Shown here in pieces: positions 1-64,000 of a stretch of 64,000 nt of DNA. Made by a program: the position numbers and the translations under genes. The stretch is taken from NCBI RefSeq assembly GCF_018613155.1, contig NZ_JAGGQU010000038.1, positions 1 to 64,000 of the forward strand. Reading direction: 5' to 3'. Within the stretch, counting starts at the first letter, position 1. Each line of letters starts with the position of its first letter. The stretch is from Bacillus sp. ISL-55 (GTDB taxonomy: Bacteria > Bacillota > Bacilli > Bacillales > Cytobacillaceae). A model generated the notes under the pieces. That model did no database searches and had not been told where the DNA came from. It saw only the letters and a program-made list of their open reading frames with translations.

Positions 1-26
1 ACCCATGCTGGGCGCACACAAGAAAA

Positions 27-57
27 CGGCTTCCCATTCAGGGAGCCGCTTTTTTTT
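27..57. terminator. bidirectional intrinsic terminator
   Basis: A GC-rich stem (CGGCTTCCC, loop ATTCA, GGGAGCCG) is followed by eight T on the + strand. On the minus strand it follows the stop of the sensor kinase, with a weaker T-rich tail. Confidence 0.75.
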
Positions 58-68
58 GGTTCTCTATC

Positions 69-1532
69 CTATGTCTCAAGACAATCCAATTCAACAATCA
101 CTGTGGTCCCTTGGCCTTTTTCACTGACAATCTTCATTGTGCCATTGTGCTCCTGGATGATTTTATTGCTGACAGTCAGGCCAAGCCCGATTCCTTTATC
201 TTTTGTTGTATAAAAAGGCGTTCCAAGGTATCGCAGCCGGTCCGATTCGATGCCTGCTCCTTCGTCGGCAATTCTTATCAGTACTTTACCCGGTTCATTC
301 ATCTGAAGGTCAATCAGAATTTTTCCGCCATCATTCATTGATTCTATCGCATTTTTTAAGAAGTTCAGAAATACCTGCTTTAGCTGATGCGGATTGCAGG
401 AAAGCATGATAGTTTCTTCTGGATAATCAGTGATGATTTGGACGTTGTTCATCAATGCCTGCGGATGGATGATATTGATCGTACTGTCCAGGATAGACTT
501 CAGATCTTCTTTTACATACCGCACTGCCTGAGGCTTTGCCAGTGACATGAACTCATTGACGATCGTATCGATCCTATCGAGTTCATTCATCATGATGGCA
601 AGGTAATCACTTTGCTTCTCCTTATCGAGACATGTCTGCAATAACTTCGAAAATCCCTTCAACGAAGTCAGCGGGTTGCGGATTTCATGAGCCACACCAG
701 CTGCCAGCTGGCCGGTGACAGAAAGCCTGTCAAGATTTCGGATGGTAGCATCCTGCTTGACCCGGTCCGTAATATTCCTGCCGACACTGACAAAGGACTC
801 TATCTCTTTTTTTTCATTATATATCGGTGAAAAATTGTACTCTGTGTAAACGACATTTTGATCACAAGTGGTAAACTTCTTCCGTAAAATCTGCGGCTCA
901 CCTGTTTTAATTATTTCCACCAGTTTTTTATCAAGAATGGCATCTTCCTCAGGAGACAAAAATTCACTCAGGCTTCTGCCTACAATTTGTTCCGGCTTCA
1001 GACTGATTACTTTTTCATGTGAAGGTGAAGCATACACAATCATCTTATCCTTATTAATCACCTTGATCATGTCACTCGTATTTTCGGTGATCAATTCATA
1101 CAATTCCCGGGTTCTATTTAATTCACGCTCCATGCTCACTATTTTCGTGATATCACGGTATATCGCAATGATCGCTATGATTTTCCCATGCTTGTTCCGG
1201 AAAGGAGAATAAGAAACTGCAATATCCAGCATGGAACCATCTTTATGGAATCGCTTCGTTATCATATTGGTAAACGCTTTCCCATTCTGGACTTCAGAAA
1301 TGATTCCCGGGACGAAATCGGGATTTGAAAACTCATAAAAAGTTCTCCCAATCAAGTCTTCTTCTGTATAGCCGAAAATTTCCGTATACTTATGGTTGAT
1401 CCTTAAAAAACGATTCTCCATATCGACAATAGCAAATCCGTCAGCCGTGCAATCCAAAAATAAACTCAGCAGTTCATCAGGATTATAGATTGTTTCATCA
1501 TCTGTCCCAAATATAGGGAAACTACTTCGCAT
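69..1532 (-). CDS. PAS-domain sensor histidine kinase (sporulation-kinase-like)
   Basis: This 487-residue protein is a soluble-looking histidine kinase with no clear membrane segment. Two PAS domains lie at about residues 22-135 and 145-260. A HisKA domain follows with the phospho-acceptor His282 in HEIRNPLTSLKGF, then a HATPase_c domain at about 375-485 with N-box (LKNAIESM), DEGAGI and GLGL motifs. This is the layout of Bacillus KinA/KinE-type kinases that feed the Spo0 phosphorelay, but no response regulator lies beside it, so the partner is inferred only from family. The start is supported by GGAGAG six bases upstream of the ATG. It is transcribed alone, with a hairpin terminator after it. 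Confidence 0.88.
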   Translation of the reverse strand: MRSSFPIFGTDDETIYNPDELLSLFLDCTADGFAIVDMENRFLRINHKYTEIFGYTEEDLIGRTFYEFSNPDFVPGIISEVQNGKAFTNMITKRFHKDGSMLDIAVSYSPFRNKHGKIIAIIAIYRDITKIVSMERELNRTRELYELITENTSDMIKVINKDKMIVYASPSHEKVISLKPEQIVGRSLSEFLSPEEDAILDKKLVEIIKTGEPQILRKKFTTCDQNVVYTEYNFSPIYNEKKEIESFVSVGRNITDRVKQDATIRNLDRLSVTGQLAAGVAHEIRNPLTSLKGFSKLLQTCLDKEKQSDYLAIMMNELDRIDTIVNEFMSLAKPQAVRYVKEDLKSILDSTINIIHPQALMNNVQIITDYPEETIMLSCNPHQLKQVFLNFLKNAIESMNDGGKILIDLQMNEPGKVLIRIADEGAGIESDRLRYLGTPFYTTKDKGIGLGLTVSNKIIQEHNGTMKIVSEKGQGTTVIVELDCLET

Positions 1533-1632
1533 AGAGATCTCTCCAAACTTTTTCTACCTTATAACTCTATTTTACAGAAGATTATGATATTAAAAAAGAA
1601 GTATTTGATTATCTCTCTAGTAAAAATAATAA

Positions 1633-1655
1633 CCGCTATCTCTAAAAGATAGCGG
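1633..1655 (-). terminator. hemY terminator
   Basis: The inverted repeat CCGCTATCT/AGATAGCGG lies just after the hemY stop and is followed on the minus strand by a T-rich run. Confidence 0.7.
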
Positions 1656-1664
1656 CAGGAATTA

Positions 1665-3074
1665 TTATAAGGAAAAATGAGCGATTACTTTATCCACCGC
1701 AGCCTCCGCCTGATCGATACAACCAGGTATGCCAACACCCTCAAATGACCCTCCGGCAAGGAAAACACCAGGGAGTTCCTCGTCGAGTTTCTTTTTAACA
1801 TGGGCAATCTTTTCGAGATGCCCAACCGTATATTGCGGCATCGCTTTTCTCCATCGGGATACGACATGGAAGATTGGTTTTTCAGTGATATTCATCGTCT
1901 TGTTCAAATCTTTCAACACCAGTTCGACAATTTCTTCATCGGATAATTCGACTGCTTCCTGGTCATCCGGTTTGCCGACATAGCAGCGGAGCAAAGCCAT
2001 ATTTTCAGGGGACGTGCCAGGCCACTTCTTGTGTGTCCACGTACAGGCGGTGATCCGGAAATCACTGTTTCTCGAAACAAGGAAGCCTGTTCCTTCAATA
2101 TCTTTTTCAATCGCGGATTTCGGGAATGCCATCGCGACATTCGCCACGGAATTGGACGGCATATCTTTGAATTGTTCCATGAATGCATACTCCGAAAGCA
2201 TGCGTTGCGCATGGAAATGGTCAGTTGTGATGACGACACTGTCCGCTGATTCAACCTCTCCAGTTTCGAAGTGGACTTGATAGGTACCGCCTGTTTTCAC
2301 TACCTTTTTTACAGACGTTCCTTTGACAACCGTTCCTTGTTCCAGTCGGCTTTCAACCTGGTGAATCAGCTCCTCAAGGCCCGTAGACAATGAGATGAAC
2401 ATTCCTTTTTTAGAACCAGGCTTTTTTACTGTTTTGGGCGGCTTTGGCATCGATTTATTCAATCCAATCACAAGGCTCCGATGCTTCTGCTCGATTTCAT
2501 AGAAGTTCGGGAACAGCGCCATCAAGCTCAGTTCGTCAATATCGCCAGCATAGATACCTGACAATAGTGGATCAATCAGGTTGTCGACCACCTCGTCGCC
2601 AAGGCGATGGCGGAAAAAGGCTCCAAGCGACTGGTCTGCTTTAGGCTCTCCTTTTGGTAAAATGAAATCCCCCGCCGCACGCAATTTCCCGAGCGGAGAA
2701 AATAATCCTGATAACGCAAATGGCGTCACCTTTGTTGGAATGCCCATGAAAGACCCTTCAGGCATCGTATGAAGCTTGCCTCTAGCGTAAATATAAGACT
2801 TTCCGGCAGTGTTGGAGATGATTTTATCTTTAAGGCCAACTTCTTCTATCAATCTCATCGCACTCTTTTTTCTTGCTATGATCGAATCCGGTCCTCTTTC
2901 AATGACGAACCCGTCCCGTTTCTCCGTGCTGATGACACCGCCAAGACGATCGCTTGCCTCAACCAATTTCACTTTAATGGACATTTGCTTTTCTCTTGCT
3001 TCCTTTTGGAGATAATATGCTGTCGCGAGCCCAGTAATCCCGCCGCCGACTACAATGACCTTCTTTTCTTCCAT
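1665..3074 (-). CDS. hemY: coproporphyrinogen/protoporphyrinogen oxidase HemY
   Basis: This flavoprotein catalyses the six-electron oxidation of a porphyrinogen late in haem synthesis; in Gram-positive bacteria the substrate is mainly coproporphyrinogen III. The N-terminus shows the FAD-binding dinucleotide motif VVGGGITGLATAYYL, and the C-terminus the matching flavin motif (FLAGGSFEGVGIPGCI). Length (469 residues) fits the HemY family. I place the start at the ATG preceded by AGGTGAG, three codons inside the longest frame. The gene stands alone here; hemE and hemH, its usual neighbours in Bacillus subtilis, are not in the window. Confidence 0.92.
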   Translation of the reverse strand: MEEKKVIVVGGGITGLATAYYLQKEAREKQMSIKVKLVEASDRLGGVISTEKRDGFVIERGPDSIIARKKSAMRLIEEVGLKDKIISNTAGKSYIYARGKLHTMPEGSFMGIPTKVTPFALSGLFSPLGKLRAAGDFILPKGEPKADQSLGAFFRHRLGDEVVDNLIDPLLSGIYAGDIDELSLMALFPNFYEIEQKHRSLVIGLNKSMPKPPKTVKKPGSKKGMFISLSTGLEELIHQVESRLEQGTVVKGTSVKKVVKTGGTYQVHFETGEVESADSVVITTDHFHAQRMLSEYAFMEQFKDMPSNSVANVAMAFPKSAIEKDIEGTGFLVSRNSDFRITACTWTHKKWPGTSPENMALLRCYVGKPDDQEAVELSDEEIVELVLKDLNKTMNITEKPIFHVVSRWRKAMPQYTVGHLEKIAHVKKKLDEELPGVFLAGGSFEGVGIPGCIDQAEAAVDKVIAHFSL

Positions 3075-3393
3075 TCCGCTCACCTATTCTCAGTAATATA
3101 TTTTGATTATCCTATATTTAAATTAAGTAGGTATGTGAAGTTTTTAACACATTTAAGTATAGCACCCATAACGAGAAGGAAGATGCCTGTTTTTTTACTA
3201 AAATGTGAACGGGGAAATAAGTGAGAATTTTCAGGGCGGGAAATGTAATGGATTATTGCGGAATAGATTTCGATTTTTAAGTGGGGACGGGTGGAATTAA
3301 GGATATCGCCTTCGCTCATCGTATAAATATATTAATGAAATGTACCCTTATCGAAGACGGAAACCTCGCATAAGGGCACGTTTAACCCAAGAA
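3075..3393. other. intergenic region, no gene seen
   Basis: The gap between hemY and the ABC permease has only short frames without a ribosome binding site. Its one notable element is the solo hairpin repeat at 3338-3383. Confidence 0.6.
3338..3383. repeat. solo copy of the CCCTTAT/ATAAGGG hairpin repeat
   Basis: This 46-bp inverted repeat (left arm AAATGTACCCTTAT, right arm ATAAGGGCACGTTT) is one unit of the family that forms the seven-copy array at 23655-24019. The loop differs but the arms are nearly the same. Confidence 0.8.
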
Positions 3394-4191
3394 TCACATA
3401 TTCATATCTCTTTTACGATAAAAAACGTAGGTCACGATTGTCAGCCCGAACAGCAGCAGAGCTGACAGTGCCAGATAGAGGGGTTCGAACCCGCCTTCCT
3501 CCAAAACAAGCTTCGCATCATAATATTTAAATGGAGTCAGGAACTTCAATCCATCCAGCTTTTCATTCATATCAATTGCTATTGATAAAATGAAAAGGAT
3601 AAGCAAGGTGCCAGTTGCCAGCGATGTGGCTTTTTTGGCGTTTTTATAGATAGCAGCGATTGCGGTTCCGGTAACCAGGAAGATCAGCTGCAGAATAAAC
3701 ATTCCGGCCATCAGTAAGGAAATATCCCCGGTCACGCTCTCACCTTCCGCATAGTATTGGACCATTCCCACAGAGGTAGCGAAGGTCACAATATTGAAAA
3801 TCAGAATGTTGACCAAAGCGGCTATTAGTTTGGATGTGATCATTCTCGTTCTTGAAACTGGTTTGACAAGCAGGAACTCGACCGTCTTGTCACGCTCTTC
3901 CTTGGCAATGATGTTTGAGCCGAGCATCGCTGCGTGGATAGCTCCCATCACAGCCAGGTATAGGAATAAGACTCCAAAATAACCAATCGGTGTGGACAGA
4001 TCGAGTGAACCCGTTCCCATGATGGCCTGCAGCGATTTAGGCATATCGGCCATCAACGCATTCATCGATTGCCCCGTCACTTCCAGACTTGAGTACTTGC
4101 CCATGCCCGCGGCGACCATGAAGATGACACCGATACTCCAAATGATGAGCGACTTGCGATTTGCTTTCATTTCCCTTTTAAAAAGATTCAT
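3394..4191 (-). CDS. ABC-2 type transporter permease (second of two)
   Basis: This 265-residue integral membrane protein has about six hydrophobic segments, starting with one near residues 17-35. The cytoplasmic motif KEERDKTVEFLLVKPVSRTRM is typical of ABC-2 permeases of the multidrug or bacteriocin-export kind. It is a paralogue of the permease encoded just upstream, sharing the ordered motif (KTVEFLL.KPV.RT). Its start has GGGAGGAGGG eight bases upstream and lies 15 bp after the preceding stop. It ends the TetR-ATPase-permease-permease operon. The substrate is unknown. Confidence 0.85.
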   Translation of the reverse strand: MNLFKREMKANRKSLIIWSIGVIFMVAAGMGKYSSLEVTGQSMNALMADMPKSLQAIMGTGSLDLSTPIGYFGVLFLYLAVMGAIHAAMLGSNIIAKEERDKTVEFLLVKPVSRTRMITSKLIAALVNILIFNIVTFATSVGMVQYYAEGESVTGDISLLMAGMFILQLIFLVTGTAIAAIYKNAKKATSLATGTLLILFILSIAIDMNEKLDGLKFLTPFKYYDAKLVLEEGGFEPLYLALSALLLFGLTIVTYVFYRKRDMNM

Positions 4192-4206
4192 GACTTTCCC
4201 TCCTCC

Positions 4207-5004
4207 CTAAACGGAATGGACATCTTTTTTAGCATAAAAATAATAGCTGGCCGAGACCGCAGCGATGATAAAAATGACCCCCGCTATGATAAATGAAGTT
4301 TCATAGCTTGAGTTTTCTGTGATATAAGCAGAGTCGAAATAATTGAACGGCGTCAAATAACGTAAAGCTTCATCCTCTGTCGTCGAACTGATCATTCCGA
4401 GCATGAAAAATCCAAAAACAGTACCTAGTGAAACGGATATCACAGATTTTATTCTCGGGAAAATTACCGAAATGATAATTCCTAGTGCCATGAACATTAG
4501 CTGGATGAAAAACAGGGAAATAGCAATCAGGAACAAAGCTTGCTTGTTAAAATCGTCACCTTCTACAATAGACGCCATCACGAAAGTCGCTCCGATAAAA
4601 ACGATGTTGGTGATTACCAGCGAAACCAGCGCTGCCAACAGCTTGGAAGTGACTACCTGAGTCCTTGTCACTGGCTTGGTGAGCAGGAAGTCGGCTGTCT
4701 TTTCCCGTGTTTCCTTTGATAGGATCGAGGTTCCAAGTTTCATAGCCTGGATGGCGCCCGCTAGCTTCAGGTATAGGAATGCGTAAGAGAAAAAACCAAT
4801 CAATGTCGCGATGCTGTCCACTGACAATCCAATTGCTTTCCTTAATTCAACCGGGAATCCTTCAAGCAGCTTCTTAAACTCTTCTGCATCCTTTGAAAAG
4901 GAAGGAAACATTGATAAAAACAAGACAACCATCGCCACCAACGACAAGGTCCAAATAATAGTCGACTTTCGATATGCCTTCAGTTCATGAAGGAATATAT
5001 TCAT
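4207..5004 (-). CDS. ABC-2 type transporter permease (first of two)
   Basis: This 265-residue membrane protein resembles its downstream neighbour, with an N-terminal hydrophobic segment, the conserved cytoplasmic stretch KETREKTADFLLTKPVTRTQ and five further membrane segments. The two permeases presumably form a heterodimer driven by the ATPase encoded three bases upstream. The very tight spacing supports one mRNA. The role is export of an unidentified compound, inferred from the ABC-2 family and the linked TetR regulator. Confidence 0.85.
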   Translation of the reverse strand: MNIFLHELKAYRKSTIIWTLSLVAMVVLFLSMFPSFSKDAEEFKKLLEGFPVELRKAIGLSVDSIATLIGFFSYAFLYLKLAGAIQAMKLGTSILSKETREKTADFLLTKPVTRTQVVTSKLLAALVSLVITNIVFIGATFVMASIVEGDDFNKQALFLIAISLFFIQLMFMALGIIISVIFPRIKSVISVSLGTVFGFFMLGMISSTTEDEALRYLTPFNYFDSAYITENSSYETSFIIAGVIFIIAAVSASYYFYAKKDVHSV

Positions 5005-5007
5005 GTT

Positions 5008-5892
5008 CTATTCCTCCTTTTCATAGTAATGCATGAAGATCTCTTCCAAGTCAGGCTCCTCGACCCATAGGTTCGCAATCTCGATTTCAGCAATTTTCTT
5101 CATGATGGAATTGATGTTGCCTCTGAAAAGGAAGCTGACCAATTCACCGTCCTGCTCAAGCTGGTTCACACCGTCAATATTGAAAAGGGTTTTATCGATT
5201 ACGGAATTGGTTTCGATTTTGAATTTCTTGTAGGTGTTTTCTTTTAACGTGCTGATTTTCTCGACAGTGACAATCCGGCCATCCTTGATAATCGCAACCC
5301 TGTCGCACAGTCTCTGCACCTCGCTGAGAATATGAGAAGAAAAGAGAATCGTCGCGCCTTTCTTGTTTTCTTTTTCAAGAAGGTCAAAGAACTTCTGCTG
5401 CATGAGCGGATCCAGCCCGCTCGTCGGTTCATCAAGGATAATTAGCTTCGGTTCATGAAGCAGTCCCTGAACGATGCCAACCTTCTTTTTGTTACCAAGC
5501 GAAAGGTCATCGATTTTCTTCGTAAGGTCGAGCTCCATGATGTCAGCAAGCTCTTTAATCCGCTTTGTGCAGTCCTTTTTGTAAAAGCTTGCGGAATACT
5601 TGAGCAGATCCATAACCTTCATATTGTCATAGTAAAATACCTCAGATGGCAGGTACCCGATATCCTTTTTGATTTCCGGAGCAGCGGTGATGATATCTTT
5701 TCCAAATATCGTCGCGCTGCCGCTCGTTGGATAAATCAATGATAGTAACGTCCTGATCGTCGTTGATTTCCCTGCGCCATTCGGGCCAATGAACCCGAAA
5801 ATTTCTCCTTCCTTCACATTGAAACTAACATCCTCAATTCCCCTGGCCTTGCCGTACATTTTAGTCAGATTTTTAATCTCAATCACGTTCAT
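5008..5892 (-). CDS. ABC transporter ATP-binding protein
   Basis: This 294-residue nucleotide-binding subunit has Walker A GPNGAGKST at residues 36-44, the signature LSLGNKKK at about 130-137 and Walker B LIILDEP ending near 156, followed by the D-loop SGLDP. A C-terminal extension of about 75 residues (beta-rich, ending in EEIFMHYYEKEE) is typical of ABC-2 exporters such as the YhaQ/NatA types. The ATG follows GGGAGGG. It lies 50 bp after the TetR gene and three bases before the first permease, so it is in the same operon. Confidence 0.9.
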   Translation of the reverse strand: MNVIEIKNLTKMYGKARGIEDVSFNVKEGEIFGFIGPNGAGKSTTIRTLLSLIYPTSGSATIFGKDIITAAPEIKKDIGYLPSEVFYYDNMKVMDLLKYSASFYKKDCTKRIKELADIMELDLTKKIDDLSLGNKKKVGIVQGLLHEPKLIILDEPTSGLDPLMQQKFFDLLEKENKKGATILFSSHILSEVQRLCDRVAIIKDGRIVTVEKISTLKENTYKKFKIETNSVIDKTLFNIDGVNQLEQDGELVSFLFRGNINSIMKKIAEIEIANLWVEEPDLEEIFMHYYEKEE

Positions 5893-5942
5893 GCCAGACC
5901 CTCCCAGATTATAATTCTTTTTATCTTTTCATTCTCTTTTTC

Positions 5943-6572
5943 TTAGACATTCTTGTAAAAAGCCTTCTTCATCATCTCGATATACACTTCGACTTCTTTG
6001 AATGCTTCATCAAAGTCGTGATGTGCTTTGTTCAGCTTTTTGGCTTTTTCTAATTCCTGGTTGCTGAAGCCCTGGAGTGTCCACATTATGATGTTGATGG
6101 CTCGCTGGATGTCGACTCCAGCCCTGAACCTAGTGATGTCAATATTCTCGAATAGCCTGCTGTAACTTGCCTGGATCAGCTCTGTATTTGTGTTATTCAA
6201 TATTTCCTTTACTTCTTCCGCGGTTTCCATGGAGGCTGCCACCATGAAGTCGAATACTTCCGGATGCCTTGCCATCAGTTTGTTTTTCAGGATCATCAGC
6301 GTTTTCATCCGTTCGAAAATGTCGCGTTCGCTCAGGTCCAATTCATTAAAGAACTCTTCTACCATCACACCGGCAAAGTGGTTATAAAGGAACAGATAAA
6401 GTTCTTTCTTGTTATTAAAATAGTGGAATAGCAGTCCTTTTGAGATGCCTGCTGATTTGACGATTTCATTCGTGGATGCCTTTTCGTATCCTTTCAGGGC
6501 AAACTCCTTTAGAGCGGCGTTCAGGATTCGTTCTTGCTTTTCAGGATTCAAGCTTAAAAACTTTGAAGACAT
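5943..6572 (-). CDS. TetR-family transcriptional regulator
   Basis: This 209-residue repressor has an N-terminal TetR helix-turn-helix (about residues 10-55, with KGYEKASTNEIVKSAGISKGLLFHYFNNKKELY) and an alpha-helical ligand domain. AAGGAGG lies seven bases before its ATG. It is the first gene of the exporter operon. Two identical inverted repeats lie directly upstream, so it probably represses its own operon and is released by a compound the exporter removes. The inducer is unknown. Confidence 0.9.
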   Translation of the reverse strand: MSSKFLSLNPEKQERILNAALKEFALKGYEKASTNEIVKSAGISKGLLFHYFNNKKELYLFLYNHFAGVMVEEFFNELDLSERDIFERMKTLMILKNKLMARHPEVFDFMVAASMETAEEVKEILNNTNTELIQASYSRLFENIDITRFRAGVDIQRAINIIMWTLQGFSNQELEKAKKLNKAHHDFDEAFKEVEVYIEMMKKAFYKNV

Positions 6573-6593
6573 AACGCCCTCCTTAAATTATTA

Positions 6594-6610
6594 TTGACCA
6601 CATCGGTCAA
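6594..6610. promoter_or_regulatory. proximal TetR operator
   Basis: The 17-bp inverted repeat TTGACC-ACATC-GGTCAA lies 22 bp upstream of the TetR start codon. An identical copy lies 34 bp farther up. Confidence 0.75.
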
Positions 6611-6614
6611 TTAC

Positions 6615-6644
6615 ATCTTACTCCTCATTGACCACATCGGTCAA
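6615..6644 (-). promoter_or_regulatory. promoter of the TetR-exporter operon
   Basis: On the minus strand TTGACC (6644-6639, inside the distal operator) and TAAGAT (6620-6615) are separated by 18 bp. Transcription would start close to the proximal operator, so a bound repressor would cover both the -35 box and the start region. Confidence 0.5.
6628..6644. promoter_or_regulatory. distal TetR operator
   Basis: This is a second exact copy of TTGACC-ACATC-GGTCAA, 34 bp centre to centre from the proximal one. It overlaps the proposed -35 element. Confidence 0.75.
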
Positions 6645-6673
6645 CAATGTTTGTGGCAAAATTTTCGACAAAA

Positions 6674-6704
6674 AAGAGACTGCACCAAATGGCAGCCTCC
6701 CTCT
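6674..6704 (-). terminator. kynB terminator
   Basis: An imperfect stem read on the minus strand (AGAGGGAGGCTGCC / GGTGCAGTCTCT) is followed by six T just after the kynB stop. Confidence 0.65.
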
Positions 6705-6711
6705 TCTAACT

Positions 6712-7338
6712 TTATTTAATTTCACGGATCACGGCTCTGACAGGACTGCCGTCACCCTGTTCCAGCGGCAGAGGCAGAGCAGCGAGCTCGTATTCTCCTG
6801 GTTCAATTTTATCAAGTACCAATCCTTCAAGGATATGAATGCCCTGGCTGTTCAATTCATGGTGGGCCCTCAGTTCCTTGCTATCCAATGGATCGACCGA
6901 TGGCAAATCAAGACCAAGCAATTGCACTCCTTGCTCAGCAAGATAAGCAGCCAATTCAGGCTCGATATGCGGAATAGATTCAGGGAACACAGTCTTATCC
7001 TGCCACGCGTCCGTACGGATCATCAAACGCTTGACCCCCTGCAAATCCAAAGATTCTACTTCCTTAACTCCGATACTGGCTGGATTTTGCAAATGGATGA
7101 CCTTTGCAGGGCCGATATAAAGGTTAAAGTCGAGATCGATCACTTTTCTTCCATCGTTTTCGAAATGGAAAGGCGCATCGATATGCGTGCCGGTATGCGT
7201 GCTCATCGTCACCTGTCCGACATTCACAGAGCCGCTTTCTTCCATTCCCCAGCTCACTTCATAATGAAATGGAGTGTCGCCCGGCCAAACAGGAATTTTA
7301 TCATTTAAAACCTGCGAAATATCAATCCAATTTCCCAT
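6712..7338 (-). CDS. kynB: kynurenine formamidase (arylformamidase)
   Basis: The enzyme hydrolyses N-formylkynurenine to kynurenine and formate, the second step of tryptophan breakdown. This 208-residue protein belongs to the cyclase-like metal-dependent family and shows its metal-binding motif HTGTHIDAPFHF at about residues 48-59. The ATG is preceded by AAGGAAA. It is the last gene of the kynU-kynA-kynB cluster, about 200 bp after kynA, so it may be co-transcribed or have its own promoter. The context makes the assignment firm. Confidence 0.92.
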   Translation of the reverse strand: MGNWIDISQVLNDKIPVWPGDTPFHYEVSWGMEESGSVNVGQVTMSTHTGTHIDAPFHFENDGRKVIDLDFNLYIGPAKVIHLQNPASIGVKEVESLDLQGVKRLMIRTDAWQDKTVFPESIPHIEPELAAYLAEQGVQLLGLDLPSVDPLDSKELRAHHELNSQGIHILEGLVLDKIEPGEYELAALPLPLEQGDGSPVRAVIREIK

Positions 7339-7540
7339 ACTGTTTCCTTCTTTCTTTTAAGCTCTTTTCTCAAACTATTGACTACAAAATAGGATTGAAT
7401 GACACTTTTTCTTTGCATCCTTGACTCCTTTATAAAGAGAAAAGAGCATGCAAACTTAATACCGACCAGCAAAATAACTTTATATACGTTAAAATCGGCT
7501 TTAGGATTTTAACAACAATCTCTAGTAATCAGCCCTTATT

Positions 7541-8374
7541 TTATAGCTTCGTCCTCAGGCTCCATAGCTCAGGGAAAAATCGGTGGTCTACGACCTTTTT
7601 CAGATAGGATACACCGGCGGAACCGCCTGTTCCAGTTTTGTGGCCGATAATCCGTTCCACCGTACTCATATGGTTAAAACGCCAAAGCTGCTGCTGGCTG
7701 CCGATATCGACAAGCTTCTCCGCAAGCTCATATAAATCCCAATATTGATCGACGTTACGGTACACCGTCAGCCACGCTTCCTCGACACTGGCATTTGGTT
7801 CGTATGGAGCAGACCAATCACGATTTAAGGCTGCATCATCTATCGGCAGGCCGCGCATCGCCATCGCACTGATCGCCGCATCATAAATCGACCGTTCATA
7901 CAGCGCATCCTCCATCTTTTTATACAGGTCCGCATCGTGCTTATAAACAGATAGAACATGAGATTGTTTTTGTCCCAAAGCAAATTCAATCAAACGGTTC
8001 TGATAGGATTGAAAACCTGATGAATGGCCAAGCTTGTCTCGGAATTCCATATACTCAGCCGGAGTCAGCGTCGATAGTACACTCCACGACTGGATCAGCT
8101 GCTGCTGGATCCTCGACACCCTCGACAGCATCTTAAAGGATGGCTCCAGGTCATTTTTACGGATGCAGTCAATCGCCGCGCTCACTTCATGTAAAATCAG
8201 CTTCATCCACAGCTCGCTAGCCTGGTGGATGATGATGAACAGCATTTCATCATGGTGATCAGACAAGCGGTGCTGGCTCGATAAGATGTTATCCAATTGC
8301 AGATAACTTCCGTAAGACAGCTCTTTTGAAAAATCGGTATGAATTTCATGTGAAGTTTTTTGTTCTTCCTTCAT
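7541..8374 (-). CDS. kynA: tryptophan 2,3-dioxygenase
   Basis: This haem enzyme opens the indole ring of L-tryptophan to give N-formylkynurenine. The 277-residue protein carries the characteristic stretches [11 protein letters not shown] near residue 22 and [20 protein letters not shown] near 45, the latter around the substrate site, plus the C-terminal [13 protein letters not shown] loop. GGGGGGAG precedes the ATG, and the gap to kynU is 14 bp, so translation is probably coupled within one mRNA. Confidence 0.94.
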
Positions 8375-8388
8375 TGCCAGACTCCCCC

Positions 8389-9675
8389 CTACGCTACAAC
8401 TCCGCGCTCATTGCTGAATTTCTCGTATAATTTATGATCCATGATTTCTTCTAACATCTGGACAGCATTCCAGACATCAGTGTAAGAAGTGTATAGGGCC
8501 ACAGGTGCCAGTCGGACGATGTTCGGAGCGCGGAAATCAGGGATGATTCCTTTTTCCTTCAACGCCTTGCAAATCCTTGCTGCTTCTTTGTGCTCAAGAC
8601 TGACATGGCCGCCACGTTTAAAATCTTCAACAGGACTGCCGATTTTAAAACCTGCTTCGCCTAACTCATGCTGAATCAGGTCCATTAGATATTGATTAAT
8701 CCTCAATGATTTTTCGCGGATATTCTGAATTCCCGCTTCGGCGAACATTTCCAATGAGCCAAGTAAAGGAGCAAGGCTCAACACATGTGGTGTACCAATC
8801 TGGTAGGCACCGGCATTCTCTGCAGGTGTCAGAACATGCTCCATATCAAACTGTTTATCTTTCCTTGAACCGAACCAACCTGCAAGACCAGGCTTCGTGC
8901 CAAAATGCTTCGAGTTCACATAAAGACCTGCCACAGCCCCTGGCCCGCCATTCAAATGCTTATAATTGCACCAGTAGGCAAAGTCGACTCCCCAATCAGA
9001 GAAAGCATGAGGAATTGCGCCAATTGAATGGCAGCCATCGAAGCCAATAAGGATTCCACGCTGGTGAGCCCCCCTTGTCAACCGCTCCATATCGAGGATT
9101 TGCCCACTGCGGTACAGCACAGTCGGCAGCACAACAAGCGCAATTTCTTCGGTCATTGCCTCAATGATATCGTCCTCAGCCAAGAACCTGCCATCCCTGC
9201 TTTTCACTCTGATCAGGTGCGTATCCGGATCATAGCCATGGATTCGCAGCTGGCTTTGAAGCGCATAGATATCGGACGGGAAATTCAATTCATCAGCAAG
9301 AATTTTTGTCCTCTTCCCCTCAGGCTTATAAAAAGTAGCCACCAGCTGATGCAGGTTGACTGTTGTGGATCCGCTTACAATAACCTCTTCAGGAGCGGCA
9401 CCAACAAGCGGAGCAGTCAATTCTCCTAGTTTTTCAGATAAATAGAACCACGGATGGTTGCCTTCCATCCAGCCATCGATGCCAAGCTCGCGCCAGTCGG
9501 CCAATGATTCAAGCAATGTTTGTTCAGCCCGCTTTGAAAGAAGACCAAGCGAGTTTCCATCAAGATAGATTGAATCAGGTTTCAGGTAAAATTCATCCCG
9601 GTAACAGGCTAATAGATCTTCGCGGTCAAGCTGTGCGGCAAATTCCGCATCAGGTTGAAAAGAATAAGGCTTCAT
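8389..9675 (-). CDS. kynU: kynureninase
   Basis: This PLP enzyme cleaves kynurenine to anthranilate and alanine. With the start at the ATG preceded by GGGAGAG the product is 428 residues, the usual length. A longer frame reaching 9732 adds 19 hydrophobic residues and has no binding site, so it is rejected. The PLP lysine is Lys239 in [13 protein letters not shown], and Asp213 in GFDGCH should contact the pyridine nitrogen. It is the first gene of the kynurenine operon. The product anthranilate could be recycled to tryptophan or used in other aromatics. Confidence 0.93.
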
Positions 9676-9709
9676 CGTCATCTCTCCCATTCCATTTGCA
9701 ACTAGAGAA

Positions 9710-9739
9710 ATCGTAACAAAGAACAGAAGCAAGCGTCAA
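9710..9739 (-). promoter_or_regulatory. probable kyn operon promoter
   Basis: Read on the minus strand, TTGACG (9739-9734) and TACGAT (9715-9710) are 18 bp apart and end about 35 bp before the kynU start. I saw no operator palindrome here. Confidence 0.45.
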
Positions 9740-9767
9740 CAAAAGGTCTGATAATTCTAAAAAGAAA

Positions 9768-9790
9768 AAGCAGCCCCATTGAGGCTGCTT
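9768..9790 (-). terminator. terminator overlapping the end of the DoxX-like gene
   Basis: AAGCAGCC/GGCTGCTT with loop CCATTGA, followed on the minus strand by TTTTCTTTTT. The stem includes the stop region of the upstream gene. Confidence 0.8.
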
Positions 9791-10784
9791 AAGCAAATCG
9801 ATAATAAATCAACACAAAGGTCGATAAGACGAAAATGAAGTTCAAAAATATAAAGATGAATTGGTCCACTCTTGTTTTGTGCATTTTAATTGGCGGATTA
9901 TAGAAGGATACGCCTTCGATGATGAAGATGATCAGGACAATATGAATCATAAAGTGGCCGATGATTTCAGTAAAACCGAACAACATTGTCGTTAAAATAA
10001 AAATCGTTGTGACCACAAAACCAAGCACTCGATTCAGGATACCGACAACCAGCAAGTAGCCGACTACGAATTCTACAAAAGCGGCCATGACGATAAAAGC
10101 TGCTGGTTCAAAGCCGAAGGTAGGTACCTGGTGGTTTGCGACGATATCCAGCGACATGGTTGGGTATACCCATTTTTCAACGGCGACCCAGCATAATGAA
10201 AGTCCTGTCCCCAAATATAAGAATGGGAAGCCAACGTTTTCAAGCTTAGTGCTGCCGACAAGCAGCACGCCGATGATAGCCACATAAAAACCGTAATCAA
10301 GCATATAAAAAATACCATGCTTTACCGTGACCATGATAAATAGGATCAGTAAAATGGATGCCCCTAATTTTGTTGAGATATGGTGCGGAACAAGGAGCAG
10401 GCCAATCGTGACCCACGCTAAAACCGTCATCAAGCTGCTGTCCAACTGGAACTCCGGTGCAAACAAGGTACCGTTTGTGACCTGGATAATCAAGGCCGCT
10501 GCCGTTCCGTACTTCAATAAGTATCGGGAATACTTCCGGAACCCTGAAAGGTAATCATCCCACTTTTTGATTAGCGGCATTTGAGCCATTTTCGGAATAA
10601 TAATAGTCAATGAAGCGAGAACAACTGCCGCCAGTATGGCAAGACCCATAAATAACGGCGATAAAATATTTTCAATACTTTCTTTCTTTGGCGCAACTTC
10701 GGTAAACCACTTTACGTGAGCATTTGTATATAAAGGTGTCAGAATGAGTCCGAACACAATAAAGATTTGCAACAGTTTTTTCAC
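9789..10784 (-). CDS. polytopic membrane protein with DoxX-like C-terminal part
   Basis: This is a hydrophobic protein of about 331 residues. The N-terminus looks like a cleavable signal (KKLLQIFIVFGLILTPLYTNAHVKW), followed by roughly eight membrane segments. The second half (from VAVEKWVYP) resembles DoxX/DoxD-like membrane proteins, often linked to quinone redox chemistry; this is a weak, motif-level call. I choose the GTG start because AGGAGGT lies inside the first codons of the longer ATG frame and is well spaced from GTG. A TGTGA-N6-TCACA box and a -10 lie upstream, and a 14-bp palindrome sits just before the ribosome binding site. Function is unknown. Confidence 0.7.
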   Translation of the reverse strand: MKKLLQIFIVFGLILTPLYTNAHVKWFTEVAPKKESIENILSPLFMGLAILAAVVLASLTIIIPKMAQMPLIKKWDDYLSGFRKYSRYLLKYGTAAALIIQVTNGTLFAPEFQLDSSLMTVLAWVTIGLLLVPHHISTKLGASILLILFIMVTVKHGIFYMLDYGFYVAIIGVLLVGSTKLENVGFPFLYLGTGLSLCWVAVEKWVYPTMSLDIVANHQVPTFGFEPAAFIVMAAFVEFVVGYLLVVGILNRVLGFVVTTIFILTTMLFGFTEIIGHFMIHIVLIIFIIEGVSFYNPPIKMHKTRVDQFIFIFLNFIFVLSTFVLIYYRFA

Positions 10785-10808
10785 TATAAAACCTCCTGGC
10801 ATATAAAC

Positions 10809-10822
10809 ACTATCTAGATAGT
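10809..10822. promoter_or_regulatory. 14-bp perfect palindrome in the leader
   Basis: ACTATCTAGATAGT is a perfect palindrome about 25 bp upstream of the GTG start of the DoxX-like gene, between the proposed transcription start and the ribosome binding site. It could be a repressor operator; the binder is unknown. Confidence 0.4.
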
Positions 10823-10844
10823 AATAATACTACTGAATCATAAG

Positions 10845-10888
10845 ATATTAGCAGCAGAGTTTTGAACTTTATGTGAATCTTTTCACAA
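10845..10888 (-). promoter_or_regulatory. FNR/Rex-type box with -10 element
   Basis: On the minus strand TTGTGAAAAGATTCACAT (10888-10871) matches the CRP/FNR pattern TGTGA-N6-TCACA and, with one mismatch, the Rex pattern TTGTGAA-N4-TTCACAA. TAATAT at 10850-10845 is a good -10. If transcription starts near 10838 the palindrome centre is at -41.5, the classical place for an FNR-type activator. Confidence 0.6.
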
Positions 10889-10992
10889 AAATATCTTTGG
10901 ATAGTTTTACTATACAAAGTTTGCCCTGTCACCAAGCTAGTATGCTTTTTTAATCAAGTATTAATGGGTATATTGGTGATAAGGAACTAAGG

Positions 10993-12135
10993 ATGGTGAG
11001 AAAACTCTTGAGACGTTTATTTTCCCTCGTGATTTTAGGGGCTTTGTTTTACTTTGCATGGCCATTTTTAACGAATGAAAAAGATTTTCAAAGTTTAAAT
11101 ACTGAAATAGATAAGTTAAAAGAAAATCCCGAACTCAGCAAAGCATTGGAAACGGTGAACAGCGGGATCAATCAGCTGATATGGCAGTTAAATGAGAAAA
11201 AGGAAGAATTGACGCAGGAAGAGCAAAACCTTTTGCCTAAAGTGGCTAAGCCCGAGCTGGAAACACCTTCTGAAAAAACATTCACCATCCATAATATTGG
11301 CATTGGCGATGCGAAACCTGAAGTAGAAGCTCAGCTTGGTGATCCTAAACGGGTTTCCGTGAACGAGTATGGAACAGAGTGGCATGCTTATCATGAGAAT
11401 TTCCAAAACTTCATCATGATTTCATACAGCAAAGATGGGGTTGTGAATGCTTTGTATACAAATCAGGATTTGGTTGCGGCTAAAAATGGAATCAAGTATG
11501 GCACTCCAAAGGAAACAGTCCGTCAGACACTTGGGGAGCCGCTTAGCGAAATAAGGAAAGGACTTGTCTATTACCAGTTTCAAAAGGACCAGGACTATGA
11601 CGTCTATAATTTGGATGACAGCTATGTGACGGTTTTTTATGATAAACATAAAAACAATACCGTGACAGCAATCCAGATGGTCAGCGAAAAGCTGGAACAA
11701 AGCAAGGCGGGTTTTTATACGGAGGCAAGTGAGGCATTGAAGGAAGGATTTGAATACCAGCTGTTTGATCTGACCAATGCTTCAAGGTTGATGCACGGAC
11801 TTGGCATTCTTACCTGGGACGACGAGGTGAGAGTCACTGCCAGAAAGCACAGCGCCGATATGGCGGAAAACTCATATTTCAGCCACACGAACCCTGAAGG
11901 CCAGTCGCCTTTTGATAGGATGGCTGAGGATGATATCGCGTTCTCGGTCGCCGGGGAGAATCTTGCGTATGGGCAGTTCAGCAGCATCTTTGCCCACGAA
12001 GGATTGATGAACTCGCTCGGCCACCGTGAAAATATTTTGAAATCCGACTTTAAGCTGCTCGGTGTCGGCGTCGCGTTCGGGCCGAAGCATGAGCCTTATT
12101 TTACAGAGAACTTTTATAGTAAGAGGAAGTTTTAA
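10993..12135 (+). CDS. CAP/SCP-domain protein (YlbC-like)
   Basis: This 380-residue protein is probably held at the outer face of the membrane by one N-terminal hydrophobic segment (about residues 10-27, LFSLVILGALFYFAWPFL). A linker and a CAP-associated N-terminal domain (about 95-235, with IGDAKPEVEAQLGDPKRV and KYGTPKETVRQTLGEP repeated motifs) precede a C-terminal CAP domain (about 250-378). The CAP domain shows LTNASRLMHGLGILTWD, ARKHSADMAENSYFSH and the GENLAYG and GHRENIL motifs. Bacillus homologues include YlbC; the biochemical role of this group is unsettled. AAGGA precedes the ATG. Confidence 0.85.
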   Translation: MVRKLLRRLFSLVILGALFYFAWPFLTNEKDFQSLNTEIDKLKENPELSKALETVNSGINQLIWQLNEKKEELTQEEQNLLPKVAKPELETPSEKTFTIHNIGIGDAKPEVEAQLGDPKRVSVNEYGTEWHAYHENFQNFIMISYSKDGVVNALYTNQDLVAAKNGIKYGTPKETVRQTLGEPLSEIRKGLVYYQFQKDQDYDVYNLDDSYVTVFYDKHKNNTVTAIQMVSEKLEQSKAGFYTEASEALKEGFEYQLFDLTNASRLMHGLGILTWDDEVRVTARKHSADMAENSYFSHTNPEGQSPFDRMAEDDIAFSVAGENLAYGQFSSIFAHEGLMNSLGHRENILKSDFKLLGVGVAFGPKHEPYFTENFYSKRKF

Positions 12136-12156
12136 ACCGAGTTAAATCGCTCGGTT
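12135..12156 (+). terminator. terminator of the CAP-domain gene
   Basis: AACCGAG/CTCGGTT with loop TTAAATCG directly follows the stop codon, with a T-rich tail. Confidence 0.8.
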
Positions 12157-12198
12157 TTCTTTATTACTGCTGGAAAAAATCGCGGATAATTTCCAATT

Positions 12199-12389
12199 CG
12201 CTATAAAAACGAAAAAATCGCTATAAAAAAATTTTTTTCGCTATAAAAATCAGAAAATCGCTATAAAAAATCTATTTTCGCTATAAAAATGAAAAAATCG
12301 CTATAAAAAATATGAAAGTCGCTATAAAAAATCTATTTTAACTATATAAATCAGAAAGCCGCTATATAAAATTAAAATTTCCGCTATAT
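12199..12389. repeat. short tandem array, 20-bp period (CGCTATAAAAA)
   Basis: CGCTATAAA recurs at 12199, 12219, 12239, 12259, 12279, 12299 and 12320, then in decayed form near 12340, 12360 and 12382. The spacing is a steady 20 bp at first, and the filler between copies is AT-rich and variable. It lies between the convergent CAP and subtilisin genes. Confidence 0.9.
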
Positions 12390-12460
12390 TATCGTGAACA
12401 AGCATTAGAAAGTCCAGATTTCAATACAAGTTCCAACTCTTTTTCATGCGTGAATTCATT

Positions 12461-12534
12461 TTATTGGCGGTTTTCACAACTTTATTGGCGATTTTCACCT
12501 GCTTATTGGCGAAAATCAAATTATATTGGCGAAC
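12461..12534. repeat. short tandem array, 21-bp period (TTATTGGCG)
   Basis: TTATTGGCG or TATATTGGCG occurs at 12461, 12482, 12503 and about 12523. A related unit appears once more at about 59795, next to TATCGACCA units. Confidence 0.85.
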
Positions 12535-12575
12535 TGGAAATTTTGGGCGCTTTTTCCCAGTTCACCAATAACAAA

Positions 12576-12608
12576 AACCGCTTAATCACAGCACTCGATT
12601 AAGCGGTT
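12576..12608 (-). terminator. subtilisin terminator
   Basis: A perfect 12-bp stem (AACCGCTTAATC and its complement) is followed on the minus strand by a T-run. Confidence 0.85.
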
Positions 12609-12621
12609 TTCCTAACAATAT

Positions 12622-13863
12622 TTACTTCACACGCGGGAATCCAAATCCTGAAGCATAGTCATCACCAGATGCTGCTCCTGATCCGCCAAGGATATCGTTA
12701 CCTTTTGCACGGTTCTGAAGCTCAGCACGAAGTTGTGTATGGCTCATGTTTGGATTGGCAGCCCAGATTTTCGCTGCCAATCCGGAAACGTGCGGTGTTG
12801 CCATTGATGTACCACTAATTGTGTTGTATGAACCGTCATACCAGGTAGATTCGATTGCTCTGCCTGGTGCGGACAGCTCCACATCAAGCTCACCAATGAC
12901 ATAGTCACCATCTGTAAGCGGATTTCCGCGGGATGAGAAGTCAGCGACACGGTATGTACCGTTTTCCTGGACATCTTCTAAAGCTGCTACTGCTACTGCA
13001 TTGGTAAGCGCACCTGGGTAACCAATAGTATTGGCGTTCGGTCCGCTGTTACCTGCTGCGGCAACTACGAGGACGCCTTTTCCATATGCATAATTAACAG
13101 CATCAGCAATCATCGCACTCTTGCTGCTTGATCCAAGTGACATCGAAATAACGACTTTTGAGCCTGTTCGAACTGCTTCATCCGCAGCATGCCTAATTGC
13201 TCCTGCGATGTCATCAGAATAGCCTGATCCTCTGTCATTCAACACTTTATAAGCCCAAAGGTCAGCATCTGGTGCCACTCCGTAAATTCCCAAACCAGAT
13301 CCGCCATGAGCAAGGACTGTTCCTGCAACATGAGTTCCGTGTCCATTTTTATCGGAACAAGAATTATTAACCAGCGGTGACTTTCTCTGTGTAAAATCCT
13401 TACATTGTTCATCGCTTCCTGCTAAGTCAGCATGGTTTACGTTGACTCCAGTATCGAGAACCGCTACTTTTACACCGTTACCACCGGATGTTGCCTGTAG
13501 ATTGTTATCATTATAGATTGCTTCCATCCCCCATGGTGTTTGATCGGTTGGCGATGCCTGGGCTCCTGCACCCGGCTTTGCATTCACCTGTACCTGGGAA
13601 ACTGCTTCAACTTGAAGGTTCTTATTTTTCAATAGTGCCTGGTATTGCTTTGCATTAACAGTTGTTGTAAAACCATTCGCTCCGAAGTCCCATCTTTTGC
13701 CGAACTGATCCTTTGCCTTTGCTTGTTCAGCTTTTGGCCCTTGAATTAATACCCGGTAAGAATCCTGTGCCTCTGGCGCCTGGCCAAATGCCCCAGCCGT
13801 GAACATAGATAAACCCATTGTCATGCTTAATAGTGCGGCTCCTAGTACTTTCTTCTTTTTCAT
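12622..13863 (-). CDS. secreted subtilisin-like serine protease (S8)
   Basis: This 413-residue exported protease has a lysine-rich signal peptide cleaved near residue 27 (TAGAFGQA). An I9-type inhibitory propeptide spans about 35-95, followed by the S8 catalytic domain. The triad is Asp137 (VLDTGVN), His175 (NGHGTHVAG) and Ser353 (GTSMATPH), with oxyanion Asn272 (AAAGNSG). The paired cysteines (QCKDFTQ and NNSCSD) suggest a disulphide as in the proteinase-K-like subgroup. GAGGAG lies eight bases before the ATG. It is a single-gene unit with its own terminator. It is likely to act as an extracellular, nutrient-scavenging protease. Confidence 0.93.
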   Translation of the reverse strand: MKKKKVLGAALLSMTMGLSMFTAGAFGQAPEAQDSYRVLIQGPKAEQAKAKDQFGKRWDFGANGFTTTVNAKQYQALLKNKNLQVEAVSQVQVNAKPGAGAQASPTDQTPWGMEAIYNDNNLQATSGGNGVKVAVLDTGVNVNHADLAGSDEQCKDFTQRKSPLVNNSCSDKNGHGTHVAGTVLAHGGSGLGIYGVAPDADLWAYKVLNDRGSGYSDDIAGAIRHAADEAVRTGSKVVISMSLGSSSKSAMIADAVNYAYGKGVLVVAAAGNSGPNANTIGYPGALTNAVAVAALEDVQENGTYRVADFSSRGNPLTDGDYVIGELDVELSAPGRAIESTWYDGSYNTISGTSMATPHVSGLAAKIWAANPNMSHTQLRAELQNRAKGNDILGGSGAASGDDYASGFGFPRVK

Positions 13864-14050
13864 TCAACCACTCCTCTGCATTTTATGGTGTTGCTGGTTT
13901 TACAGAATCTATTATATTTAAAATATTCTGACATCAACAATATGCTAAACTAATCATTTTTGAGTCTTTTGAATCAGGAGAAAATGCACGTTTACAAAAA
14001 AGTCACATGTATTAAGTTCTATTTTGAAATTTTCCCAATATCAAAAGAAC

Positions 14051-14090
14051 CAAAAAGAGTGACCATTTATTTACAGGTCACTCTTTTTGG
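14051..14090 (-). terminator. zupT terminator
   Basis: A long inverted repeat (CCAAAAAGAGTGACC and its complement) with T-runs on both strands lies after the ZIP transporter stop. Confidence 0.8.
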
Positions 14091-14124
14091 TTGGAAAATA
14101 ATAGGATATTATTCACTTGTATTT

Positions 14125-14934
14125 CTAAATAAAGAGCAGCAAGCTGACGGCCATGACTGCCATCCCCGCGACCAAACCATAAATGGCAAGGTGTGATTCA
14201 TCATACTTTTTAGCTGCCGGAAGCAGTTCATCAAGTGAAATGAAGACCATGATTCCCGCTACAGCTGCAAAAATGACCCCAAACATTATGTCATTCAGGA
14301 ATGGCATTAGGAATAGGTAAGCCGCAAGAGCGCCGATCGGCTCGGATAAACCGGACAAGAATGATAGTTTAAAAGCTTTCTTCTTATCACCAGTCGCAAA
14401 ATAAACCGGTACGGAAACGGCAATTCCCTCAGGAACGTTGTGTATGGCTATCGCGATGGCTATCGCGACACCCAAAGCCGGGTCCTGTATGGCCGAAGTG
14501 AAGGTGGCAATTCCTTCAGGAAAATTGTGTATCCCGATCGCAAGAGCTGTGAATGTTCCCATTTTCAGCAGGGCAGCATCGGTGGCAGGTTTGGAAGGAG
14601 CATTCATGTCCTCGACTTTTTTCAGTTCATGAGGATTTCCCTGCTTTGGTATCAACTTATCGATCAAGGCGATCAGCAGGATACCCGCGAAAAAACCGCC
14701 GACCGTTGCCCAGTTGCCTAATTGCACGCCCATCGCAGAAACAAGTGCATCCTTCGCTTTGACAAAAATTTCAATCATCGACACATAAATCATCACACCT
14801 GCTGAAAACCCAAGTGCTATTGAAAGAAATTTTGTATTGGTCCGCGATGTGAAAAAGGCAAGAACACTGCCAATTCCAGTGGCAAGACCTGCAAACAATG
14901 TCAAACCAAATGCAAATAAAATTTCCTCTGTCAT
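14125..14934 (-). CDS. zupT: ZIP-family metal transporter (ZupT-like)
   Basis: This 269-residue, eight-helix ZIP permease probably imports zinc or other divalent metals into the cytoplasm. The two metal-site motifs HNFPEG (residues 136-141) and HNVPEG (165-170) are present. AAGGAG precedes the chosen ATG; a longer frame adds 21 charged residues without a binding site. It is transcribed alone, with no visible Zur-type box. The zupT symbol follows closest family resemblance. Confidence 0.85.
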
Positions 14935-15060
14935 TTTTATTCTCCTTTGAATATCAATTTTGAGCCTGCGCCGTAAAATTAACATAAAAGAATACAATAA
15001 TTCTTAATTTATGCCGCAACACGAATTTTGTTTCACGAACGAAACTTTTGGGCACTTTTA

Positions 15061-15200
15061 TGACCAAATGATGGTCAAATGCTAAAATGTTTCCTTTGGT
15101 CAACTTTCAGGGTGCAGGATTCCTTTTATTAAAAATAATATATGCGTTCGTATTAAAAAGTTTCCTTTGGTCAACATTGTATCGCAAAGGAAACTTGACC
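15061..15200. repeat. hairpin and repeat cluster (GTTTCCTTTGGTCAAC)
   Basis: TGACCA/TGGTCA forms a small hairpin at 15061-15077. GTTTCCTTTGGTCAAC occurs at 15089-15104 and again at 15160-15175. The second copy pairs through ten perfect bases with CAAAGGAAAC at 15185-15194. The cluster fills the gap between zupT and the foldase gene. Confidence 0.7.
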
Positions 15201-15256
15201 TGCAACTAAATAATTTTAGAATGTTCATAATTTGCTCCATTACCATTAAAAAAAAA

Positions 15257-15277
15257 CCCTGCAGAACACTGCAGAGG
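15257..15277 (-). terminator. foldase gene terminator
   Basis: CTCTGCAG and CTGCAGGG pair on the minus strand and are followed by nine T. Confidence 0.75.
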
Positions 15278-15289
15278 CTCAATAATTAC

Positions 15290-16168
15290 CTATAGATAAC
15301 TTTTAATTTCATATTCTGCTTTTTTCTCCTCCAGCCAGTTTGGATATTCCGCCTGGACTTTCTGGTCAAATAGCAATTCCTTGATTTCTTCCTTATGGTC
15401 ATCAAAATTTGCTGTCTTCGCTGCTTTTTTATCAATAAGCTTAATGATATGGAAACCGAATTCTGTTTTAACCGGCTCGCTGATTCCATTGACTTCCATT
15501 CCGAATGCAGCATTCTCGAATTCCTCAGCCATTTCTCCTTTTCCAAAATACCCGAGGTCTCCTCCGTTAGCACTATTAGATGAGTCTGTTGAATATTTTT
15601 TTGCCAGTTCGGCAAAGTCTTTTCCATTATCAAGCTCTTCTTTTACCTTCTTGGCCGTTTCCTCATCTTCTACCAGTATATGGCTCGCCTTCACCTGTTC
15701 CTTTTGGTCAAAAGAATCTTTATTTTCATCGAAATATGTCTTCATTTCCTCTTCAGTCACTTCTATAGAAGGTCCGATCATTTTTTCTGCGAGCAGGTAA
15801 ATTTCGATGTCCTCCCTGATTTTGTCCATTGATACCTGGTTTTGCTCAAGTGCCGAAGCAAATGCTTCTTCACCGCCATATGATTCCTGCAATTTTGTTA
15901 ACTCTTCATCTATCTCATTCCCCGTTACTTTTACCTTTTCCTTTGAAGCTTCCATTTCAATCACCTTGTTTGTGATTAAGGAATCTAAGATATCTGCACC
16001 ATACATTTCTGTCAATTTTGTATTTAGTTCTTCCTTTGTGATTTTCTCCCCATCAATGCTCGCTGCAGTTTCTGTTTTGGCAAAAGCTGTTGTAAAAATC
16101 AGGAGAAGCCCTAAGAAAACCACTGTGAATACCATTAAGAGTTTATTATTTTTCATAAAAGAAATCAT
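15290..16168 (-). CDS. exported parvulin-type peptidyl-prolyl isomerase (PrsA/YacD-like foldase)
   Basis: This 292-residue protein carries an N-terminal hydrophobic signal or anchor (about residues 8-30) without a lipobox cysteine, so unlike classical PrsA it is not an obvious lipoprotein. A SurA-N-like helical region (about 35-140) is followed by a PpiC rotamase domain (about 157-247, with ASHILVEDEETA and GGDLGYFGKGEMAEEFENAAF). It should assist folding of secreted proteins outside the membrane. GGAGGG five bases before the ATG fixes the start. It lies 13 bp after the HtrA gene, probably in one operon. Confidence 0.88.
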   Translation of the reverse strand: MISFMKNNKLLMVFTVVFLGLLLIFTTAFAKTETAASIDGEKITKEELNTKLTEMYGADILDSLITNKVIEMEASKEKVKVTGNEIDEELTKLQESYGGEEAFASALEQNQVSMDKIREDIEIYLLAEKMIGPSIEVTEEEMKTYFDENKDSFDQKEQVKASHILVEDEETAKKVKEELDNGKDFAELAKKYSTDSSNSANGGDLGYFGKGEMAEEFENAAFGMEVNGISEPVKTEFGFHIIKLIDKKAAKTANFDDHKEEIKELLFDQKVQAEYPNWLEEKKAEYEIKSYL

Positions 16169-16181
16169 TATTTCCCTCCAT

Positions 16182-17384
16182 TTATTCTGCATTAGCAGCA
16201 GACAATGCTACCTTTAAAGTTTGCTGCTTGCCGTCACGATATATTTTCAATTCGACATTGTCGCCAGTTTCAAGTTTCGTATACATGTATCTTCTTAGAT
16301 CACTTGCATTCCCTACTTTTTCATCATTGATCCCCACGATGACATCCTGTTCCTTGAGTCCTGCAGCAGCAGCCGCGGAGTTAGGATCAACATAGGTAAC
16401 CATCGTCCCAGAATCCACATTCTCTGGCAGGTTGTCGAGATACATATCGGGAATTTGCGCCAGATCAGCAAGGCTTACACCCAAATAAGGACGTTCCACT
16501 TTTCCTTTTTCAATCAGCTGGTTGACGATTGGCAGTGCTTCATTGCTAGGGATTGCAAACCCGAGGCCTTCCACGCCATTTTGCGAAATTTTCAAGCTGT
16601 TGATGCCGATTACTTTACCGTCTGTATTGATTAACGCGCCGCCGCTGTTGCCTGGATTGATTGCCGCGTCCGTTTGAATAACGCTCATTTCCCATTCCCC
16701 TGCAGAGGTTGGCACAGAGATTGAACGGTCTACCGCACTGACGATTCCTTGAGTCACAGTCCGCGATAAGTCCAGGCCAAGCGGGTTTCCGATGGCCAGT
16801 ACCTGGTCGCCAGCCCTTAATACAGATGAATCACCAAATTCGATGACATCCGCTGCTTTAGCTGCATCAATTTTGACAACTGCTAAATCAGTCAATGCGT
16901 CTGCTCCAACCACTTCTGCATCAACTTTCTCTCCATTGTACAGGGAGACATCAACCTTTGATGCACCTTCAATGACATGATTGTTCGTGACAATGAAAGC
17001 ACTGCTTCCTTCTTTCTTAAAAATAACCCCAGATCCAGAACCGCTCTCAACATTGCCCTGGCTTTGCGAAAATGGATTGCTTTGCGATTGGAGATTGGTG
17101 ATGCCAACAATTGATTTCGCAGAAGTTTCAATGATATCGGCAATCGAACCAGAGCTTTTTGATGAGGTTGGTGTCGTGACGATATTTGAATTTTTTTCTG
17201 TGACTGTTTCTGTTTGAGGCTGCAGCTGATTCCCTGCGTCAGCTTCTGTAAAATTCACCGCTGCTAGTGTAATCGCGGAACCAACTACCCCAGCCATAAC
17301 AGTGGACAATATGCTTTTGAATTTATTTGGTTTTTTGACCGGCGCCGGTTCCTGGTACCGGGAATTCTGTTCAAAGTCGTTCAT
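16182..17384 (-). CDS. HtrA/DegP-like serine protease
   Basis: This 400-residue envelope quality-control protease has a cytoplasmic N-terminus, one membrane anchor (about residues 27-45), and an S1C trypsin-like domain with triad His136 (NNHVIEG), Asp166 (LTDLAVV) and Ser247 (NPGNSGGA). A single PDZ domain follows (about 290-390, with YLGVSL and VGINDEKV). This is the architecture of Bacillus HtrA, HtrB and YyxA. AGGAGG precedes the ATG. Pairing with the foldase gene suggests a joint response to misfolded exported proteins. No CssR site was identified. Confidence 0.9.
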   Translation of the reverse strand: MNDFEQNSRYQEPAPVKKPNKFKSILSTVMAGVVGSAITLAAVNFTEADAGNQLQPQTETVTEKNSNIVTTPTSSKSSGSIADIIETSAKSIVGITNLQSQSNPFSQSQGNVESGSGSGVIFKKEGSSAFIVTNNHVIEGASKVDVSLYNGEKVDAEVVGADALTDLAVVKIDAAKAADVIEFGDSSVLRAGDQVLAIGNPLGLDLSRTVTQGIVSAVDRSISVPTSAGEWEMSVIQTDAAINPGNSGGALINTDGKVIGINSLKISQNGVEGLGFAIPSNEALPIVNQLIEKGKVERPYLGVSLADLAQIPDMYLDNLPENVDSGTMVTYVDPNSAAAAAGLKEQDVIVGINDEKVGNASDLRRYMYTKLETGDNVELKIYRDGKQQTLKVALSAANAE

Positions 17385-17537
17385 GGTTTTTCCTCCTCGC
17401 TTCTAACTTGTCTTCATCATAACCAGAAATTATGAACAAATTATTAACAAACTGAGGCGAGAATTTTAAAAGATTGGGAAAAATTCGAGGTAATTATGAA
17501 TGAAGCAGTCCATGGGATAAAACAGCCATTTAAAAAA

Positions 17538-17559
17538 CTGCAGACAAGGATGCCTGCAG
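17538..17559 (-). terminator. riboflavin operon terminator
   Basis: CTGCAG repeats form a stem about ten bases after the ribH stop, followed by TTTTTT on the minus strand. Confidence 0.65.
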
Positions 17560-17571
17560 CTTCAAAAGTTA

Positions 17572-18042
17572 TTACATTTCAATATTCTTCATCAAATTAG
17601 CCATTTCAATTGCGGACATTGCAGCGTCCCAGCCCTTGTTTCCGGCTTTTGTGCCTGCACGTTCGATTGCCTGTTCAATCGTATCGGTTGTCAGAACTCC
17701 GAAGATGACCGGAACACCTGAATTCATCGCTGCGGCTGATACACCTTTTGCTGTTTCATTGGAAACATAATCGAAGTGTGGAGTGGATCCGCGGATGACT
17801 GTGCCTAATGTGATGACCGCGTCATACTTATTGCTTTTTGCCATTTTTTGCGCCACCAATGGGATTTCGAACGCACCTGGAACCCAGGCAACATCGACAT
17901 TGCCTTCCTCGACACCATGTCTTTTCAAAGCGTCCTGCGCGCCGCCCAGAAGCTTGCTAGTGATGAATTCATTGAACCGCCCGACTACGATGCCGACTTT
18001 AAGACCTGTTCCTACTAGATTACCTTCAAAAGTTCTGTTCAT
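17572..18042 (-). CDS. ribH: 6,7-dimethyl-8-ribityllumazine synthase
   Basis: This enzyme condenses 5-amino-6-ribitylaminouracil with 3,4-dihydroxy-2-butanone 4-phosphate to make the riboflavin precursor lumazine. The 156-residue length and the motifs [34 protein letters not shown] and the Lys/Arg-rich C-terminus match RibH, which assembles into large capsids. GGAGGAATAGGAC precedes the ATG. It is the last gene of ribD-ribE-ribBA-ribH. Confidence 0.96.
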
Positions 18043-18076
18043 GTCCTATTCCTCCAATTATATGGGTTAATTTTCA

Positions 18077-19270
18077 TTAAAAATTAAGTAAATGGCCTAA
18101 TTTGCTATGTTTTGTTTTTAAATAATTCTCGTTTTCATCCCTTGTAGGCATTTGGATCGGCACCCTGTCGACTACTTCCAGGTCATAGCCCTTTAGCCCT
18201 TTGATTTTCCTTGGGTTGTTGGTCAACAATTTAATTTGCTTGATGCCAAGGTCTTTCAATATCTGGGCGCCAATTCCGTATTCACGGAGGTCTGCACCGA
18301 AGCCGAGCTTTTCATTGGCCTCAACCGTGTCATAGCCCTCTTCCTGAAGCTTATATGCGCGCAGTTTGTTCATCAAGCCAATGCCTCTGCCTTCCTGGCG
18401 CATGTACAGGAGGACACCTCGTCCTTCCTCGTTAATCTGGTTTAAGGCTGCATGCAGCTGCGGGCCGCAATCACAGCGGAAGGAACCGAATACATCGCCA
18501 GTCAAACATTCAGAGTGTACTCTCACCAGTACTGGTTCATCAGGATCGATTTCCCCTTTTACCAGGGCGATGTGCTCTTTGTCATCTACTAGATTTGAAT
18601 AACCGACTGCCTTGAAAATGCCGAATTCAGTAGGAAGATTGATCTCAACCTCTCTTTTAATCAGCTGGTCTTTACGATTGCGGTATTGAATGAGATCTTT
18701 TATCGTAATCATCTTCAAATCGAATTGGTCGGCAAACTTGCGCAGCTCGGGGACTCGAGCCATTGTGCCATCTTCATTCATGATTTCACAGATGACTCCG
18801 GCAGGCTTGGCACCGCTTAATTTAGCGAGATCGACCGCCGCCTCCGTATGGCCGGCTCTCCTTAATACTCCGCCTTTCTTGGCAACGAGCGGAAAGATGT
18901 GTCCTGGTCTTTTAAAATCAGCAGCCTTTGAATCTGGGTCAAGCATGCTCAATACAGTGGCCGAGCGTTCAAAAGCAGAAATTCCGGTTGTTGAATACTT
19001 ATGGTCAATGCTGACGGTAAAAGCCGTTCCGTGTGGATCCGTATTCCGTGAGACCATCGGCAGTAAGTCCAGCTTCTGTGCCAAGTCCTGTTCAATTGGC
19101 ACACAGATCAATCCCCGGCCATGGGTCGCCATGAAATTGATCACATCTGGGGTCGCCTTCTCCGCAAGTGCAATAAAATCTCCTTCATTCTCACGGTCTT
19201 CATCGTCACAAACAATGACGACATTTCCCTGCATGAGTTCATATATAGCCTCTTCGATTGGATCAAACAT
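18077..19270 (-). CDS. ribBA: bifunctional 3,4-dihydroxy-2-butanone 4-phosphate synthase / GTP cyclohydrolase II
   Basis: The N-terminal half (about residues 1-200) makes the four-carbon substrate from ribulose 5-phosphate, with [11 protein letters not shown] and GHTEAAVDL motifs. The C-terminal half (about 205-397) opens GTP and shows the zinc site [17 protein letters not shown] and the RQEGRGIG motif. I start at ATG 19270 ([13 protein letters not shown]), which has AGGG upstream and matches the B. subtilis N-terminus; upstream in-frame ATG and GTG codons add only five residues. It nearly abuts ribE. Confidence 0.95.
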
Positions 19271-19281
19271 TTTCATCACCC

Positions 19282-19938
19282 TCACATAAACCCGTTATCC
19301 TCTAAGAATTGGGCTGTAATATTGTTGCCTCGTTTTGGTGCTGCTGGATACTGGTTACTCAAGAAATGCCCTACATACTTGCCAATCATGTCGCATTCGA
19401 TATTGACGATATCTCCTGTATCCTTGAACCCTAAGACTGTATCTTTTAAAGTGAGCGGGATGAGCGATAGAGTCAGGCTGTCTTCTGAAATTCCAAAAAC
19501 AGTCAGGCTTGTACCATCAATAGCGACAGAGCCCTTCATGATGACATATTTCAGCAATTCTGGATCCACTTGAATTTCATAGTAAACCGCGTTATCTATT
19601 TGCTTTTTCGCTTTGATGGTGCCGACTCCGTCCACATGGCCAGCGACAAAGTGTCCGCCGAACCGGCCGCCCGCTGCCATCGCTCTCTCCAGGTTCACCT
19701 TTGAACCTCTTTTAACAGTTTTTAAACTGGAAGCTTTGACCGTTTCCGGCATGACATCGACGGTAAACCTGTTTTCGGTAAAAGAGGTGACGGTTAAGCA
19801 TACCCCGTTTACAGCAATGCTGTCTCCGAGGTTCACATCCGTCAGCACTTTTTTCGCATCAATTGTCAGGACAAATGACTCACCGCTATGCTGGAGATTG
19901 GCGACGGTCCCAATTTCTTCTATAATCCCAGTAAACAT
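19282..19938 (-). CDS. ribE: riboflavin synthase alpha chain
   Basis: This 218-residue enzyme dismutates two lumazine molecules into riboflavin and the pyrimidine precursor. It has the usual two tandem lumazine-binding barrels, each with a GDS.AV.G.CLT-type motif; the first is [15 protein letters not shown] and the second reads [14 protein letters not shown]. The N-terminal MFTGIIEE is diagnostic. AAGGAGG lies upstream, 12 bp after ribD. Confidence 0.96.
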
Positions 19939-19950
19939 ACAAACCTCCTT

Positions 19951-21033
19951 CTATTCAGGCTCAGCAATGATCCGGATATCCTGGCCAATTTGTTTAACAT
20001 CTATGATTTTTAAAGGAACTGTATCTTCAATCCGGGCAATTCCTTCGCCTCCGTATGCAGCCGGTGCATTTTTTCCGCCGATCAGCTTTGGAGCGATATA
20101 GGTGATGACTTGCTGGAAGGCTTTTTCTTTTAAAAAGCTGCCATGGACCTCAGCTCCGCCTTCTACGTAGACAGAAGTGACGCCGCGCTCACCGAGTTTC
20201 CCCAGCATGTCCTTAATTCCGACTTTCGCAGTCTCTAACTTGATGATTTCGATGCCTTGCTCTTTAAATTTTTCCGCTTTTTCTGGTTCGGCATCTGCTC
20301 CTGTAACGATGATTGTCGGAGCAGCCTGATCAGTGATGACTCCTGATTCCAAAGGTGTCCTGAGGGTTGAATCCAGAATCACGCGAATGGAGTTTTTCCC
20401 GCCAGCTTCAAGTCTTGTCGTCAGGCTCGGGTTATCTTTTATGACAGTATTGACACCAACCAGAATAGCATCATATGTATGGCGGAACTGATGGACATCC
20501 TTCCTCGCTTCTTCACCGGTAATCCATTTGCTCTCCCCGGTCACTGTTGCGATCTTGCCATCAAGGCTGGCAGCTGACTTCAAGGTTACATATGGAAGTC
20601 CCGTGCTTATGTAATGAAAAAACACCATATTCAGGGCAATGGCTTCTTCCTCCAACAATCCAACCTCGACCTCAATGCCTGCTTCCCGCATCCTTTTGAT
20701 TCCTGCTCCGCCAACGAGCGGGTTGGGGTCAACCGATGCCACAAACACTTTCTTAATGCCAGACTCTATCACCAAGTTCGAACATGGCGGTGTTTTTCCG
20801 AAATGACTGCATGGCTCGAGAGTGACGTACAGTGTGGCTCCACTAGCTTTTTCGCCCGCCATTTGGATAGCATGCACCTCGGCATGGTGCTCACCCGCCT
20901 TCAAATGGGCGCCCATCCCAATGATCTGGCCTTTTTTTACTAGAACAGCACCAACTTTCGGGTTCGGGGAAGTCTGGCCTTCAGTCGCACTGGCTAGTTT
21001 GATTGCTAGTGACATATAGTCCTGATCATTCAC
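19951..21033 (-). CDS. ribD: riboflavin biosynthesis deaminase/reductase
   Basis: This 360-residue bifunctional enzyme performs deamination and then side-chain reduction of the pyrimidine intermediate. The N-terminal deaminase domain (about residues 1-145) carries the zinc-site motifs HHAEVHA and PCSHFGKTPPC, and the C-terminal reductase domain (about 146-357) binds NADPH. AAGGAGG precedes the ATG. As the first gene of the operon it lies directly behind the FMN riboswitch and its terminator. Confidence 0.96.
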   Translation of the reverse strand: MNDQDYMSLAIKLASATEGQTSPNPKVGAVLVKKGQIIGMGAHLKAGEHHAEVHAIQMAGEKASGATLYVTLEPCSHFGKTPPCSNLVIESGIKKVFVASVDPNPLVGGAGIKRMREAGIEVEVGLLEEEAIALNMVFFHYISTGLPYVTLKSAASLDGKIATVTGESKWITGEEARKDVHQFRHTYDAILVGVNTVIKDNPSLTTRLEAGGKNSIRVILDSTLRTPLESGVITDQAAPTIIVTGADAEPEKAEKFKEQGIEIIKLETAKVGIKDMLGKLGERGVTSVYVEGGAEVHGSFLKEKAFQQVITYIAPKLIGGKNAPAAYGGEGIARIEDTVPLKIIDVKQIGQDIRIIAEPE

Positions 21034-21083
21034 CTGGCTTCCTCCTTTCTAAATTTCCTTCGGGCATTTTTTTAAAAATAAAA

Positions 21084-21111
21084 GACCCCGAAACAAATTT
21101 GCTTCGGGGTC
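21084..21111 (-). terminator. FMN riboswitch expression-platform terminator
   Basis: On the minus strand GACCCCGAAG pairs with TTTCGGGGTC and is followed by TTTTATTTTT, between the aptamer and ribD. Its 5-prime arm is also complementary to the start of the aptamer. Confidence 0.85.
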
Positions 21112-21185
21112 CTAAAAAAGGTTATGCCAAAATAGAGGGTTAAAAAAGGGCATACTAATCCCATTCTCTTAATCCTCATTTTTTT

Positions 21186-21322
21186 CCTTCTCCCATCCAG
21201 ACTTTAACTGTCGGCCCTGGAGTTTCACCAGATCCACCGTTTAACAAATGTTAACCGGGTCACGGACTAAGAAGCAAAAGCTTCATCACCGCCGGTTGGG
21301 AATTTCACCCGACCCCGAAGGA
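21186..21322 (-). promoter_or_regulatory. FMN (RFN) riboswitch
   Basis: Read on the minus strand the leader contains the conserved RFN blocks CTTCGGGGTCGGGTGAAATT, CCGGCGGTGAT, AGTCCGTGACCC, GGTGGATCTGGTGAAACTCC, GGGCCGACAGT and GGATGGGAGAAGG in the right order. It lies about 150 bp ahead of ribD. FMN binding should favour the downstream terminator. Confidence 0.95.
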
Positions 21323-21340
21323 ATGTATTAAGTTAGTGTC

Positions 21341-21368
21341 ATTATACGTAACATGTTCTTAAATGCAA
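21341..21368 (-). promoter_or_regulatory. rib operon promoter
   Basis: On the minus strand TTGCAT (21368-21363), a 16-bp spacer and a consensus TATAAT (21346-21341) lie directly upstream of the riboswitch. Confidence 0.7.
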
Positions 21369-21382
21369 AACAAAACGGTCTG

Positions 21383-21724
21383 CTATTTTTTCATCAGCTT
21401 CTCAATCGTGGTCAATAGTTCATCAACCACTTCATTGTCGCCTTCCTGGATGCGTTCGACGATGCATGATTTCATATGGCCTTCTAGCAGAAGTTTGGCC
21501 ACACTGTTCAGGGCAGCCTGCGTCGCCGAAATCTGCGTAATGACATCATCACAATACGTATCTCTCTCAATCAGGCCTTTGATGCCGCGAATTTGTCCTT
21601 CTATCCGATTCAATCTCGTCACAAGATTCTTTTTCGTTTTTTCAGAGTGATGGCTCTTTCGTTCTGATGAGCAACAGCTGTCACCACATTCAGATGGGTT
21701 CACTTCGGGCTCTAAAATGTCCAT
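21383..21724 (-). CDS. CsoR/RcnR-family metal-sensing repressor
   Basis: This 113-residue all-helical regulator carries the copper-sensor residue pattern: a Cys in RDTYCDDV, then His and Cys four residues apart in LLEGHMKSC, matching the C-H-C ligands of Bacillus CsoR. A 30-residue N-terminal extension is rich in metal ligands (ECGDSCCSSERKSHH). CsoR proteins dissociate from DNA on binding Cu(I), but no copZ or copA is adjacent, so copper is inferred and other metals or sulphur species remain possible. GGGGG lies ahead of the ATG. Confidence 0.82.
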   Translation of the reverse strand: MDILEPEVNPSECGDSCCSSERKSHHSEKTKKNLVTRLNRIEGQIRGIKGLIERDTYCDDVITQISATQAALNSVAKLLLEGHMKSCIVERIQEGDNEVVDELLTTIEKLMKK

Positions 21725-21815
21725 CTAAAAAACCCCCTTATATCTTTTAAGCTTATTTTATCATACCCCCTAATAGTACCTAACATAAAACCTATTTATT
21801 CTTAAAAACAAAAAT

Positions 21816-21836
21816 ACACCCCTCTGGACAGGGTGT
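21816..21836 (-). terminator. terminator after small membrane protein
   Basis: ACACCCTGTCC/GGGGTGT on the minus strand is followed by ATTTTTGTTTTT. Confidence 0.75.
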
Positions 21837-21849
21837 AGTATATGAGACT

Positions 21850-22047
21850 CTAAATATTTTCTTCTCTCCTCGATTGTGAAATCAATAGGAGCTCTCTCGA
21901 AATCCCTGCGACGAAAAGGCTGCCTGCGAGTAGCGCCAGTGTTCCGTACAAGGGATCTGTCACTTTTGAAAAAATCAGTTGGGCATAGAAGTAAAATCCT
22001 GCTCCGATGGCTAGAATGAGTAAAGTATTCCAAAAGTATCGGTACAT
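21850..22047 (-). CDS. small two-helix membrane protein
   Basis: This 65-residue protein of unknown function has two hydrophobic segments (about residues 6-26 and 36-55) and a charged C-terminus (SQSRREENI). CAGGAGGG seven bases before the ATG and a downstream terminator support it as a real gene. It diverges from the carboxypeptidase gene. I do not recognise the family. Confidence 0.65.
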   Translation of the reverse strand: MYRYFWNTLLILAIGAGFYFYAQLIFSKVTDPLYGTLALLAGSLFVAGISRELLLISQSRREENI

Positions 22048-22161
22048 TTTTTTCCCTCCTGAATCTTATATTATTTAAAACATTATCATAGACTCTACTA
22101 GTTGGTTATTGGGAAATTTACTGTCGAATACAGTTGAGATATGAAAGGAGCGAACTAAAAA

Positions 22162-23640
22162 TTGAAACAAAAAACTACAGCAATCATCATATGTTCACTT
22201 GTTACCATCTTAGCCATCATTCCGTTTTTTCATACAGAAGAACCGCCAGCCAAGGCTGTTGAGCCTAGTGGGCAGTTGTCCACAGAACTAGGTAGGCTGT
22301 TAACAAATGAACCGGTACTTGATGGAGCTTTGGCCGGTGTCAGCATCAGGTCTGCGGAAGATGGAAAAATTTTATACGAGCATATTGGGGATACTCGGTT
22401 GCAGCCGGCTTCGGTGCTGAAGATGTTTACAGCTGCAGCAGCTTATTCGGTTTTAGGGGCAGAATACCGCTTTACAACTGAAGTCCTGGCAGATGGAAAA
22501 ATTGACGGCGGGAGGCTTTCAGGTGACTTCTATCTAAGAGGAATGGGTGATCCGACCCTGCTCGCGGCAGACTTTGATGAAATGGCAAAAAAACTTAAAA
22601 ATAAGGGAATCAAAAAGGTCTCCGGCAATTTAGTGGTGGATGACAGCTGGTACGATGATGTCCGTTATTCAGAGGATCTAACTTGGAATGATGAGCATCA
22701 ATATTACGGCGCCCAGGTTTCTGCCCTTACTGCTTCGCCGAATCAGGATTATGATGCAGGCACTGTTATTGTCAATATTTTACCAGGAAAGAAAGGAAAA
22801 GCCACAAACATTACACTTGAACCGGAAACCGATTATGTAACTATCTTAAATGAAACGGTAACAGTAGATTCTGGGGGAAAACATGAGGTGAAAATTGAAC
22901 GTGAGCACGGATCGAATTCCATTTTAGTAAGGGGAACGATCCCGGTCAACGCCCATAAAGCAAGAGAATGGGTTGCCGTCTGGGAGCCATCCCTGTATGC
23001 AGGAAGTCTTTTTAAAAAGTCATTAGAAGATCATGGGATAAAAGTTGTTGGGAAAATTATCACGGGACGGGCGACGGAGACAATGACCAAGTTAATTTCT
23101 CATAAATCCATGCCGCTTGCAGATCTGATGATACCCTTCATGAAATTAAGCAATAACGGACATGCCGAAGTGCTTGTTAAAGAAATGGGCAAAGTCGATC
23201 ATGGGGATGGCAGCTGGGAAAAGGGACTTGAGGTCATGGAGACAGAGCTTTCCCGAATCGGGGTTGACACCAGCCGGCTTGTGTTGCGAGACGGATCGGG
23301 AATCTCACACGCCAATCTCATTCCAGCGAATGAAGTTAGCAAACTGCTATTTCTGGCCCAAAAAGAGGAATGGTTTCCTGCATTCCAGCGCTCACTTCCA
23401 GTTGCCGGAGTTGAGCTCAGAATGGTTGGCGGAACAATGCGCAATAGGCTGAAAGAAGCTCATCTGAAGGACCGTGTATCCGCTAAAACAGGGACGCTGA
23501 CAGGTGTTAGCACGCTAGCTGGATATGTAAAAACAAACAGTGGGGATACTCTAATTTTTTCCGTCTTGCTGAATAACCTGCTGGATGATCGAGATGGCAA
23601 GAAGGTTGAGGATAGAATCGTTAGGATACTTGCAAGATAG
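22162..23640 (+). CDS. dacC: D-alanyl-D-alanine carboxypeptidase/endopeptidase (PBP4/DacC type, S13)
   Basis: This 492-residue exported penicillin-binding protein trims peptidoglycan peptides. It has an N-terminal hydrophobic segment (about residues 6-23) and an S13 catalytic domain with Ser84-Val-Leu-Lys87 (PASVLKMF), the SNN motif in KLSNNGHAEVL and a KTG triad (SAKTGTLTGV). A long insertion between the first and second motifs is typical of the class C low-mass group. Translation starts at a TTG with AAAGGAG upstream; no better ATG lies near. The symbol follows closest resemblance. Confidence 0.87.
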   Translation: MKQKTTAIIICSLVTILAIIPFFHTEEPPAKAVEPSGQLSTELGRLLTNEPVLDGALAGVSIRSAEDGKILYEHIGDTRLQPASVLKMFTAAAAYSVLGAEYRFTTEVLADGKIDGGRLSGDFYLRGMGDPTLLAADFDEMAKKLKNKGIKKVSGNLVVDDSWYDDVRYSEDLTWNDEHQYYGAQVSALTASPNQDYDAGTVIVNILPGKKGKATNITLEPETDYVTILNETVTVDSGGKHEVKIEREHGSNSILVRGTIPVNAHKAREWVAVWEPSLYAGSLFKKSLEDHGIKVVGKIITGRATETMTKLISHKSMPLADLMIPFMKLSNNGHAEVLVKEMGKVDHGDGSWEKGLEVMETELSRIGVDTSRLVLRDGSGISHANLIPANEVSKLLFLAQKEEWFPAFQRSLPVAGVELRMVGGTMRNRLKEAHLKDRVSAKTGTLTGVSTLAGYVKTNSGDTLIFSVLLNNLLDDRDGKKVEDRIVRILAR

Positions 23641-23654
23641 CGCATTAAACATAG

Positions 23655-24019
23655 TAATGTACCCTTATGTAGGTGAAATACGATGCATAAGGGTCCATTT
23701 AACACTTGAAATGTACCCTTATGTAGATGAATTGTGGTGCATAAGGGTACATTTAGCCTTCAAATGTTCCCTTAGGTAGGTGAAATACGATGCATAAGGG
23801 TCCATTTAGCCTTCAAATGTTCCCTTAGGTAGATGAATTGCGGTGCATAAGGGTGCATTTAGCCTTTAAATGTGCCCTTATGTAGGTGAAATGCGATGTA
23901 TAAGGGTACATTTACCCTTTAAATGTTCCCTTATGTAGATGAAACGCGGTGCATAAGGGTGCATTTAGCCTTTAAATGTTCCCTTATGTAGGTGAAATGA
24001 GGTGTATAAGGCTGCATTT
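23655..24019. repeat. seven-copy hairpin array, 53-bp period
   Basis: Units start at 23655, 23709, 23762, 23815, 23868, 23921 and 23974. In the best unit the arms AAATGTACCCTTATG and CATAAGGGTACATTT are perfectly complementary over 15 bp around a 16-nt loop, with a seven-base linker between units. The loops alternate between GTAGGTGAAAT- and GTAGATGAA-type sequences. It fills the space between the convergent dacC and NERD genes; no other feature is visible to 24071. Confidence 0.95.
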
Positions 24020-24071
24020 AACCTTGAATGGCTTTTTGAATTTCCTCCAGAAGGATACCTTTTTCATATAC

Positions 24072-25010
24072 TTACTCTAATAGCAGATAACCCTCTTTAT
24101 TTTCTTTAATTGTATAGTGAGCACCACGGCCACAGCCGCTCAATGTAAAGTCATCTACAAGAATGTTCCTGATGGCTTTTTTCGTTTTGATTGATTTGCA
24201 CCAATCTTGAATCTTGCTGACTGTTAATTCTTCTTCCGGAAAAAGTAATTGAAGGTCTCTTACACTTCTCAATACTGCTTCATGAATATTTTCCCGCTTC
24301 CCGCAATTATTGCATATTAATGTTTTTCTCGTGACTATTGTATTCAATGTATGACAATGAGAACAAGCTATTCCCTTCTTCAATTTCTCGAAATTATATT
24401 CAGGGAGCCTCTTATACGGTGAATCGTGGGAATGCAAGGAAAGCAGCCTATCTGATAGATTTGTATGAGTATTTTTTATTGGGGTAATTTGTTTTTGCAG
24501 ATTATGAAGTAGTCTCGGAATATGGTTGGGAAAGATAATTGGTAAATTACGAGGAGCTTGATAGAGGTAAAAGTTCGGGTTCACGAAGACTAGAGTTGAT
24601 TCAATGTTAATATTGAATCCAAGTTCCCGTATCATCCTTCGCAGGAGAGACTCAGCTCTTTCCATTTGTATTAGAGGATTCTTGATTTCTGTTCCATTGC
24701 TGGTGTACCACCTGTCACCTTCCATATAATAATCGCCTTCGAAATACTTTACTTCAAACAAGTGGATGATCTTGGAGATGAATAGGGAATCGATTTGAAA
24801 TTTGGTATTACCATGTTCAAGGAGCAGGTCATTCATTACCAAGAAGCCTTTTTCAATCTCCTCCATCCTGCGATCAAAAATCACTTCTCCTTCATAACCT
24901 TTTTCCAGGTAGAGATAGTTACTGTATTCTTTCGGAGACAAGTTCATTCGGGCATTCAGTATCCTCAGAATCTGCAGTTCAAGGGATTCAACACGTGATT
25001 TAACTATCAA
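24072..25010 (-). CDS. NERD-domain protein with C-terminal zinc ribbon
   Basis: This 312-residue protein belongs to the nuclease-related NERD group, related to restriction-like folds. The likely catalytic pattern is Glu41 (GYEGE), Asp74 (FQIDSL) and Glu86-x-Lys88 (FEVKYF). A zinc ribbon with cysteines at about 216, 219, 233 and 236 follows. The start is taken as TTG because GGAGG lies seven bases before it and the resulting MIVKSR N-terminus looks like other family members; the ATG frame begins inside the ribosome binding site. No partner genes are adjacent. Nuclease activity is a family inference. Confidence 0.78.
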   Translation of the reverse strand: MIVKSRVESLELQILRILNARMNLSPKEYSNYLYLEKGYEGEVIFDRRMEEIEKGFLVMNDLLLEHGNTKFQIDSLFISKIIHLFEVKYFEGDYYMEGDRWYTSNGTEIKNPLIQMERAESLLRRMIRELGFNINIESTLVFVNPNFYLYQAPRNLPIIFPNHIPRLLHNLQKQITPIKNTHTNLSDRLLSLHSHDSPYKRLPEYNFEKLKKGIACSHCHTLNTIVTRKTLICNNCGKRENIHEAVLRSVRDLQLLFPEEELTVSKIQDWCKSIKTKKAIRNILVDDFTLSGCGRGAHYTIKENKEGYLLLE

Positions 25011-25130
25011 AAAACATTCCTCCATTCGCTATGTATTGCAATTAAATAGTATGTTTTATTTGAATATTTAACAAGTTTTTTTTACTTTGAGTGTCATGCA
25101 AAAAGTTTCCGCATAACCAATTGAGAAAAA

Positions 25131-25159
25131 GCCGTGCAGATTGAGAATATGCACGGCTT
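25131..25159 (-). terminator. terminator of the LysM hydrolase gene
   Basis: GCCGTGCA/TGCACGGC with a loop of about 13 nt is followed by TTTTTCTC on the minus strand. Confidence 0.85.
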
Positions 25160-25191
25160 TTTCTGGCTTAGTTCGTTACCTTTTGTTAAGG

Positions 25192-25788
25192 TTACTTAGC
25201 AAATCTATGATTTCCAATTGTTACGGTCACTTCTCTTGAAAACACCCATTTACTTACTGCTGTTTTAGGGTTGAAGAAGAACAATGAGCCACTTCCTTGC
25301 CCTCTGAATGCTAGCGCTTCTTTTACAGCTTTCTTTGCTTCTGCATCTGCCGGCTTATTGATCGCGCCATTTTTTACAGGAGTGAAAGCATAGTAGCCGT
25401 TTGCCTTTTCATAGACAACTCCCTTTACTGTGTTAGGGAATTCAGGGCTTGCTACTCTATTCAAGACAACAGTTGCTACTGCTACTTTCCCTGCATATGG
25501 CTCGCCTTTTGCTTCAGCGTGGACCAGCCTTGCAAGCAAGTCCTGATCTGCTGCAGATACGGCTGAAGCCGGGATGGTCAACTTTTGTCCTGGATATAGT
25601 AGATTGCTAGTTCTATTGTTCGCTTTCTTCAATTCTGTCAGTTGCACACCATATTTGCTGGCAATTCCCCACATCGTATCTCCTGTTTTCACCTGGTAAG
25701 TTGCCGCTTCAGCAGCTGCACCCGTTGAAAATAATGATAAGGATACCACCGCTGTCAGCGCTGCCAATGTCTTTTTCATTTTTCTCAT
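25192..25788 (-). CDS. LysM cell-wall hydrolase (SleB/CwlJ-type domain)
   Basis: This secreted protein of 198 residues has a signal peptide (cut near AAAEAA, residue 29). One LysM peptidoglycan-binding domain (about 30-73, YQVKTGDTMWGIASKYGV) and a hydrolase domain of the SleB/CwlJ group (about 85-197, with HAEAKGEPYAGKVAVATVVLNRV) follow, Glu92 being the probable catalytic acid. GGGAGG is well spaced from the chosen ATG; a longer frame adds 35 non-signal-like residues. It may act in spore cortex or cell-wall turnover; which one cannot be told from sequence. Confidence 0.86.
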   Translation of the reverse strand: MRKMKKTLAALTAVVSLSLFSTGAAAEAATYQVKTGDTMWGIASKYGVQLTELKKANNRTSNLLYPGQKLTIPASAVSAADQDLLARLVHAEAKGEPYAGKVAVATVVLNRVASPEFPNTVKGVVYEKANGYYAFTPVKNGAINKPADAEAKKAVKEALAFRGQGSGSLFFFNPKTAVSKWVFSREVTVTIGNHRFAK

Positions 25789-26126
25789 TATCCATACCTC
25801 CCAGTAATGTTGCTCTCTTTCTCTACTAATAAGGCTAGCAGTTGTAACATAGTTATTCATTGCCCAATAAGTACCAGCAGAGAAAAAGGTCACAAATTCA
25901 CTGAAAACGCTTGATTCTTTTTAAACATAGAAATTTATTCCACCTTTCCTAACCTTCCTTCAATAACCAGTGTTGTAAGTATACGGTTCAAATTTTACGG
26001 TATATTACAGTTTTGTAACTTGGTAACTTGCTCTATTCCTCTAAAAATTACCCTGACTGTTCGAACTAGCACGATGATCCCTGCAAATCACAAGAGATTG
26101 ATATTTTATTGAAAAAAAACAAAAGA
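25789..26126. other. intergenic region, nothing recognised
   Basis: The AT-rich stretch upstream of the LysM gene holds no credible gene, clear hairpin or RNA motif. The repeat array begins at 26127. Confidence 0.5.
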
Positions 26127-26219
26127 TATCGACCACATTTTGCAATATATCAGCGAATTTTTATTTTATCGACCAAATTCAAAATATATCGACCACTTCC
26201 CCCTATATATTGACCACTC
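26127..26219. repeat. short tandem array, 20-bp period (TATCGACCA)
   Basis: TATCGACCA-type units occur at 26127, about 26147 (decayed), 26167, 26187 and 26207 with a steady 20-bp step. It lies between the divergent LysM and catalase genes. The same unit is found at 59815-59890. Confidence 0.85.
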
Positions 26220-26268
26220 CACATAATCCATATCAAAATGAGAGCCTTACGTTAGATTTATTACTTAA

Positions 26269-26283
26269 TTAAAATAATTATAA
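26269..26283. promoter_or_regulatory. PerR-like box
   Basis: TTAAAATAATTATAA matches the PerR consensus TTATAATNATTATAA at all but one defined position. It lies just upstream of the katA -35 element, as expected for peroxide-controlled catalase genes. Confidence 0.65.
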
Positions 26284-26290
26284 TTAAGTA

Positions 26291-26318
26291 TTGATTTTTA
26301 ATTGAAAAATGTTATCAT
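26291..26318 (+). promoter_or_regulatory. katA promoter
   Basis: TTGATT (26291-26296) and TATCAT (26313-26318) are separated by 16 bp and lie 40 bp upstream of the start codon. Confidence 0.6.
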
Positions 26319-26357
26319 TTGACTATAAACCAAATTCACTATAAAGGCGGGATTATG

Positions 26358-27818
26358 ATGAGCAATAATCAAAATAAACTTCTTACTACAAGCTGGGGTG
26401 CTCCGGTTGGGGACAACCAGAACTCGATGACTGCAGGACAAAGAGGTCCTACTCTACTGCAAGACGTACACTTGATGGAAAAATTGGCGCACTTTAATCG
26501 TGAGCGTGTGCCTGAGCGTGTTGTGCACGCAAAAGGTGCAGGAGCACATGGCTATTTTGAAGTTACTAATGATGTAACAAAATATACGAAGGCAGCATTC
26601 CTTTCAGAGGTTGGCAAAAAGACACCACTTTTCGTCCGTTTTTCAACGGTTGCTGGTGAACTTGGATCAGCAGACACTGTCCGGGACCCGCGCGGTTTCG
26701 CGGTGAAGTTTTATACAGAGGAAGGAAACTATGATATCGTCGGGAACAATACTCCGGTATTTTTCATCCGTGACGCGATCAAGTTCCCTGATTTTATCCA
26801 TACACAAAAGAGAAACCCACAAACACACTTGAAGGATCCAAATGCAGTTTGGGATTTCTGGTCACTTTCACCTGAGGCATTGCACCAGGTAACCATCCTG
26901 ATGTCCGATCGCGGCATCCCGGCTACCCTACGCCATATGCACGGTTTCGGCAGCCATACGTTCAAGTGGACAAATGCCGAGGGCGATGGCGTCTGGATCA
27001 AGTATCACTTCAAGACAGAACAAGGCGTGAAAAATCTTACAGCAGATGTAGCCGCTAAAATTGCAGGCGAAAATCCTGACTATCATACAGAAGATTTGTT
27101 CAATGCGATTGAAGCTGGGGACTTCCCTGCATGGAAGCTATATGTGCAGATCATGCCACTTGAGGATGCGAACACCTATCGTTTCGATCCATTCGATGTC
27201 ACAAAGGTATGGTCACAGAAGGATTATCCATTGATTGAAGTCGGCCGCATGGTATTGAATCGTAACCCAGAAAATTATTTCGCGGAAGTTGAGCAGGCTA
27301 CATTCTCTCCTGGAAACCTTGTTCCTGGTGTCGATGTTTCTCCTGATAAAATGCTACAAGGCCGATTGTTCGCATATGCTGATGCGCACCGTTACCGTGT
27401 TGGCGCAAACCATAATCACCTGCCGATCAACAGGGCAAAATCAAAAGTGAACTCCTACCAGCGCGACGGCCAGATGCGTTTTGATGGCAATGGCGGCAAA
27501 TCAGTAAACTACGAGCCTAATAGTTTCGGAGGACCAACTGAAGTGAATGAGCACAAGCAAGCAGCCTTCCCTGTCAGCGGGGTAGCTGAAAACGTGGGCT
27601 ACGATCACCACGACCATTATACACAAGCCGGTGACCTGTACCGCCTGATGGGCGAAGAAGAACGCGAACGCCTTGTCGCTAATATTGTCGCTGCAATGAA
27701 GCCAGTTCAGCGAGACGATATCAAACTCCGCCAGATCGGCCACTTCTACAAAGCAGATCCAGAATACGGAACACGCATTGCTCAAGGATTGGGCCTGCAG
27801 GTGCCACAGGAAGTTTAA
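26358..27818 (+). CDS. katA: vegetative-type haem catalase
   Basis: This 486-residue clade-3 small-subunit catalase breaks down hydrogen peroxide. The distal His57 lies in [12 protein letters not shown], the Asn region in [15 protein letters not shown], and the proximal haem-ligand tyrosine in [13 protein letters not shown]. Of two adjacent ATG codons (26355, 26358) I choose the second, with AAGGCGG seven bases upstream. A PerR-like box and promoter precede it. It begins a run of redox-stress genes (azoR, catE-like, dps). Confidence 0.96.
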
Positions 27819-27830
27819 TATAACTTGAAA

Positions 27831-27856
27831 ACGGATGTCCCATAGAGGGCATCCGT
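27831..27856 (+). terminator. katA terminator
   Basis: ACGGATGTCCC/GGGCATCCGT with a short loop is followed by TATTTTATAT. Confidence 0.8.
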
Positions 27857-27906
27857 TATTTTATATAGTAACAAGCTGATAGGCTTAGAGGGATTTTTTG
27901 GATTAG

Positions 27907-28229
27907 TGTCCATTAGAAATGCTCTATCGGACAAACTCATGGCGATCTCTTCAAAATGTGTCCGTTAGACAGGCTCTATCGGACAAACTCATGGCACCCC
28001 CCTCAAAATGTGTCCGTTAGACGGGCTCTATCGGACAAACTCATGGCGATCTCCTCAAAATGTGTCCGTTAGACAGGCTCTATCGACACAGTCACGACAA
28101 TCTCCTGAAAAAGTGTCCGTTAGACGGGCTCTATCGGACAAACCCATGGCAATCTCCTCAAAATGTGTCCGTTAAAAGACTTTCTCTCGGACAAACCCGG
28201 TTCGACATTTCAAATAAGTGGCCGTTAGA
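27907..28229. repeat. hairpin array, 52-bp period (TGTCCGTTAGA/TCTATCGGACA)
   Basis: Units begin at 27907, 27959, 28011, 28063, 28114, 28166 and a decayed one at 28219. Each holds an inverted repeat: arms TGTCCGTTAGA and TCTATCGGACA pair at ten of eleven positions around a five-base loop. A linker containing CTCATGGCGATCTCCTCAAAA is also repeated. It lies between the convergent katA and azoR genes. Confidence 0.95.
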
Positions 28230-28248
28230 ATGCCTAAAAACAAAATAA

Positions 28249-28270
28249 GCAGACCGGTAATCCGGCCTGC
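28249..28270 (-). terminator. azoR terminator
   Basis: GCAGGCCGG/CCGGTCTGC on the minus strand is followed by a T-rich tail. Confidence 0.75.
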
Positions 28271-28285
28271 CTGGTCTTTTATTCA

Positions 28286-28921
28286 TTAGAATGTGTGCGC
28301 CAAATCCTTAGCACGCGCAATTCCGTTTTCTTTGATTTCCTGTGCTTTTTCCGGGTTGGCATTGTGCCCTTCCAGGTATAGGCATTCCATTGAAGGTACA
28401 CCGAAGAAGTTCATGATTGTTTCAATGTAGCGATTTCCCATTTCCATGTTTGCTGCAGGTCCTTCTGAGTAGTAACCGCCGCGAGCTTGGATATGGATGG
28501 CTTTTTTGTCTGTCATCAAGCCGACAGGTCCTTCCTGGGTATATCTGAATGTCTTGCCAGCAACAGCTACTGCGTCCAGATATGCCTTCATAACTGGCGG
28601 GAATGAGAAGTTCCAGAGCGGTGTTACGAAAACAAATTTGTCAGCTGCTGTGAATTGGTCAACCAGTTCAGCAAGGCGGCCTATTTTTGATTGTTCGTCT
28701 GCTGTCAGCTCAGTAAACTCTGTACCTTTTTGCAATTTGCCCCAACCGCCTAATACGTCGGCGTCAATGTAAGGAATGTTTTCCTTAAATAGATCCAAAT
28801 GAATGATTTCGTCATTCTGGTTCTGCTCTTTGTACGTATCGATGAACGCTTTCCCTGCTGCAAGACTGAAAGATTGCTCTTCAGTCAGCGGGTGTGCTGT
28901 GATGTATAAAACTTTTGCCAT
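28286..28921 (-). CDS. azoR: FMN-dependent NADH-azoreductase / quinone reductase
   Basis: This 211-residue flavodoxin-fold enzyme reduces quinones and azo compounds by two electrons with NADH. The FMN phosphate region ([19 protein letters not shown]), the [17 protein letters not shown] motif and the [10 protein letters not shown] loop are typical of AzoR proteins. AAGGTGG before the chosen ATG discards four upstream residues. Upstream are two split half-sites ATCTCGAA and TTCGAGAT like those bound by MhqR in B. subtilis, which controls azoR2 there. Confidence 0.9.
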
Positions 28922-28973
28922 GATGTATTCCACCTTTTCTTTCTTGATTGTAAAACTATTACGAGAAAAATAA

Positions 28974-29004
28974 ATCTCGAATTTAAAATAGCTTACTTCG
29001 AGAT
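28974..29004. promoter_or_regulatory. MhqR-like inverted repeat with spacer
   Basis: ATCTCGAA (28974-28981) and TTCGAGAT (28997-29004) are perfect complements separated by 15 bp, about 50-80 bp upstream of azoR. The known MhqR operator has the same half-sites placed side by side. Confidence 0.5.
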
Positions 29005-29191
29005 ATTAATCATTTTTTCATCAAAGGTCAAAAGAAATGCTCGCCTATATATCTAATGTTTTTACAAAGCTCAGCATCATAACCCGACCTCACACAGCCT
29101 TGCACTGACATGATCGAGGTGCAAGGCGTGCGGCTTACTCGCATTTAGGCTTTAGATTACTTGTGTAATCAGTAATAGTATTCTTTTTCAT

Positions 29192-30049
29192 TTACTTTGC
29201 TGTTTCCAGCTTGATGCGGTTTCCAGAAGGATCTGTCGTAATGAAAATACGATTCTCCTCTTCGACCTGCGCCCCAATTTTCTTCAGCGAGGCAAGCGTT
29301 TCATTCAAATACTTTTCATCCGGCAATACTAAAGTAAAAGAGGCAAGACCCACGCTATTGGCAGGAGGTTTAGGTGCACCTACTCCATTCCAGGTGTTCA
29401 GCCCAATATGATGATGGTACTTTCCGGAAGAAATGAAGAGTGCTTGTGGTCCATAACGGCTTACCACGTCAAATCCAAGTCCCTTTGTGTAAAACTCTTC
29501 TGTTTTTACCAGTTCTCCGACGTGTAAATGGATATGCCCCATCACTGTCCCTTCAGGTAGCCCATTCCATGTACCTTCCATCCCCTCTGCAAAAAGGTTT
29601 TCAGCATCCAATGGTTCAGTGGCCATCACTACATGCTGCTTATTCCATTCCCATTTTGAAGCTGGTCTGTCTGTATAGATCTCGATACCATTTCCATCCG
29701 GATCTGCTAAATACAGTGCTTCACTTACAAGATGGTCAGATGCCCCCTGCAAAGGATATCCAGTCTGCAGGAAATGCTTCAGTACTTTTGCCAGGTTAGT
29801 CCGGTCAGGCAGTAACAGTGCGAAATGATACAACCCGGTAGTTCTTCCCTTCTTCGGGATCACATCGGATGGCTGCTCAAGGCTTAATAGCACATTCTTT
29901 CCATCAGCAGTTAACTGAGCGGAATTATCCGTTTTTTCATACACCTTAAAACCAATAACTTCTTGATAAAAGGCAAGGGAACGTTCCAGATTTTCTACTT
30001 TTATATTTACCTGTCCCACAAAAGTGACTGGCGGTTGATGAAAGTTCAT
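29192..30049 (-). CDS. catE: ring-cleaving extradiol dioxygenase of the VOC fold (CatE-like)
   Basis: This 285-residue two-domain VOC protein resembles B. subtilis CatE, a catechol 2,3-dioxygenase that removes catechols. Tandem glyoxalase-like modules span about residues 8-125 and 165-283. Probable metal ligands lie in GHIHLHVGEL and KYHHHIGLNTW with a C-terminal Glu. GGAGG eight bases ahead selects this ATG; an upstream GTG adds two residues. The divergent regulator gene is of the CatR/YodB type, which in B. subtilis controls catDE. No CatD-like DoxX gene is adjacent. Confidence 0.85.
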   Translation of the reverse strand: MNFHQPPVTFVGQVNIKVENLERSLAFYQEVIGFKVYEKTDNSAQLTADGKNVLLSLEQPSDVIPKKGRTTGLYHFALLLPDRTNLAKVLKHFLQTGYPLQGASDHLVSEALYLADPDGNGIEIYTDRPASKWEWNKQHVVMATEPLDAENLFAEGMEGTWNGLPEGTVMGHIHLHVGELVKTEEFYTKGLGFDVVSRYGPQALFISSGKYHHHIGLNTWNGVGAPKPPANSVGLASFTLVLPDEKYLNETLASLKKIGAQVEEENRIFITTDPSGNRIKLETAK

Positions 30050-30182
30050 ATTCACTTCCTCCTTTTTGATTGAGCACTCTATAGTAAGTCGGATATAGTC
30101 AGGATGGCCAAATCAAGCTATGCTCACATATCGCCATTATAAAGATGCATTTAGGTTATTTTATGTAAGTAAATATATATAT

Positions 30183-30195
30183 GTAATTAAATTAC
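30183..30195. promoter_or_regulatory. palindrome between catE and its regulator
   Basis: GTAATT-A-AATTAC is a perfect 13-bp inverted repeat in the divergent intergenic region. It is a candidate operator for the HxlR-type regulator. Confidence 0.4.
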
Positions 30196-30270
30196 GTCAA
30201 GTATCCTTTTTATAAAAAGTAATTTATTTTTCAGTTGTTAAGTTTATAATGTTAGTAAGGAGTGATTGAT

Positions 30271-30579
30271 ATGGATAAGTCGATTTGTCCCAGATTTGAA
30301 AAAGCCATGACAATCCTAAGCCAGCGTTGGACTGGCTTGATCATATACCAGCTGATTTCCGGTCCACAGCGTTTTTGTGCGATTGAATCCTCTGTTGGAG
30401 TAAGTGGAAGAGTGCTTTCAGAGCGATTGAAGGATTTGGAAAACGAAGGGATTGTTAGACGTGAAGTTCATCCTGAAACTCCAGTCCGAATCGAATATTC
30501 TTTGACCGAAAAAGGTAAGTCTCTGGAACCTCTTATGAAAGAAATAGAAAAATGGTCACAGAGCTGGCTGGAGGCATAA
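30271..30579 (+). CDS. HxlR/DUF24-family redox regulator (CatR/YodB-like)
   Basis: This winged-helix regulator of 102 residues keeps the N-terminal redox-sensing cysteine (MDKSICPRFEKAM, Cys6) used by B. subtilis YodB and CatR to sense quinones and diamide. It lacks YodB-like C-terminal cysteines, so it is of the one-Cys CatR kind, apart from a second Cys near residue 36 (RFCAIES). AAGGAG eight bases upstream fixes the ATG. Divergence from catE suggests it represses that gene and perhaps azoR. Confidence 0.85.
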   Translation: MDKSICPRFEKAMTILSQRWTGLIIYQLISGPQRFCAIESSVGVSGRVLSERLKDLENEGIVRREVHPETPVRIEYSLTEKGKSLEPLMKEIEKWSQSWLEA

Positions 30580-30610
30580 ATAATAGCTTCGCACTGAATT
30601 CTTCTTTTAA

Positions 30611-30631
30611 AGCACCCGTTAAATGGGTGCT
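30611..30631 (+). terminator. terminator of the HxlR gene
   Basis: AGCACCC/GGGTGCT with loop GTTAAAT is followed by TTTT. Confidence 0.8.
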
Positions 30632-30789
30632 TTTTGCGTTTTGAAATACTAATTTTTTATAAGAAAAAATGCCAAGCGATAAAGAAACATTTTATAAGAC
30701 ATTTCGGTCCCGCATCTTGCTTGAAATGTCCATTCCCCCTCTAATTGGCTTTCTGCTGCTGACTCATACTATATTGTCTATCGAAAAAA

Positions 30790-30815
30790 AAGACGTATGC
30801 GAATACATACGTCTT
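30790..30815 (-). terminator. dps terminator
   Basis: AAGACGTATG pairs with CATACGTCTT and has T-runs on both sides. Confidence 0.85.
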
Positions 30816-30828
30816 TTTTGCCTCATAT

Positions 30829-31269
30829 TTATCTTCCAAGGAAGGAGTTCAGCATCCACACATGCTTTTCCAGACCGGAGTGAATGGACAGAAGCAGGTC
30901 GCTTGTTGTTTCATCATTGACTTCTTCTGCCAGCTCCATTCCTTTCTTTAGTTCTTGAATCATTGTGGAATAGTCATCTACTATGCTTGCGACCATGTCA
31001 GTTGCGCTTTCATTTTCTGTTGCTTCTTTTACAGATGCGATTTCAAGTGCAGCGGACATGGTTGCGACTGGTTTGTCCCCCATTGACAGCAATCTTTCTG
31101 CTAGTTCATCGATATGTAAGGCCGCTTCGTTGTAAAGCTCTTCGAATTTTGCGTGCAGGGTGAAGAATTCTGGTCCGGTCACATACCAGTGGTAGTTATG
31201 AAGCTTGATGTAGAGTACAGTCCAGTTTGCAATTTGTTTGTTGACTGACTGCGTCAATTCATTTTTCAT
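30829..31269 (-). CDS. dps: Dps-family ferritin-like DNA-protection protein
   Basis: This 146-residue four-helix protein belongs to the Dps/MrgA group, which forms 12-mers that oxidise and store iron and shield DNA from peroxide. The inter-subunit ferroxidase motif is visible in [43 protein letters not shown] precedes the ATG. No clear PerR box is seen upstream, unlike katA. It closes the redox-stress cluster. Confidence 0.93.
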
Positions 31270-31475
31270 TTTGAATCCCTCCTATATGTATGTACGGATT
31301 CATTATAGTCCAAGATTATCCAACATTGAGTTAGAACCCGGAATTGTTCACTGTATTGTCAACTTTTAGACAAGTAATGTGCTAGTACCGGGTCAAAAAC
31401 CAAAATTCTCCATAGACTATACATAAAAAAGCAATTTTTTCTCCAAACTATGCATAGAAGTGGAGGTGTCTAAAG

Positions 31476-31688
31476 ATGGGATTGTTTAATGCGCTTAACC
31501 AATTGAGAAATGCAAGATACGAAAACCACATTGCGACAATGAAGGACCAGAATAAATGCCCGGACTGCCATGGCAGAGGATATTACGCTTTTTCCGCGAA
31601 CGAGTTTGTCTATTATGCAGCACCATACGAATGTCCTGGATGCAGCGGCAGTGGTTTATATACAGATTGGAGCAACAGTACGACATAA
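31476..31688 (+). CDS. small CxxCxGxG zinc-finger protein (YuiA-like)
   Basis: This 70-residue protein has two DnaJ-type zinc-binding motifs, CPDCHGRGYY (about residues 29-38) and CPGCSGSGLY (about 53-62), preceded by a basic helix. It resembles small YuiA-like Bacillus proteins of unknown role. GGAGGTG precedes the ATG and a strong terminator follows. A zinc-dependent chaperone-like or RNA-binding role is possible but not shown. Confidence 0.75.
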   Translation: MGLFNALNQLRNARYENHIATMKDQNKCPDCHGRGYYAFSANEFVYYAAPYECPGCSGSGLYTDWSNSTT

Positions 31689-31689
31689 A

Positions 31690-31719
31690 AAATGGCCCCT
31701 GCTAGTGCAGAGGCCATTT
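31690..31719. terminator. bidirectional terminator
   Basis: AAATGGCC/GGCCATTT with flanking A and T runs serves both the zinc-finger gene and the convergent namZ. Confidence 0.85.
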
Positions 31720-31726
31720 TTTCCAT

Positions 31727-32992
31727 TTAATAGAGAAGGTACTTTTCCCTTACCTGTTTGAACTCTTTCAAATCATCTTCCCACATGGACTGGATTTCTT
31801 CCACGGATGTCCCCGCTTCAATTTCTTCCCTGATCCAGCCGTTACCTGTCAGAAGGTCGAAGAAGGAAATCCCCTTGCTGTCTTCAGCACGGAATTCGAA
31901 GTCTTCAGGATACATATCATGAATGGTTTTTACAATATGAAGCCCTGTTACAATCGGCTCAAAAGATTCATAGTCGGTAATATGAATCTGGATACCATGT
32001 GACAGTTTGCCAACATGCTTTGAGAACGTCGGGGTGAACGATGCTGCCCTAAATTTTACTCCCGGAAGATCCAGGGAATTTAATTCGGCAGACAAGTCAT
32101 CGGAGTTGATGAACGGTGCCCCGATCAACTCAAACGGTTTTGTCGTTCCTCTTCCCTCCGATACATTCGTTCCTTCAATCAGTGCTGCTCCAGGATAGAC
32201 GAATGCTGTATCAAGAGTAGGCATGTTTGGTGAAGGCATGACAAACTGCAGCGGCGTCTCATCATAATGCATTGTGCGCTTCCATCGGTCCATCTCAACG
32301 ACAGTCAAGTCTGCACCGATGTTGAATTCTTCATTAAAGAGCTTCGACAGCTCACCTACGGTCATACCGTGGCGCAGCGGGATTTCATAGTTTCCTACAA
32401 AGGATTTGTATTCAGTTTCAAGGACAGGCCCTTCAACCTTAACACCGCCAAGTGGATTCGGGCGGTCAAGAACAATGAATGGGATATCGTTTTCCTTAGC
32501 AGCTTCCATTGCATAAGCCATTGTGTAAATATACGTATAGAATCTTGTTCCTACATCCTGGATATCAAACAGCAGGACGTCCACATTTTCAAGCATATCT
32601 GGTGTGGGTTTTTTCGTTTTACCGTAAAGGCTGTAAACAGGAAGCTGCGTTCTTTCATCGATATAGTACTCGACATATGCTCCTGCCTGTGCGCTTCCGC
32701 GTACTCCATGCTCCGGTCCGTAAAGTGCCGTCAACTCGACATCAGGATCGTTGAAAAGCAAGTCGACAACACTGTTCAAGTTTTGATCTATTCCAGTAGG
32801 ATTCGTGATCAGTCCGACTCGCTTTCCTTTGATCAAGTCTTTGTGGTCGTCAAGCAATGCTTCAGCACCAACCTTGAATTTCTTCAGATCCTGGCTCTTG
32901 CCCTGTCCGCTATCATGATTTGCCAACGCAATGGTCAATGAAGAGAGAATGAGTACGGTCGTTAATAATGCTGCCAGCCATTTTTTCAACAT
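31727..32992 (-). CDS. namZ: exo-beta-N-acetylmuramidase NamZ (DUF1343)
   Basis: This 421-residue exported protein (signal LKKWLAALLTTVLILSSLTIALA) belongs to the DUF1343 family, whose B. subtilis member YbbC/NamZ removes MurNAc from the non-reducing ends of peptidoglycan fragments. Conserved stretches include GLITNPTGID, YGPEHGVRG, DIQDVGTRFYTYI and EGTNVSEGRGTTKPFE. AGGAGTG ahead of the ATG fixes the start. It is the last gene of amiE-nagZ-namZ, as in B. subtilis. Confidence 0.92.
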   Translation of the reverse strand: MLKKWLAALLTTVLILSSLTIALANHDSGQGKSQDLKKFKVGAEALLDDHKDLIKGKRVGLITNPTGIDQNLNSVVDLLFNDPDVELTALYGPEHGVRGSAQAGAYVEYYIDERTQLPVYSLYGKTKKPTPDMLENVDVLLFDIQDVGTRFYTYIYTMAYAMEAAKENDIPFIVLDRPNPLGGVKVEGPVLETEYKSFVGNYEIPLRHGMTVGELSKLFNEEFNIGADLTVVEMDRWKRTMHYDETPLQFVMPSPNMPTLDTAFVYPGAALIEGTNVSEGRGTTKPFELIGAPFINSDDLSAELNSLDLPGVKFRAASFTPTFSKHVGKLSHGIQIHITDYESFEPIVTGLHIVKTIHDMYPEDFEFRAEDSKGISFFDLLTGNGWIREEIEAGTSVEEIQSMWEDDLKEFKQVREKYLLY

Positions 32993-33057
32993 GATCACTC
33001 CTGTTTTAATAGATTTTGAGACTCTTTCATATGGCAAAAATTAAACATACTACCAAG

Positions 33058-33081
33058 GGCGGGCCTTGCACAAAGCCCGCC
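33058..33081 (-). other. intercistronic hairpin between nagZ and namZ
   Basis: GGCGGGC/GCCCGCC forms a stable stem 10 bp after nagZ. It has no T-run, so it looks like an mRNA-stability or partial-termination element rather than a full terminator. Confidence 0.5.
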
Positions 33082-33091
33082 TATTCACTTA

Positions 33092-35215
33092 TTAGTAGGT
33101 TAAACCATGGCCAAACTCGTAAAGAACTCCGCCATTATAATCAGGAATCGTGATAGGCAGCTTTCCTGTTGGTGCGAATTCACCAAACATTGCTCCGGCC
33201 GCTGCTTCAAAGCTTGCTGGACGGAATCCGTATTGGGTCATGTACGCGTCGATTTCTGGGAAAGCCATAATGTCATATGGATTGCGGATGCCGACACCGA
33301 TAACAGGAGCATCTGCTAGCTCAATGATCTGGTTGACCATTGCCATCTGGGCACTAGAAAGTGTACGGCCTGATACATTGTAAGTATAGGTGCCGACTAC
33401 CACCGCGTTGGCGTTTTTGATTGATTCCAACTGATCCTCAGTCAGCTTATAAGTTGAAGAGGATATGACGGTTGTATTTTCATGGCGTTTTTTAATTGCA
33501 TCACCCAGGCTGCTGATAAAAGTGTTGCCCACAACGACGACCTTCTCACTGCTTTCAAGGTTCAAAGGAAGTCCAGCATCATTTTTAACCAGCGTGATTG
33601 ATTTCTCTGCCGCCTCTTTTTCAATACGCTTATGCTCAGCAGAACCGACCACTTTCACCGCATTCGCAATCTTGTCTTCAACTGAAACAGGATTTTCTTC
33701 CTTGATCACGCCTCTTTTTACCTTCAAGGTTAAAATGCGTCTAACAGATGCTTCTACCCGTTCTTGGGAAATCTCGCCAGACTTCACTGCTTCTAATAAT
33801 CCTGATGCAACTTCTTCAAGACCGACTGGCATTAAAACGATATCCGTGCCTGCTTTTACCGCGCGGATAGCCGCATCAACTGGGCCGAAATGGTCAGCGA
33901 TCGCTTTCATGTTCATTGCATCTGTTGTGATGACACCTTCATAGCCCATTTCTTCACGCATCAGCTCTGTCAGGACCTTGTATGAAAGGGTTGCCGGAAT
34001 CGCGATTTCTTCTCCCGTTTTCTGAGAAATGGCTTTTGTTCCGTCGATTTTAGGGAAAGTGACGTGTGCTGTCATAATCGCATCCACGCCTGCTTCCATT
34101 CCTTTTTGGAACGGATACAGTTCAACTTCCTTCAAGCGTTCTTTATCATGGGGAACTTCAGGCAATCCAAGGTGTGAATCGACAGCTGTATCCCCATGTC
34201 CCGGGAAGTGTTTCGCTGTCGCCGCAACACCTGCGGCCTGGAGTCCTTTTGTATAAGCAACACCCATGTCAGCAACAAGCTGCGGGTCTTCGCCAAATGA
34301 ACGAACGCCGATTACCGGGTTGTCCGGATTGTTATTGACATCCATAACTGGCGCAAAGTTCATGTTAATACCCAGAGACGCCAATTCCTCGCCGATCGCG
34401 TTGCCCACGTTATAAGCGATTTCTGGTGACCGTGTTGCCCCTAATGCCATATTTCCCGGCATATCCGTCCCGGATTGGAGCCTTGTGACAATTCCGCCTT
34501 CCTGGTCAATCGTCAGCAGCAGGCCGAATTTTTCAGCAGCAGCTTGATAATCAGAAACCAGGCGTGCCGTCTGTTCGGTTGTCACCACATTTTCTCGGAA
34601 AAGGATAACTCCGCCCAAATGGTATTTTTTCACGAGTTGCTCTATTTCCGGCAGCATTTCTGTTACGTTTTCACCCTTCCATGTCCTGAAATCCGGCATC
34701 AGCATTTGCCCTGTTTTTTCCTCCAGGCTCATTTTGCTGATTGCATTGCCAATCAAGTCATACCGCTTGCCTTCCTGCTTAATGACCACTGCTTCCGATT
34801 CAGGCTTTCCATTTTCCCCTTCTTCTTTAGAGGATGATTTCACTTTATAATCGAGTGCGATGCGGTCCTTGAAGCTACCGTCTGTCACTGTAATGAACGT
34901 CCGTCCATTCTGTCCTGTGAACTCCACATTTCCATCCTTGTCCACAGTTGCGACATTTTTATTCGCCGACTCCCATTTAAGGTTTTCGGATGCCAGCATA
35001 AAGTGTCCTTCTGAATACACATGGAGTGCTTTCAACTGTAATTTTCCATCTCTCACTGCTGTTTCCGCTTCTGGTACATTTTCGTAAATCACCAGATCTT
35101 CCACTGTGTTCTTTTCCTCGGCATTCGCCTTCTTCAAAGAAATGCCAGGCAGCATTTGTGAAAAAGCCAGCATGAACACTAGTGAATAGAGCATCACCTT
35201 ACTGAGTTTCCTCAT
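33092..35215 (-). CDS. nagZ: exported beta-N-acetylglucosaminidase NagZ (GH3)
   Basis: The enzyme releases GlcNAc from muropeptides outside the cell. The 707-residue protein has a signal peptide (to about residue 32), a BIG2-like immunoglobulin domain (about 45-125), a GH3 catalytic barrel with KHFPGHGDTAVDSH (His/Asp acid-base pair) and nucleophile Asp432 (VITTDAMNM), and a C-terminal alpha/beta domain. GGAGGAG ahead of the ATG defines the start. It sits 52 bp after amiE in the muropeptide operon. Confidence 0.94.
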   Translation of the reverse strand: MRKLSKVMLYSLVFMLAFSQMLPGISLKKANAEEKNTVEDLVIYENVPEAETAVRDGKLQLKALHVYSEGHFMLASENLKWESANKNVATVDKDGNVEFTGQNGRTFITVTDGSFKDRIALDYKVKSSSKEEGENGKPESEAVVIKQEGKRYDLIGNAISKMSLEEKTGQMLMPDFRTWKGENVTEMLPEIEQLVKKYHLGGVILFRENVVTTEQTARLVSDYQAAAEKFGLLLTIDQEGGIVTRLQSGTDMPGNMALGATRSPEIAYNVGNAIGEELASLGINMNFAPVMDVNNNPDNPVIGVRSFGEDPQLVADMGVAYTKGLQAAGVAATAKHFPGHGDTAVDSHLGLPEVPHDKERLKEVELYPFQKGMEAGVDAIMTAHVTFPKIDGTKAISQKTGEEIAIPATLSYKVLTELMREEMGYEGVITTDAMNMKAIADHFGPVDAAIRAVKAGTDIVLMPVGLEEVASGLLEAVKSGEISQERVEASVRRILTLKVKRGVIKEENPVSVEDKIANAVKVVGSAEHKRIEKEAAEKSITLVKNDAGLPLNLESSEKVVVVGNTFISSLGDAIKKRHENTTVISSSTYKLTEDQLESIKNANAVVVGTYTYNVSGRTLSSAQMAMVNQIIELADAPVIGVGIRNPYDIMAFPEIDAYMTQYGFRPASFEAAAGAMFGEFAPTGKLPITIPDYNGGVLYEFGHGLTY

Positions 35216-35267
35216 CGTATCTCCTCCATTTTGCATATTTTATCCATTTTATTAAGAATTACTAAAG

Positions 35268-36965
35268 TTAGTAAGTTCTTTGCTCCCAGCCTTCTCCTGA
35301 AAACTCAGGCTCAACCTTTTTACCATCAGAAGTTACTAGACTAATATTGTCCACATACCAGCCGCGGCCATTTGTATAACTGTCTGTTTGGTAGCGGAAA
35401 CGGATGTGCTTAGTCCCTGCTGGAATTTCAACTTGCTCTGAATTCCAATCTATACTGCTTCCTGTAAAAATAGCTGCTTGCTGCCAGCTTTCACCGTCTT
35501 CTGAGATCTCCAGATAACCATAATCTGCATCATTTTCAATCCGATGCCAGGTGTCGAATGATAGTTTAGCAGACTTTTCAAGTTTTACCTCTGCTGTCAT
35601 CGTGCGTTGGAGTTTGTCTCCATATCCTGAAAACCACGCAGACCCATCCGGAATGTTAACCGGGATTGAATCGGCAACCTGTCTTGCCAGCTGTCTCCGT
35701 GCGACATTCGTGGAAACCGTGCTGCGGCTTGGATGGACTCTGTTGGTGAGCAGGATAGCAATTGTGCCATTATTCCTGTTCACGACGATTGAAGTTCCGG
35801 TATAACCTGTATGGCCAAGTGAAGTACCTTCTGATAAGGCATCCATGAACCAGCCCTGAGCTAGCTCCCAGCCTAATCCATGGTCATCACCAGGGAACTC
35901 TGGGATTTGGTTTTCAACAATCATTTCTACGGTTTCTGGCTTTAAAATGACTTCGCTTCCATAACGGCCGTCATTCAAATACATATGGGCAAGCTTTGCC
36001 AGATCCTCCGCTGTCGAGAACACTCCTGCATGCCCGGCAACACCATCCAGTGACCAGGCGTTTTCGTCATGAACTTCACCCCAGACCATTCCGCGATGAA
36101 GCGCTGGCTGGTATTCTGTGGCGGCGATCCGCTTTTTCAGTGAAGCCGGCGGATTGTACATCGTATCAGCCATTCCCAGCGGCTCTGTTATATTCTCTTT
36201 GACAAACTCATCCTGGCGCTGGCCAGAGAGCCTTTCGATCAACAAACCGAGTGTGATCATGTTGAGGTCGCTGTATGTATAAGTACTGCCCGGCTCATTA
36301 TTTAGCGGATGCTCTAACACAAAATTCATTCTGTCCTCTCGGCTGCTTCCTTTTGTATAAAGAGGCACCCATGCAGTGAAACCAGATGTGTGGGTAAGGA
36401 GCTGCCTGATGGTGACGTCTTCTTTTCCATTGGCGGCGAACTCAGGAATATGCTTAGAAACTTTATCATCGAGTTCAAATCTGCCCTGGTCATATAAAAT
36501 CATCGCCGCAGTGGTCGTAAAAATTTTACTGATAGAAGCAAGATCAAAGATTGTATCCTCCTCCATCTTGATTGGTTCACTAGATTCAGTGAACTGGTCA
36601 TCTTCATATCTGTAGGCAAAACCATAGGCTTCCTGCTTCACGATATGGCCGCGGCGGGCGACGAATGCGACAGCCCCTGGCATCACGCCGTCAGCAATCA
36701 TTTTTTCCATATGCCCGTCGATCTCGTCAAGCGGCTGCTGTACCATCCCCGCTCCCCGAACCGACCCTCTATGGAGCACTGGCGATAAAGGGCCTGGCTT
36801 GTCCCATGAAAAGACAGGATGGACTTCCTTGAAGCCACCTTTGCCCTCCCGCTGTTCAATTGAAACCCCTGGTGCCTGATTGCCTTCCGCAAATGATACC
36901 GGAATCATCACTCCTGTACCGAGAACTGCTGCCGTTAAGGCAATTGATAGTCGTTTGTTCTTCAT
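35268..36965 (-). CDS. amiE: exported N-acetylmuramyl-L-alanine amidase of the beta-lactamase fold (AmiE-like)
   Basis: This 565-residue protein has a signal peptide (to about residue 26) and a serine beta-lactamase-like domain with Ser144-Ile-Ser-Lys147 (DLASISKIF), Tyr231 (TYSDLN) and a GHTG box. A C-terminal beta-rich domain (about 430-565) looks carbohydrate-binding. In B. subtilis the homologue removes the peptide from MurNAc ahead of NagZ and NamZ. Other beta-lactamase-fold hydrolases look alike, so the name rests mainly on operon order. AAAAGGAGG precedes the ATG. Confidence 0.85.
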   Translation of the reverse strand: MKNKRLSIALTAAVLGTGVMIPVSFAEGNQAPGVSIEQREGKGGFKEVHPVFSWDKPGPLSPVLHRGSVRGAGMVQQPLDEIDGHMEKMIADGVMPGAVAFVARRGHIVKQEAYGFAYRYEDDQFTESSEPIKMEEDTIFDLASISKIFTTTAAMILYDQGRFELDDKVSKHIPEFAANGKEDVTIRQLLTHTSGFTAWVPLYTKGSSREDRMNFVLEHPLNNEPGSTYTYSDLNMITLGLLIERLSGQRQDEFVKENITEPLGMADTMYNPPASLKKRIAATEYQPALHRGMVWGEVHDENAWSLDGVAGHAGVFSTAEDLAKLAHMYLNDGRYGSEVILKPETVEMIVENQIPEFPGDDHGLGWELAQGWFMDALSEGTSLGHTGYTGTSIVVNRNNGTIAILLTNRVHPSRSTVSTNVARRQLARQVADSIPVNIPDGSAWFSGYGDKLQRTMTAEVKLEKSAKLSFDTWHRIENDADYGYLEISEDGESWQQAAIFTGSSIDWNSEQVEIPAGTKHIRFRYQTDSYTNGRGWYVDNISLVTSDGKKVEPEFSGEGWEQRTY

Positions 36966-37053
36966 GTTTCCTCCTTTTCCGAGCTATTGCTCCATTAATC
37001 TAGTAAACTTTGAAAAGGCTTTCATGTTGTAACCTTAGACTATCTAAATAACA

Positions 37054-37079
37054 GTATAGATGTCTATACCACTATAGAC
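37054..37079. promoter_or_regulatory. overlapping palindromes, dre-like operator
   Basis: GTATAGA-TG-TCTATAC (37054-37069) overlaps GTCTATA-CCAC-TATAGAC (37062-37079). Read on the minus strand it contains AGTGGTATAGAC, close to the first 12 bases of the dre site AGTGGTCTAGACCACT bound by NagR/DasR-type GntR repressors. It lies about 90-115 bp upstream of amiE. Confidence 0.55.
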
Positions 37080-37101
37080 CCAACCCTCCTGATAAATAGA
37101 A

Positions 37102-37129
37102 AAATCCCGGGACTGCTCTCCCGGGATTT
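37102..37129 (-). terminator. terminator of the HIT gene
   Basis: AAATCCCGGG/CCCGGGATTT with A and T flanks lies between the HIT gene and the amiE operon. Confidence 0.8.
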
Positions 37130-37195
37130 TAGAATCATTTTTGTAAAAATATTCAAATATTTTGCAGGGATTTTCCCAACATCAAACTTCGTGAA

Positions 37196-37591
37196 TTATT
37201 TTCGCTTATTCTCCTTTTGTTTGATCCAATACCTGATCCCCTTACCTGCAAGAGGTTCATCCTTGAAACGCGGTATGACATGCAAATGGGCATGGAAAAT
37301 CGATTGTCCTCCAGCCCTTCCCGTATTCCATCCAACACTGTAGCCGTCCGGAGTATACTTATCGTCAAGAAATCTTTTTGCACCAAGCAGTAACTCCCGC
37401 GAATCCTTCCACTCCTGTTCAGTTAACTCAAAGACGTTCTGCTTATGAAGCTTCGGGATAATCAGCCCGCTCCCCTGCAGGACCTGCTGCTCAGACTCCT
37501 TCTGGATGAAGTAACAGGTTTCATTCTCTAGTACAATTTCTTGCTCTTCATCTGCATGTACATTGCAATATGGGCAATTGTCATGGTACAT
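37196..37591 (-). CDS. HIT-family nucleotide hydrolase
   Basis: This 131-residue histidine-triad protein has the motif HAHLHVIPR at about residues 101-109 and an N-terminal CPYC pair, probably a zinc site. Members hydrolyse nucleotide phosphoramidates or dinucleoside polyphosphates; the exact substrate is unknown. GGAGGCAC precedes the ATG. It is a lone gene, with the 13-copy repeat array beginning about 100 bp upstream. Confidence 0.88.
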   Translation of the reverse strand: MYHDNCPYCNVHADEEQEIVLENETCYFIQKESEQQVLQGSGLIIPKLHKQNVFELTEQEWKDSRELLLGAKRFLDDKYTPDGYSVGWNTGRAGGQSIFHAHLHVIPRFKDEPLAGKGIRYWIKQKENKRK

Positions 37592-37699
37592 CTTTTAGTG
37601 CCTCCATTCCCACTAATTTACTAATCATGCGTATCTTCTTGTTCATGGAATACCTGCATAATAAAACGGACTTACTCTCGATAATCGCGGAATACATTT

Positions 37700-38365
37700 G
37701 CGTCACAGTAAAACCATTTTCTTGACAGCTTTGCCCCTTAATCTTGAAACCTGTCACAATAAACCCGGTTTCTTGACAGCTTTGGGCCTTAACCCCTGAA
37801 ACCTGTCATAATAATCCCGGTTTCTTGACAGCTTTGGGCCCTAACCCCTGAAACCTGTCATAATAATCGCATTTTCTTGACAGCTTTGAGCCTTAACCCC
37901 TGAAACCTGTCACAATAACCGCGTTTTCTTGACAGCTTTGGGCCTTAACCTCCGAAACCTGTCACAATAAACCCGGTTTCTTGACAGCTTTAAGCCTAAA
38001 ACCATGAAACCTGTCACAATAAACCCGGTTTCTTGACAGCTTTAAGCCTAAAACCATGAAACCTGTCACAATAAACCCGGTTTCTTGACAGCTTTGAGCC
38101 TAAAACCATGAAACCTGTCATAATAAACCCGGTTTCTTGACAGCTTTCGGCCTAAAACCATGAAACCTGTCACAATAAACCCGGTTTCTTGACAGCTTTG
38201 AGCCTAAAACCATGAAACCTGTCATAATAAACCCGGTTTCTTGACAGCTTTGGGCCTAAAACCATGAAACCTGTCACAATAAACCCGTTTTCTTGACAGC
38301 TTTGCGCCTTAACCACTGAAACCTGTCATAATAATTTGCGTTTTCTTGACAGCTTTGTTCACTAC
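37700..38365. repeat. thirteen-copy tandem array, 52-bp period (CTGTCA/TGACAG)
   Basis: The TTGACAGC motif recurs at 37722, 37773, 37825, 37877, 37929, 37981, 38033, 38085, 38137, 38189, 38241, 38293 and 38346. Each unit reads roughly GAAACCTGTCA, CAATAAACCC, GGTTTCTTGACAG, CTTTGAGCCTAAAACCAT. CTGTCA pairs with TGACAG and GAAACC pairs with GGTTTC, the two pairings being interleaved. Units in the middle are nearly identical, and the flanks have drifted. No other feature is visible in 37592-38539. Confidence 0.97.
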
Positions 38366-38539
38366 AACCTGAAACTTCTTAGTTATTCGTTAAAAACTTT
38401 ATACTTCGTGGAATTTGAATATGGATAAAACACTAGGTATCTCGCCTTATCCATGAGCTGTTGTTTTCCCAACCCACCTATATAGCAACTTTTTTCCTAT
38501 ATCAATTGATGCTCCAACTTCGATTAACGAAGTGAATCT

Positions 38540-38758
38540 TTATTTTTCATTACTTTTTTTACCTAACTTATTAAGCCAGGTTTCATAAAACTGATATACA
38601 AACCCAGCAGCGACGAAACCAATCAACAGCATGATGACTGAAAGCGTCTTTCTGACCCACGTGATGTCAATAAAAAGGAACAGTGCTCCAGCTACCGCCA
38701 AGGAAATGAATATGATGAGCCACCTTCTGATAATCATTGAATCCTTATCCTTGCTCAT
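38540..38758 (-). CDS. small membrane protein of unknown function
   Basis: This 72-residue protein has two hydrophobic segments (about residues 13-31 and 36-55) flanked by charged ends. AGGTGTGAG lies ahead of the ATG. I do not recognise a family. It may be transcribed alone. Confidence 0.6.
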   Translation of the reverse strand: MSKDKDSMIIRRWLIIFISLAVAGALFLFIDITWVRKTLSVIMLLIGFVAAGFVYQFYETWLNKLGKKSNEK

Positions 38759-38819
38759 TTCTCACACCTGCCTTCCTTATTTACTAATACGTAATAAGTG
38801 ATAACAGGTTTCAAAAAAA

Positions 38820-38837
38820 GGGCCCAAAATAGGACCC
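38820..38837 (-). terminator. DinB gene terminator
   Basis: GGGTCC/GGGCCC on the minus strand is followed by seven T. Confidence 0.65.
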
Positions 38838-38850
38838 TGCTACATTATAT

Positions 38851-39300
38851 CTATACTAATTTTCTCATCGCATGAATTTGGCCAAGGTGATAGGCTTCAT
38901 GGAATAGTGCCATGTTGGCTAGCTCTCCAAAAGTCTCCAGACCCAGGAATGGCTTCTTGAGCTTTTCTTCCAGTATTGAAGCAGGCACTTCCTTGATCCT
39001 TCCCAGCTGAGCTCTCAATTGGTCAGTCAATACCTCAACAGAAGGAACATCTCCTGTCCACTCGGATGGTCGGGTACCATTTCCGAATAACTCTATGTAG
39101 TTCGCAGGAAGATGATTTGATTTTTTCGGGAATCCCATCATGAACTGTTCAGTAACTGTCAGGACATGCCCTATGTGCCAGTGGATGTTATTGTTGAAGC
39201 CTTCTGGCTGCACACTTGCCTGTTCAGCAGTGATACCCTCAATGTTTTTTAAAAAAGAACCTCTCGTTAATTCAAACTGCTTAAATAAAAGCTCGCTCAT
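38851..39300 (-). CDS. DinB-family four-helix protein
   Basis: This 149-residue protein belongs to the DinB/YfiT-like superfamily, with the metal-binding pattern His (NIHWHIGHVL, about residue 41) and paired His near the C-terminus (FHEAYHLGQIHAM). Some members are thiol transferases for bacillithiol or mycothiol; the role here is unassigned. AAGGGGAAGGG lies ahead of the ATG. Confidence 0.82.
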   Translation of the reverse strand: MSELLFKQFELTRGSFLKNIEGITAEQASVQPEGFNNNIHWHIGHVLTVTEQFMMGFPKKSNHLPANYIELFGNGTRPSEWTGDVPSVEVLTDQLRAQLGRIKEVPASILEEKLKKPFLGLETFGELANMALFHEAYHLGQIHAMRKLV

Positions 39301-39556
39301 ATTTCCCTTCCCCTTTCCAGCTTGTACTTCGTCCTATATTTATTCTATATATTCCCAATATATGCAGCAAGGAAAAAGACAGATTTTACAAATACCCCTA
39401 AATGTATTTTATTCCAATAAAGGAAATTCATTGACAAAATTTGTTCAAAACATTATGGCTGATATGTGTCTTCACAGTTTTTTCACAGATTTCCATACAT
39501 TGCTTTGATATCTTATAAGTGTAATAATAATTCATTTTTGAAGGGAAGCGATTTAG

Positions 39557-40072
39557 ATGTTCGCTAAATGGTTAAGAGAAAACAATATTGCTGCTGGTCT
39601 GTTGACTGTGATTCGTGTTTGGCTGGGTTACAATTGGATGACTGCTGGATGGGGAAAATTAACTGGTGAAGGATTCGACGCAACTGGATATTTAAAGAAT
39701 GCTGTTGCCAATCCAGTAAAAGGTCCAGACGGAAATGCAGTATATGGCTGGTACGTGAACTTCCTTGAAAGCTTTGCACTTCCGAACATTGAATTATTCA
39801 ACTTTATCGTACCGCTAGGCGAATTCCTTGTTGGTCTTGGTTTAATACTTGGAACACTGACAACTGCTGCCATGTTCTTCGGCCTGGTAATGAACTTCAG
39901 CTTCTTCCTTGCTGGAACTGTATCTCATAACCCAACTGACATCTTCTTCGGCTTCATCATCCTGTTCGCTGGTTACAACGCTGGCAAGTACGGCTTGGAC
40001 CGCTGGGTGGTTCCTTTCATCCGCAAGACTGTTTTCAAACAAACACCAGAAGCTGCACATAAATCTGCTTAA
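39557..40072 (+). CDS. DoxX-family membrane protein, paralogue 1
   Basis: This 171-residue protein has four hydrophobic segments and belongs to the DoxX group. Its signature stretches are GYNWMTAGWGKLTGEGFDATG, VPLGEFLVGLGLILGTLTTAAMFFG and VSHNPTDIFFGFIILFAGYNAG. The family is tied to quinone-linked redox chemistry in some organisms, but function here is unknown. GAAGGGAAGCG precedes the ATG. It is nearly identical to the gene at 50453, including the 5-prime leader, and close to that at 51547. Two TTCACAG half-sites lie upstream. Confidence 0.85.
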   Translation: MFAKWLRENNIAAGLLTVIRVWLGYNWMTAGWGKLTGEGFDATGYLKNAVANPVKGPDGNAVYGWYVNFLESFALPNIELFNFIVPLGEFLVGLGLILGTLTTAAMFFGLVMNFSFFLAGTVSHNPTDIFFGFIILFAGYNAGKYGLDRWVVPFIRKTVFKQTPEAAHKSA

Positions 40073-40082
40073 CAATATAGAT

Positions 40083-40112
40083 AATGCCCTCCACCATTAG
40101 GCAGAGGGCATT
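40083..40112. terminator. bidirectional terminator
   Basis: AATGCCCTC/GAGGGCATT lies between the convergent DoxX and MazG-like genes, with T-runs. Confidence 0.85.
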
Positions 40113-40114
40113 TT

Positions 40115-40450
40115 TTACATAGATTTCTCCTCAATTGTTTTGAGCATGATCTTTTTCCTGAAGCCGCCGCTGCGAGTCTTCTTAAGCTGGCGCATGAACT
40201 CCAATTCAGATTCCGTAATGCCTCGATGATCGGCAATCGCATATACCACTTCAAGCAAGTCAACGACCTCACTCAATAGCCTGTCTGTTCCAGTATTTCG
40301 GAACTTCTCAACTTCCTCATTGAACTTTTCCATAAGTTTTTCACTATATTGACTTCCATCCAAAATTTCAAATTCTACATTTTTTCCTTTTTCCTTCATC
40401 AAATCTGGAAAATAGTCTCTAACAAGCTTGTTATATTCCTTTTTCTCCAT
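40115..40450 (-). CDS. MazG/HisE-like nucleotide pyrophosphohydrolase
   Basis: This 111-residue all-alpha protein resembles phosphoribosyl-ATP pyrophosphohydrolase-like house-cleaning enzymes. The N-terminal YNKLVRDYFPDLM and the metal-site pattern EEVEKF followed by EVVDLLEVVYAIA fit the superfamily. Substrates are probably non-canonical NTPs (inference). AAAGGGGAA precedes the ATG. Confidence 0.82.
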   Translation of the reverse strand: MEKKEYNKLVRDYFPDLMKEKGKNVEFEILDGSQYSEKLMEKFNEEVEKFRNTGTDRLLSEVVDLLEVVYAIADHRGITESELEFMRQLKKTRSGGFRKKIMLKTIEEKSM

Positions 40451-40562
40451 GTGTCGATTCCCCTTTAGCTGTCCTATTGATAAACATAACCTTTATTCGA
40501 GAGGTTCAAACACTTTTTAAAACAGGTTTAGGGGACTTCCAAAATAAATAGAGTAATAGAAA

Positions 40563-40588
40563 AAGCCTGCGGACCGGTCCACAGGCTT
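40563..40588 (-). terminator. terminator of the small coiled-coil gene
   Basis: AAGCCTG/CAGGCTT with a GC-rich inner stem lies after the stop of the gene at 40602, followed by T on the minus strand. Confidence 0.75.
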
Positions 40589-40601
40589 TCAAAGTCAATT
40601 T

Positions 40602-40826
40602 TCACACTACATAATCTTCTGTTAATTTACTGCAGGCATTCGATAGATTTTGCAAACATTCCATCCTTAGCTTCTCGTCACAGATAAAATCGTTCCGAAG
40701 CTCTTCTTCCAGCTTCATTTGGATTTGCTGGATTTCTTCCCGAAATTTCTCGCGTTTTTCGATCTCTGTTAAGTGAAATTCAATTTCCTGTTCAAAATAC
40801 TCTACCGTTCCAAATAAAACAGTCAA
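40602..40826 (-). CDS. small coiled-coil protein downstream of a c-di-GMP riboswitch
   Basis: This protein of 74 residues has a strongly helical, heptad-like middle (EIEFHLTEIEKREKFREEIQQIQMKLEEELRNDF) and two cysteines. I place the start at TTG with GGTGGAGG five bases upstream; a GTG four codons earlier and an ATG at 40910 are alternatives. It has its own terminator. About 270 bp upstream on the same strand lies a c-di-GMP-I riboswitch, so expression is probably tied to the motile/sessile switch. I recognise no family. Confidence 0.55.
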   Translation of the reverse strand: MTVLFGTVEYFEQEIEFHLTEIEKREKFREEIQQIQMKLEEELRNDFICDEKLRMECLQNLSNACSKLTEDYVV

Positions 40827-41005
40827 CGATTCCTCCACCTTCCGTAAAATTTTAATCCTATGTGATAAAACCAAACCTGCCAAAAGGATTATTTTATTTC
40901 GTCCTGTCAAGTTACTTAAGTATTATTTATCCTTTCTCGCAATCGGCAAACGTGAATTTCAGGTCTTTTTGCAATATTGAGCAGAAAGGGACATTCCAAA
41001 TAAAA

Positions 41006-41030
41006 AAAATCCCCAAAAAGATGGCGGATT
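41006..41030 (-). terminator. riboswitch expression-platform terminator
   Basis: On the minus strand AAATCC, a loop of about 11 nt, and GGATTT are followed by a long T-run. It lies about 65 nt after the aptamer. Confidence 0.65.
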
Positions 41031-41092
41031 TTTTTCGACAAGTGGTAAAACAAACCTTTTACCTATCTTTTTATTTGCATCCGATCTTTTTT

Positions 41093-41163
41093 GGCAACCC
41101 GACGATCATAGCGAAACGCCTTAGACTCGTGGCTTTGCGTCCTTACCTTTCGATAAGTTTGCC
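41093..41163 (-). promoter_or_regulatory. c-di-GMP class I (GEMM) riboswitch
   Basis: On the minus strand the element begins GGCAAAC, then a stem CTTATC-GAAA-GGTAAG with a GAAA tetraloop. GGACGCAAAGCC, a second stem with CTAAGGCGTTTCGC, and the closing CGGGTTGCC follow. GGCAA pairs with TTGCC at the ends. All conserved GEMM-I parts are in order. Confidence 0.92.
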
Positions 41164-41181
41164 TTTTTCAGTTCTACTAAA

Positions 41182-41210
41182 AATATAAATCTTTAGAACC
41201 ATTTATTCAA
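41182..41210 (-). promoter_or_regulatory. promoter of the c-di-GMP riboswitch transcript
   Basis: On the minus strand TTGAAT (41210-41205) and TATATT (41187-41182) are separated by exactly 17 bp and end about 19 bp before the aptamer. Confidence 0.65.
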
Positions 41211-41446
41211 CAAAATTCGCCAATTAATTACAAATATAAGTCTATTTTCCTATAAAAGATTGTTAAGAAAACTTTTCGGCGATAGTTTAATAGTCGCGGA
41301 TTGGTAGACAAGGCTTTGTGGAAAGGCAGGGCCGGTTAGGATTCGATTGTTTTAACAATGTAATATAGCAGCAATCTCTATGTAAAATTCACTTGCTAGA
41401 ATAGAGAGAAGAAGCTTTATTACAGGCGAACGGCAGGAGGATCCGT
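41211..41446. other. intergenic region with unexplained GC-richer block
   Basis: Between the riboswitch promoter and the next + strand gene, bases 41294-41343 are GC-richer than their surroundings, and a perfect palindrome ATTGTT-TT-AACAAT lies at 41346-41359. No gene or known RNA family was recognised. Confidence 0.4.
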
Positions 41447-41791
41447 ATGGAACAGCATGTTAAGATGTCGCTAGATGCATGGAAAGCAGAGATTGAAGAA
41501 ATTCTCAAAGAGATTGATGCGGAATATGAAGAAGTGAAGAATGAGCTACAGGTGTATACATATAAATTCAACATTACAAAGCAGGTTGTTCAGTCAACCG
41601 TTAATCCCGATTTGAACAGGAAGATTCGCGAATTGTACCATCAGCCATTTGAGGAGAAGTTCAATGATCTGAAGGAATATATCAAGGAACTGGAAGAGAA
41701 AAAAAGAGTCTTCCAAATGTTCACCGATAAAATCGACAAAGTCACTGAAAAAGAAGAAACACCACATTTTGCAGTTGCTCAATCGGAGTAA
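41447..41791 (+). CDS. coiled-coil protein of unknown function
   Basis: This 114-residue, highly charged protein is predicted to be almost wholly helical, with heptad-like runs (AEIEEILKEIDAEYEEVKNELQVY and FNDLKEYIKELEEKKRVFQ). It is soluble and has no cysteines. AGGAGG five bases upstream of the ATG and the following terminator support it. No family recognised. It diverges from the riboswitch-controlled gene. Confidence 0.7.
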   Translation: MEQHVKMSLDAWKAEIEEILKEIDAEYEEVKNELQVYTYKFNITKQVVQSTVNPDLNRKIRELYHQPFEEKFNDLKEYIKELEEKKRVFQMFTDKIDKVTEKEETPHFAVAQSE

Positions 41792-41796
41792 AATGA

Positions 41797-41829
41797 AAGC
41801 CTGGCTGATGATAAATATCAGCCAGGCTT
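41797..41829. terminator. bidirectional terminator
   Basis: AAGCCTGGCTGAT pairs with ATCAGCCAGGCTT, followed by six T. It serves both the coiled-coil gene and nadE. Confidence 0.9.
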
Positions 41830-41836
41830 TTTTGTT

Positions 41837-42658
41837 TTATTTCTTCCACCATGAATCAAACATGGATGCGGGCACATGCCGTTTATGCTCTGATGTAAGA
41901 TATCTTTTCTCAATTTTTGCTGCATCTGCTTCGTCAATTTGCTTTCCTTCCAGGTAATCATCGATTGCTTCATAGCTCACACCAAGCTCGGTTTCATCTG
42001 CCTGGAGCGGCTTGTTGTCCAGAAGGTCAGCCGTCGGCTCTTTGAGGTATAATCTTGGTTCTGCATTCAATGCTTTGAGCAGTTCCCTTCCCTGTCTCTT
42101 GTTCAATCCGGTTAGCGGCAGCAAGTCAGCTCCGCCATCACCGAATTTTGTGAAGAATCCTGTCACGGCCTCAGCGGCATGGTCGGTACCAATCACAAGC
42201 AAACCTTCCTGACCGGCAATCGCATATTGCGTGATCATCCTCATCCGTGCTTTTGCGTTACCTTTGTTAAAATCGGTCATTTTATCACCAATAGCATCCT
42301 CAAACTGCGTGTTAAAAGTGTCTACCGCTGGCTGGATGTTGAAAGTGATCGTTTTATCAGGCTGGATGAACTTCAGCGCTTTCTGTGCATCATCTTCATC
42401 CTTTTGCACTGAGTACGGAAGTCTTACTGCAACGAATTTGGCATCAGTACCCTCCGAACGCAGTTCCTCGGCTGCGAGCTGTGCTAATCTTCCGGCAAGA
42501 GTTGAATCCTGGCCTCCACTTATTCCAAGAACGAATCCTTTTGCTTTTGAAACTTGTAAGTACTCCTTGAGGAAGTCAATTCTGTTCCTGATTTCCTCCT
42601 GAGGATCAATTTCCGGACGGACATTCAACGCTTCTATAATCTGTTTTTGCAAGCTCAT
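41837..42658 (-). CDS. nadE: ammonia-dependent NAD+ synthetase
   Basis: This 273-residue N-type ATP pyrophosphatase converts nicotinate adenine dinucleotide to NAD with ammonia and ATP. The P-loop [15 protein letters not shown] (about residue 46), the [26 protein letters not shown] motif and the C-terminal KRHVPASMF match NadE without a glutaminase domain. AGGAGG precedes the ATG. It is a single gene. Confidence 0.96.
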
Positions 42659-42914
42659 AATAAACCTCCTAAATCACTATTAACTATTCATCATGCTCTT
42701 TTGCTAATTCAGGTTAGAACACCATTATAAAAAGAGCATATCCCTTAAAAAGTTTAAAGTCCAGATGTTGGTCAGGAAATCTCACATCACGATTAATAGG
42801 TTCACGCTTTATTTTACCCAATAGCTTGTTGTTCGTAACATTTTGTCCTGCTAGATTTTTTTGCTAGACTATAACTTATACTATAAAAGCTTAATCAAAA
42901 TGGAGGCATTCACA

Positions 42915-43970
42915 ATGGCAGCTAATCAAAAATTTACAGGCTATTTTGGTACATACACAAAAGGTGATAGTGAGGGCATCTATTCTTTTACACTGGATGC
43001 AACCAATGGAAAAATCGTTGATGTGAAGGCGGCAGCAGCGCTTGAAAACCCTACCTACCTGACAATCAGTGAAAATAACCGCTTCCTATATGCAGTGGCA
43101 AAGGAAGGAGGAAATGGTGGCGTGGCTGGATTCAGCATTAAGGATTCAGGACAATTATCGTTCATTAATACCCAGCTTTCCGCAGGAGCATCTCCATGCC
43201 ATGTGAGCGTGAACAGAGAAAACAACCTGCTTTTATCTGCGAATTATCATAAAGGATCTGCAGATTCGTATCTGATAAACCCTGAAGATGGCAGTATTAA
43301 GGAACTTTTATCAAGCGCTGTACATGAAGGCTCAGGTCCTGATGAGCGTCAGGAAAAAGCGCATACCCATTATGCCGGCTTTACTCCTGATGGGAAGTAC
43401 GCAGCAGTCATCGACCTTGGAATCGACCAGTTGATCACTTACTCCCTGGATAACGGGCAGTTGATTGAGAAAAGTGTATTGGATGTAGCGCCTGGAAGCG
43501 GTCCAAGACACCTTGTTTTCCATCCGAACAATAAAATTGCCTATATGATGACAGAATTCAGTTCAGAGGTTCTTGTATTAAAATATAATTCCGAAGATGG
43601 CAGTTTTGAACAGCTTCAGGCCATTACCACTCTGCCAGCTGATTTCACTGAAAACAACCAGGGAAGCGCCATCCATATTTCCTCTGACGGGAAATTCGTC
43701 TACGCTGCCAACCGCGGCCATGACAGCATTGCTATTTTCCAAGTGGATTCTGAAAGCCACAAGCTAGCATTTGTCGGACATACCTCGACAGAAGGAAATT
43801 GGCCAAGGGATTTTGTGCTAGATCCAACTGAGAACTTCCTGATTGCAACAAACCAGAATTCCAGCAATGTTGCGCTATATTCTCGTAATCAGGAGACAGG
43901 CAAATTGACGCTGCTTCAATCAGATGTCAAGGTTCCTGATCCAGTATGTGTTAAGTTTTTGAATTACTAG
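42915..43970 (+). CDS. pgl: 6-phosphogluconolactonase-like lactonase (YkgB type)
   Basis: This 351-residue seven-bladed propeller protein of the lactonase family probably hydrolyses 6-phosphogluconolactone in the pentose phosphate pathway, as shown for B. subtilis YkgB. Family motifs include GTYTKGDSEGIYSF, NPTYLTIS, HAHYAGFTPDG-like (KAHTHYAGFTPDGKY) and ANRGHDSIAIF. GGAGG seven bases upstream selects this ATG over an upstream one. Confidence 0.85.
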   Translation: MAANQKFTGYFGTYTKGDSEGIYSFTLDATNGKIVDVKAAAALENPTYLTISENNRFLYAVAKEGGNGGVAGFSIKDSGQLSFINTQLSAGASPCHVSVNRENNLLLSANYHKGSADSYLINPEDGSIKELLSSAVHEGSGPDERQEKAHTHYAGFTPDGKYAAVIDLGIDQLITYSLDNGQLIEKSVLDVAPGSGPRHLVFHPNNKIAYMMTEFSSEVLVLKYNSEDGSFEQLQAITTLPADFTENNQGSAIHISSDGKFVYAANRGHDSIAIFQVDSESHKLAFVGHTSTEGNWPRDFVLDPTENFLIATNQNSSNVALYSRNQETGKLTLLQSDVKVPDPVCVKFLNY

Positions 43971-43977
43971 AAAAGGA

Positions 43978-44006
43978 AAGGAAGGTGCCGCCTGTGCACC
44001 TTCCTT
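43978..44006. terminator. terminator of the lactonase gene
   Basis: AAGGAAGGTGC/GCACCTTCCTT is followed by TTATTT and overlaps the end region of the convergent oxidoreductase gene. Confidence 0.8.
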
Positions 44007-44990
44007 TTATTTGTCACTCGGGAACCGGACTCCCATTTGCTTTCTTGCTTCATCGAGTATGGCCATCGTAATTCTTGAATTTTCAAGCGAGTTATTGGCA
44101 GATTCCTGCTTGCCTTGCTGAATCAAACTGATGAACTCCTCAGCTTCATAAAACATATTATCAGCAAGCTGCTCTCTTGATAGATCTTCCGTTTTTCCAT
44201 CACGATAAATGATTTCCACTTTTTCAGGTGTACTGATTTTATCAATCCTGATGTTGCCATCCTCGCCGTGGATTTCAGATGGAAGCGTTGAATCGGTAAT
44301 TTTCGAGAACATGATGACAGCATCCATTTCATCGTATTTCAATATCAGACTGCCTTCCCCATCCACCCCTGACTCGAGAACATATCCATTAGCCTGAACC
44401 GATTTTGGCTCTCCAAACAAGACTACTAGCGGATAGATGCAATAGATGCCGATATCCATTAAGGAACCTGCCGAAAATTCCGGGTTAAAGGCATTCAGCA
44501 CTGTGCCCGCTTTATATTTGTCATAACGGGAAGAATACTGGCAATAGCTTGCAAAGTACCTTCTCACCTTGCCGATTTTATCAATATTCTCCTGGACAGA
44601 TTTAAAGGTAGGCATGAGGGTTGATTTTAACGCCTCCATCAAAACTACCTGATTTTCCCTTGCAGTCTTTATCATTCGTGAAAGCTCATTGCTATTTGAC
44701 GCGATTGCTTTTTCACATAACACATGCTTGCCATTCTCCATGAATGTGATTGCCTGGCTCGCATGCATGGAATTCGGGCTGGCGATATAGACTGCATCAA
44801 TCCCATCGCTTTTTGCCATCTCTTCTAAATCAGTAAAAATGGTATTCACTCCGAGTTTTCCAGCAAACTCCGCAGCACGATCCTCTGTCCGCGAATAAAC
44901 TGCCGCAAGCTGAAAGTCCTCATGATGACTAGCACCTTTTATAAAAGCTTCTGTAATCCAATTCGTTCCTATCACACCGAAACGTACCAT
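44007..44990 (-). CDS. Gfo/Idh/MocA-family oxidoreductase
   Basis: This 327-residue NAD(P)-dependent dehydrogenase has an N-terminal Rossmann fold (MVRFGVIGTNWITEAF) and the family motif KHVLCEKAIASN (catalytic Lys at about residue 94), followed by a C-terminal substrate domain. Substrate is unknown; sugars or inositol derivatives are usual. AAGGGTG ahead of this ATG discards eight residues of the longer frame. Confidence 0.88.
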   Translation of the reverse strand: MVRFGVIGTNWITEAFIKGASHHEDFQLAAVYSRTEDRAAEFAGKLGVNTIFTDLEEMAKSDGIDAVYIASPNSMHASQAITFMENGKHVLCEKAIASNSNELSRMIKTARENQVVLMEALKSTLMPTFKSVQENIDKIGKVRRYFASYCQYSSRYDKYKAGTVLNAFNPEFSAGSLMDIGIYCIYPLVVLFGEPKSVQANGYVLESGVDGEGSLILKYDEMDAVIMFSKITDSTLPSEIHGEDGNIRIDKISTPEKVEIIYRDGKTEDLSREQLADNMFYEAEEFISLIQQGKQESANNSLENSRITMAILDEARKQMGVRFPSDK

Positions 44991-45014
44991 GTTGTTCACC
45001 CTTTCAAATATCAA

Positions 45015-45039
45015 AAGCTGCTGGCAAGGCCCGCAGCTT
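45015..45039 (-). terminator. two-component operon terminator
   Basis: AAGCTGC/GCAGCTT with a GC-rich loop lies just after the histidine kinase stop. Confidence 0.7.
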
Positions 45040-45050
45040 CTTTTTTCATC

Positions 45051-46457
45051 TTATCGAAAAGGGAGCTCGATCACAAACTTTGTCCCTTTTCCACGCTCGC
45101 TTTCAACGTTAATTTTTCCATCGTGCATCTGAACCAGCTGTTTGACGATAGACAAACCAAGTCCAAACTCACCAAACGGATTACTTGTCCTTGAGATGTC
45201 CGCTTTGTAAAAGCGATGCCAGATTTTTTCGATTTCTGCTGGTTCTATTCCCATTCCGGTGTCCTCGATTTCGATTATCGTATTGCTTCCATCCAACCTG
45301 CCACGAAGCCAGATTGTCCCGTTTTCAGTGAACTGGATACTGTTCTTCGTAATATTGATAAGAATCTGGACGAGACGGTCATAATCGGCATATACCATTG
45401 CCGATTCATCCGCTTCGATTTCAATCTGGTTATGCCGCTCATCCGCCTGCAATCCGAGCTGGTCCTGGATGATTTCCAAAACCTCAATCAATTCAATATT
45501 TTCTTTAAAAAGCTGGACCTGATTTGAGCGGATTTTATCATAGTCGAGATTTTCATTTACCAGTCGGATAAGCCGCTTCGTTTCCTGGCTGACCAAATTG
45601 ATGCCGCGCTCCTTTTCAGCTTCCGGAATCATATTATTTCTTAACCCTTCAATGATACCGCTGATTGTCGTAAGCGGTGTCCTCAATTCATGGGAAACAT
45701 CCGACATGAACTTGCGGCGCCTGTTTTCCAGATTTTCGATCTCAGATTTTGATTCATTAAGCTTGCTTACCATACTGTTAAAATCATTCGCCAATTCCCC
45801 GATTTCGTCGAAGTCAGAGGACGGAACTTTTATCGTATAATCCCCTGCCGAAACGACTGATGTTGCTTCCTGAAGTTTTTTGATCCGATTGACATGGATG
45901 CGCGCCAGCACCCAGCTCAGCAGGAACGATACGGCGAGCGCAATCAGCATTGTATAAAATAAGTTCTTATTGATTTCCGTGATCATTTCCCTTGTCCCAC
46001 TGATTGGTGAGGTGAGCAGAATGCCGCCAACGAAATTTCCGCGATCCACATAGGGCAGAACAACAAGGGTCACGGCTCTGTCATAACGTTCGAGATCATA
46101 ATTTTTAACAATCGGCGTTCCTTTCGTAAGCTGGCTCCACTCACTCTCCGTTAATTCAATCGCCGGTCCTCTCCATCTGATTGGATTGAGGAGCTGGATA
46201 TTTTCATCGAACACACTGAATTGGATATCCCGGCCGAAAAGAACCCGGGCATATTGATTGATTACCTGATCAGGGCGTTCTCCTCCCCGGTCGAGATCAC
46301 GGAGAATATTCTCTCCGTATGAAATCAGCTCTTCAGTCTTGTTTTTATAAACCAAAGTTTCCACATACTGTGTGAAAACAAGGCTCAGGATGAGGAAAGC
46401 AACGATGATGATGCTAATATGGCTGATGAACTGCTGGTAAATATACTTAACTTTCAT
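45051..46457 (-). CDS. membrane sensor histidine kinase
   Basis: This 468-residue kinase has TM1 (about residues 11-32), an extracellular sensor loop of about 135 residues, TM2 (about 167-185) and a HAMP domain. HisKA follows with His256 (SDVSHELRTPL), then HATPase_c (GLGLSIV). The chosen ATG overlaps the end of the response regulator gene by 11 bp, indicating translational coupling; an upstream frame to 46532 lies inside that gene. The stimulus is unknown. Confidence 0.9.
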   Translation of the reverse strand: MKVKYIYQQFISHISIIIVAFLILSLVFTQYVETLVYKNKTEELISYGENILRDLDRGGERPDQVINQYARVLFGRDIQFSVFDENIQLLNPIRWRGPAIELTESEWSQLTKGTPIVKNYDLERYDRAVTLVVLPYVDRGNFVGGILLTSPISGTREMITEINKNLFYTMLIALAVSFLLSWVLARIHVNRIKKLQEATSVVSAGDYTIKVPSSDFDEIGELANDFNSMVSKLNESKSEIENLENRRRKFMSDVSHELRTPLTTISGIIEGLRNNMIPEAEKERGINLVSQETKRLIRLVNENLDYDKIRSNQVQLFKENIELIEVLEIIQDQLGLQADERHNQIEIEADESAMVYADYDRLVQILINITKNSIQFTENGTIWLRGRLDGSNTIIEIEDTGMGIEPAEIEKIWHRFYKADISRTSNPFGEFGLGLSIVKQLVQMHDGKINVESERGKGTKFVIELPFR

Positions 46458-47145
46458 GCCCATCAACCGACTCATCGAATTTATAGCCGACGCCCCACAC
46501 AGTATGGAACAATGGCTGTTCAGGCGTCCCAACCTTTTTCCTCAGACGCTTGATATGGACATCTACAGTACGCTCATCTCCGTAAAACTGATATCCCCAA
46601 ACACGTTCGAGTAGCTGCTCCCTGGTGAAAACCTGGCGGGGATGCTGGGCAAAAAAGAGAAGCAGGTCAAATTCCTTCGGCGTCAGGTTAGTAACTGGTT
46701 TGCCAGCCAGCGTCACTTCACGTGTTTCCTTATTGACTTTAAGCAGACTTGTCCCAACTTCACTGTTCTCTTCTGGCTTTTGCTTTTGATAGCGGCGGGC
46801 AACAGCCTTAATCCTCGCCATCAAAGCCAGCGGGCTGAAGGGCTTTGTCACATAATCATCCGCACCCATTTCCAGTCCGAGCACCTGATCCGACTCACTA
46901 TCCTTCGCCGTCAGCATGATGATTGGCACATCACTGCCCTCCTGCCTGATCTTCCTGCACAGCGTGACCCCATCCATCCCCGGGAGCATCCAGTCGACAA
47001 TCAGCAGATCCCAATCTTCGCTTTTAAAAGCCTCATAACCTCGGAAGCCATCATTCACAAACCTTCCTTCGATTCCCTCTTTTAAAAAGAACATCTCGAT
47101 CATCGCGCAGACACTTTCATTATCCTCTATGACTAATATTTTCAC
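46447..47145 (-). CDS. OmpR-family response regulator
   Basis: This 232-residue regulator has a receiver domain with acceptor Asp51 (LLIVDWMLPGMDG) and Lys101 (VTKPF), and a C-terminal winged helix (about 130-225, LTPKEFDLLLFF and VDVHIKRLRKKV). Translation starts at GTG with GAGGGGA upstream. It is co-transcribed with the kinase. Targets are unknown. Confidence 0.93.
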   Translation of the reverse strand: MKILVIEDNESVCAMIEMFFLKEGIEGRFVNDGFRGYEAFKSEDWDLLIVDWMLPGMDGVTLCRKIRQEGSDVPIIMLTAKDSESDQVLGLEMGADDYVTKPFSPLALMARIKAVARRYQKQKPEENSEVGTSLLKVNKETREVTLAGKPVTNLTPKEFDLLLFFAQHPRQVFTREQLLERVWGYQFYGDERTVDVHIKRLRKKVGTPEQPLFHTVWGVGYKFDESVDGHES

Positions 47146-47180
47146 CGCAATCCCCTCTATTTCTCCTTCTGTATGTGCTA

Positions 47181-47277
47181 ATGTGACGATAATTCCTGCT
47201 GCTCCTTCTTTATCCGCACATTAGAGCCATTTATGTGACGATAATTCCTGCTGCCTCTTCTTTATCCGCACATTTCA
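47181..47277. repeat. two-copy hairpin repeat, 52-bp period (TGTGACGATAA/TTATCCGCACA)
   Basis: Two units start at 47181 and 47233. Each has arms ATGTGACGATAA and TTATCCGCACAT with two mismatches and a loop of about 17 nt rich in CTGCTG. They lie between the response regulator promoter region and the persulfide dioxygenase gene end. The remainder of 47146-47484 shows nothing else. Confidence 0.85.
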
Positions 47278-47452
47278 GCCGTCAACCTGTTATCTGTTAT
47301 ATTCTAAATTATAGCGGAATTGAGCTGGAATCAACTTTTTTAATAATTTTTACAGATTATTTAATCATTTGGTCATAGTTTGTTCATGTTTTAAGAGTGA
47401 TGTGTGTTTGCTAATTTATAGATAGTTATTCCTTTTAATCATAAAAAGAAAA

Positions 47453-47473
47453 CCAGCTCATCAACTGAGCTGG
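47453..47473 (-). terminator. terminator of the MBL-rhodanese gene
   Basis: CCAGCTCA/TGAGCTGG is followed by TTTTCTTTTT on the minus strand. Confidence 0.85.
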
Positions 47474-47484
47474 CTCTAGGGTCA

Positions 47485-48870
47485 TTAGTCTTTTTTTACA
47501 GGTAGGCCTTCTTGTTCCCAGGCGGAGTAGCCGCCTTCGAGATTGACTACGTCTTTGTAGCCGTTTTTCAGTAACAGGCTTGTGCCGATTGCGGAGCGCG
47601 CGCCTGACTGGCAGTGTGCGATGATTTTTTTGTCTTTAGGAACCTTGTCCAGGTTTTCAGTCAGGTTTCCGAGCATCAGATGGTGGGCACCTGGAATATG
47701 GCCGCTATCCCACTCACTCTGGTTGCGGACATCGATGACGAAATAGTTTTCGTCTTCCATCAGTTCTTTTGCCTCGCTGGCAGATACAGTTTTGTATTCT
47801 TCCAGCTGACCGCCAAGTTCTTTCGGGTCCATGTAACCAGTTACCTGGTCAAGACCAATCGACTGCAGGGATTTTTTAATATCAGGAAGCTTTTCAGGAT
47901 CAGCAATCAGCACGATGTCCTGATCATAGCTTAATAGCCAGCCTGCCCAGTTCGTGAAGGACTTATTATATGGAATATTGATTGTTCCCTCTGCATGTCC
48001 CTCCGCGAACTCACCTGCCGGCCGGGTGTCGACAACTGCTGCATTGCCAGCGTCAGGTAATGACACCTTAGGGGTTTCTTCACGACGCAACAATTCTGGT
48101 CCAACTTTATTGAGCTTTTTCATCTCGGCAAAGTACTTAGGAGGTTCTGGCTGGCCTGCAAGCAGCTCTTCTACGAACTTTTCCTCCTCATTGATTTGGA
48201 AAGCCCAGTTAAATTTTTTCTCATAGCCTAAAGTGGACATTGGAACAGCGCCGAGGGATTTTCCGCATGCACTGCCTGCGCCGTGAGCTGGCCATACCTG
48301 CAGGAAGTCCGACAGCTTTTCCACTTTGCGGAGTGATTCGAACATCTGTCGTGCCCCTGATTCAGATGTATCTTTAATGCCTGCCGCTTTTTCCAATAGG
48401 TCTGGTCGCCCGACATCGCCTACGAACAGGAAGTCACCGGTGAAAATGCCCATCGGTTCATTAGCACCGCCGCCCTTGTCAGTCAATAGGAATGAGATGC
48501 TTTCCGGTGTATGGCCCGGCGTGTGTATAACCTCAAAATAAATATTGCCAATGTTAAAAGTCGAACCCTCAGTCAGCAATTCATGCTCATACTGATCGAC
48601 ATATTGATACTTCCAGTCTTTATCACCTTCGTCTGATACATAAAGCTTAGCGCCATGATGGTGGGCAAGCTCCCTTGCACCAGAGCGATAGTCTGCGTGA
48701 ATATGAGTTTCTGTTGCGGCTGAAATATTGAAGCCTTCTTTTTCCGCGATATCAAGGTAAGGCTGGATATTTCTTGCCGGATCAATGACAATGGCCTCAC
48801 CCGTCCTCTGGCAGCCTATTAAATAAGACATATGTGCTAACTGATCATCAAAAAAAGATTTGAAATACAT
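47485..48870 (-). CDS. MBL-fold hydrolase with two rhodanese domains (persulfide-dioxygenase-like)
   Basis: This 461-residue protein has an N-terminal metallo-beta-lactamase domain with iron ligands His56-x-His58-x-Asp60, His120 and Asp146, as in ETHE1/CstB persulfide dioxygenases. A middle rhodanese-like domain (about 265-355) lacks a catalytic Cys, and a C-terminal rhodanese (about 360-458) has Cys420 (HCQSGARS). It probably oxidises low-molecular persulfides to sulfite and related products. AGGAGG selects this ATG over a frame 28 residues longer. It is a single gene, without a CstR gene nearby. Confidence 0.88.
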   Translation of the reverse strand: MYFKSFFDDQLAHMSYLIGCQRTGEAIVIDPARNIQPYLDIAEKEGFNISAATETHIHADYRSGARELAHHHGAKLYVSDEGDKDWKYQYVDQYEHELLTEGSTFNIGNIYFEVIHTPGHTPESISFLLTDKGGGANEPMGIFTGDFLFVGDVGRPDLLEKAAGIKDTSESGARQMFESLRKVEKLSDFLQVWPAHGAGSACGKSLGAVPMSTLGYEKKFNWAFQINEEEKFVEELLAGQPEPPKYFAEMKKLNKVGPELLRREETPKVSLPDAGNAAVVDTRPAGEFAEGHAEGTINIPYNKSFTNWAGWLLSYDQDIVLIADPEKLPDIKKSLQSIGLDQVTGYMDPKELGGQLEEYKTVSASEAKELMEDENYFVIDVRNQSEWDSGHIPGAHHLMLGNLTENLDKVPKDKKIIAHCQSGARSAIGTSLLLKNGYKDVVNLEGGYSAWEQEGLPVKKD

Positions 48871-49041
48871 AGCGATTCCTCCTGCATTTTTTGTTTTCAT
48901 AGGTTCATGAAGACTATACTTCTTTATACCCTGCACCATATTTTTTAAAAGCATTAAAATATGCCAGTGGGCGCTGCCTTAATTCCAATATATACCTATA
49001 ACTGTATTTTACTTTGTATCGCCCTTTGCTTCAAATAAAAA

Positions 49042-49064
49042 ACCTGCTCCGGTATGGAACAGGT
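49042..49064 (-). terminator. MFS gene terminator
   Basis: ACCTG/CAGGT with an extended stem abuts the stop codon and is followed by TTTTTT on the minus strand. Confidence 0.75.
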
Positions 49065-50252
49065 CTAATTTCTCACAGTTCTTCTTCCCATAAAAATATA
49101 CAAGATAATCGAGATTGAAACGGAAATGGCTGAGGCAATGTAGATGCTCCCATATCCAAGCCAGTGACCGATTTGCCCAAAAGCCATTGCCCCGACGCCA
49201 ACGCCTAAGTCGAAAAAGGAGAAGAAGGTTGCGTTCGCCATTCCCTTGCGATTCATTGGCGCATCCTGGACGGCCCATGCCTGCAGTGCCGGCTGGACGG
49301 ATCCAAAGCCGAATCCATATAACCCCGCGGCGATGAACATAACTAGGCTATTCGGCAGCCATGCCAGCAGGATCATTGCGATCATGATTAATAAAGTCCC
49401 TGGCAGGAAAACCGCGCCGTGGCCTTTTTTATCATAGAGCTTGCCGGCAAAGGACCGTGACAGCATTAGAGCCATCGCAAAAATAAAAAAGTACCACTGG
49501 ATTCCTTCAATACCTTTCTGGGCGGAATAGAGTGGTAGAAAGGATGCGATTCCTCCAAAAGTCACCGTGATGAACAAGAGTAATAAAGATGGCTGCAAAG
49601 CAGATTTCTCATATACATCCCATTTGCGCCGGTCAACTTCCCTCTCGCTTTTTTCAACTGTTTTATACGTGATCCTTGATGCTAGTACGAAAGCTGTCAG
49701 GCCGAGAAAGGCACTACCTAAAAACAGCTGTTTAAATGTAATGACTTCAGCTAGTGCCAGTCCGAGAGTCGGGCCCATCGCAAGCGCAACGTTTCCGGAG
49801 AGCCCAAAATAGCCCATCCCTTCCCCTCGGCGCCGGGGTGGGATTAAATCAGTAGCAATTGTGCCAGAAGCAGTAGTAGAAAAACCCCAGCCAACTCCCT
49901 GCACTACCCTCATTAAAAACAAGAAGGCGATGCTGACTGCAAACCCAAATGAGCCCACCGATATCACGAATATTGCCAGGCCTATTAAGTAAACAAAGCC
50001 TCTCCCCTTTGTTTCAAGCATTCTCCCTGCGAAAGGGCGGACAAGCAATGCTGAAAAAGTGAAGATCCCGACGACGAAACCAATCAGCTGGTCATTTCCA
50101 CCCAGCTCCTCCACAAACAATGGTATCGTCGGCAATGTCATTTGAAATCCAAGGAAAATAAAAAAGTTAGCAAGGAAAATGAATAAAAAGTCCTTGCTCC
50201 AGATTTTCTCAGTGCCCGGGTTTTGTTGAGTTGCTCCTGATTGTTGATCCAT
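49065..50252 (-). CDS. MFS transporter
   Basis: This 395-residue, twelve-helix major facilitator has the loop 2-3 motif GRMLETKGRGFVYLIG and the loop 8-9 equivalent GKLYDKKGHGAVFLPG. It is of the drug/metabolite-efflux-like subgroup (DHA1/YttB-like). Substrate is unknown. AAAGGATG precedes the ATG. It diverges from the second DoxX gene. Confidence 0.88.
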   Translation of the reverse strand: MDQQSGATQQNPGTEKIWSKDFLFIFLANFFIFLGFQMTLPTIPLFVEELGGNDQLIGFVVGIFTFSALLVRPFAGRMLETKGRGFVYLIGLAIFVISVGSFGFAVSIAFLFLMRVVQGVGWGFSTTASGTIATDLIPPRRRGEGMGYFGLSGNVALAMGPTLGLALAEVITFKQLFLGSAFLGLTAFVLASRITYKTVEKSEREVDRRKWDVYEKSALQPSLLLLFITVTFGGIASFLPLYSAQKGIEGIQWYFFIFAMALMLSRSFAGKLYDKKGHGAVFLPGTLLIMIAMILLAWLPNSLVMFIAAGLYGFGFGSVQPALQAWAVQDAPMNRKGMANATFFSFFDLGVGVGAMAFGQIGHWLGYGSIYIASAISVSISIILYIFMGRRTVRN

Positions 50253-50355
50253 CTGTTTTCATCCTTTCTGTTAGGCGCTTTGCTTAGGCACTGTAGCCGA
50301 CATTTCCTCTTTTCAGGGTTCGTGTTCAACAATCCGTCAATTTGTTGTAGCGTTT

Positions 50356-50373
50356 TTGTGAACAGATTCACAA
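50356..50373. promoter_or_regulatory. FNR/Rex-type palindrome
   Basis: TTGTGAA-CAGA-TTCACAA is a perfect match to the Rex box consensus and also contains TGTGA-N6-TCACA, the FNR/CRP box. It lies 80-97 bp upstream of DoxX paralogue 2 and roughly -45 to -60 from its likely transcription start. It is between that gene and the divergent MFS gene. Confidence 0.7.
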
Positions 50374-50452
50374 GTCGCTCATTTTTATTTCGGATTCTGA
50401 TATATTGTAAGTGTAATCAATAATTACTTATTTTTGAAGGGAAGCGATTTAG

Positions 50453-50968
50453 ATGTTCGCTAAATGGTTAAGAGAAAACAATATTGCTGCTGGCCTGTTG
50501 ACTGTCATTAGGGTTTGGCTCGGATATAACTGGATGACTGCTGGATGGGGAAAATTGACTGGGGAAGGCTTTGATGCATCAGGATATTTGAAAAATGCTG
50601 TTGCCAATCCGGTAAAGGGTCCAGATGGAAATGCAGTTTACGGCTGGTACGTGAACTTCCTTGAAAGCTTCGCGATTCCGAACGTGGAATTGTTCAACTT
50701 CATTGTGCCACTGGGTGAATTCCTTGTCGGTCTTGGATTGCTCCTTGGAACTCTGACAACTGCTGCTATGTTCTTCGGTCTAGTGATGAACTTCAGTTTC
50801 TTCTTAGCCGGAACAGTATCTCACAACCCAACTGACATCTTCTTCGGATTCATCATCCTGTTCGCAGGCTACAACGCTGGTAAATACGGCCTGGACCGCT
50901 GGGTTGTACCTTTCATCCGTAAAACTGTATTCAAAAGAGAAGCTGAAACTGCGCATAAAGCAGTTTAA
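50453..50968 (+). CDS. DoxX-family membrane protein, paralogue 2
   Basis: This 171-residue, four-helix DoxX protein differs from paralogue 1 (39557-40072) at only a handful of positions, mostly at the C-terminus (REAETAHKAV). The leader with GAAGGGAAGCG and the first codons are identical in DNA between the two, pointing to recent duplication or gene conversion. It carries the palindrome at 50356 upstream. A third copy follows 578 bp downstream. Confidence 0.85.
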   Translation: MFAKWLRENNIAAGLLTVIRVWLGYNWMTAGWGKLTGEGFDASGYLKNAVANPVKGPDGNAVYGWYVNFLESFAIPNVELFNFIVPLGEFLVGLGLLLGTLTTAAMFFGLVMNFSFFLAGTVSHNPTDIFFGFIILFAGYNAGKYGLDRWVVPFIRKTVFKREAETAHKAV

Positions 50969-50984
50969 CTTAAATCATTAACAG

Positions 50985-51008
50985 AGAGCCCGGCATATGC
51001 CTGGCTCT
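50985..51008 (+). terminator. terminator of DoxX paralogue 2
   Basis: AGAGCC/GGCTCT with inner pairs CGGCATATGCCTG is followed by seven T. Confidence 0.8.
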
Positions 51009-51013
51009 TTTTT

Positions 51014-51286
51014 GTTATCGGCTTTTCTGATTTTTAAATGGTTTCATTTTTTGTTATGAGCTTTTCTGATTTTTAATCGGTTTCATTTTTCGTTATCAGC
51101 TTTTCTGATTTTTAGTCGGTTTCATTTTTCGTTATCAGCTTTTCTGATTTTTAGTCGGTTTCATTTTTTGTTATCAGATCTTCTAACGTTTTGATTGGCT
51201 CTTTTTTCGTTATCGGCTCTTTCTGGCATTTTAACTGGCTCTTTTTAGTTATCAGCTCTGCCTGGTGATTTGATTGCTCTTGCCAG
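51014..51286. repeat. seven-copy tandem array, 39-bp period (GTTATCAGCTTTTCTGAT)
   Basis: GTTATC or GTTATG occurs at 51014, 51053, 51092, 51131, 51170, 51209 and 51248, exactly 39 bp apart each time. ATCAG-CTTTT-CTGAT makes a small hairpin in the middle units, followed by TTTTTAGTCGGTTTCATTTT. The last units have drifted. It separates DoxX paralogues 2 and 3. The stretch 51287-51450 shows nothing else. Confidence 0.95.
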
Positions 51287-51546
51287 TATCTCCCCTGCCT
51301 GATATCATGACTGATTCCTTTTTTCCGTAATCAACCACTTGTACTCCTCCCGATTTTCACGTTTATCCTCCACATCTCTTTCTCTCACCTTTTTTACCGT
51401 TATCACCTTCGCCAAGTGTTCAAAATCCTGACAATATGTTTTAGCTAATTTGTGAACAAAGACTTCCGGCCCGCATTTAAATTTAAAAAGCCAATATATT
51501 GTAGTGTAATCAAATAATAATTCATCCTTGAAGGGAAGCGATTGAT

Positions 51547-52050
51547 ATGTTCGCAAATTGGTTGAGGGAAAACAATGTCGCCGCCGGAATTTTGACTTTT
51601 ATACGTATTTGGCTAGGTTACAACTGGATGGTTGCTGGATGGCATAAAATGACCGGGGATGGCTTTGACGCAACTGGATATTTGAAAAATGCCGTCGCCA
51701 ACCCGGTAAAAGGTCCTGATGGAAACATGGTTTATGGCTGGTATGTCTCTTTTCTGGAAAACTTCGCGCTGCCGAACATTGAGCTTTTCAACTTCATAGT
51801 ACCGGTCGGTGAATTCCTTGTCGGTTTGGGACTCATCCTCGGCTGTCTGACAACTGCTGCCATGTTCTTCGGTTTACTGATGAACTTCAGCTTCTTCCTT
51901 GCCGGAACTGTATCCCACAATCCAACAGATATTTTCTTCGGATTCATTATCCTCTTCGCTGGTTATAATGCAGGCAGATATGGATTGGACCACTGGGTAA
52001 TACCATATATTCGAAAAACTTTCTTCAAAAAGAAAACAGCCACTAAATGA
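51547..52050 (+). CDS. DoxX-family membrane protein, paralogue 3
   Basis: This 167-residue protein is the more divergent of the three DoxX copies. It has changes such as GYNWMVAGWHKMTGDG and a lysine-rich tail, but keeps LGYNWM and VSHNPTDIFFGFIILFAGYNAG unchanged. GAAGGGAAGCG and the TATTGTAGTGTAAT segment upstream are shared with the other copies. A degenerate form of the FNR/Rex-type site (TTTGTGAACAAAGACTTCC) lies at the same distance as in paralogue 2. Confidence 0.85.
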   Translation: MFANWLRENNVAAGILTFIRIWLGYNWMVAGWHKMTGDGFDATGYLKNAVANPVKGPDGNMVYGWYVSFLENFALPNIELFNFIVPVGEFLVGLGLILGCLTTAAMFFGLLMNFSFFLAGTVSHNPTDIFFGFIILFAGYNAGRYGLDHWVIPYIRKTFFKKKTATK

Positions 52051-52056
52051 ATTGTC

Positions 52057-52082
52057 AGCCTCCTGTGCTTTTGCAGGAGGCT
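52057..52082 (+). terminator. terminator of DoxX paralogue 3
   Basis: AGCCTCCTG/CAGGAGGCT is followed by TTTTCTATT. Confidence 0.9.
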
Positions 52083-52159
52083 TTTTCTATTCCTTGTCCC
52101 AATAGGAAAACTTAGCTATAATTTTACATAGTATGCCTACTAGAAAAGGAGCGAATCCT

Positions 52160-52936
52160 TTGTTCAATTTCGATGAGATAGAAACTCACCAACTTTTAAA
52201 TAAAATCAATGAAAATATCTTAATCGCTAATGAAGATTACAAAATCGTTTTTATCAATGATCCGGCGATGCAATTATTGGCGCAAATTGGCCCTTATGTA
52301 GGAATCAATGATCCAGTGGAATTTATCGGTAGAAATTTGGGAGAGTTCCATGGCAGCCGTCAACAGAATATCCTGGCCGGAGGAAACTTCCCTCATTCTG
52401 CTAGCATTACCTTGTTCAACAAATTCTCGGCTGAGATTATGGTGGATCGACTAACCAACAATGAAGGCAAGGAAAGCGGATTTATCCTTACTTGGAAAGA
52501 TGTAACCGAATTTGAAGAAACACTGGAGGAAAACAGGAAACAGCTTCAAATTCTTGATATGCCTGTCATCCCGCTGTCAGTTGACACTGCTGTGCTTGTT
52601 CCGGTTATGGGGAAATTGACTGAAGATCGATTGGAACTGCTGGAGGAAAAAATCCTCACACACAGCGCCCAGCAAGGAAATCAATATGTCATTTTTGACT
52701 TTACCGGTGTTTCAGATGAACTGGATGCACCAATCGCGTTCCGTCTGCAGCAGGTCATCAATGCCCTGAAGCTTATGGGGGTGCAATCGATTTATGTAGG
52801 AATACGTCCAGAAATGGCTAAATCAATCGTACTGAATGGTTTGCTCGTTGATGTACCGACTTTCAATACATTTGTACATGGCATCCGCTATGTGTGGAAA
52901 GAAACTGGATTTGAACTTGTGAAAATTGGTGAATAA
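52160..52936 (+). CDS. PAS-STAS protein, RsbR-like stressosome paralogue
   Basis: This protein of 258 residues combines an N-terminal PAS-like domain (about residues 8-125), a short linker helix and a C-terminal STAS domain (about 135-250). The STAS part carries the RsbR-like motif YVGIRPEMAKSIV. Compared from memory with B. subtilis RsbRA, the Thr205 position is Ser222 here, and the Thr171 position (VDT) is Ala190 (LDA). Translation probably starts at TTG with AAAAGGAG eight bases upstream; the ATG at 52133 lacks a site. No rsbS, rsbT or sigB is adjacent. Confidence 0.78.
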   Translation: MFNFDEIETHQLLNKINENILIANEDYKIVFINDPAMQLLAQIGPYVGINDPVEFIGRNLGEFHGSRQQNILAGGNFPHSASITLFNKFSAEIMVDRLTNNEGKESGFILTWKDVTEFEETLEENRKQLQILDMPVIPLSVDTAVLVPVMGKLTEDRLELLEEKILTHSAQQGNQYVIFDFTGVSDELDAPIAFRLQQVINALKLMGVQSIYVGIRPEMAKSIVLNGLLVDVPTFNTFVHGIRYVWKETGFELVKIGE

Positions 52937-52938
52937 GG

Positions 52939-52966
52939 AAAGGCTTGGTCAATGGGACCGAGCCTT
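52939..52966 (+). terminator. terminator of the PAS-STAS gene
   Basis: AAGGCTTGGTC/GACCGAGCCTT is followed by TTATTTTAT. It also lies at the end of the convergent cupin gene. Confidence 0.85.
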
Positions 52967-52971
52967 TTATT

Positions 52972-53331
52972 TTATATCGATGGAAGTTCAGAAACTGTTC
53001 TGTCATTCACTTCATCACCGGTATTAAGGGTTGATTTGGGTTCAAAGAAGATGACATGCACTTCTTCTTCAGCAACAGGGAGATGTTCTACCCCTTTAGG
53101 GACGATCATAAATTCCCCTTCGTTCAGGTGTACATCTTTATCCCTAAACTTTAGAAGCAGCTTGCCTTTCATGACGAGGAACATCTCATCTTCACGTTCA
53201 TGTTTATGCCAGATGAATTCACCTTTCAGTTTGGCGAATGTAACATGCATATCATTGATCTCTCCGGCGATTTTCGGACTCCAATAGTCACTAAAAAGCG
53301 AGAACTTTTCGCTGATATTTACTTTTTCCAT
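52972..53331 (-). CDS. cupin-domain protein
   Basis: This 119-residue single-cupin protein has metal-binding motif 1 HKHEREDEMFLVMKG and motif 2 with PKGVEHLP, so it probably binds a divalent metal. Catalytic role is unknown. AGGAGGAG about nine bases upstream selects this ATG, 14 bp after the preceding gene, so the two are likely co-transcribed. Confidence 0.8.
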   Translation of the reverse strand: MEKVNISEKFSLFSDYWSPKIAGEINDMHVTFAKLKGEFIWHKHEREDEMFLVMKGKLLLKFRDKDVHLNEGEFMIVPKGVEHLPVAEEEVHVIFFEPKSTLNTGDEVNDRTVSELPSI

Positions 53332-53345
53332 TTTGGCAACTCCTC

Positions 53346-53714
53346 CTATTGTCGGTAAGGAAAATCTGTATGAATCTCCCAATACTTCGTGACTGTATTT
53401 CCCGTTGTAAAAATAAAGCCAATCTGCACTTTTTCCTTTTCATTTTCAAAGGTCAAGATTCCTTGCGGCAAGTAATCATATGTAAATCCGTTATCATACT
53501 TAAAAGTTCTTGGGCTTTCATTAATGGCTGAGATGATTTTGCCAATCTCGTCACGGTCATTTATTACCAGGATGGTTGTGCCTTCCATGCCGCTGACTGT
53601 CAATTTGTCATAGTCACCCGAGAGGATTTTGTGTTGATTAGCCCAATATGCTGTTAAAAGGACGACACTCACTAGAATCAAAAATACATTTATAAGCTTT
53701 TTTCTTTTAGCCAT
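53346..53714 (-). CDS. membrane-anchored protein of unknown function
   Basis: This 122-residue protein has one N-terminal hydrophobic segment (about residues 8-25) and an extracellular part with a beta-rich stretch (TTILVINDRDEIGKIISAIN). Such small anchored proteins are common in Bacillus. I assign no function. GGGAGGGG fixes the ATG. It is first of a two-gene unit with the cupin gene. Confidence 0.68.
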   Translation of the reverse strand: MAKRKKLINVFLILVSVVLLTAYWANQHKILSGDYDKLTVSGMEGTTILVINDRDEIGKIISAINESPRTFKYDNGFTYDYLPQGILTFENEKEKVQIGFIFTTGNTVTKYWEIHTDFPYRQ

Positions 53715-53760
53715 GCCTACCCCTCCCATTTTCATTTTCCCATTTAGGAAGGTAAAAAAA

Positions 53761-53783
53761 GACCAATCACGAACGGATTGGCC
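53761..53783 (-). terminator. terminator of the DUF445 gene
   Basis: GGCCAATC/GATTGGTC is followed by seven T on the minus strand. Confidence 0.8.
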
Positions 53784-53796
53784 TTTTGTTCCTTTT

Positions 53797-55056
53797 TTAT
53801 ATGACCAAGAGCTTAAAGATCGTCAAACCAATCCCAATCAGGAAGCCGCAGACGGCACCGTTCACCCTGATCCATTGCAGGTCTTTACCGATATTGTTTT
53901 CCATCATATCAATCAGTGTTTCCGTATCAAGCTTGTCTAGGTTCTCACGGACAAGCTTGCCAATTTTAGAATGATTTCTTTCAATCAGGCCTGCGATTTT
54001 GGCGTGGAGCCAGCTTTCGATTGCCGCTACCTTACCCTCATCTTCTTTGATCTCTTGTATGAACCTTTTCACCACTGGAGTAACGGTATCATCAACAAAA
54101 CTGTCTGCTTCGATAAAAGCAATGGCACGGTCCTTTGACTTTGCCAATACACTCCTGATTTGTCCGGTTAAATCCATATCCTCGACCATCTTGTTTTTCC
54201 ATGCCTGGATTTCGGACATTAATGCTTCACGCTCATTTATGCTGCCGAGTTCTTTGCGGATTTTCTCAAGAATCATATGGCGGTAGCGATTGTCTTCCTG
54301 CTGCAGGTTTTTCATTCTTTTTAAAATAAACGACTGCAAAATGTTGCCGACTTTTTCTTCCGTGATCATATTGCTGAACGATTGAATCGCGAATTTCAAA
54401 AGACCATCTGCTTCGGTTGTATCAATTGCCTGCTTCCCCAGTTTCCCAAGGACCATTTTCGCTTCATCCTGCGACGCCCATTTTTCTGTCTCGATCAGCA
54501 CATAATTGAATGCTGCCGCATCATATTCTTTCGCCAATACGTGGCTGGAGGCTTTTTGCAGAAGATCGGAAGTATCAGCCGATAGCAGGAAACCTTTGAT
54601 TTCTTGTTCAATTGTTGGCGCAAACCTTTCTACATCTATCTTTTTCACAACATCCAGGCCGAATGACTGGATGCTCTGCTTAACAGACTCAGAATGCAGT
54701 TCCTTCTCAACCGTTTCAAAAATTTTATCCAGGATATGAATCTGCTTGAATTTCTCCATGATGCTCTCTTTCGTGAGCCAGTCATTTTCAAGCATATTGA
54801 TTAACGCGCGCGTTACTTTATCACGGTTTTTCGGCAAAAGCGCCGTGTGAGGAATCGGGATCCCCATCGGATGCCTGAATAGTGCTGTTACAGCAAACCA
54901 GTCCGCAAGCCCTCCGACGAGCCCTGCTTCAAATCCGCCCATCAGCAGTTTGCCGATCAGCGAACCCTGAAACGGCATCATTGCGAGGAACCCCGCACCC
55001 ATAATCGCCAGCGATATAGCCGCCAAATGTCTAGATCTCTTATCTCGTTTTTCCAT
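53797..55056 (-). CDS. DUF445-family membrane protein
   Basis: This 419-residue protein matches the DUF445 family. There are two N-terminal hydrophobic segments (about residues 10-50) with FEAGLVGGLADWFAVTALFRHP, a long helical middle, and a C-terminal membrane segment (GAVCGFLIGIGLTIFKLLVI). Bacillus relatives such as YheB have been linked to the envelope but lack a known activity. GAGGGAG precedes the ATG. Single gene. Confidence 0.85.
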   Translation of the reverse strand: MEKRDKRSRHLAAISLAIMGAGFLAMMPFQGSLIGKLLMGGFEAGLVGGLADWFAVTALFRHPMGIPIPHTALLPKNRDKVTRALINMLENDWLTKESIMEKFKQIHILDKIFETVEKELHSESVKQSIQSFGLDVVKKIDVERFAPTIEQEIKGFLLSADTSDLLQKASSHVLAKEYDAAAFNYVLIETEKWASQDEAKMVLGKLGKQAIDTTEADGLLKFAIQSFSNMITEEKVGNILQSFILKRMKNLQQEDNRYRHMILEKIRKELGSINEREALMSEIQAWKNKMVEDMDLTGQIRSVLAKSKDRAIAFIEADSFVDDTVTPVVKRFIQEIKEDEGKVAAIESWLHAKIAGLIERNHSKIGKLVRENLDKLDTETLIDMMENNIGKDLQWIRVNGAVCGFLIGIGLTIFKLLVI

Positions 55057-55159
55057 ATATCTCCCTCTGTTACTGTTAGATTGATTCCAAATGGCATTCC
55101 ATTACCTTTGAAAGCCCCGCAGTGTCTTTTCAAGTGCTCGTCCCGCCTGAAGAGAATTA

Positions 55160-55459
55160 TTCTATGTGACCTTTTTTGGCTTGGTGGCCTCTTTTGGGCT
55201 TATAGGTTAATTCTATAGGACCTTTTTTGGCTCGGTTGCCTCTTTTGGGCTTATAGAATTTTTCTATAGGACCCTTTCTGGCTCGGCGGCCTCTTTTGGG
55301 CTTATAGATTTATTCTATAGGACCTTTTCTGGCTCGGCGGCCTCTTTTGGGCTTATAGGTTAATTCTATAGGACCTTTTTTGGCTCGGTTGCCTCTTTTG
55401 GGCTTATAGAAATTTGCTATAGGACCTTTTTTAGCTTGGTGGTCTTTTTTGGGCTTATA
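55160..55459. repeat. six-copy hairpin array, 51-bp period (CTATAGGACC/GGGCTTATAG)
   Basis: TTCTATAGGACC-type starts lie at 55160, 55211, 55262, 55313, 55364 and about 55415. Each unit pairs CTATAGGACC imperfectly with GGGCTTATAG across a segment containing TTTTGGCTCGG and GCCTCTTTT. It lies between the DUF445 gene start and the metQ end. The remaining bases to 55579 show nothing else. Confidence 0.93.
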
Positions 55460-55579
55460 GTTGTTACCTTTCCGCCTGGTTCGTGCAGATTCAACAATAA
55501 AAGAACAAAAGAGCCTTCCTAAAAGAGTCTCTTCAATATTTTAACCAATTTATAGGGGAGAAAGCTATAAAAAAGGAAA

Positions 55580-55607
55580 AGTCCCGGTTGCTTTTGCTGC
55601 CGGGACT
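55580..55607 (-). terminator. metNIQ terminator
   Basis: AGTCCCGG/CCGGGACT is followed by TTTCCTTTTTT on the minus strand. Confidence 0.85.
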
Positions 55608-55624
55608 TCATTATGATAACTATT

Positions 55625-56452
55625 CTACTCCATCCACTCTGGCTTTCCGAAGCCTTTGAAATCTTCATCGATGATTTCTTCAAACTCAGGTGATTCTACG
55701 ACTTCTTTGATGTCCTTTGCGAATTGAGCATCCTGATCTTTTGTATTGATGACGACGCGGTTGCGGTACTGGTCTGGCATGTTCTCCAGCTGAAGCGCAT
55801 CTAGAAGGTCCATTTTAGCGGCAAGAGCGAAGTTGCCTGGTACTGCTGAAAGGTCGACGCTTTCGACTGCTCTTGGAAGCTGTGCTGCTTCGATTGGCTT
55901 GAACTGAAGGTTTTTAACGTTATCTTTAACATCCTTTTCAGAAACTGTCAGTGGGTCAGCATTAGGATCAAGCTTGATTAATCCGGCGTCTTCAAGAATC
56001 AGGAAGGCGCGTGCTGCATTTGTTGGGTCATTCGGAATCGCGATGGCAGAACCCTTTTCGACTTCTTCCAGTGAATTGAATTTTTTAGAGTAAATTCCCA
56101 TTGGCGCGGTTGGCACTACGATCACTTCCGAAAGTTCGAGTTTATGTTCTTTCGCGAAGTTTTCCATATACACCTTGTGCTGGAACAGGTTAGCGTCAAG
56201 GTCACCCTTGGACAAAGCAAGGTTCGGCTGGATGTAATCGCTGAACTCAACTACTTTCACTTCATAGCCTTTTTTCTCCAGAAGCGGCTTGATGGCTTTT
56301 GAAACCATATCGCTGTATGGACCGGATGTCGCACCGAATGTCACTTTTTTCGCGTCTGCTTTCGCATCGCCGCTGGATGCTGAGTCGCTGCCGCATGCTG
56401 CAAGCAGCCCGATAGTTAATAACAACACGAATGAGAATAATAATTTTTTCAT
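55625..56452 (-). CDS. metQ: methionine-binding lipoprotein
   Basis: This 275-residue solute-binding lipoprotein of the methionine ABC importer has lipobox LLAAC with Cys20, and the NlpA-family motifs SDYIQPNLALSKGDLDANLFQHKVY and AIPNDPTNAARAL-like (IPNDPTNAARAFLIL). It lies 21 bp after metI and ends the SAM-riboswitch operon. Confidence 0.94.
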   Translation of the reverse strand: MKKLLFSFVLLLTIGLLAACGSDSASSGDAKADAKKVTFGATSGPYSDMVSKAIKPLLEKKGYEVKVVEFSDYIQPNLALSKGDLDANLFQHKVYMENFAKEHKLELSEVIVVPTAPMGIYSKKFNSLEEVEKGSAIAIPNDPTNAARAFLILEDAGLIKLDPNADPLTVSEKDVKDNVKNLQFKPIEAAQLPRAVESVDLSAVPGNFALAAKMDLLDALQLENMPDQYRNRVVINTKDQDAQFAKDIKEVVESPEFEEIIDEDFKGFGKPEWME

Positions 56453-56473
56453 TTTAAAAGAACCCCCTATTAT

Positions 56474-57142
56474 TTATCTTTTGTCTACTACTCTTGCAAT
56501 CCTGTCTCCGCCAAACTGGATCAGCTGGACGAGACAGATCAGGATAATGACTGTCGTAATCATGATTGTATTGTCGTATCTGTAATAGCCGAAGCGGATT
56601 GCCAGGTCGCCAACTCCCCCTCCGCCGACAATGCCGGCCATTGCCGAATAGGCAACAAGGCTGATGATGGTGATGGTCACACCCTGGACGATGCCCGGCT
56701 TTGCCTCGGGAATCAAAACGTCTTTAATGATCATCCATGGCGTCGCACCAGTTGCAACGGCAGCTTCGATGACACCCTTATCAATTTCCCGGAAGCTTTG
56801 CTCTACGATTCTAGCGAAAAACGGAATCGCCGCGACAGATAGAGAAACAGATGCGGCTGTCGGCCCGATCGTTGTTCCTGCAATTAGATTCGCCAGTGGC
56901 AGAAGGGCGATCAATAAGATGATAAATGGAACCGAGCGAATCAAGTTGACGATGAAGCCGGCAATATTTTTAAAAGTTTGATTTTCAAGAAAAAGTCCCT
57001 TATCGGTGACAAAAAGCAGGACCCCTGTAGGCAATCCTACGATAATGGCAACAAAGATGGAGATGCCGACCATATAGATTGTTTCAAAGAATGCTTTGTT
57101 CAATTCCGGCAGCAATGAAATCAGGTTATCAAGCAGCATCAT
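56474..57142 (-). CDS. metI: methionine ABC transporter permease
   Basis: This 222-residue, five-helix permease has the inner-membrane EAA-like coupling motif (EAAVATGATPWMIIKDVLIPEA). GGAGGTG six bases upstream chooses the second of three start-like codons. It overlaps metN by 14 bp, so translation is coupled. Confidence 0.94.
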   Translation of the reverse strand: MMLLDNLISLLPELNKAFFETIYMVGISIFVAIIVGLPTGVLLFVTDKGLFLENQTFKNIAGFIVNLIRSVPFIILLIALLPLANLIAGTTIGPTAASVSLSVAAIPFFARIVEQSFREIDKGVIEAAVATGATPWMIIKDVLIPEAKPGIVQGVTITIISLVAYSAMAGIVGGGGVGDLAIRFGYYRYDNTIMITTVIILICLVQLIQFGGDRIARVVDKR

Positions 57143-58142
57143 CAATCACCTCCAGGTTTTTCGTCCTTGCCGCAATGTAGGCTATCGCCCGATCAATCTC
57201 CACCTGTTCTCCCGTGACCTCCATAATGAAAATCCCCAGTGGAATATCCTGAATATATTCAATCTTCCCATGCAGAATATTGCCGCGGACCTTAAAGGTT
57301 TGAAATACATCAGATATGACTCCCTGCTCGGCAATCTCACCCTGAAAATAGATCTTGATCAGCTTTCCTTGACGCTCCTCAAGCAATCTCTCCGGCAGTT
57401 CGAATTGAAGGATTGAGTTGACGAAATCCTTTGTGAGATGTTGTTTCGGATTCGCGAAGACTTCGTATACATTCCCTTCTTCAATGATTTTTCCATCCTG
57501 CATAACCGCCATCCTGTCGCAAATCGTCTTGACGACTTCCATCTCGTGGGTGATAAGGACAATGGTGATGCCCAATTCACTATTAATCTTTTTAAGTAAA
57601 GATAGAATCGATTTCGTCGTGCTCGGATCCAGAGCAGAAGTAGCTTCATCACACAAAAGCACTGATGGATTATTCGCGAGTGCCCTGGCGATGCCGACAC
57701 GCTGTTTCTGTCCGCCCGACAATTGTGCCGGATAGACATCTTTTTTATCTGAAAGACCGACCATATCGAGAAGTTCCGTAACTCTAGCACTGATTTCCGC
57801 TTTTGGAAGGCCAGCACCTTTCAACGCAAAGGCAATGTTTTCACTCACCGTCTTTGCGCTGACAAGATGGAAATGCTGAAAAATCATCCCGATTTTCAGG
57901 CGCGCTTTCCTCAGTTCAGTCTTGCTCAAAGAAGTGAGCTCTACACCGTCAATATGTATCTCTCCTGATGTCGGCTTTTCAAGGAGGTTCAAGCAACGGA
58001 TCAAAGAACTTTTCCCGGCACCGCTGTAGCCGACAATTCCGTATATCTCTCCCTTTTCTACTTTTAATGAAACATGGTCAACACCAGTAACTGACCCCTT
58101 TTTCGTTTCGTATATCTTGACCAGGTCTTTCACTTCAATCAT
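57129..58142 (-). CDS. metN: methionine ABC transporter ATPase
   Basis: This 337-residue ATPase has Walker A GYSGAGKSS, signature LSGGQKQRV, Walker B LLCDEATSALDP and a C-terminal NIL regulatory domain (about residues 255-335) that senses methionine. GGGGGTG precedes the chosen ATG, three codons inside the longer frame. It is the first gene after the SAM riboswitch. Confidence 0.95.
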   Translation of the reverse strand: MIEVKDLVKIYETKKGSVTGVDHVSLKVEKGEIYGIVGYSGAGKSSLIRCLNLLEKPTSGEIHIDGVELTSLSKTELRKARLKIGMIFQHFHLVSAKTVSENIAFALKGAGLPKAEISARVTELLDMVGLSDKKDVYPAQLSGGQKQRVGIARALANNPSVLLCDEATSALDPSTTKSILSLLKKINSELGITIVLITHEMEVVKTICDRMAVMQDGKIIEEGNVYEVFANPKQHLTKDFVNSILQFELPERLLEERQGKLIKIYFQGEIAEQGVISDVFQTFKVRGNILHGKIEYIQDIPLGIFIMEVTGEQVEIDRAIAYIAARTKNLEVIDDAA

Positions 58143-58173
58143 TCTTCGCACCCCCGTTTTTTAAAAATAAAAA

Positions 58174-58200
58174 AGCCTCTTTCATTCATAGAAAGAGGCA
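58174..58200 (-). terminator. SAM riboswitch terminator
   Basis: GCCTCTTTC/GAAAGAGGC is followed by TTTTTTATTTTT on the minus strand, between aptamer and metN. Confidence 0.9.
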
Positions 58201-58218
58201 TCGTAAACATCTATACGA

Positions 58219-58320
58219 CTTATCTTTCAGAATGAAATCATTCTGTAGGAAGTGGCACCTTTCCCAAAAAGGAGGTTGCCGGACGTCATTGGGCCTAATC
58301 CCTCAGTCTCTCTTGATAAG
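58219..58320 (-). promoter_or_regulatory. SAM-I (S-box) riboswitch
   Basis: Minus-strand sequence begins CTTATCAAGAGAGACTGAGG, continues through GGCCC.ATGA, CCGGCAACC and GGTGCCA, and ends AAAGATAAG, pairing with the start. This is the full S-box pattern. With SAM bound the terminator should form and shut off methionine uptake. Confidence 0.96.
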
Positions 58321-58350
58321 TTTCTTATTAAATTAATTTCGATAATTGAA

Positions 58351-58379
58351 ATATTAAGACTATCTGATTTATTTGTCAA
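58351..58379 (-). promoter_or_regulatory. metNIQ promoter
   Basis: On the minus strand a consensus TTGACA (58379-58374) and TAATAT (58356-58351) are separated by 17 bp, ahead of the SAM riboswitch. Confidence 0.75.
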
Positions 58380-58500
58380 TAAAGTTTTTTCGGAGATTCT
58401 AAAGTGATACCGCTTACACGATTGAGGGAGTAAGGAAATATTTTTTTAAAAAAAATCCCCAAGCTCAATTGATTTTTTTCAAAAAAAAAAAAGAAAAAAC

Positions 58501-58524
58501 CCTTGTTTACGATAAAACAAGGGC
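58501..58524 (-). terminator. chromate transporter terminator
   Basis: CCCTTGTTT and its complement form a stem overlapping the gene end, followed by a long T-rich run on the minus strand. Confidence 0.8.
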
Positions 58525-59037
58525 ACCGTAAACAAGGGAACCTGCGATGACATAGGCAGGGTGAACTTTTAATTTTTCCATCAGGATGAAGCTGATTCCG
58601 CCTATCAGAATCGTCTGCATCAGGCCGACTCCCTCATAGGAAGAGAAAAAGAAATCATAGGTCATGACTCCTAAAAGGACGGCAATGACAGGGCGGACGA
58701 CGATTGTCAGCCTTTTGACACGCGGGGAATCTTTGAATTTCATCAACAGTCCAAGCAAGCTGATCATTAGGATTAAGGATGGTGCCACCGTGGCAAATAC
58801 CCCAACGATCGCACCGAGAATACCGCCTTCTGCATATCCAATATAGCCTGCCATCTTGGTGGCAATCGGCCCCGGCAATGCGTTGCCCATCGCCAGCACT
58901 TCACTGAATTCATTGACTGTCATCCATTCATAACGGTCAACAACTTCATTTTCGATTAACGGAATGGAGGCAGGTCCACCGCCATATCCTAAAATTCCCG
59001 GAATGAAAAAGGCCAAAAATATATGGAAATAAATCAT
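58507..59037 (-). CDS. chromate-transporter-family protein, second half
   Basis: This 176-residue membrane protein is a single CHR domain with the signature FFIPGILGYGGGPASIPLIE and NALPGPIATKMAGYIGY. Short CHR proteins work as pairs; this one overlaps its partner by four bases (ATGA-type coupling). Family members export chromate, but sulfate-like anions or other roles are possible. Confidence 0.88.
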   Translation of the reverse strand: MIYFHIFLAFFIPGILGYGGGPASIPLIENEVVDRYEWMTVNEFSEVLAMGNALPGPIATKMAGYIGYAEGGILGAIVGVFATVAPSLILMISLLGLLMKFKDSPRVKRLTIVVRPVIAVLLGVMTYDFFFSSYEGVGLMQTILIGGISFILMEKLKVHPAYVIAGSLVYGALVLS

Positions 59038-59609
59038 TGCTGCTCCCCTCCTCTTTGTTTATTTTCAGCAGGAGCAGGGTCTTTTTTCAGCAAGGCACCC
59101 AGCAGCAATACAAAAATTAAAATAGCGGGATGCAGATTCAAGAATTGAAGAAGTACCAGGCTGCCGATAAGCGCTACAGCTGTCCAGGCCCATCCAAGCT
59201 TTGACTTGCCTGACTTCTTGATGAAATCCCAGGTCAGGACAGCGAGCATGACTGCAACAACTGGAACAACAGCCTCAGCCATTCCGTTCACCCATGGCTC
59301 ATCTTTATATGAGTTCAGCCCGGTCAGCAGCAGGATCATCAGGATGATCGCCGGAATCATCGTTGCTGCGAGGGCATTGAACATACCCAGGTATCCGCCT
59401 ACACGATAGCCAATGTATCCAGCCATTTTTGTGGCAATAGGTCCTGGCAGCGCATTTCCCAAAGCAAGGACATCCCCGAACTCATCAGAATCCATCCATT
59501 TATATTTTTCTACCACTTCCTTATGTACAAGCGGAATCGAAGACGGGCCTCCCCCATAGCCAAGGATTCCGACGCGAAAAAACGCTAAGAATAAATCTCT
59601 TTGTTTCAA
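59034..59609 (-). CDS. chromate-transporter-family protein, first half
   Basis: This 191-residue paralogue of the following gene carries FFRVGILGYGGGPSSIPLVHKEVVE and the same NALPGPIATKMAGYIGY motif, with five or six membrane segments and a charged tail (KKDPAPAENKQRGGEQQ). The pair corresponds to a split long-chain ChrA, as in B. subtilis YwrA/YwrB. Confidence 0.88.
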   Translation of the reverse strand: MKQRDLFLAFFRVGILGYGGGPSSIPLVHKEVVEKYKWMDSDEFGDVLALGNALPGPIATKMAGYIGYRVGGYLGMFNALAATMIPAIILMILLLTGLNSYKDEPWVNGMAEAVVPVVAVMLAVLTWDFIKKSGKSKLGWAWTAVALIGSLVLLQFLNLHPAILIFVLLLGALLKKDPAPAENKQRGGEQQ

Positions 59610-59794
59610 TACTTCACCTTCTCTTCTGTTATTAGTGCCTAAAGCAGTCTCTTTCTATGAATCTTATTGCTTTTATTTTATTATAGACTCATATATTCGA
59701 TACTGCATGTCAAATACAAGTTAATTTACCGTCGGGGGGCTTATTTTTGTAATTTTAATCTTGTAAATGGTTCATGTTCACCTGGCGATACACT

Positions 59795-59889
59795 TTATTG
59801 GCGAATTTTTAATTTTATCGACCACTTTTTGAATTATTTCGACCACAATCACAATTATTTCGACCACTTTTTCAATTATTTCGACCACA
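59795..59889. repeat. short tandem array, 21-bp period (TTATTGGCG then TCGACCAC)
   Basis: One TTATTGGCG unit at 59795 is followed by TATCGACCAC near 59816 and TTTCGACCAC near 59837, 59858 and 59879, stepping 21 bp. It mixes the families found at 12461 and 26127. It lies in the gap between the chromate pair and the chemoreceptor gene; nothing else was seen in 59610-59990. Confidence 0.85.
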
Positions 59890-59990
59890 TTCACGAATAT
59901 TTCAATCAAGTCGCATTTCTGCAGCAATCCGTATAACAATTCTTCGTTTAAAAAAAGTACCACAACCCTAAGGCTATGATACTCATAAAA

Positions 59991-61646
59991 TTATCTATTA
60001 AACTTAAAAATCGAAACTGAATCATTTAACTCACTCGTCAGCTTTCTCAAATCAGTAACCTTTTTCGATAGGTTACCGAATGCCGATAATTGTTCTGTGG
60101 TGGAGGCCGAAATTTCCTCACTGCCTGCTGCTGTTTCCTCGACGACTGCACTGATGGATTCGACATTATGGAGGACCTTGGCTCCCAGTTCTTTTGAAGC
60201 TTCCATCCCTTTGACAAGTTGAGTTACTTTTTCCGAAATGCCGGTTACCTTTGCTTCGATATTCCCAAATGCACTCATTGTTACATTCATCGACTTCATC
60301 TGTTCTTCGGCTATGATACCGCCTTTGTTCACTGCTTCTCCTATTTCATCGAGACCGCTTTTCAGCAAATTGACCATATCAAAGATTTGCGTAGTAGCAG
60401 TGTTTGATTCTTCGGCAAGCTTTCTGACCTCTGCGGCGACAACCGCGAAACCTTTTCCGGCTTCACCTGCCCTTGCTGCTTCGATGGCAGCGTTTAAAGC
60501 GAGCAAATTCGTTTGGGCTGCTATAGCTGAAACGGATGCTGCCATATCTTCAATTTTCGCTGCATAGCCAACGAAATGGTCAGTTGCTGTCTGGATGGAC
60601 TGTGAAGCCAATTTGTTTTCCGAAATTAAGGCCTTTTGACCTTCGATTGCCTTTCTTCCTTCGCCAATTGCTTCCACTGCTTCCTTGCTGTAAGAAGACG
60701 ATTCCTGGGTGTGGTCCAGGTTAAGCATAATTTCTTTATCCATATCATCGATTAACTCAACTGATTGCTGTAAATCCTCTGAAACGGTTTGTGCTCCTGC
60801 AGAAAGCTCATCTGTTGATACTGCTACTTGATTCGAGATTTCCGTAAGCGCGATATTTTCCTGCTCAATTTCCGCTGCGAAATCCTCCACTTCCCTGCTC
60901 GCCATATTCACCTTTTGCAGCAAGGATGTCAATTGTGCAGCCATCACATCAAACGACTCATTCAAGGTTCCCAGCTCGTCTTTGTGTTTATAAGGAACTT
61001 TTTCAATCATCAAGTTCCCTTTGGAGATTTCTTGTGCATTAATAGCAATCTGCTTCAATGGCTTGGTGATCGAGCTAGTCAGCCTGACCCCGATTCCCCC
61101 GGCAACGACAACGAGCAGGATGCTGCCTATGATCGCCGCAAATATTATGAATTGAATCTGATTTTTCAAGTCCTTCTGCAGAAAATCGTAATATTCATTG
61201 ACCTGTATATTCAGCAGGTGAAGGTCATTCAGGACACCTTCACTGCGCAATGACTGACGCTTCACCTCTGCACTATTTTTCTGTTCAAGCGCTTTGTTAG
61301 CTTCACTTTCAAGGGCAGTGAACTTTTCAAGAGCCTTATCCAAAACTTTTTTGCTGTCTTCCTGCTGGATCAAGCCTTTTGCCTGTGCGAAAATTTGAGA
61401 GGTTTTCTCCATTTTCGTCAGAGCATCCTGCCGGTTTCCTTCGGTTGGGTTGAATGAAAAATTGCTAAGCGATTGCTTCGTCGCAGTTGTCTCAGACTGA
61501 AGGTTCTGCACTGTCAGCAATACCTGTACGTAATCTTGGTTCGATGCCTGGACCATTAGCATTCTGTAAATAATAAATGAGATCATCACAATCGATAATC
61601 CAATCGCGAGTAATAAGTTAAGCAGTAACTTCTTTTTTATAGTCAT
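59991..61646 (-). CDS. methyl-accepting chemotaxis protein
   Basis: This 551-residue chemoreceptor has TM1 (about residues 8-29), a helical extracellular sensor bundle (about 30-165), TM2 (about 167-190) and a HAMP domain. The long signalling coiled coil has the conserved hairpin tip (GKGFAVVAAEVRKLAEES). It should relay signals to CheA/CheW. It lies 24 bp after a BMP-type binding lipoprotein gene, which may present its ligand (inference). Confidence 0.92.
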   Translation of the reverse strand: MTIKKKLLLNLLLAIGLSIVMISFIIYRMLMVQASNQDYVQVLLTVQNLQSETTATKQSLSNFSFNPTEGNRQDALTKMEKTSQIFAQAKGLIQQEDSKKVLDKALEKFTALESEANKALEQKNSAEVKRQSLRSEGVLNDLHLLNIQVNEYYDFLQKDLKNQIQFIIFAAIIGSILLVVVAGGIGVRLTSSITKPLKQIAINAQEISKGNLMIEKVPYKHKDELGTLNESFDVMAAQLTSLLQKVNMASREVEDFAAEIEQENIALTEISNQVAVSTDELSAGAQTVSEDLQQSVELIDDMDKEIMLNLDHTQESSSYSKEAVEAIGEGRKAIEGQKALISENKLASQSIQTATDHFVGYAAKIEDMAASVSAIAAQTNLLALNAAIEAARAGEAGKGFAVVAAEVRKLAEESNTATTQIFDMVNLLKSGLDEIGEAVNKGGIIAEEQMKSMNVTMSAFGNIEAKVTGISEKVTQLVKGMEASKELGAKVLHNVESISAVVEETAAGSEEISASTTEQLSAFGNLSKKVTDLRKLTSELNDSVSIFKFNR

Positions 61647-61670
61647 GTTGGCTCCCCCAGTTGCAACTTG

Positions 61671-62651
61671 TTAATCTAGCTGTATTGAAAGTTCGTTATT
61701 TGATAGTTTGGCTTCCAGGTCTTCTAGGCTTTTTTCCTGTTCCGAAGTCAGCTTGATCACCCTTATTGGCGCAAGTCCTACACCACTTTCGTTTATGCCA
61801 AGCTCAATCTGCTTTGCTTTTAGCTTATTTTCACCCTGGAACTCTTTGACTGTTTCATACAGCGCAACATCGACGTTTTTCAGCATCGAGGTAATGATCG
61901 CTTTTTCGGCAAAAAAGTATTGATCACTATCCACACCAATAGCAAACTTTTTCTTGGATTGTGCTTCCTTCAATACACCGACACCTGTAAAACCAGCTGC
62001 TGTATAAAGTACATCGGCACCATCATCAATCATTCCAGAAGCAATCTTTCCTCCAAGTTCTGCATTGCCAAAATCATTCGCGTATGCAACTTTAACCTCT
62101 GCTGCCGGATTCACAGCTTTTACTCCCTGTTCAAACCCAGCTTTAAACTTGTGAATCAGCGGCACATCGGCTCCGCCAACAAATCCAACAATATTAGACT
62201 TTGAAGCCATTCCTGCCACCGCACCCGCCAAGAAGCTTCCCTGTTCTTCTTTAAAAGTAATGGAAGTAATATTATCCAATTTTGATACTGAATCAACCAG
62301 GATAAATTGCTGTTCCGGATACTTTTTTGCCACCTTCTCAAGATCCTCAAGGACCATGAAACCCAAACCAATGACAAGGTCATTACCTTCTTCGACAAGC
62401 TCAGTGAACCCTTTTTCATAGCTGCCTACAGTCTGAAGCTCTCTGTAATCAAAAAGAATATCAAGCTCATCTCTCGCTTTTACCAGACCGGCAAAAGCCG
62501 CATCACTGAAAGATTGGTCCCCAAGTCCGACGTCAGACAACATAATACCGATTTTGACCCTTTCTTTCGCCTTCAGCTCCGAGTTTGCACACCCAGCAAG
62601 GGTTCCTATCAGTAAAAATAAGATTACAAGCATATTCATAATTCGTTTCAT
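61671..62651 (-). CDS. BMP-family substrate-binding lipoprotein
   Basis: This 326-residue lipoprotein (lipobox LAGC, Cys21) belongs to the BMP/Med/PnrA-like periplasmic-binding fold, whose members bind nucleosides. Family landmarks are GIMLSDVGLGDQSFSDAAFAGL, VIGLGFMVLEDLEKVAKKYPEQQF and FLAGAVAGMASKSNIVGFVGG. No nucleoside permease or ATPase genes follow. Instead a chemoreceptor gene lies 24 bp downstream. Confidence 0.9.
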   Translation of the reverse strand: MKRIMNMLVILFLLIGTLAGCANSELKAKERVKIGIMLSDVGLGDQSFSDAAFAGLVKARDELDILFDYRELQTVGSYEKGFTELVEEGNDLVIGLGFMVLEDLEKVAKKYPEQQFILVDSVSKLDNITSITFKEEQGSFLAGAVAGMASKSNIVGFVGGADVPLIHKFKAGFEQGVKAVNPAAEVKVAYANDFGNAELGGKIASGMIDDGADVLYTAAGFTGVGVLKEAQSKKKFAIGVDSDQYFFAEKAIITSMLKNVDVALYETVKEFQGENKLKAKQIELGINESGVGLAPIRVIKLTSEQEKSLEDLEAKLSNNELSIQLD

Positions 62652-62770
62652 CTAGATGTCCTGCTCCCTTTTAAAAATTTATATGTATTTCATCGACCAT
62701 AGCGAATTTTTGTTTACGAATATGCAGAAAGTCTATCTTTTGTTAATTTTCTAACTTCTGATATAGAAAA

Positions 62771-62795
62771 AGCAGACTGTGCAATACAGCCTGCT
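62771..62795 (-). terminator. ktr operon terminator
   Basis: AGCAG/CTGCT with inner pairs GGCTGT and ACAGTC is followed by TTTTTCT on the minus strand. Confidence 0.8.
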
Positions 62796-62804
62796 TCGAT
62801 TTCA

Positions 62805-63461
62805 TTATTTTATTTTCGTGAACCTGTTCAAATCCCCATTTTCGCCAAGGACAATCAGGATATCCTCTGCTCTCAGCGTCTTCTCTGGATCTGGAGAGAT
62901 GTCGACCTTGTTGGCAGTTTTCACACCGATTACTGTGATATTGTATTTGGCACGCAGGTTGATTTCAATCAAGTTTTTGCCAGCCATGCTCATGGGAAGC
63001 TTGATTTCCTCGATACTGTAATCATCGGAAAGCTCGATAAAGTTCAGTACATTTGGTGATGCCATCAGCTGGTGGGCAACTCTCTCCCCCATATCCCTTT
63101 CCGGGAAAATGACTTTGTCAGCGCCAACCTTGAACAACACTTGTGCATGGTGCTTGTTAAGGGCCTTGGCAACGACATTTGAAACTCCCATTTCTTTCAG
63201 TATCAGAACGGTGAGTATACTTGCCTGGATGTCGTCTCCAATCGCCACAATGACAGTGTCAAAGTTCCTGATCCCTACTGCCTTCAATGTTTGCTCGTCC
63301 GTTGAGTCACCAATTACCGCATGGGTTACAAACTCCTTATAGTCCTCGATATGTTGTTCACTTTTATCAATCGCCAGCACTTCGACCCCTTCATTGTATA
63401 AAGTCGTCGCTACACTTGATCCGAAACGGCCCATGCCGATTACTGCATATTGTTTTGCCAT
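62805..63461 (-). CDS. ktrC: Ktr potassium transporter regulatory subunit (RCK)
   Basis: This 218-residue cytoplasmic RCK protein has a Rossmann domain binding ATP/ADP or NAD (YAVIGMGRFGSSVATTLY) and a C-terminal RCK_C domain that can bind c-di-AMP (about residues 135-218). It gates the membrane subunit encoded 13 bp upstream. AGGAGG ahead of the ATG trims seven residues. KtrA is an alternative name; the KtrC symbol follows general resemblance. Confidence 0.9.
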   Translation of the reverse strand: MAKQYAVIGMGRFGSSVATTLYNEGVEVLAIDKSEQHIEDYKEFVTHAVIGDSTDEQTLKAVGIRNFDTVIVAIGDDIQASILTVLILKEMGVSNVVAKALNKHHAQVLFKVGADKVIFPERDMGERVAHQLMASPNVLNFIELSDDYSIEEIKLPMSMAGKNLIEINLRAKYNITVIGVKTANKVDISPDPEKTLRAEDILIVLGENGDLNRFTKIK

Positions 63462-63474
63462 AAAAAACATCCTC

Positions 63475-64000
63475 CTACCCAATCATCACTTTTCCAGCTG
63501 GATATCGATAATGATCCTCTTTTCTCTTTTTCGCTACTGCAAATGCCAGTGTCAGCGGACCAACCCTGCCCGCGAACATTGTAATGGTAATCAATATTTT
63601 TCCGTATGATGACAGCTCAGGGGTCAAGCCCATTGAAAGTCCTACAGTTGAAAAAGCTGATACTGCCTCAAAGAATATCATTAAAAAATCTTTTCCTTGT
63701 TCGGTGATGGTCAACACCATTGTAATCAATACTACTAAAAAAAGCGAAATCAATGTAACCGTCAGCGACTTGGAGATAATGCCGGGATCCATTCTTCTGC
63801 CAAAAAATGTGACATCCTCCCTGCCGCGAATTTGTGACTTGACTGTACCAATCAGGACTGCAAAGGTGGTTGTCTTGATTCCTCCTCCTGTAGAGCCTGG
63901 CGAAGCGCCAATGAACATCAGGAAGATGATCAAAAACAAAGTTGACTGCTGCAAGTCCCGAATATTTAACGTATTGGATCCTGCTGTCCTCGGTGTGACA
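63475..64000 (-). CDS. ktrD: Ktr potassium transporter membrane subunit, C-terminal part
   Basis: The open frame runs off the window edge, so only the last 175 residues are visible. They include a potassium-selectivity segment (VTPRTAGSNTLNIRD), the KtrB/TrkH motif GASPGSTGGGIKTTT and another pore segment near SAFSTVGLSMG. An internal TTG at 63954 is not the true start. It lies upstream of ktrC in one operon. KtrB is equally possible. Confidence 0.88.
   Translation of the reverse strand, partial: VTPRTAGSNTLNIRDLQQSTLFLIIFLMFIGASPGSTGGGIKTTTFAVLIGTVKSQIRGREDVTFFGRRMDPGIISKSLTVTLISLFLVVLITMVLTITEQGKDFLMIFFEAVSAFSTVGLSMGLTPELSSYGKILITITMFAGRVGPLTLAFAVAKKRKEDHYRYPAGKVMIG

What the first reader, a model, noticed from the sequence alone, without database searches (positions are those of the whole stretch)
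3338..59889. Many gene borders carry tandem repeats or hairpins with different sequences but a shared design
Arrays or hairpin clusters lie at about 3.3, 12.2, 12.5, 15.1, 23.7, 26.1, 27.9, 37.7, 47.2, 51.0, 55.2 and 59.8 kb. Periods fall into 51-53 bp (five loci), 39 bp (one) and 20-21 bp (four). Consensus sequences mostly differ between loci, yet long-period units usually hold an inverted repeat. All sit at transcription-unit borders, in convergent, divergent or same-direction gaps, and none inside an operon. The 52 and 21 bp steps are close to whole helical turns, so motifs would lie on one DNA face (inference). I know of no described system of this kind.
Basis: partly seen in the sequence, partly recalled or inferred. 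Interest (0 to 1): 0.78.

Follow-up and report, generated by a model that had tools for sequence, protein, structure and literature searches.

The report
NERD nuclease genes and matching satellites
The repeat arrays between genes in this bacterium belong to a published but unexplained class, and several families turn out to sit beside a gene for a matching putative DNA-cutting protein, which gives these puzzling repeats a testable partner.

Summary
The arrays are real: 51-53 bp tandem arrays at 23.7, 27.9, 37.7 and 55.2 kb, 20-21 bp arrays at 12.2, 12.5 and 59.8 kb, one 39-bp array at 51.0 kb, and relic units elsewhere. The organism is a Mesobacillus. Constant-length, variable-sequence 52 and 20-21 nt satellites were already described in Bacillus (PMC8161180), function unknown, so 'no described system' is wrong. 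New here: the arrays pair with NERD-domain proteins (putative nuclease, zinc ribbon, probable winged helix). In Mesobacillus, 52 of 57 'type A' NERD genes have a 51-53 bp array starting within 150 bp of the stop codon, against 23 of 476 ordinary genes; in other genera 22 of 25. Of 54 'type B' genes, 50 have 20-21 bp repeats upstream, against 9 of 472 genes. Other NERD types have neither. NERD clades carry their own arm motifs, with two mixed clades. One family occurs in strength only in genomes holding its gene (intact or broken); a second shows two exceptions. Arm mismatches show no RNA-strand bias. I infer that each NERD protein binds its arrays, and that cutting and repair amplifies and spreads them, like RAYTs with REPs but with an unrelated enzyme. 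The pairing is well supported; binding and cleavage are inferred.

The parts
24072..25025 (-). Type A NERD gene (317 aa): putative nuclease domain, four-cysteine zinc ribbon, C-terminal winged-helix-like part; partner of family F3
   Evidence: Pfam PF08378 E 1.1e-15; 52 of 57 Mesobacillus type A genes have a 51-53 bp array within 150 bp of the stop; NERD and Cys residues invariant in an alignment of 26
23656..24025 (.). F3 array, 53 bp x 7.0, arms CCCTTAT-18-ATAAGGG, 47 bp past the NERD stop codon
3338..3383 (.). Solitary F3 unit (relic); G005 has 3.8 units at the same place
12197..12372 (.). 20-bp array, motif TTCGCTATAAA, as upstream of the B1b form of a type B NERD in other genomes; preceded by a CTGGAAA..TTTCCA hairpin like that before the gene-side arrays (by eye)
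12461..12533 (.). 21-bp array, motif TTATTGGCGA (reverse complement of TCGCCAATAA), as upstream of this genome's B1a NERD (G000:C16:62740); TRF ends it at 12512, the rest by eye
26128..26220 (.). Degenerate 20-21 bp units (ends by eye), motif TATCGACCAC, close to that upstream of this genome's B2 NERD (G000:C14:44306)
27905..28174 (.). F1 array, 52 bp x 5.2, palindrome TGTCCGTTAGA-n5-TCTATCGGACA; NERD beside an F1 array at G000:C11:279206
37702..38357 (.). F2 array, 52 bp x 12.6, arms TTGACAGCTTT / AACCTGTCA; NERD beside an F2 array at G000:C48:37531
47172..47290 (.). Two degraded units (ends by eye) in a gap where G015 and G016 carry F4 arrays and G011 and G014 carry F3 arrays
51001..51257 (.). 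39-bp array x 6.6 just after a terminator-like hairpin; no NERD partner assigned
55153..55460 (.). F5 array, 51 bp x 5.9, arms CTATAGGACC / GGGCTTATAG; F5 arrays sit beside NERDs of the F5/F7 clade in other genomes
59806..59903 (.). 21-bp array, motif ATTTCGACCAC (reverse complement GTGGTCGAAAT), B2 type

Best explanation
The arrays are the DNA half of two-part systems whose protein half is a NERD-domain protein. SHOWN: type A NERD genes carry 51-53 bp arrays, most with palindromic arms, directly after their stop codon; most type B NERD genes carry 20-21 bp direct-repeat arrays ending about 65-150 bp before their start codon in Mesobacillus; NERD clades have their own motifs, with two mixed clades; arrays with the same motif are scattered through the same genome between genes. 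INFERRED (about 0.8): each protein binds its motif through the C-terminal zinc ribbon and winged helix, and the constant period (about 5 or 2 helical turns) reflects the spacing of bound protein. INFERRED (about 0.45): the NERD part cuts or nicks at the arrays, and repair within a tandem array expands, shrinks and homogenises it and now and then copies it into another gap, where it survives because gene borders tolerate it. Gene and repeats thus resemble a RAYT transposase and its REPs, using a different enzyme.
For: Adjacency: 52 of 57 type A genes against 23 of 476 genes of the own-genome sample, Fisher p about 7e-48; 22 of 25 type A genes of other genera. Type B: chains of at least 3 motif copies at 20-21 bp spacing in 34 of 34 distinct upstream regions, at least 4 in 28 of 34 (one search counted 41 with 7 duplicates), and in 16 of 20 further loci, against 9 (3 or more) and 4 (4 or more) of 472 genes. 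Control: 30 of 30 loci of other NERD genes lack a 52-bp array at the 3' end and a 21-bp array at the 5' end; 7 of 7 more show no array. Specificity: arrays beside orthologous NERDs share 7-mers (mean 0.171, 89 pairs), those of paralogs in one genome hardly (0.018, 89 pairs), 0 of 2000 permutations. Co-occurrence: F3 units 27-182 in 15 genomes with the gene (one truncated, one with an early stop), 0-10 in 6 without. Rigid geometry: 49 of the 50 forward F3 sites listed, of 88, have a gap of exactly 18 although 4-34 was allowed; reversed control 0. F3 spacer identity 0.81 within and 0.41 between arrays. NERD residues conserved in 26 type A and 15 type B proteins. DNA rather than RNA: arm mismatches G-T 83, A-C 99.
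Against: No binding, cleavage or mobility was measured. F4: 2 of 6 genomes without the gene still hold 42 and 49 units. B1: motif counts follow the gene's form only loosely, and G010 (66% complete, no type B hit) holds 25 units of one motif. Within two NERD clades the adjacent array changes type (F5 or F7; F1 or F6), so adjacency is not strictly one to one. 4 of 20 type B loci have no upstream array; three of these have a 21-bp array past the 3' end. Some gene-side arrays have only weak arms (for example L100, L164, L090, L165). The structure model was too poor to confirm the winged helix (pLDDT 38). Orthologous sites are not independent, and no statistic is corrected for phylogeny.
Confidence: 0.62

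Rival explanations
1. Structural platform: NERD proteins polymerise on the arrays and shape the nucleoid or insulate neighbouring transcription units; the nuclease motif serves binding only, and arrays persist because they are useful. This is the nucleoid idea of Subirana and Messeguer with NERD as the missing protein.
For: Constant periods near whole helical turns, rigid arm spacing, location between genes with convergent gaps enriched, two window gaps in which arrays lie between facing terminator-like sites (12.2-12.5 and 27.9 kb).
Against: NERD genes are broken or lost in at least five cases while arrays of the family remain in the genome (stop codons in L083 and L183, truncated L095 and L179; F4 gene replaced in G000); array positions turn over between species; nuclease-type residues are conserved, which a pure binder would not need.
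Confidence: 0.25
2. The arrays act as RNA: transcribed hairpins work as terminators, sRNAs or sponges, as proposed in PMC8161180 and PMC8625621.
For: Published RNA-seq reads match such satellites in B. coagulans (PMC8625621, parts 1 and 2 of 3 read); many units contain palindromes.
Against: No excess of G-T over A-C arm mismatches in the sense of the upstream NERD gene (83 against 99; 17 against 16 arrays with 12 ties); arrays in two window gaps lie between facing terminator-like sites; a fixed 18-bp gap is not needed for an RNA hairpin.
Confidence: 0.06
3. Passive satellites: the arrays come from replication slippage with a length preference, and NERD genes merely lie in tolerant gaps.
For: Copy number varies freely between relatives; satellites can arise by slippage (general knowledge).
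Against: Adjacency 52 of 57 against 23 of 476 genes, clade-linked motifs, absence beside other NERD types, and F3 gene-array co-occurrence.
Confidence: 0.04
4. Operators only: the gene-side arrays are ordinary autoregulatory sites of NERD proteins that act as transcription regulators, and the dispersed arrays are their regulon.
For: Type B arrays end about 65-150 bp before the start codon in Mesobacillus; winged-helix-like C-terminus (by eye).
Against: Type A arrays lie after the stop codon; 11 of 34 sampled arrays lie in convergent gaps and only 4 in divergent gaps.
Confidence: 0.1

Closest known systems
52-nt and 20-21-nt constant-length satellites of Bacillus (Subirana and Messeguer, PMC8161180; their J Bacteriol 2020 paper is not held)
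   Same: Same periods, non-coding, many families per genome with shared short signals, same genus group (B. selenatarsenatis, B. subterraneus). Their B. coagulans consensus TGTCCTTCAT..GATGAAaGACA and B. weihaiensis signal TCGCGG resemble arrays found here beside NERD genes.
   Different: The parts I read name no protein partner and say there is no evidence for a Cas-like protein; they give no gene-side location, arm-spacing rule or gene-array co-occurrence.
REP/REPIN elements with RAYT transposases (PMC3116915, abstract and outline seen)
   Same: A chromosomal nuclease gene near its own palindromic repeats, with related repeats dispersed in extragenic space and several parallel families.
   Different: NERD is a PD-(D/E)XK-like domain (recalled), not a Y1 transposase; units form tandem arrays of fixed 52 or 21 bp period with array-private spacers instead of REP doublets.
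CRISPR arrays
   Same: Palindromic repeat and spacer layout at first sight.
   Different: The spacer is nearly the same within an array and the adjacent gene is NERD, not cas.
Iterons beside replication initiator genes (recalled, no call)
   Same: Type B: direct repeats of 20-21 bp next to the gene of a probable winged-helix protein.
   Different: Dispersed through the chromosome; the protein carries a nuclease-related domain; the type A query has no match on held plasmids or phages, the type B query two weak plasmid matches.
NERD-domain proteins (Grynberg and Godzik 2004, recalled; SmdA, PMC9040797, passages seen)
   Same: Same domain family.
   Different: SmdA is a membrane protein; those passages state that the function of NERD in bacteria had to the authors' knowledge never been studied before.

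Membership tests
Bacillus 52/20-21-nt satellites | Tandem repeats of 51-53 or 20-21 nt | tested here: met
   34 of 40 arrays of a 464 kb sample
Bacillus 52/20-21-nt satellites | Non-coding location | tested here: met
   27 of 34 outside any called gene without masking, the other 7 under short low-scoring frames
Bacillus 52/20-21-nt satellites | Constant length with several unrelated sequences in one genome, short shared signals and their reverse complement | tested here: met
   families
RAYT/REPIN | Repeats lie beside a matching nuclease gene and are dispersed extragenically | tested here: met
   that the protein is a nuclease is inferred
RAYT/REPIN | Adjacent gene encodes a Y1/HUH transposase | tested here: not met
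   Pfam finds NERD in the window protein and in all 15 type B proteins scanned; presence of RAYT genes elsewhere in the genome was not tested
RAYT/REPIN | GTAG or CGTC tag at the palindrome | tested here: not met
   array consensus sequences show no common tag (by eye)
CRISPR | Different spacers between identical repeats | tested here: not met
   F3 spacers 0.81 identical within arrays
CRISPR | cas genes nearby | tested here: inconclusive
   the gene beside the array is NERD; PADLOC gives only weak partial hits for five NERD proteins; other neighbours were not scanned for cas
PD-(D/E)XK nuclease | Catalytic residues present | tested here: met
   G-E, Q-x-D, x-x-K and Q invariant in both alignments; that these are the catalytic residues is recalled
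PD-(D/E)XK nuclease | Cleaves DNA at the array | not testable with these tools
   needs a biochemical assay
Mobile repeat | New copies appear in trans when the gene is present | tested here: inconclusive
   co-occurrence and family switching at one site fit, but no movement was observed

The most novel reading that the evidence does not exclude
Many Bacillales chromosomes carry several, in Mesobacillus up to about a dozen, parallel nuclease-satellite systems: each NERD protein (nuclease domain, zinc ribbon, winged helix) recognises its own motif and drives amplification, homogenisation and spread of its tandem arrays, with the protein's geometry fixing the period at 52 bp (type A, palindromic) or 20-21 bp (type B, direct). 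This would explain the constant-length bacterial satellites and give NERD proteins a first DNA target.
Probability: 0.45. Interest if true: 0.9.

Novelty: new variant of a known kind. Interest (0 to 1): 0.8.

Why it matters
The 52 and 20-21 nt satellites have been catalogued in Bacillus without a known function or partner protein, and I found no report of a DNA target for the NERD domain. Joining the two makes both questions testable with one protein and one oligonucleotide. If the proteins do amplify their arrays, this is a new kind of intragenomic repeat driver, with distinct sequence specificities spread over many paralogs in one genome. It may also explain why many NERD genes sit at contig ends in draft genomes.

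Tried and rejected
RNA reading: the test for G-T over A-C bias in arm mismatches was negative. B1 test (motif TCGCCAATA against TCGCTATA in genomes with the B1a or B1b form): share of the first motif 0.56-1.00 in 12 B1a genomes and 0.18-0.92 in 7 B1b genomes, overlapping; the second pattern demanded TT before the motif and so undercounts some genomes; inconclusive. F4 co-occurrence has two exceptions, G000 and G019. Sample of 40 kb from each of 10 genomes with and 10 without a type A match: 5 (in 4 genomes) against 0 arrays of the 52-bp class, in the right direction but small (one of the five is a 54-bp, 2-copy array). Viral contigs gave no relatives by the patterns used; plasmids gave no type A hit and two weak type B hits; phages gave no type A hit (type B not tried). 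PDB sequences gave nothing usable. The structure model of the window protein was too poor for a fold search, so none was run. RAYT genes (PF01797) were planned as a check and not searched. The 39-bp array at 51.0 kb and the 15.1 kb inverted repeats were not explained. The J Bacteriol 2020 paper is not held. Literature searches for a NERD-repeat link: (all five terms) found no paper, the 20 of 1,713 papers listed held no 'NERD domain', and one search shows NERD only as a putative CRISPR auxiliary gene in a figure legend; the other papers listed were not opened, save passages of PMC9040797.

Full report
What is there. Reading the other places shows a solitary unit at 3.3 kb of the same family as 23.7 kb, two degraded units at 47.2 kb, degenerate 20-21 bp units at 26.1 kb and unassigned inverted repeats at 15.1 kb. 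The catalase at 26319-27818 is 93-95% identical to those of Mesobacillus subterraneus and Bacillus sp. ISL-41, and the held genome is 4.52 Mb in 69 contigs. In a 464 kb sample of this genome, one Markov resampling gave no array at the threshold where the real sequence gave 36. A looser run held 40 arrays, 34 of them of the 51-53 or 20-21 bp classes. That run masked arrays before gene calling; unmasked, 27 of the 34 lie outside any called gene and 7 under short, low-scoring frames.

What was known. Subirana and Messeguer (PMC8161180; text parts 1-4 of 5 and the tables read) describe 781 arrays of 20-21 nt and 1886 of 51-53 nt in 176 Bacillus genomes: constant length, variable sequence, species-specific short signals often present with their reverse. 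Their table lists B. selenatarsenatis, now in Mesobacillus by the taxonomy I recall, with 30 and 49 arrays of the two classes. They propose nucleoid proteins or small RNAs and say there is no evidence for a Cas-like protein.

Anatomy. One family (F3) shows the build best. The arms CCCTTAT and ATAAGGG recur in many arrays of this genome: 88 exact hits of CCCTTAT-N(4-34)-ATAAGGG, none in the reversed control, and 49 of the 50 forward sites listed have a gap of exactly 18. The 18-bp spacer is alike within an array (0.81, 60 pairs) and not between arrays (0.41 on the better strand, 193 pairs), from 23 units at 6 places. Other families have their own arms: F1 CGGACA/TGTCCG, F2 TTGACAGCTTT/AACCTGTCA, F4 GGGCACCAAT/TTGGTGACC, F5 CTATAAGCCC/GGTCC-TATAG and others; some gene-side arrays have only weak arms. 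Families switch at one site: the gap at window 47172-47445 is degraded here, F4 in G015 and G016, F3 in G011 and G014, with no array found in G005.

The partner. The window's F3 array ends 47 bp from the 3' end of a NERD-domain gene. A search of the 21 held Mesobacillus genomes found 4-12 related genes in 20 of them. I looked at 70 loci: the 30 that came, and 40 that cover the NERD genes listed there for the own genome and five complete genomes, plus two of G020, chosen without regard to arrays. L154 gave no hit and was dropped; L101 duplicates L150. Of 57 type A genes (36-100% identical to the window protein), 52 have an array of period 49-54 or 102-106 starting within 150 bp of the stop codon. 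The other five: L152, L105 and L179 have such repeats by eye but fail the automatic rule; L088 has 94 bp left on its contig; L095 is a truncated gene without an array. In the own-genome sample 23 of 476 genes pass a like rule. A second group, type B (22-26% identical), has arrays of 20-21 bp or multiples ending 65-108 bp upstream of the start codon in 11 of 11. With the 30 loci these make 41 upstream regions, of which 7 are duplicates. A chain score gives at least 3 motif copies in 34 of 34 distinct regions and at least 4 in 28, against 9 and 4 of 472 ordinary genes. Of 20 more type B loci, 16 score at least 4; L352, L359, L362 and L366 do not, and the last three of these have a 21-bp array past the 3' end.

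Controls and generality. The 30 best Pfam NERD hits in 120 genomes of the order are mostly shorter NERD proteins of a third type: none has a 52-bp array at its 3' end or a 21-bp array at its 5' end (two have a 21-bp array roughly 270-310 bp downstream). Of 20 further loci from other genera, 3 of 4 type A have the 3' array and the fourth a 5' one; 7 of 9 type B have a 5' array of 21 bp or a multiple (72-217 bp upstream), one a 40-bp array at the 3' end and one none; 7 of 7 of the third type have none. A profile search found type A genes in 81 of 199 Bacillales genomes; of the 25 best loci outside Mesobacillus, 22 have a 51-52 bp array starting within 150 bp downstream (misses L286, L289 with 138 bp of contig left, and L299 with a 5' array only; three of the 25 repeat genes). 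Their consensus sequences mostly differ from the window's, while several share TGTCCTTCAT/ATGAAGGACA arms, as in the published B. coagulans consensus. Samples of 40 kb from 10 genomes with and 10 without a type A match gave 5 against 0 arrays.

Specificity. In a tree of 55 type A and 2 type B proteins, clades match arm motifs, with two mixed clades (F5/F7 and F1/F6). Arrays beside orthologs in different genomes share 0.171 of their 7-mers, beside paralogs of one genome 0.018; none of 2000 within-genome label shuffles reached the difference (38 loci of seven genomes). Co-occurrence: F3 units number 112, 65, 168, 112, 182, 170, 27, 100, 89, 166, 99, 98, 80, 131 in 14 genomes with a near full-length F3 gene match (in G015 the gene has a stop at codon 53) and 75 in G017 with a truncated one, against 1, 10, 1, 0, 0 and 1 in the six without (the last is G010, 66% complete). 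In G003, which lacks the gene, the 10 units lie at 7 places, mostly single. F4 is less clean: 17-77 in 15 genomes with the gene, but 42 and 49 in G000 and G019 without it, and 3, 2, 0 and 0 in the other four. In G000 the F4 array and gene that lie between spoIIP-like and lepA-like genes (named by eye) in G016 and G011 are replaced by an F3 array of 10.9 units, so that loss looks real. B1 gave no clean result; G012, with no B1 gene, has none of either motif, while G010, with no type B hit and 66% complete, has 25 units of one.

Own-genome assignment. F3: the window gene. F1: G000:C11:279206. F2: G000:C48:37531. B1 (12.5 kb): G000:C16:62740. B2 (26.1 and 59.8 kb): G000:C14:44306, whose upstream GTGGTCGAATTA repeats resemble them. 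F5 belongs to a clade whose own-genome member carries F7. The 12.2 kb array matches the B1b form found in other genomes and by eye shares its flanking hairpin. The 39-bp array has no partner.

How it may work. The proteins carry a NERD domain with invariant G-E, Q-x-D, K and Q positions, four invariant cysteines and a variable C-terminus that looks by eye like a winged helix; Pfam sees only NERD and weak zinc ribbons in type B, and a single-sequence model was too poor to use. Arm mismatches show no G-T excess in 45 gene-side arrays, and in two window gaps the arrays lie between facing terminator-like sites, so I favour a DNA target. The homogeneity of arrays, turnover between species, loss of genes with lingering arrays, and absence of the type A query from held plasmids and phages fit a vertically inherited nuclease that amplifies its own binding arrays, as suggested for RAYTs and REPINs (PMC3116915, abstract). 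Binding is likely; cutting and spreading are a proposal.

Novelty. The satellites are known. Their pairing with NERD proteins was not found in the held library, which lacks most subscription papers. PMC9040797 (passages) says the function of NERD in bacteria had not been studied before. The statistics ignore shared ancestry; the adjacency result is strong enough that I think it little affected, the co-occurrence results could be.

Noticed in passing
G000:C35 (L277:2633-3275) against G016:C30 (L270:4914-6386): The F4 array plus F4 NERD gene between spoIIP-like and lepA-like genes is replaced in this genome by an F3 array of 10.9 units, with flanks 93-95% identical.
   Followed up: yes
window 51001-51257: A 39-bp array begins in the tail of a terminator-like hairpin (units resemble its CTGGCTCTTTTTT end) and has no NERD partner found.
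   Followed up: partly
L160, L168, L187, 3' side: Some B1 type B NERD genes also have a 33-34 bp array (motif near CATGCCAAA) 46-57 bp after the stop, a third period.
   Followed up: no
window 12170-12205; upstream of B1 NERD genes in L240-L258: A hairpin CTGGAAAAAA..TTTCCAGTTCGC stands before the upstream array in B1 loci and a version of it stands before the dispersed array in the window, as if hairpin and array travelled together.
   Followed up: partly
G000:C41, G001:C215, G008:C46, C65 and C80, G014:C19 and C22, G015:C38, G018:C24, G013:C31, G017:C91: These NERD genes lie within a few hundred bases of a contig end in draft genomes, as expected if the adjoining array broke the assembly.
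   Followed up: partly
L083, L183, L179, L095: NERD genes broken by an early stop or truncation, while arrays of the family remain in those genomes.
   Followed up: partly
The NERD part matches weakly the corresponding part of defence kinases (BREX PglW, MAD6).
   Followed up: no
window 35268-36965: A beta-lactamase-family protein with an immune-inhibitor-A-like MAM domain at its C-terminus.
   Followed up: no
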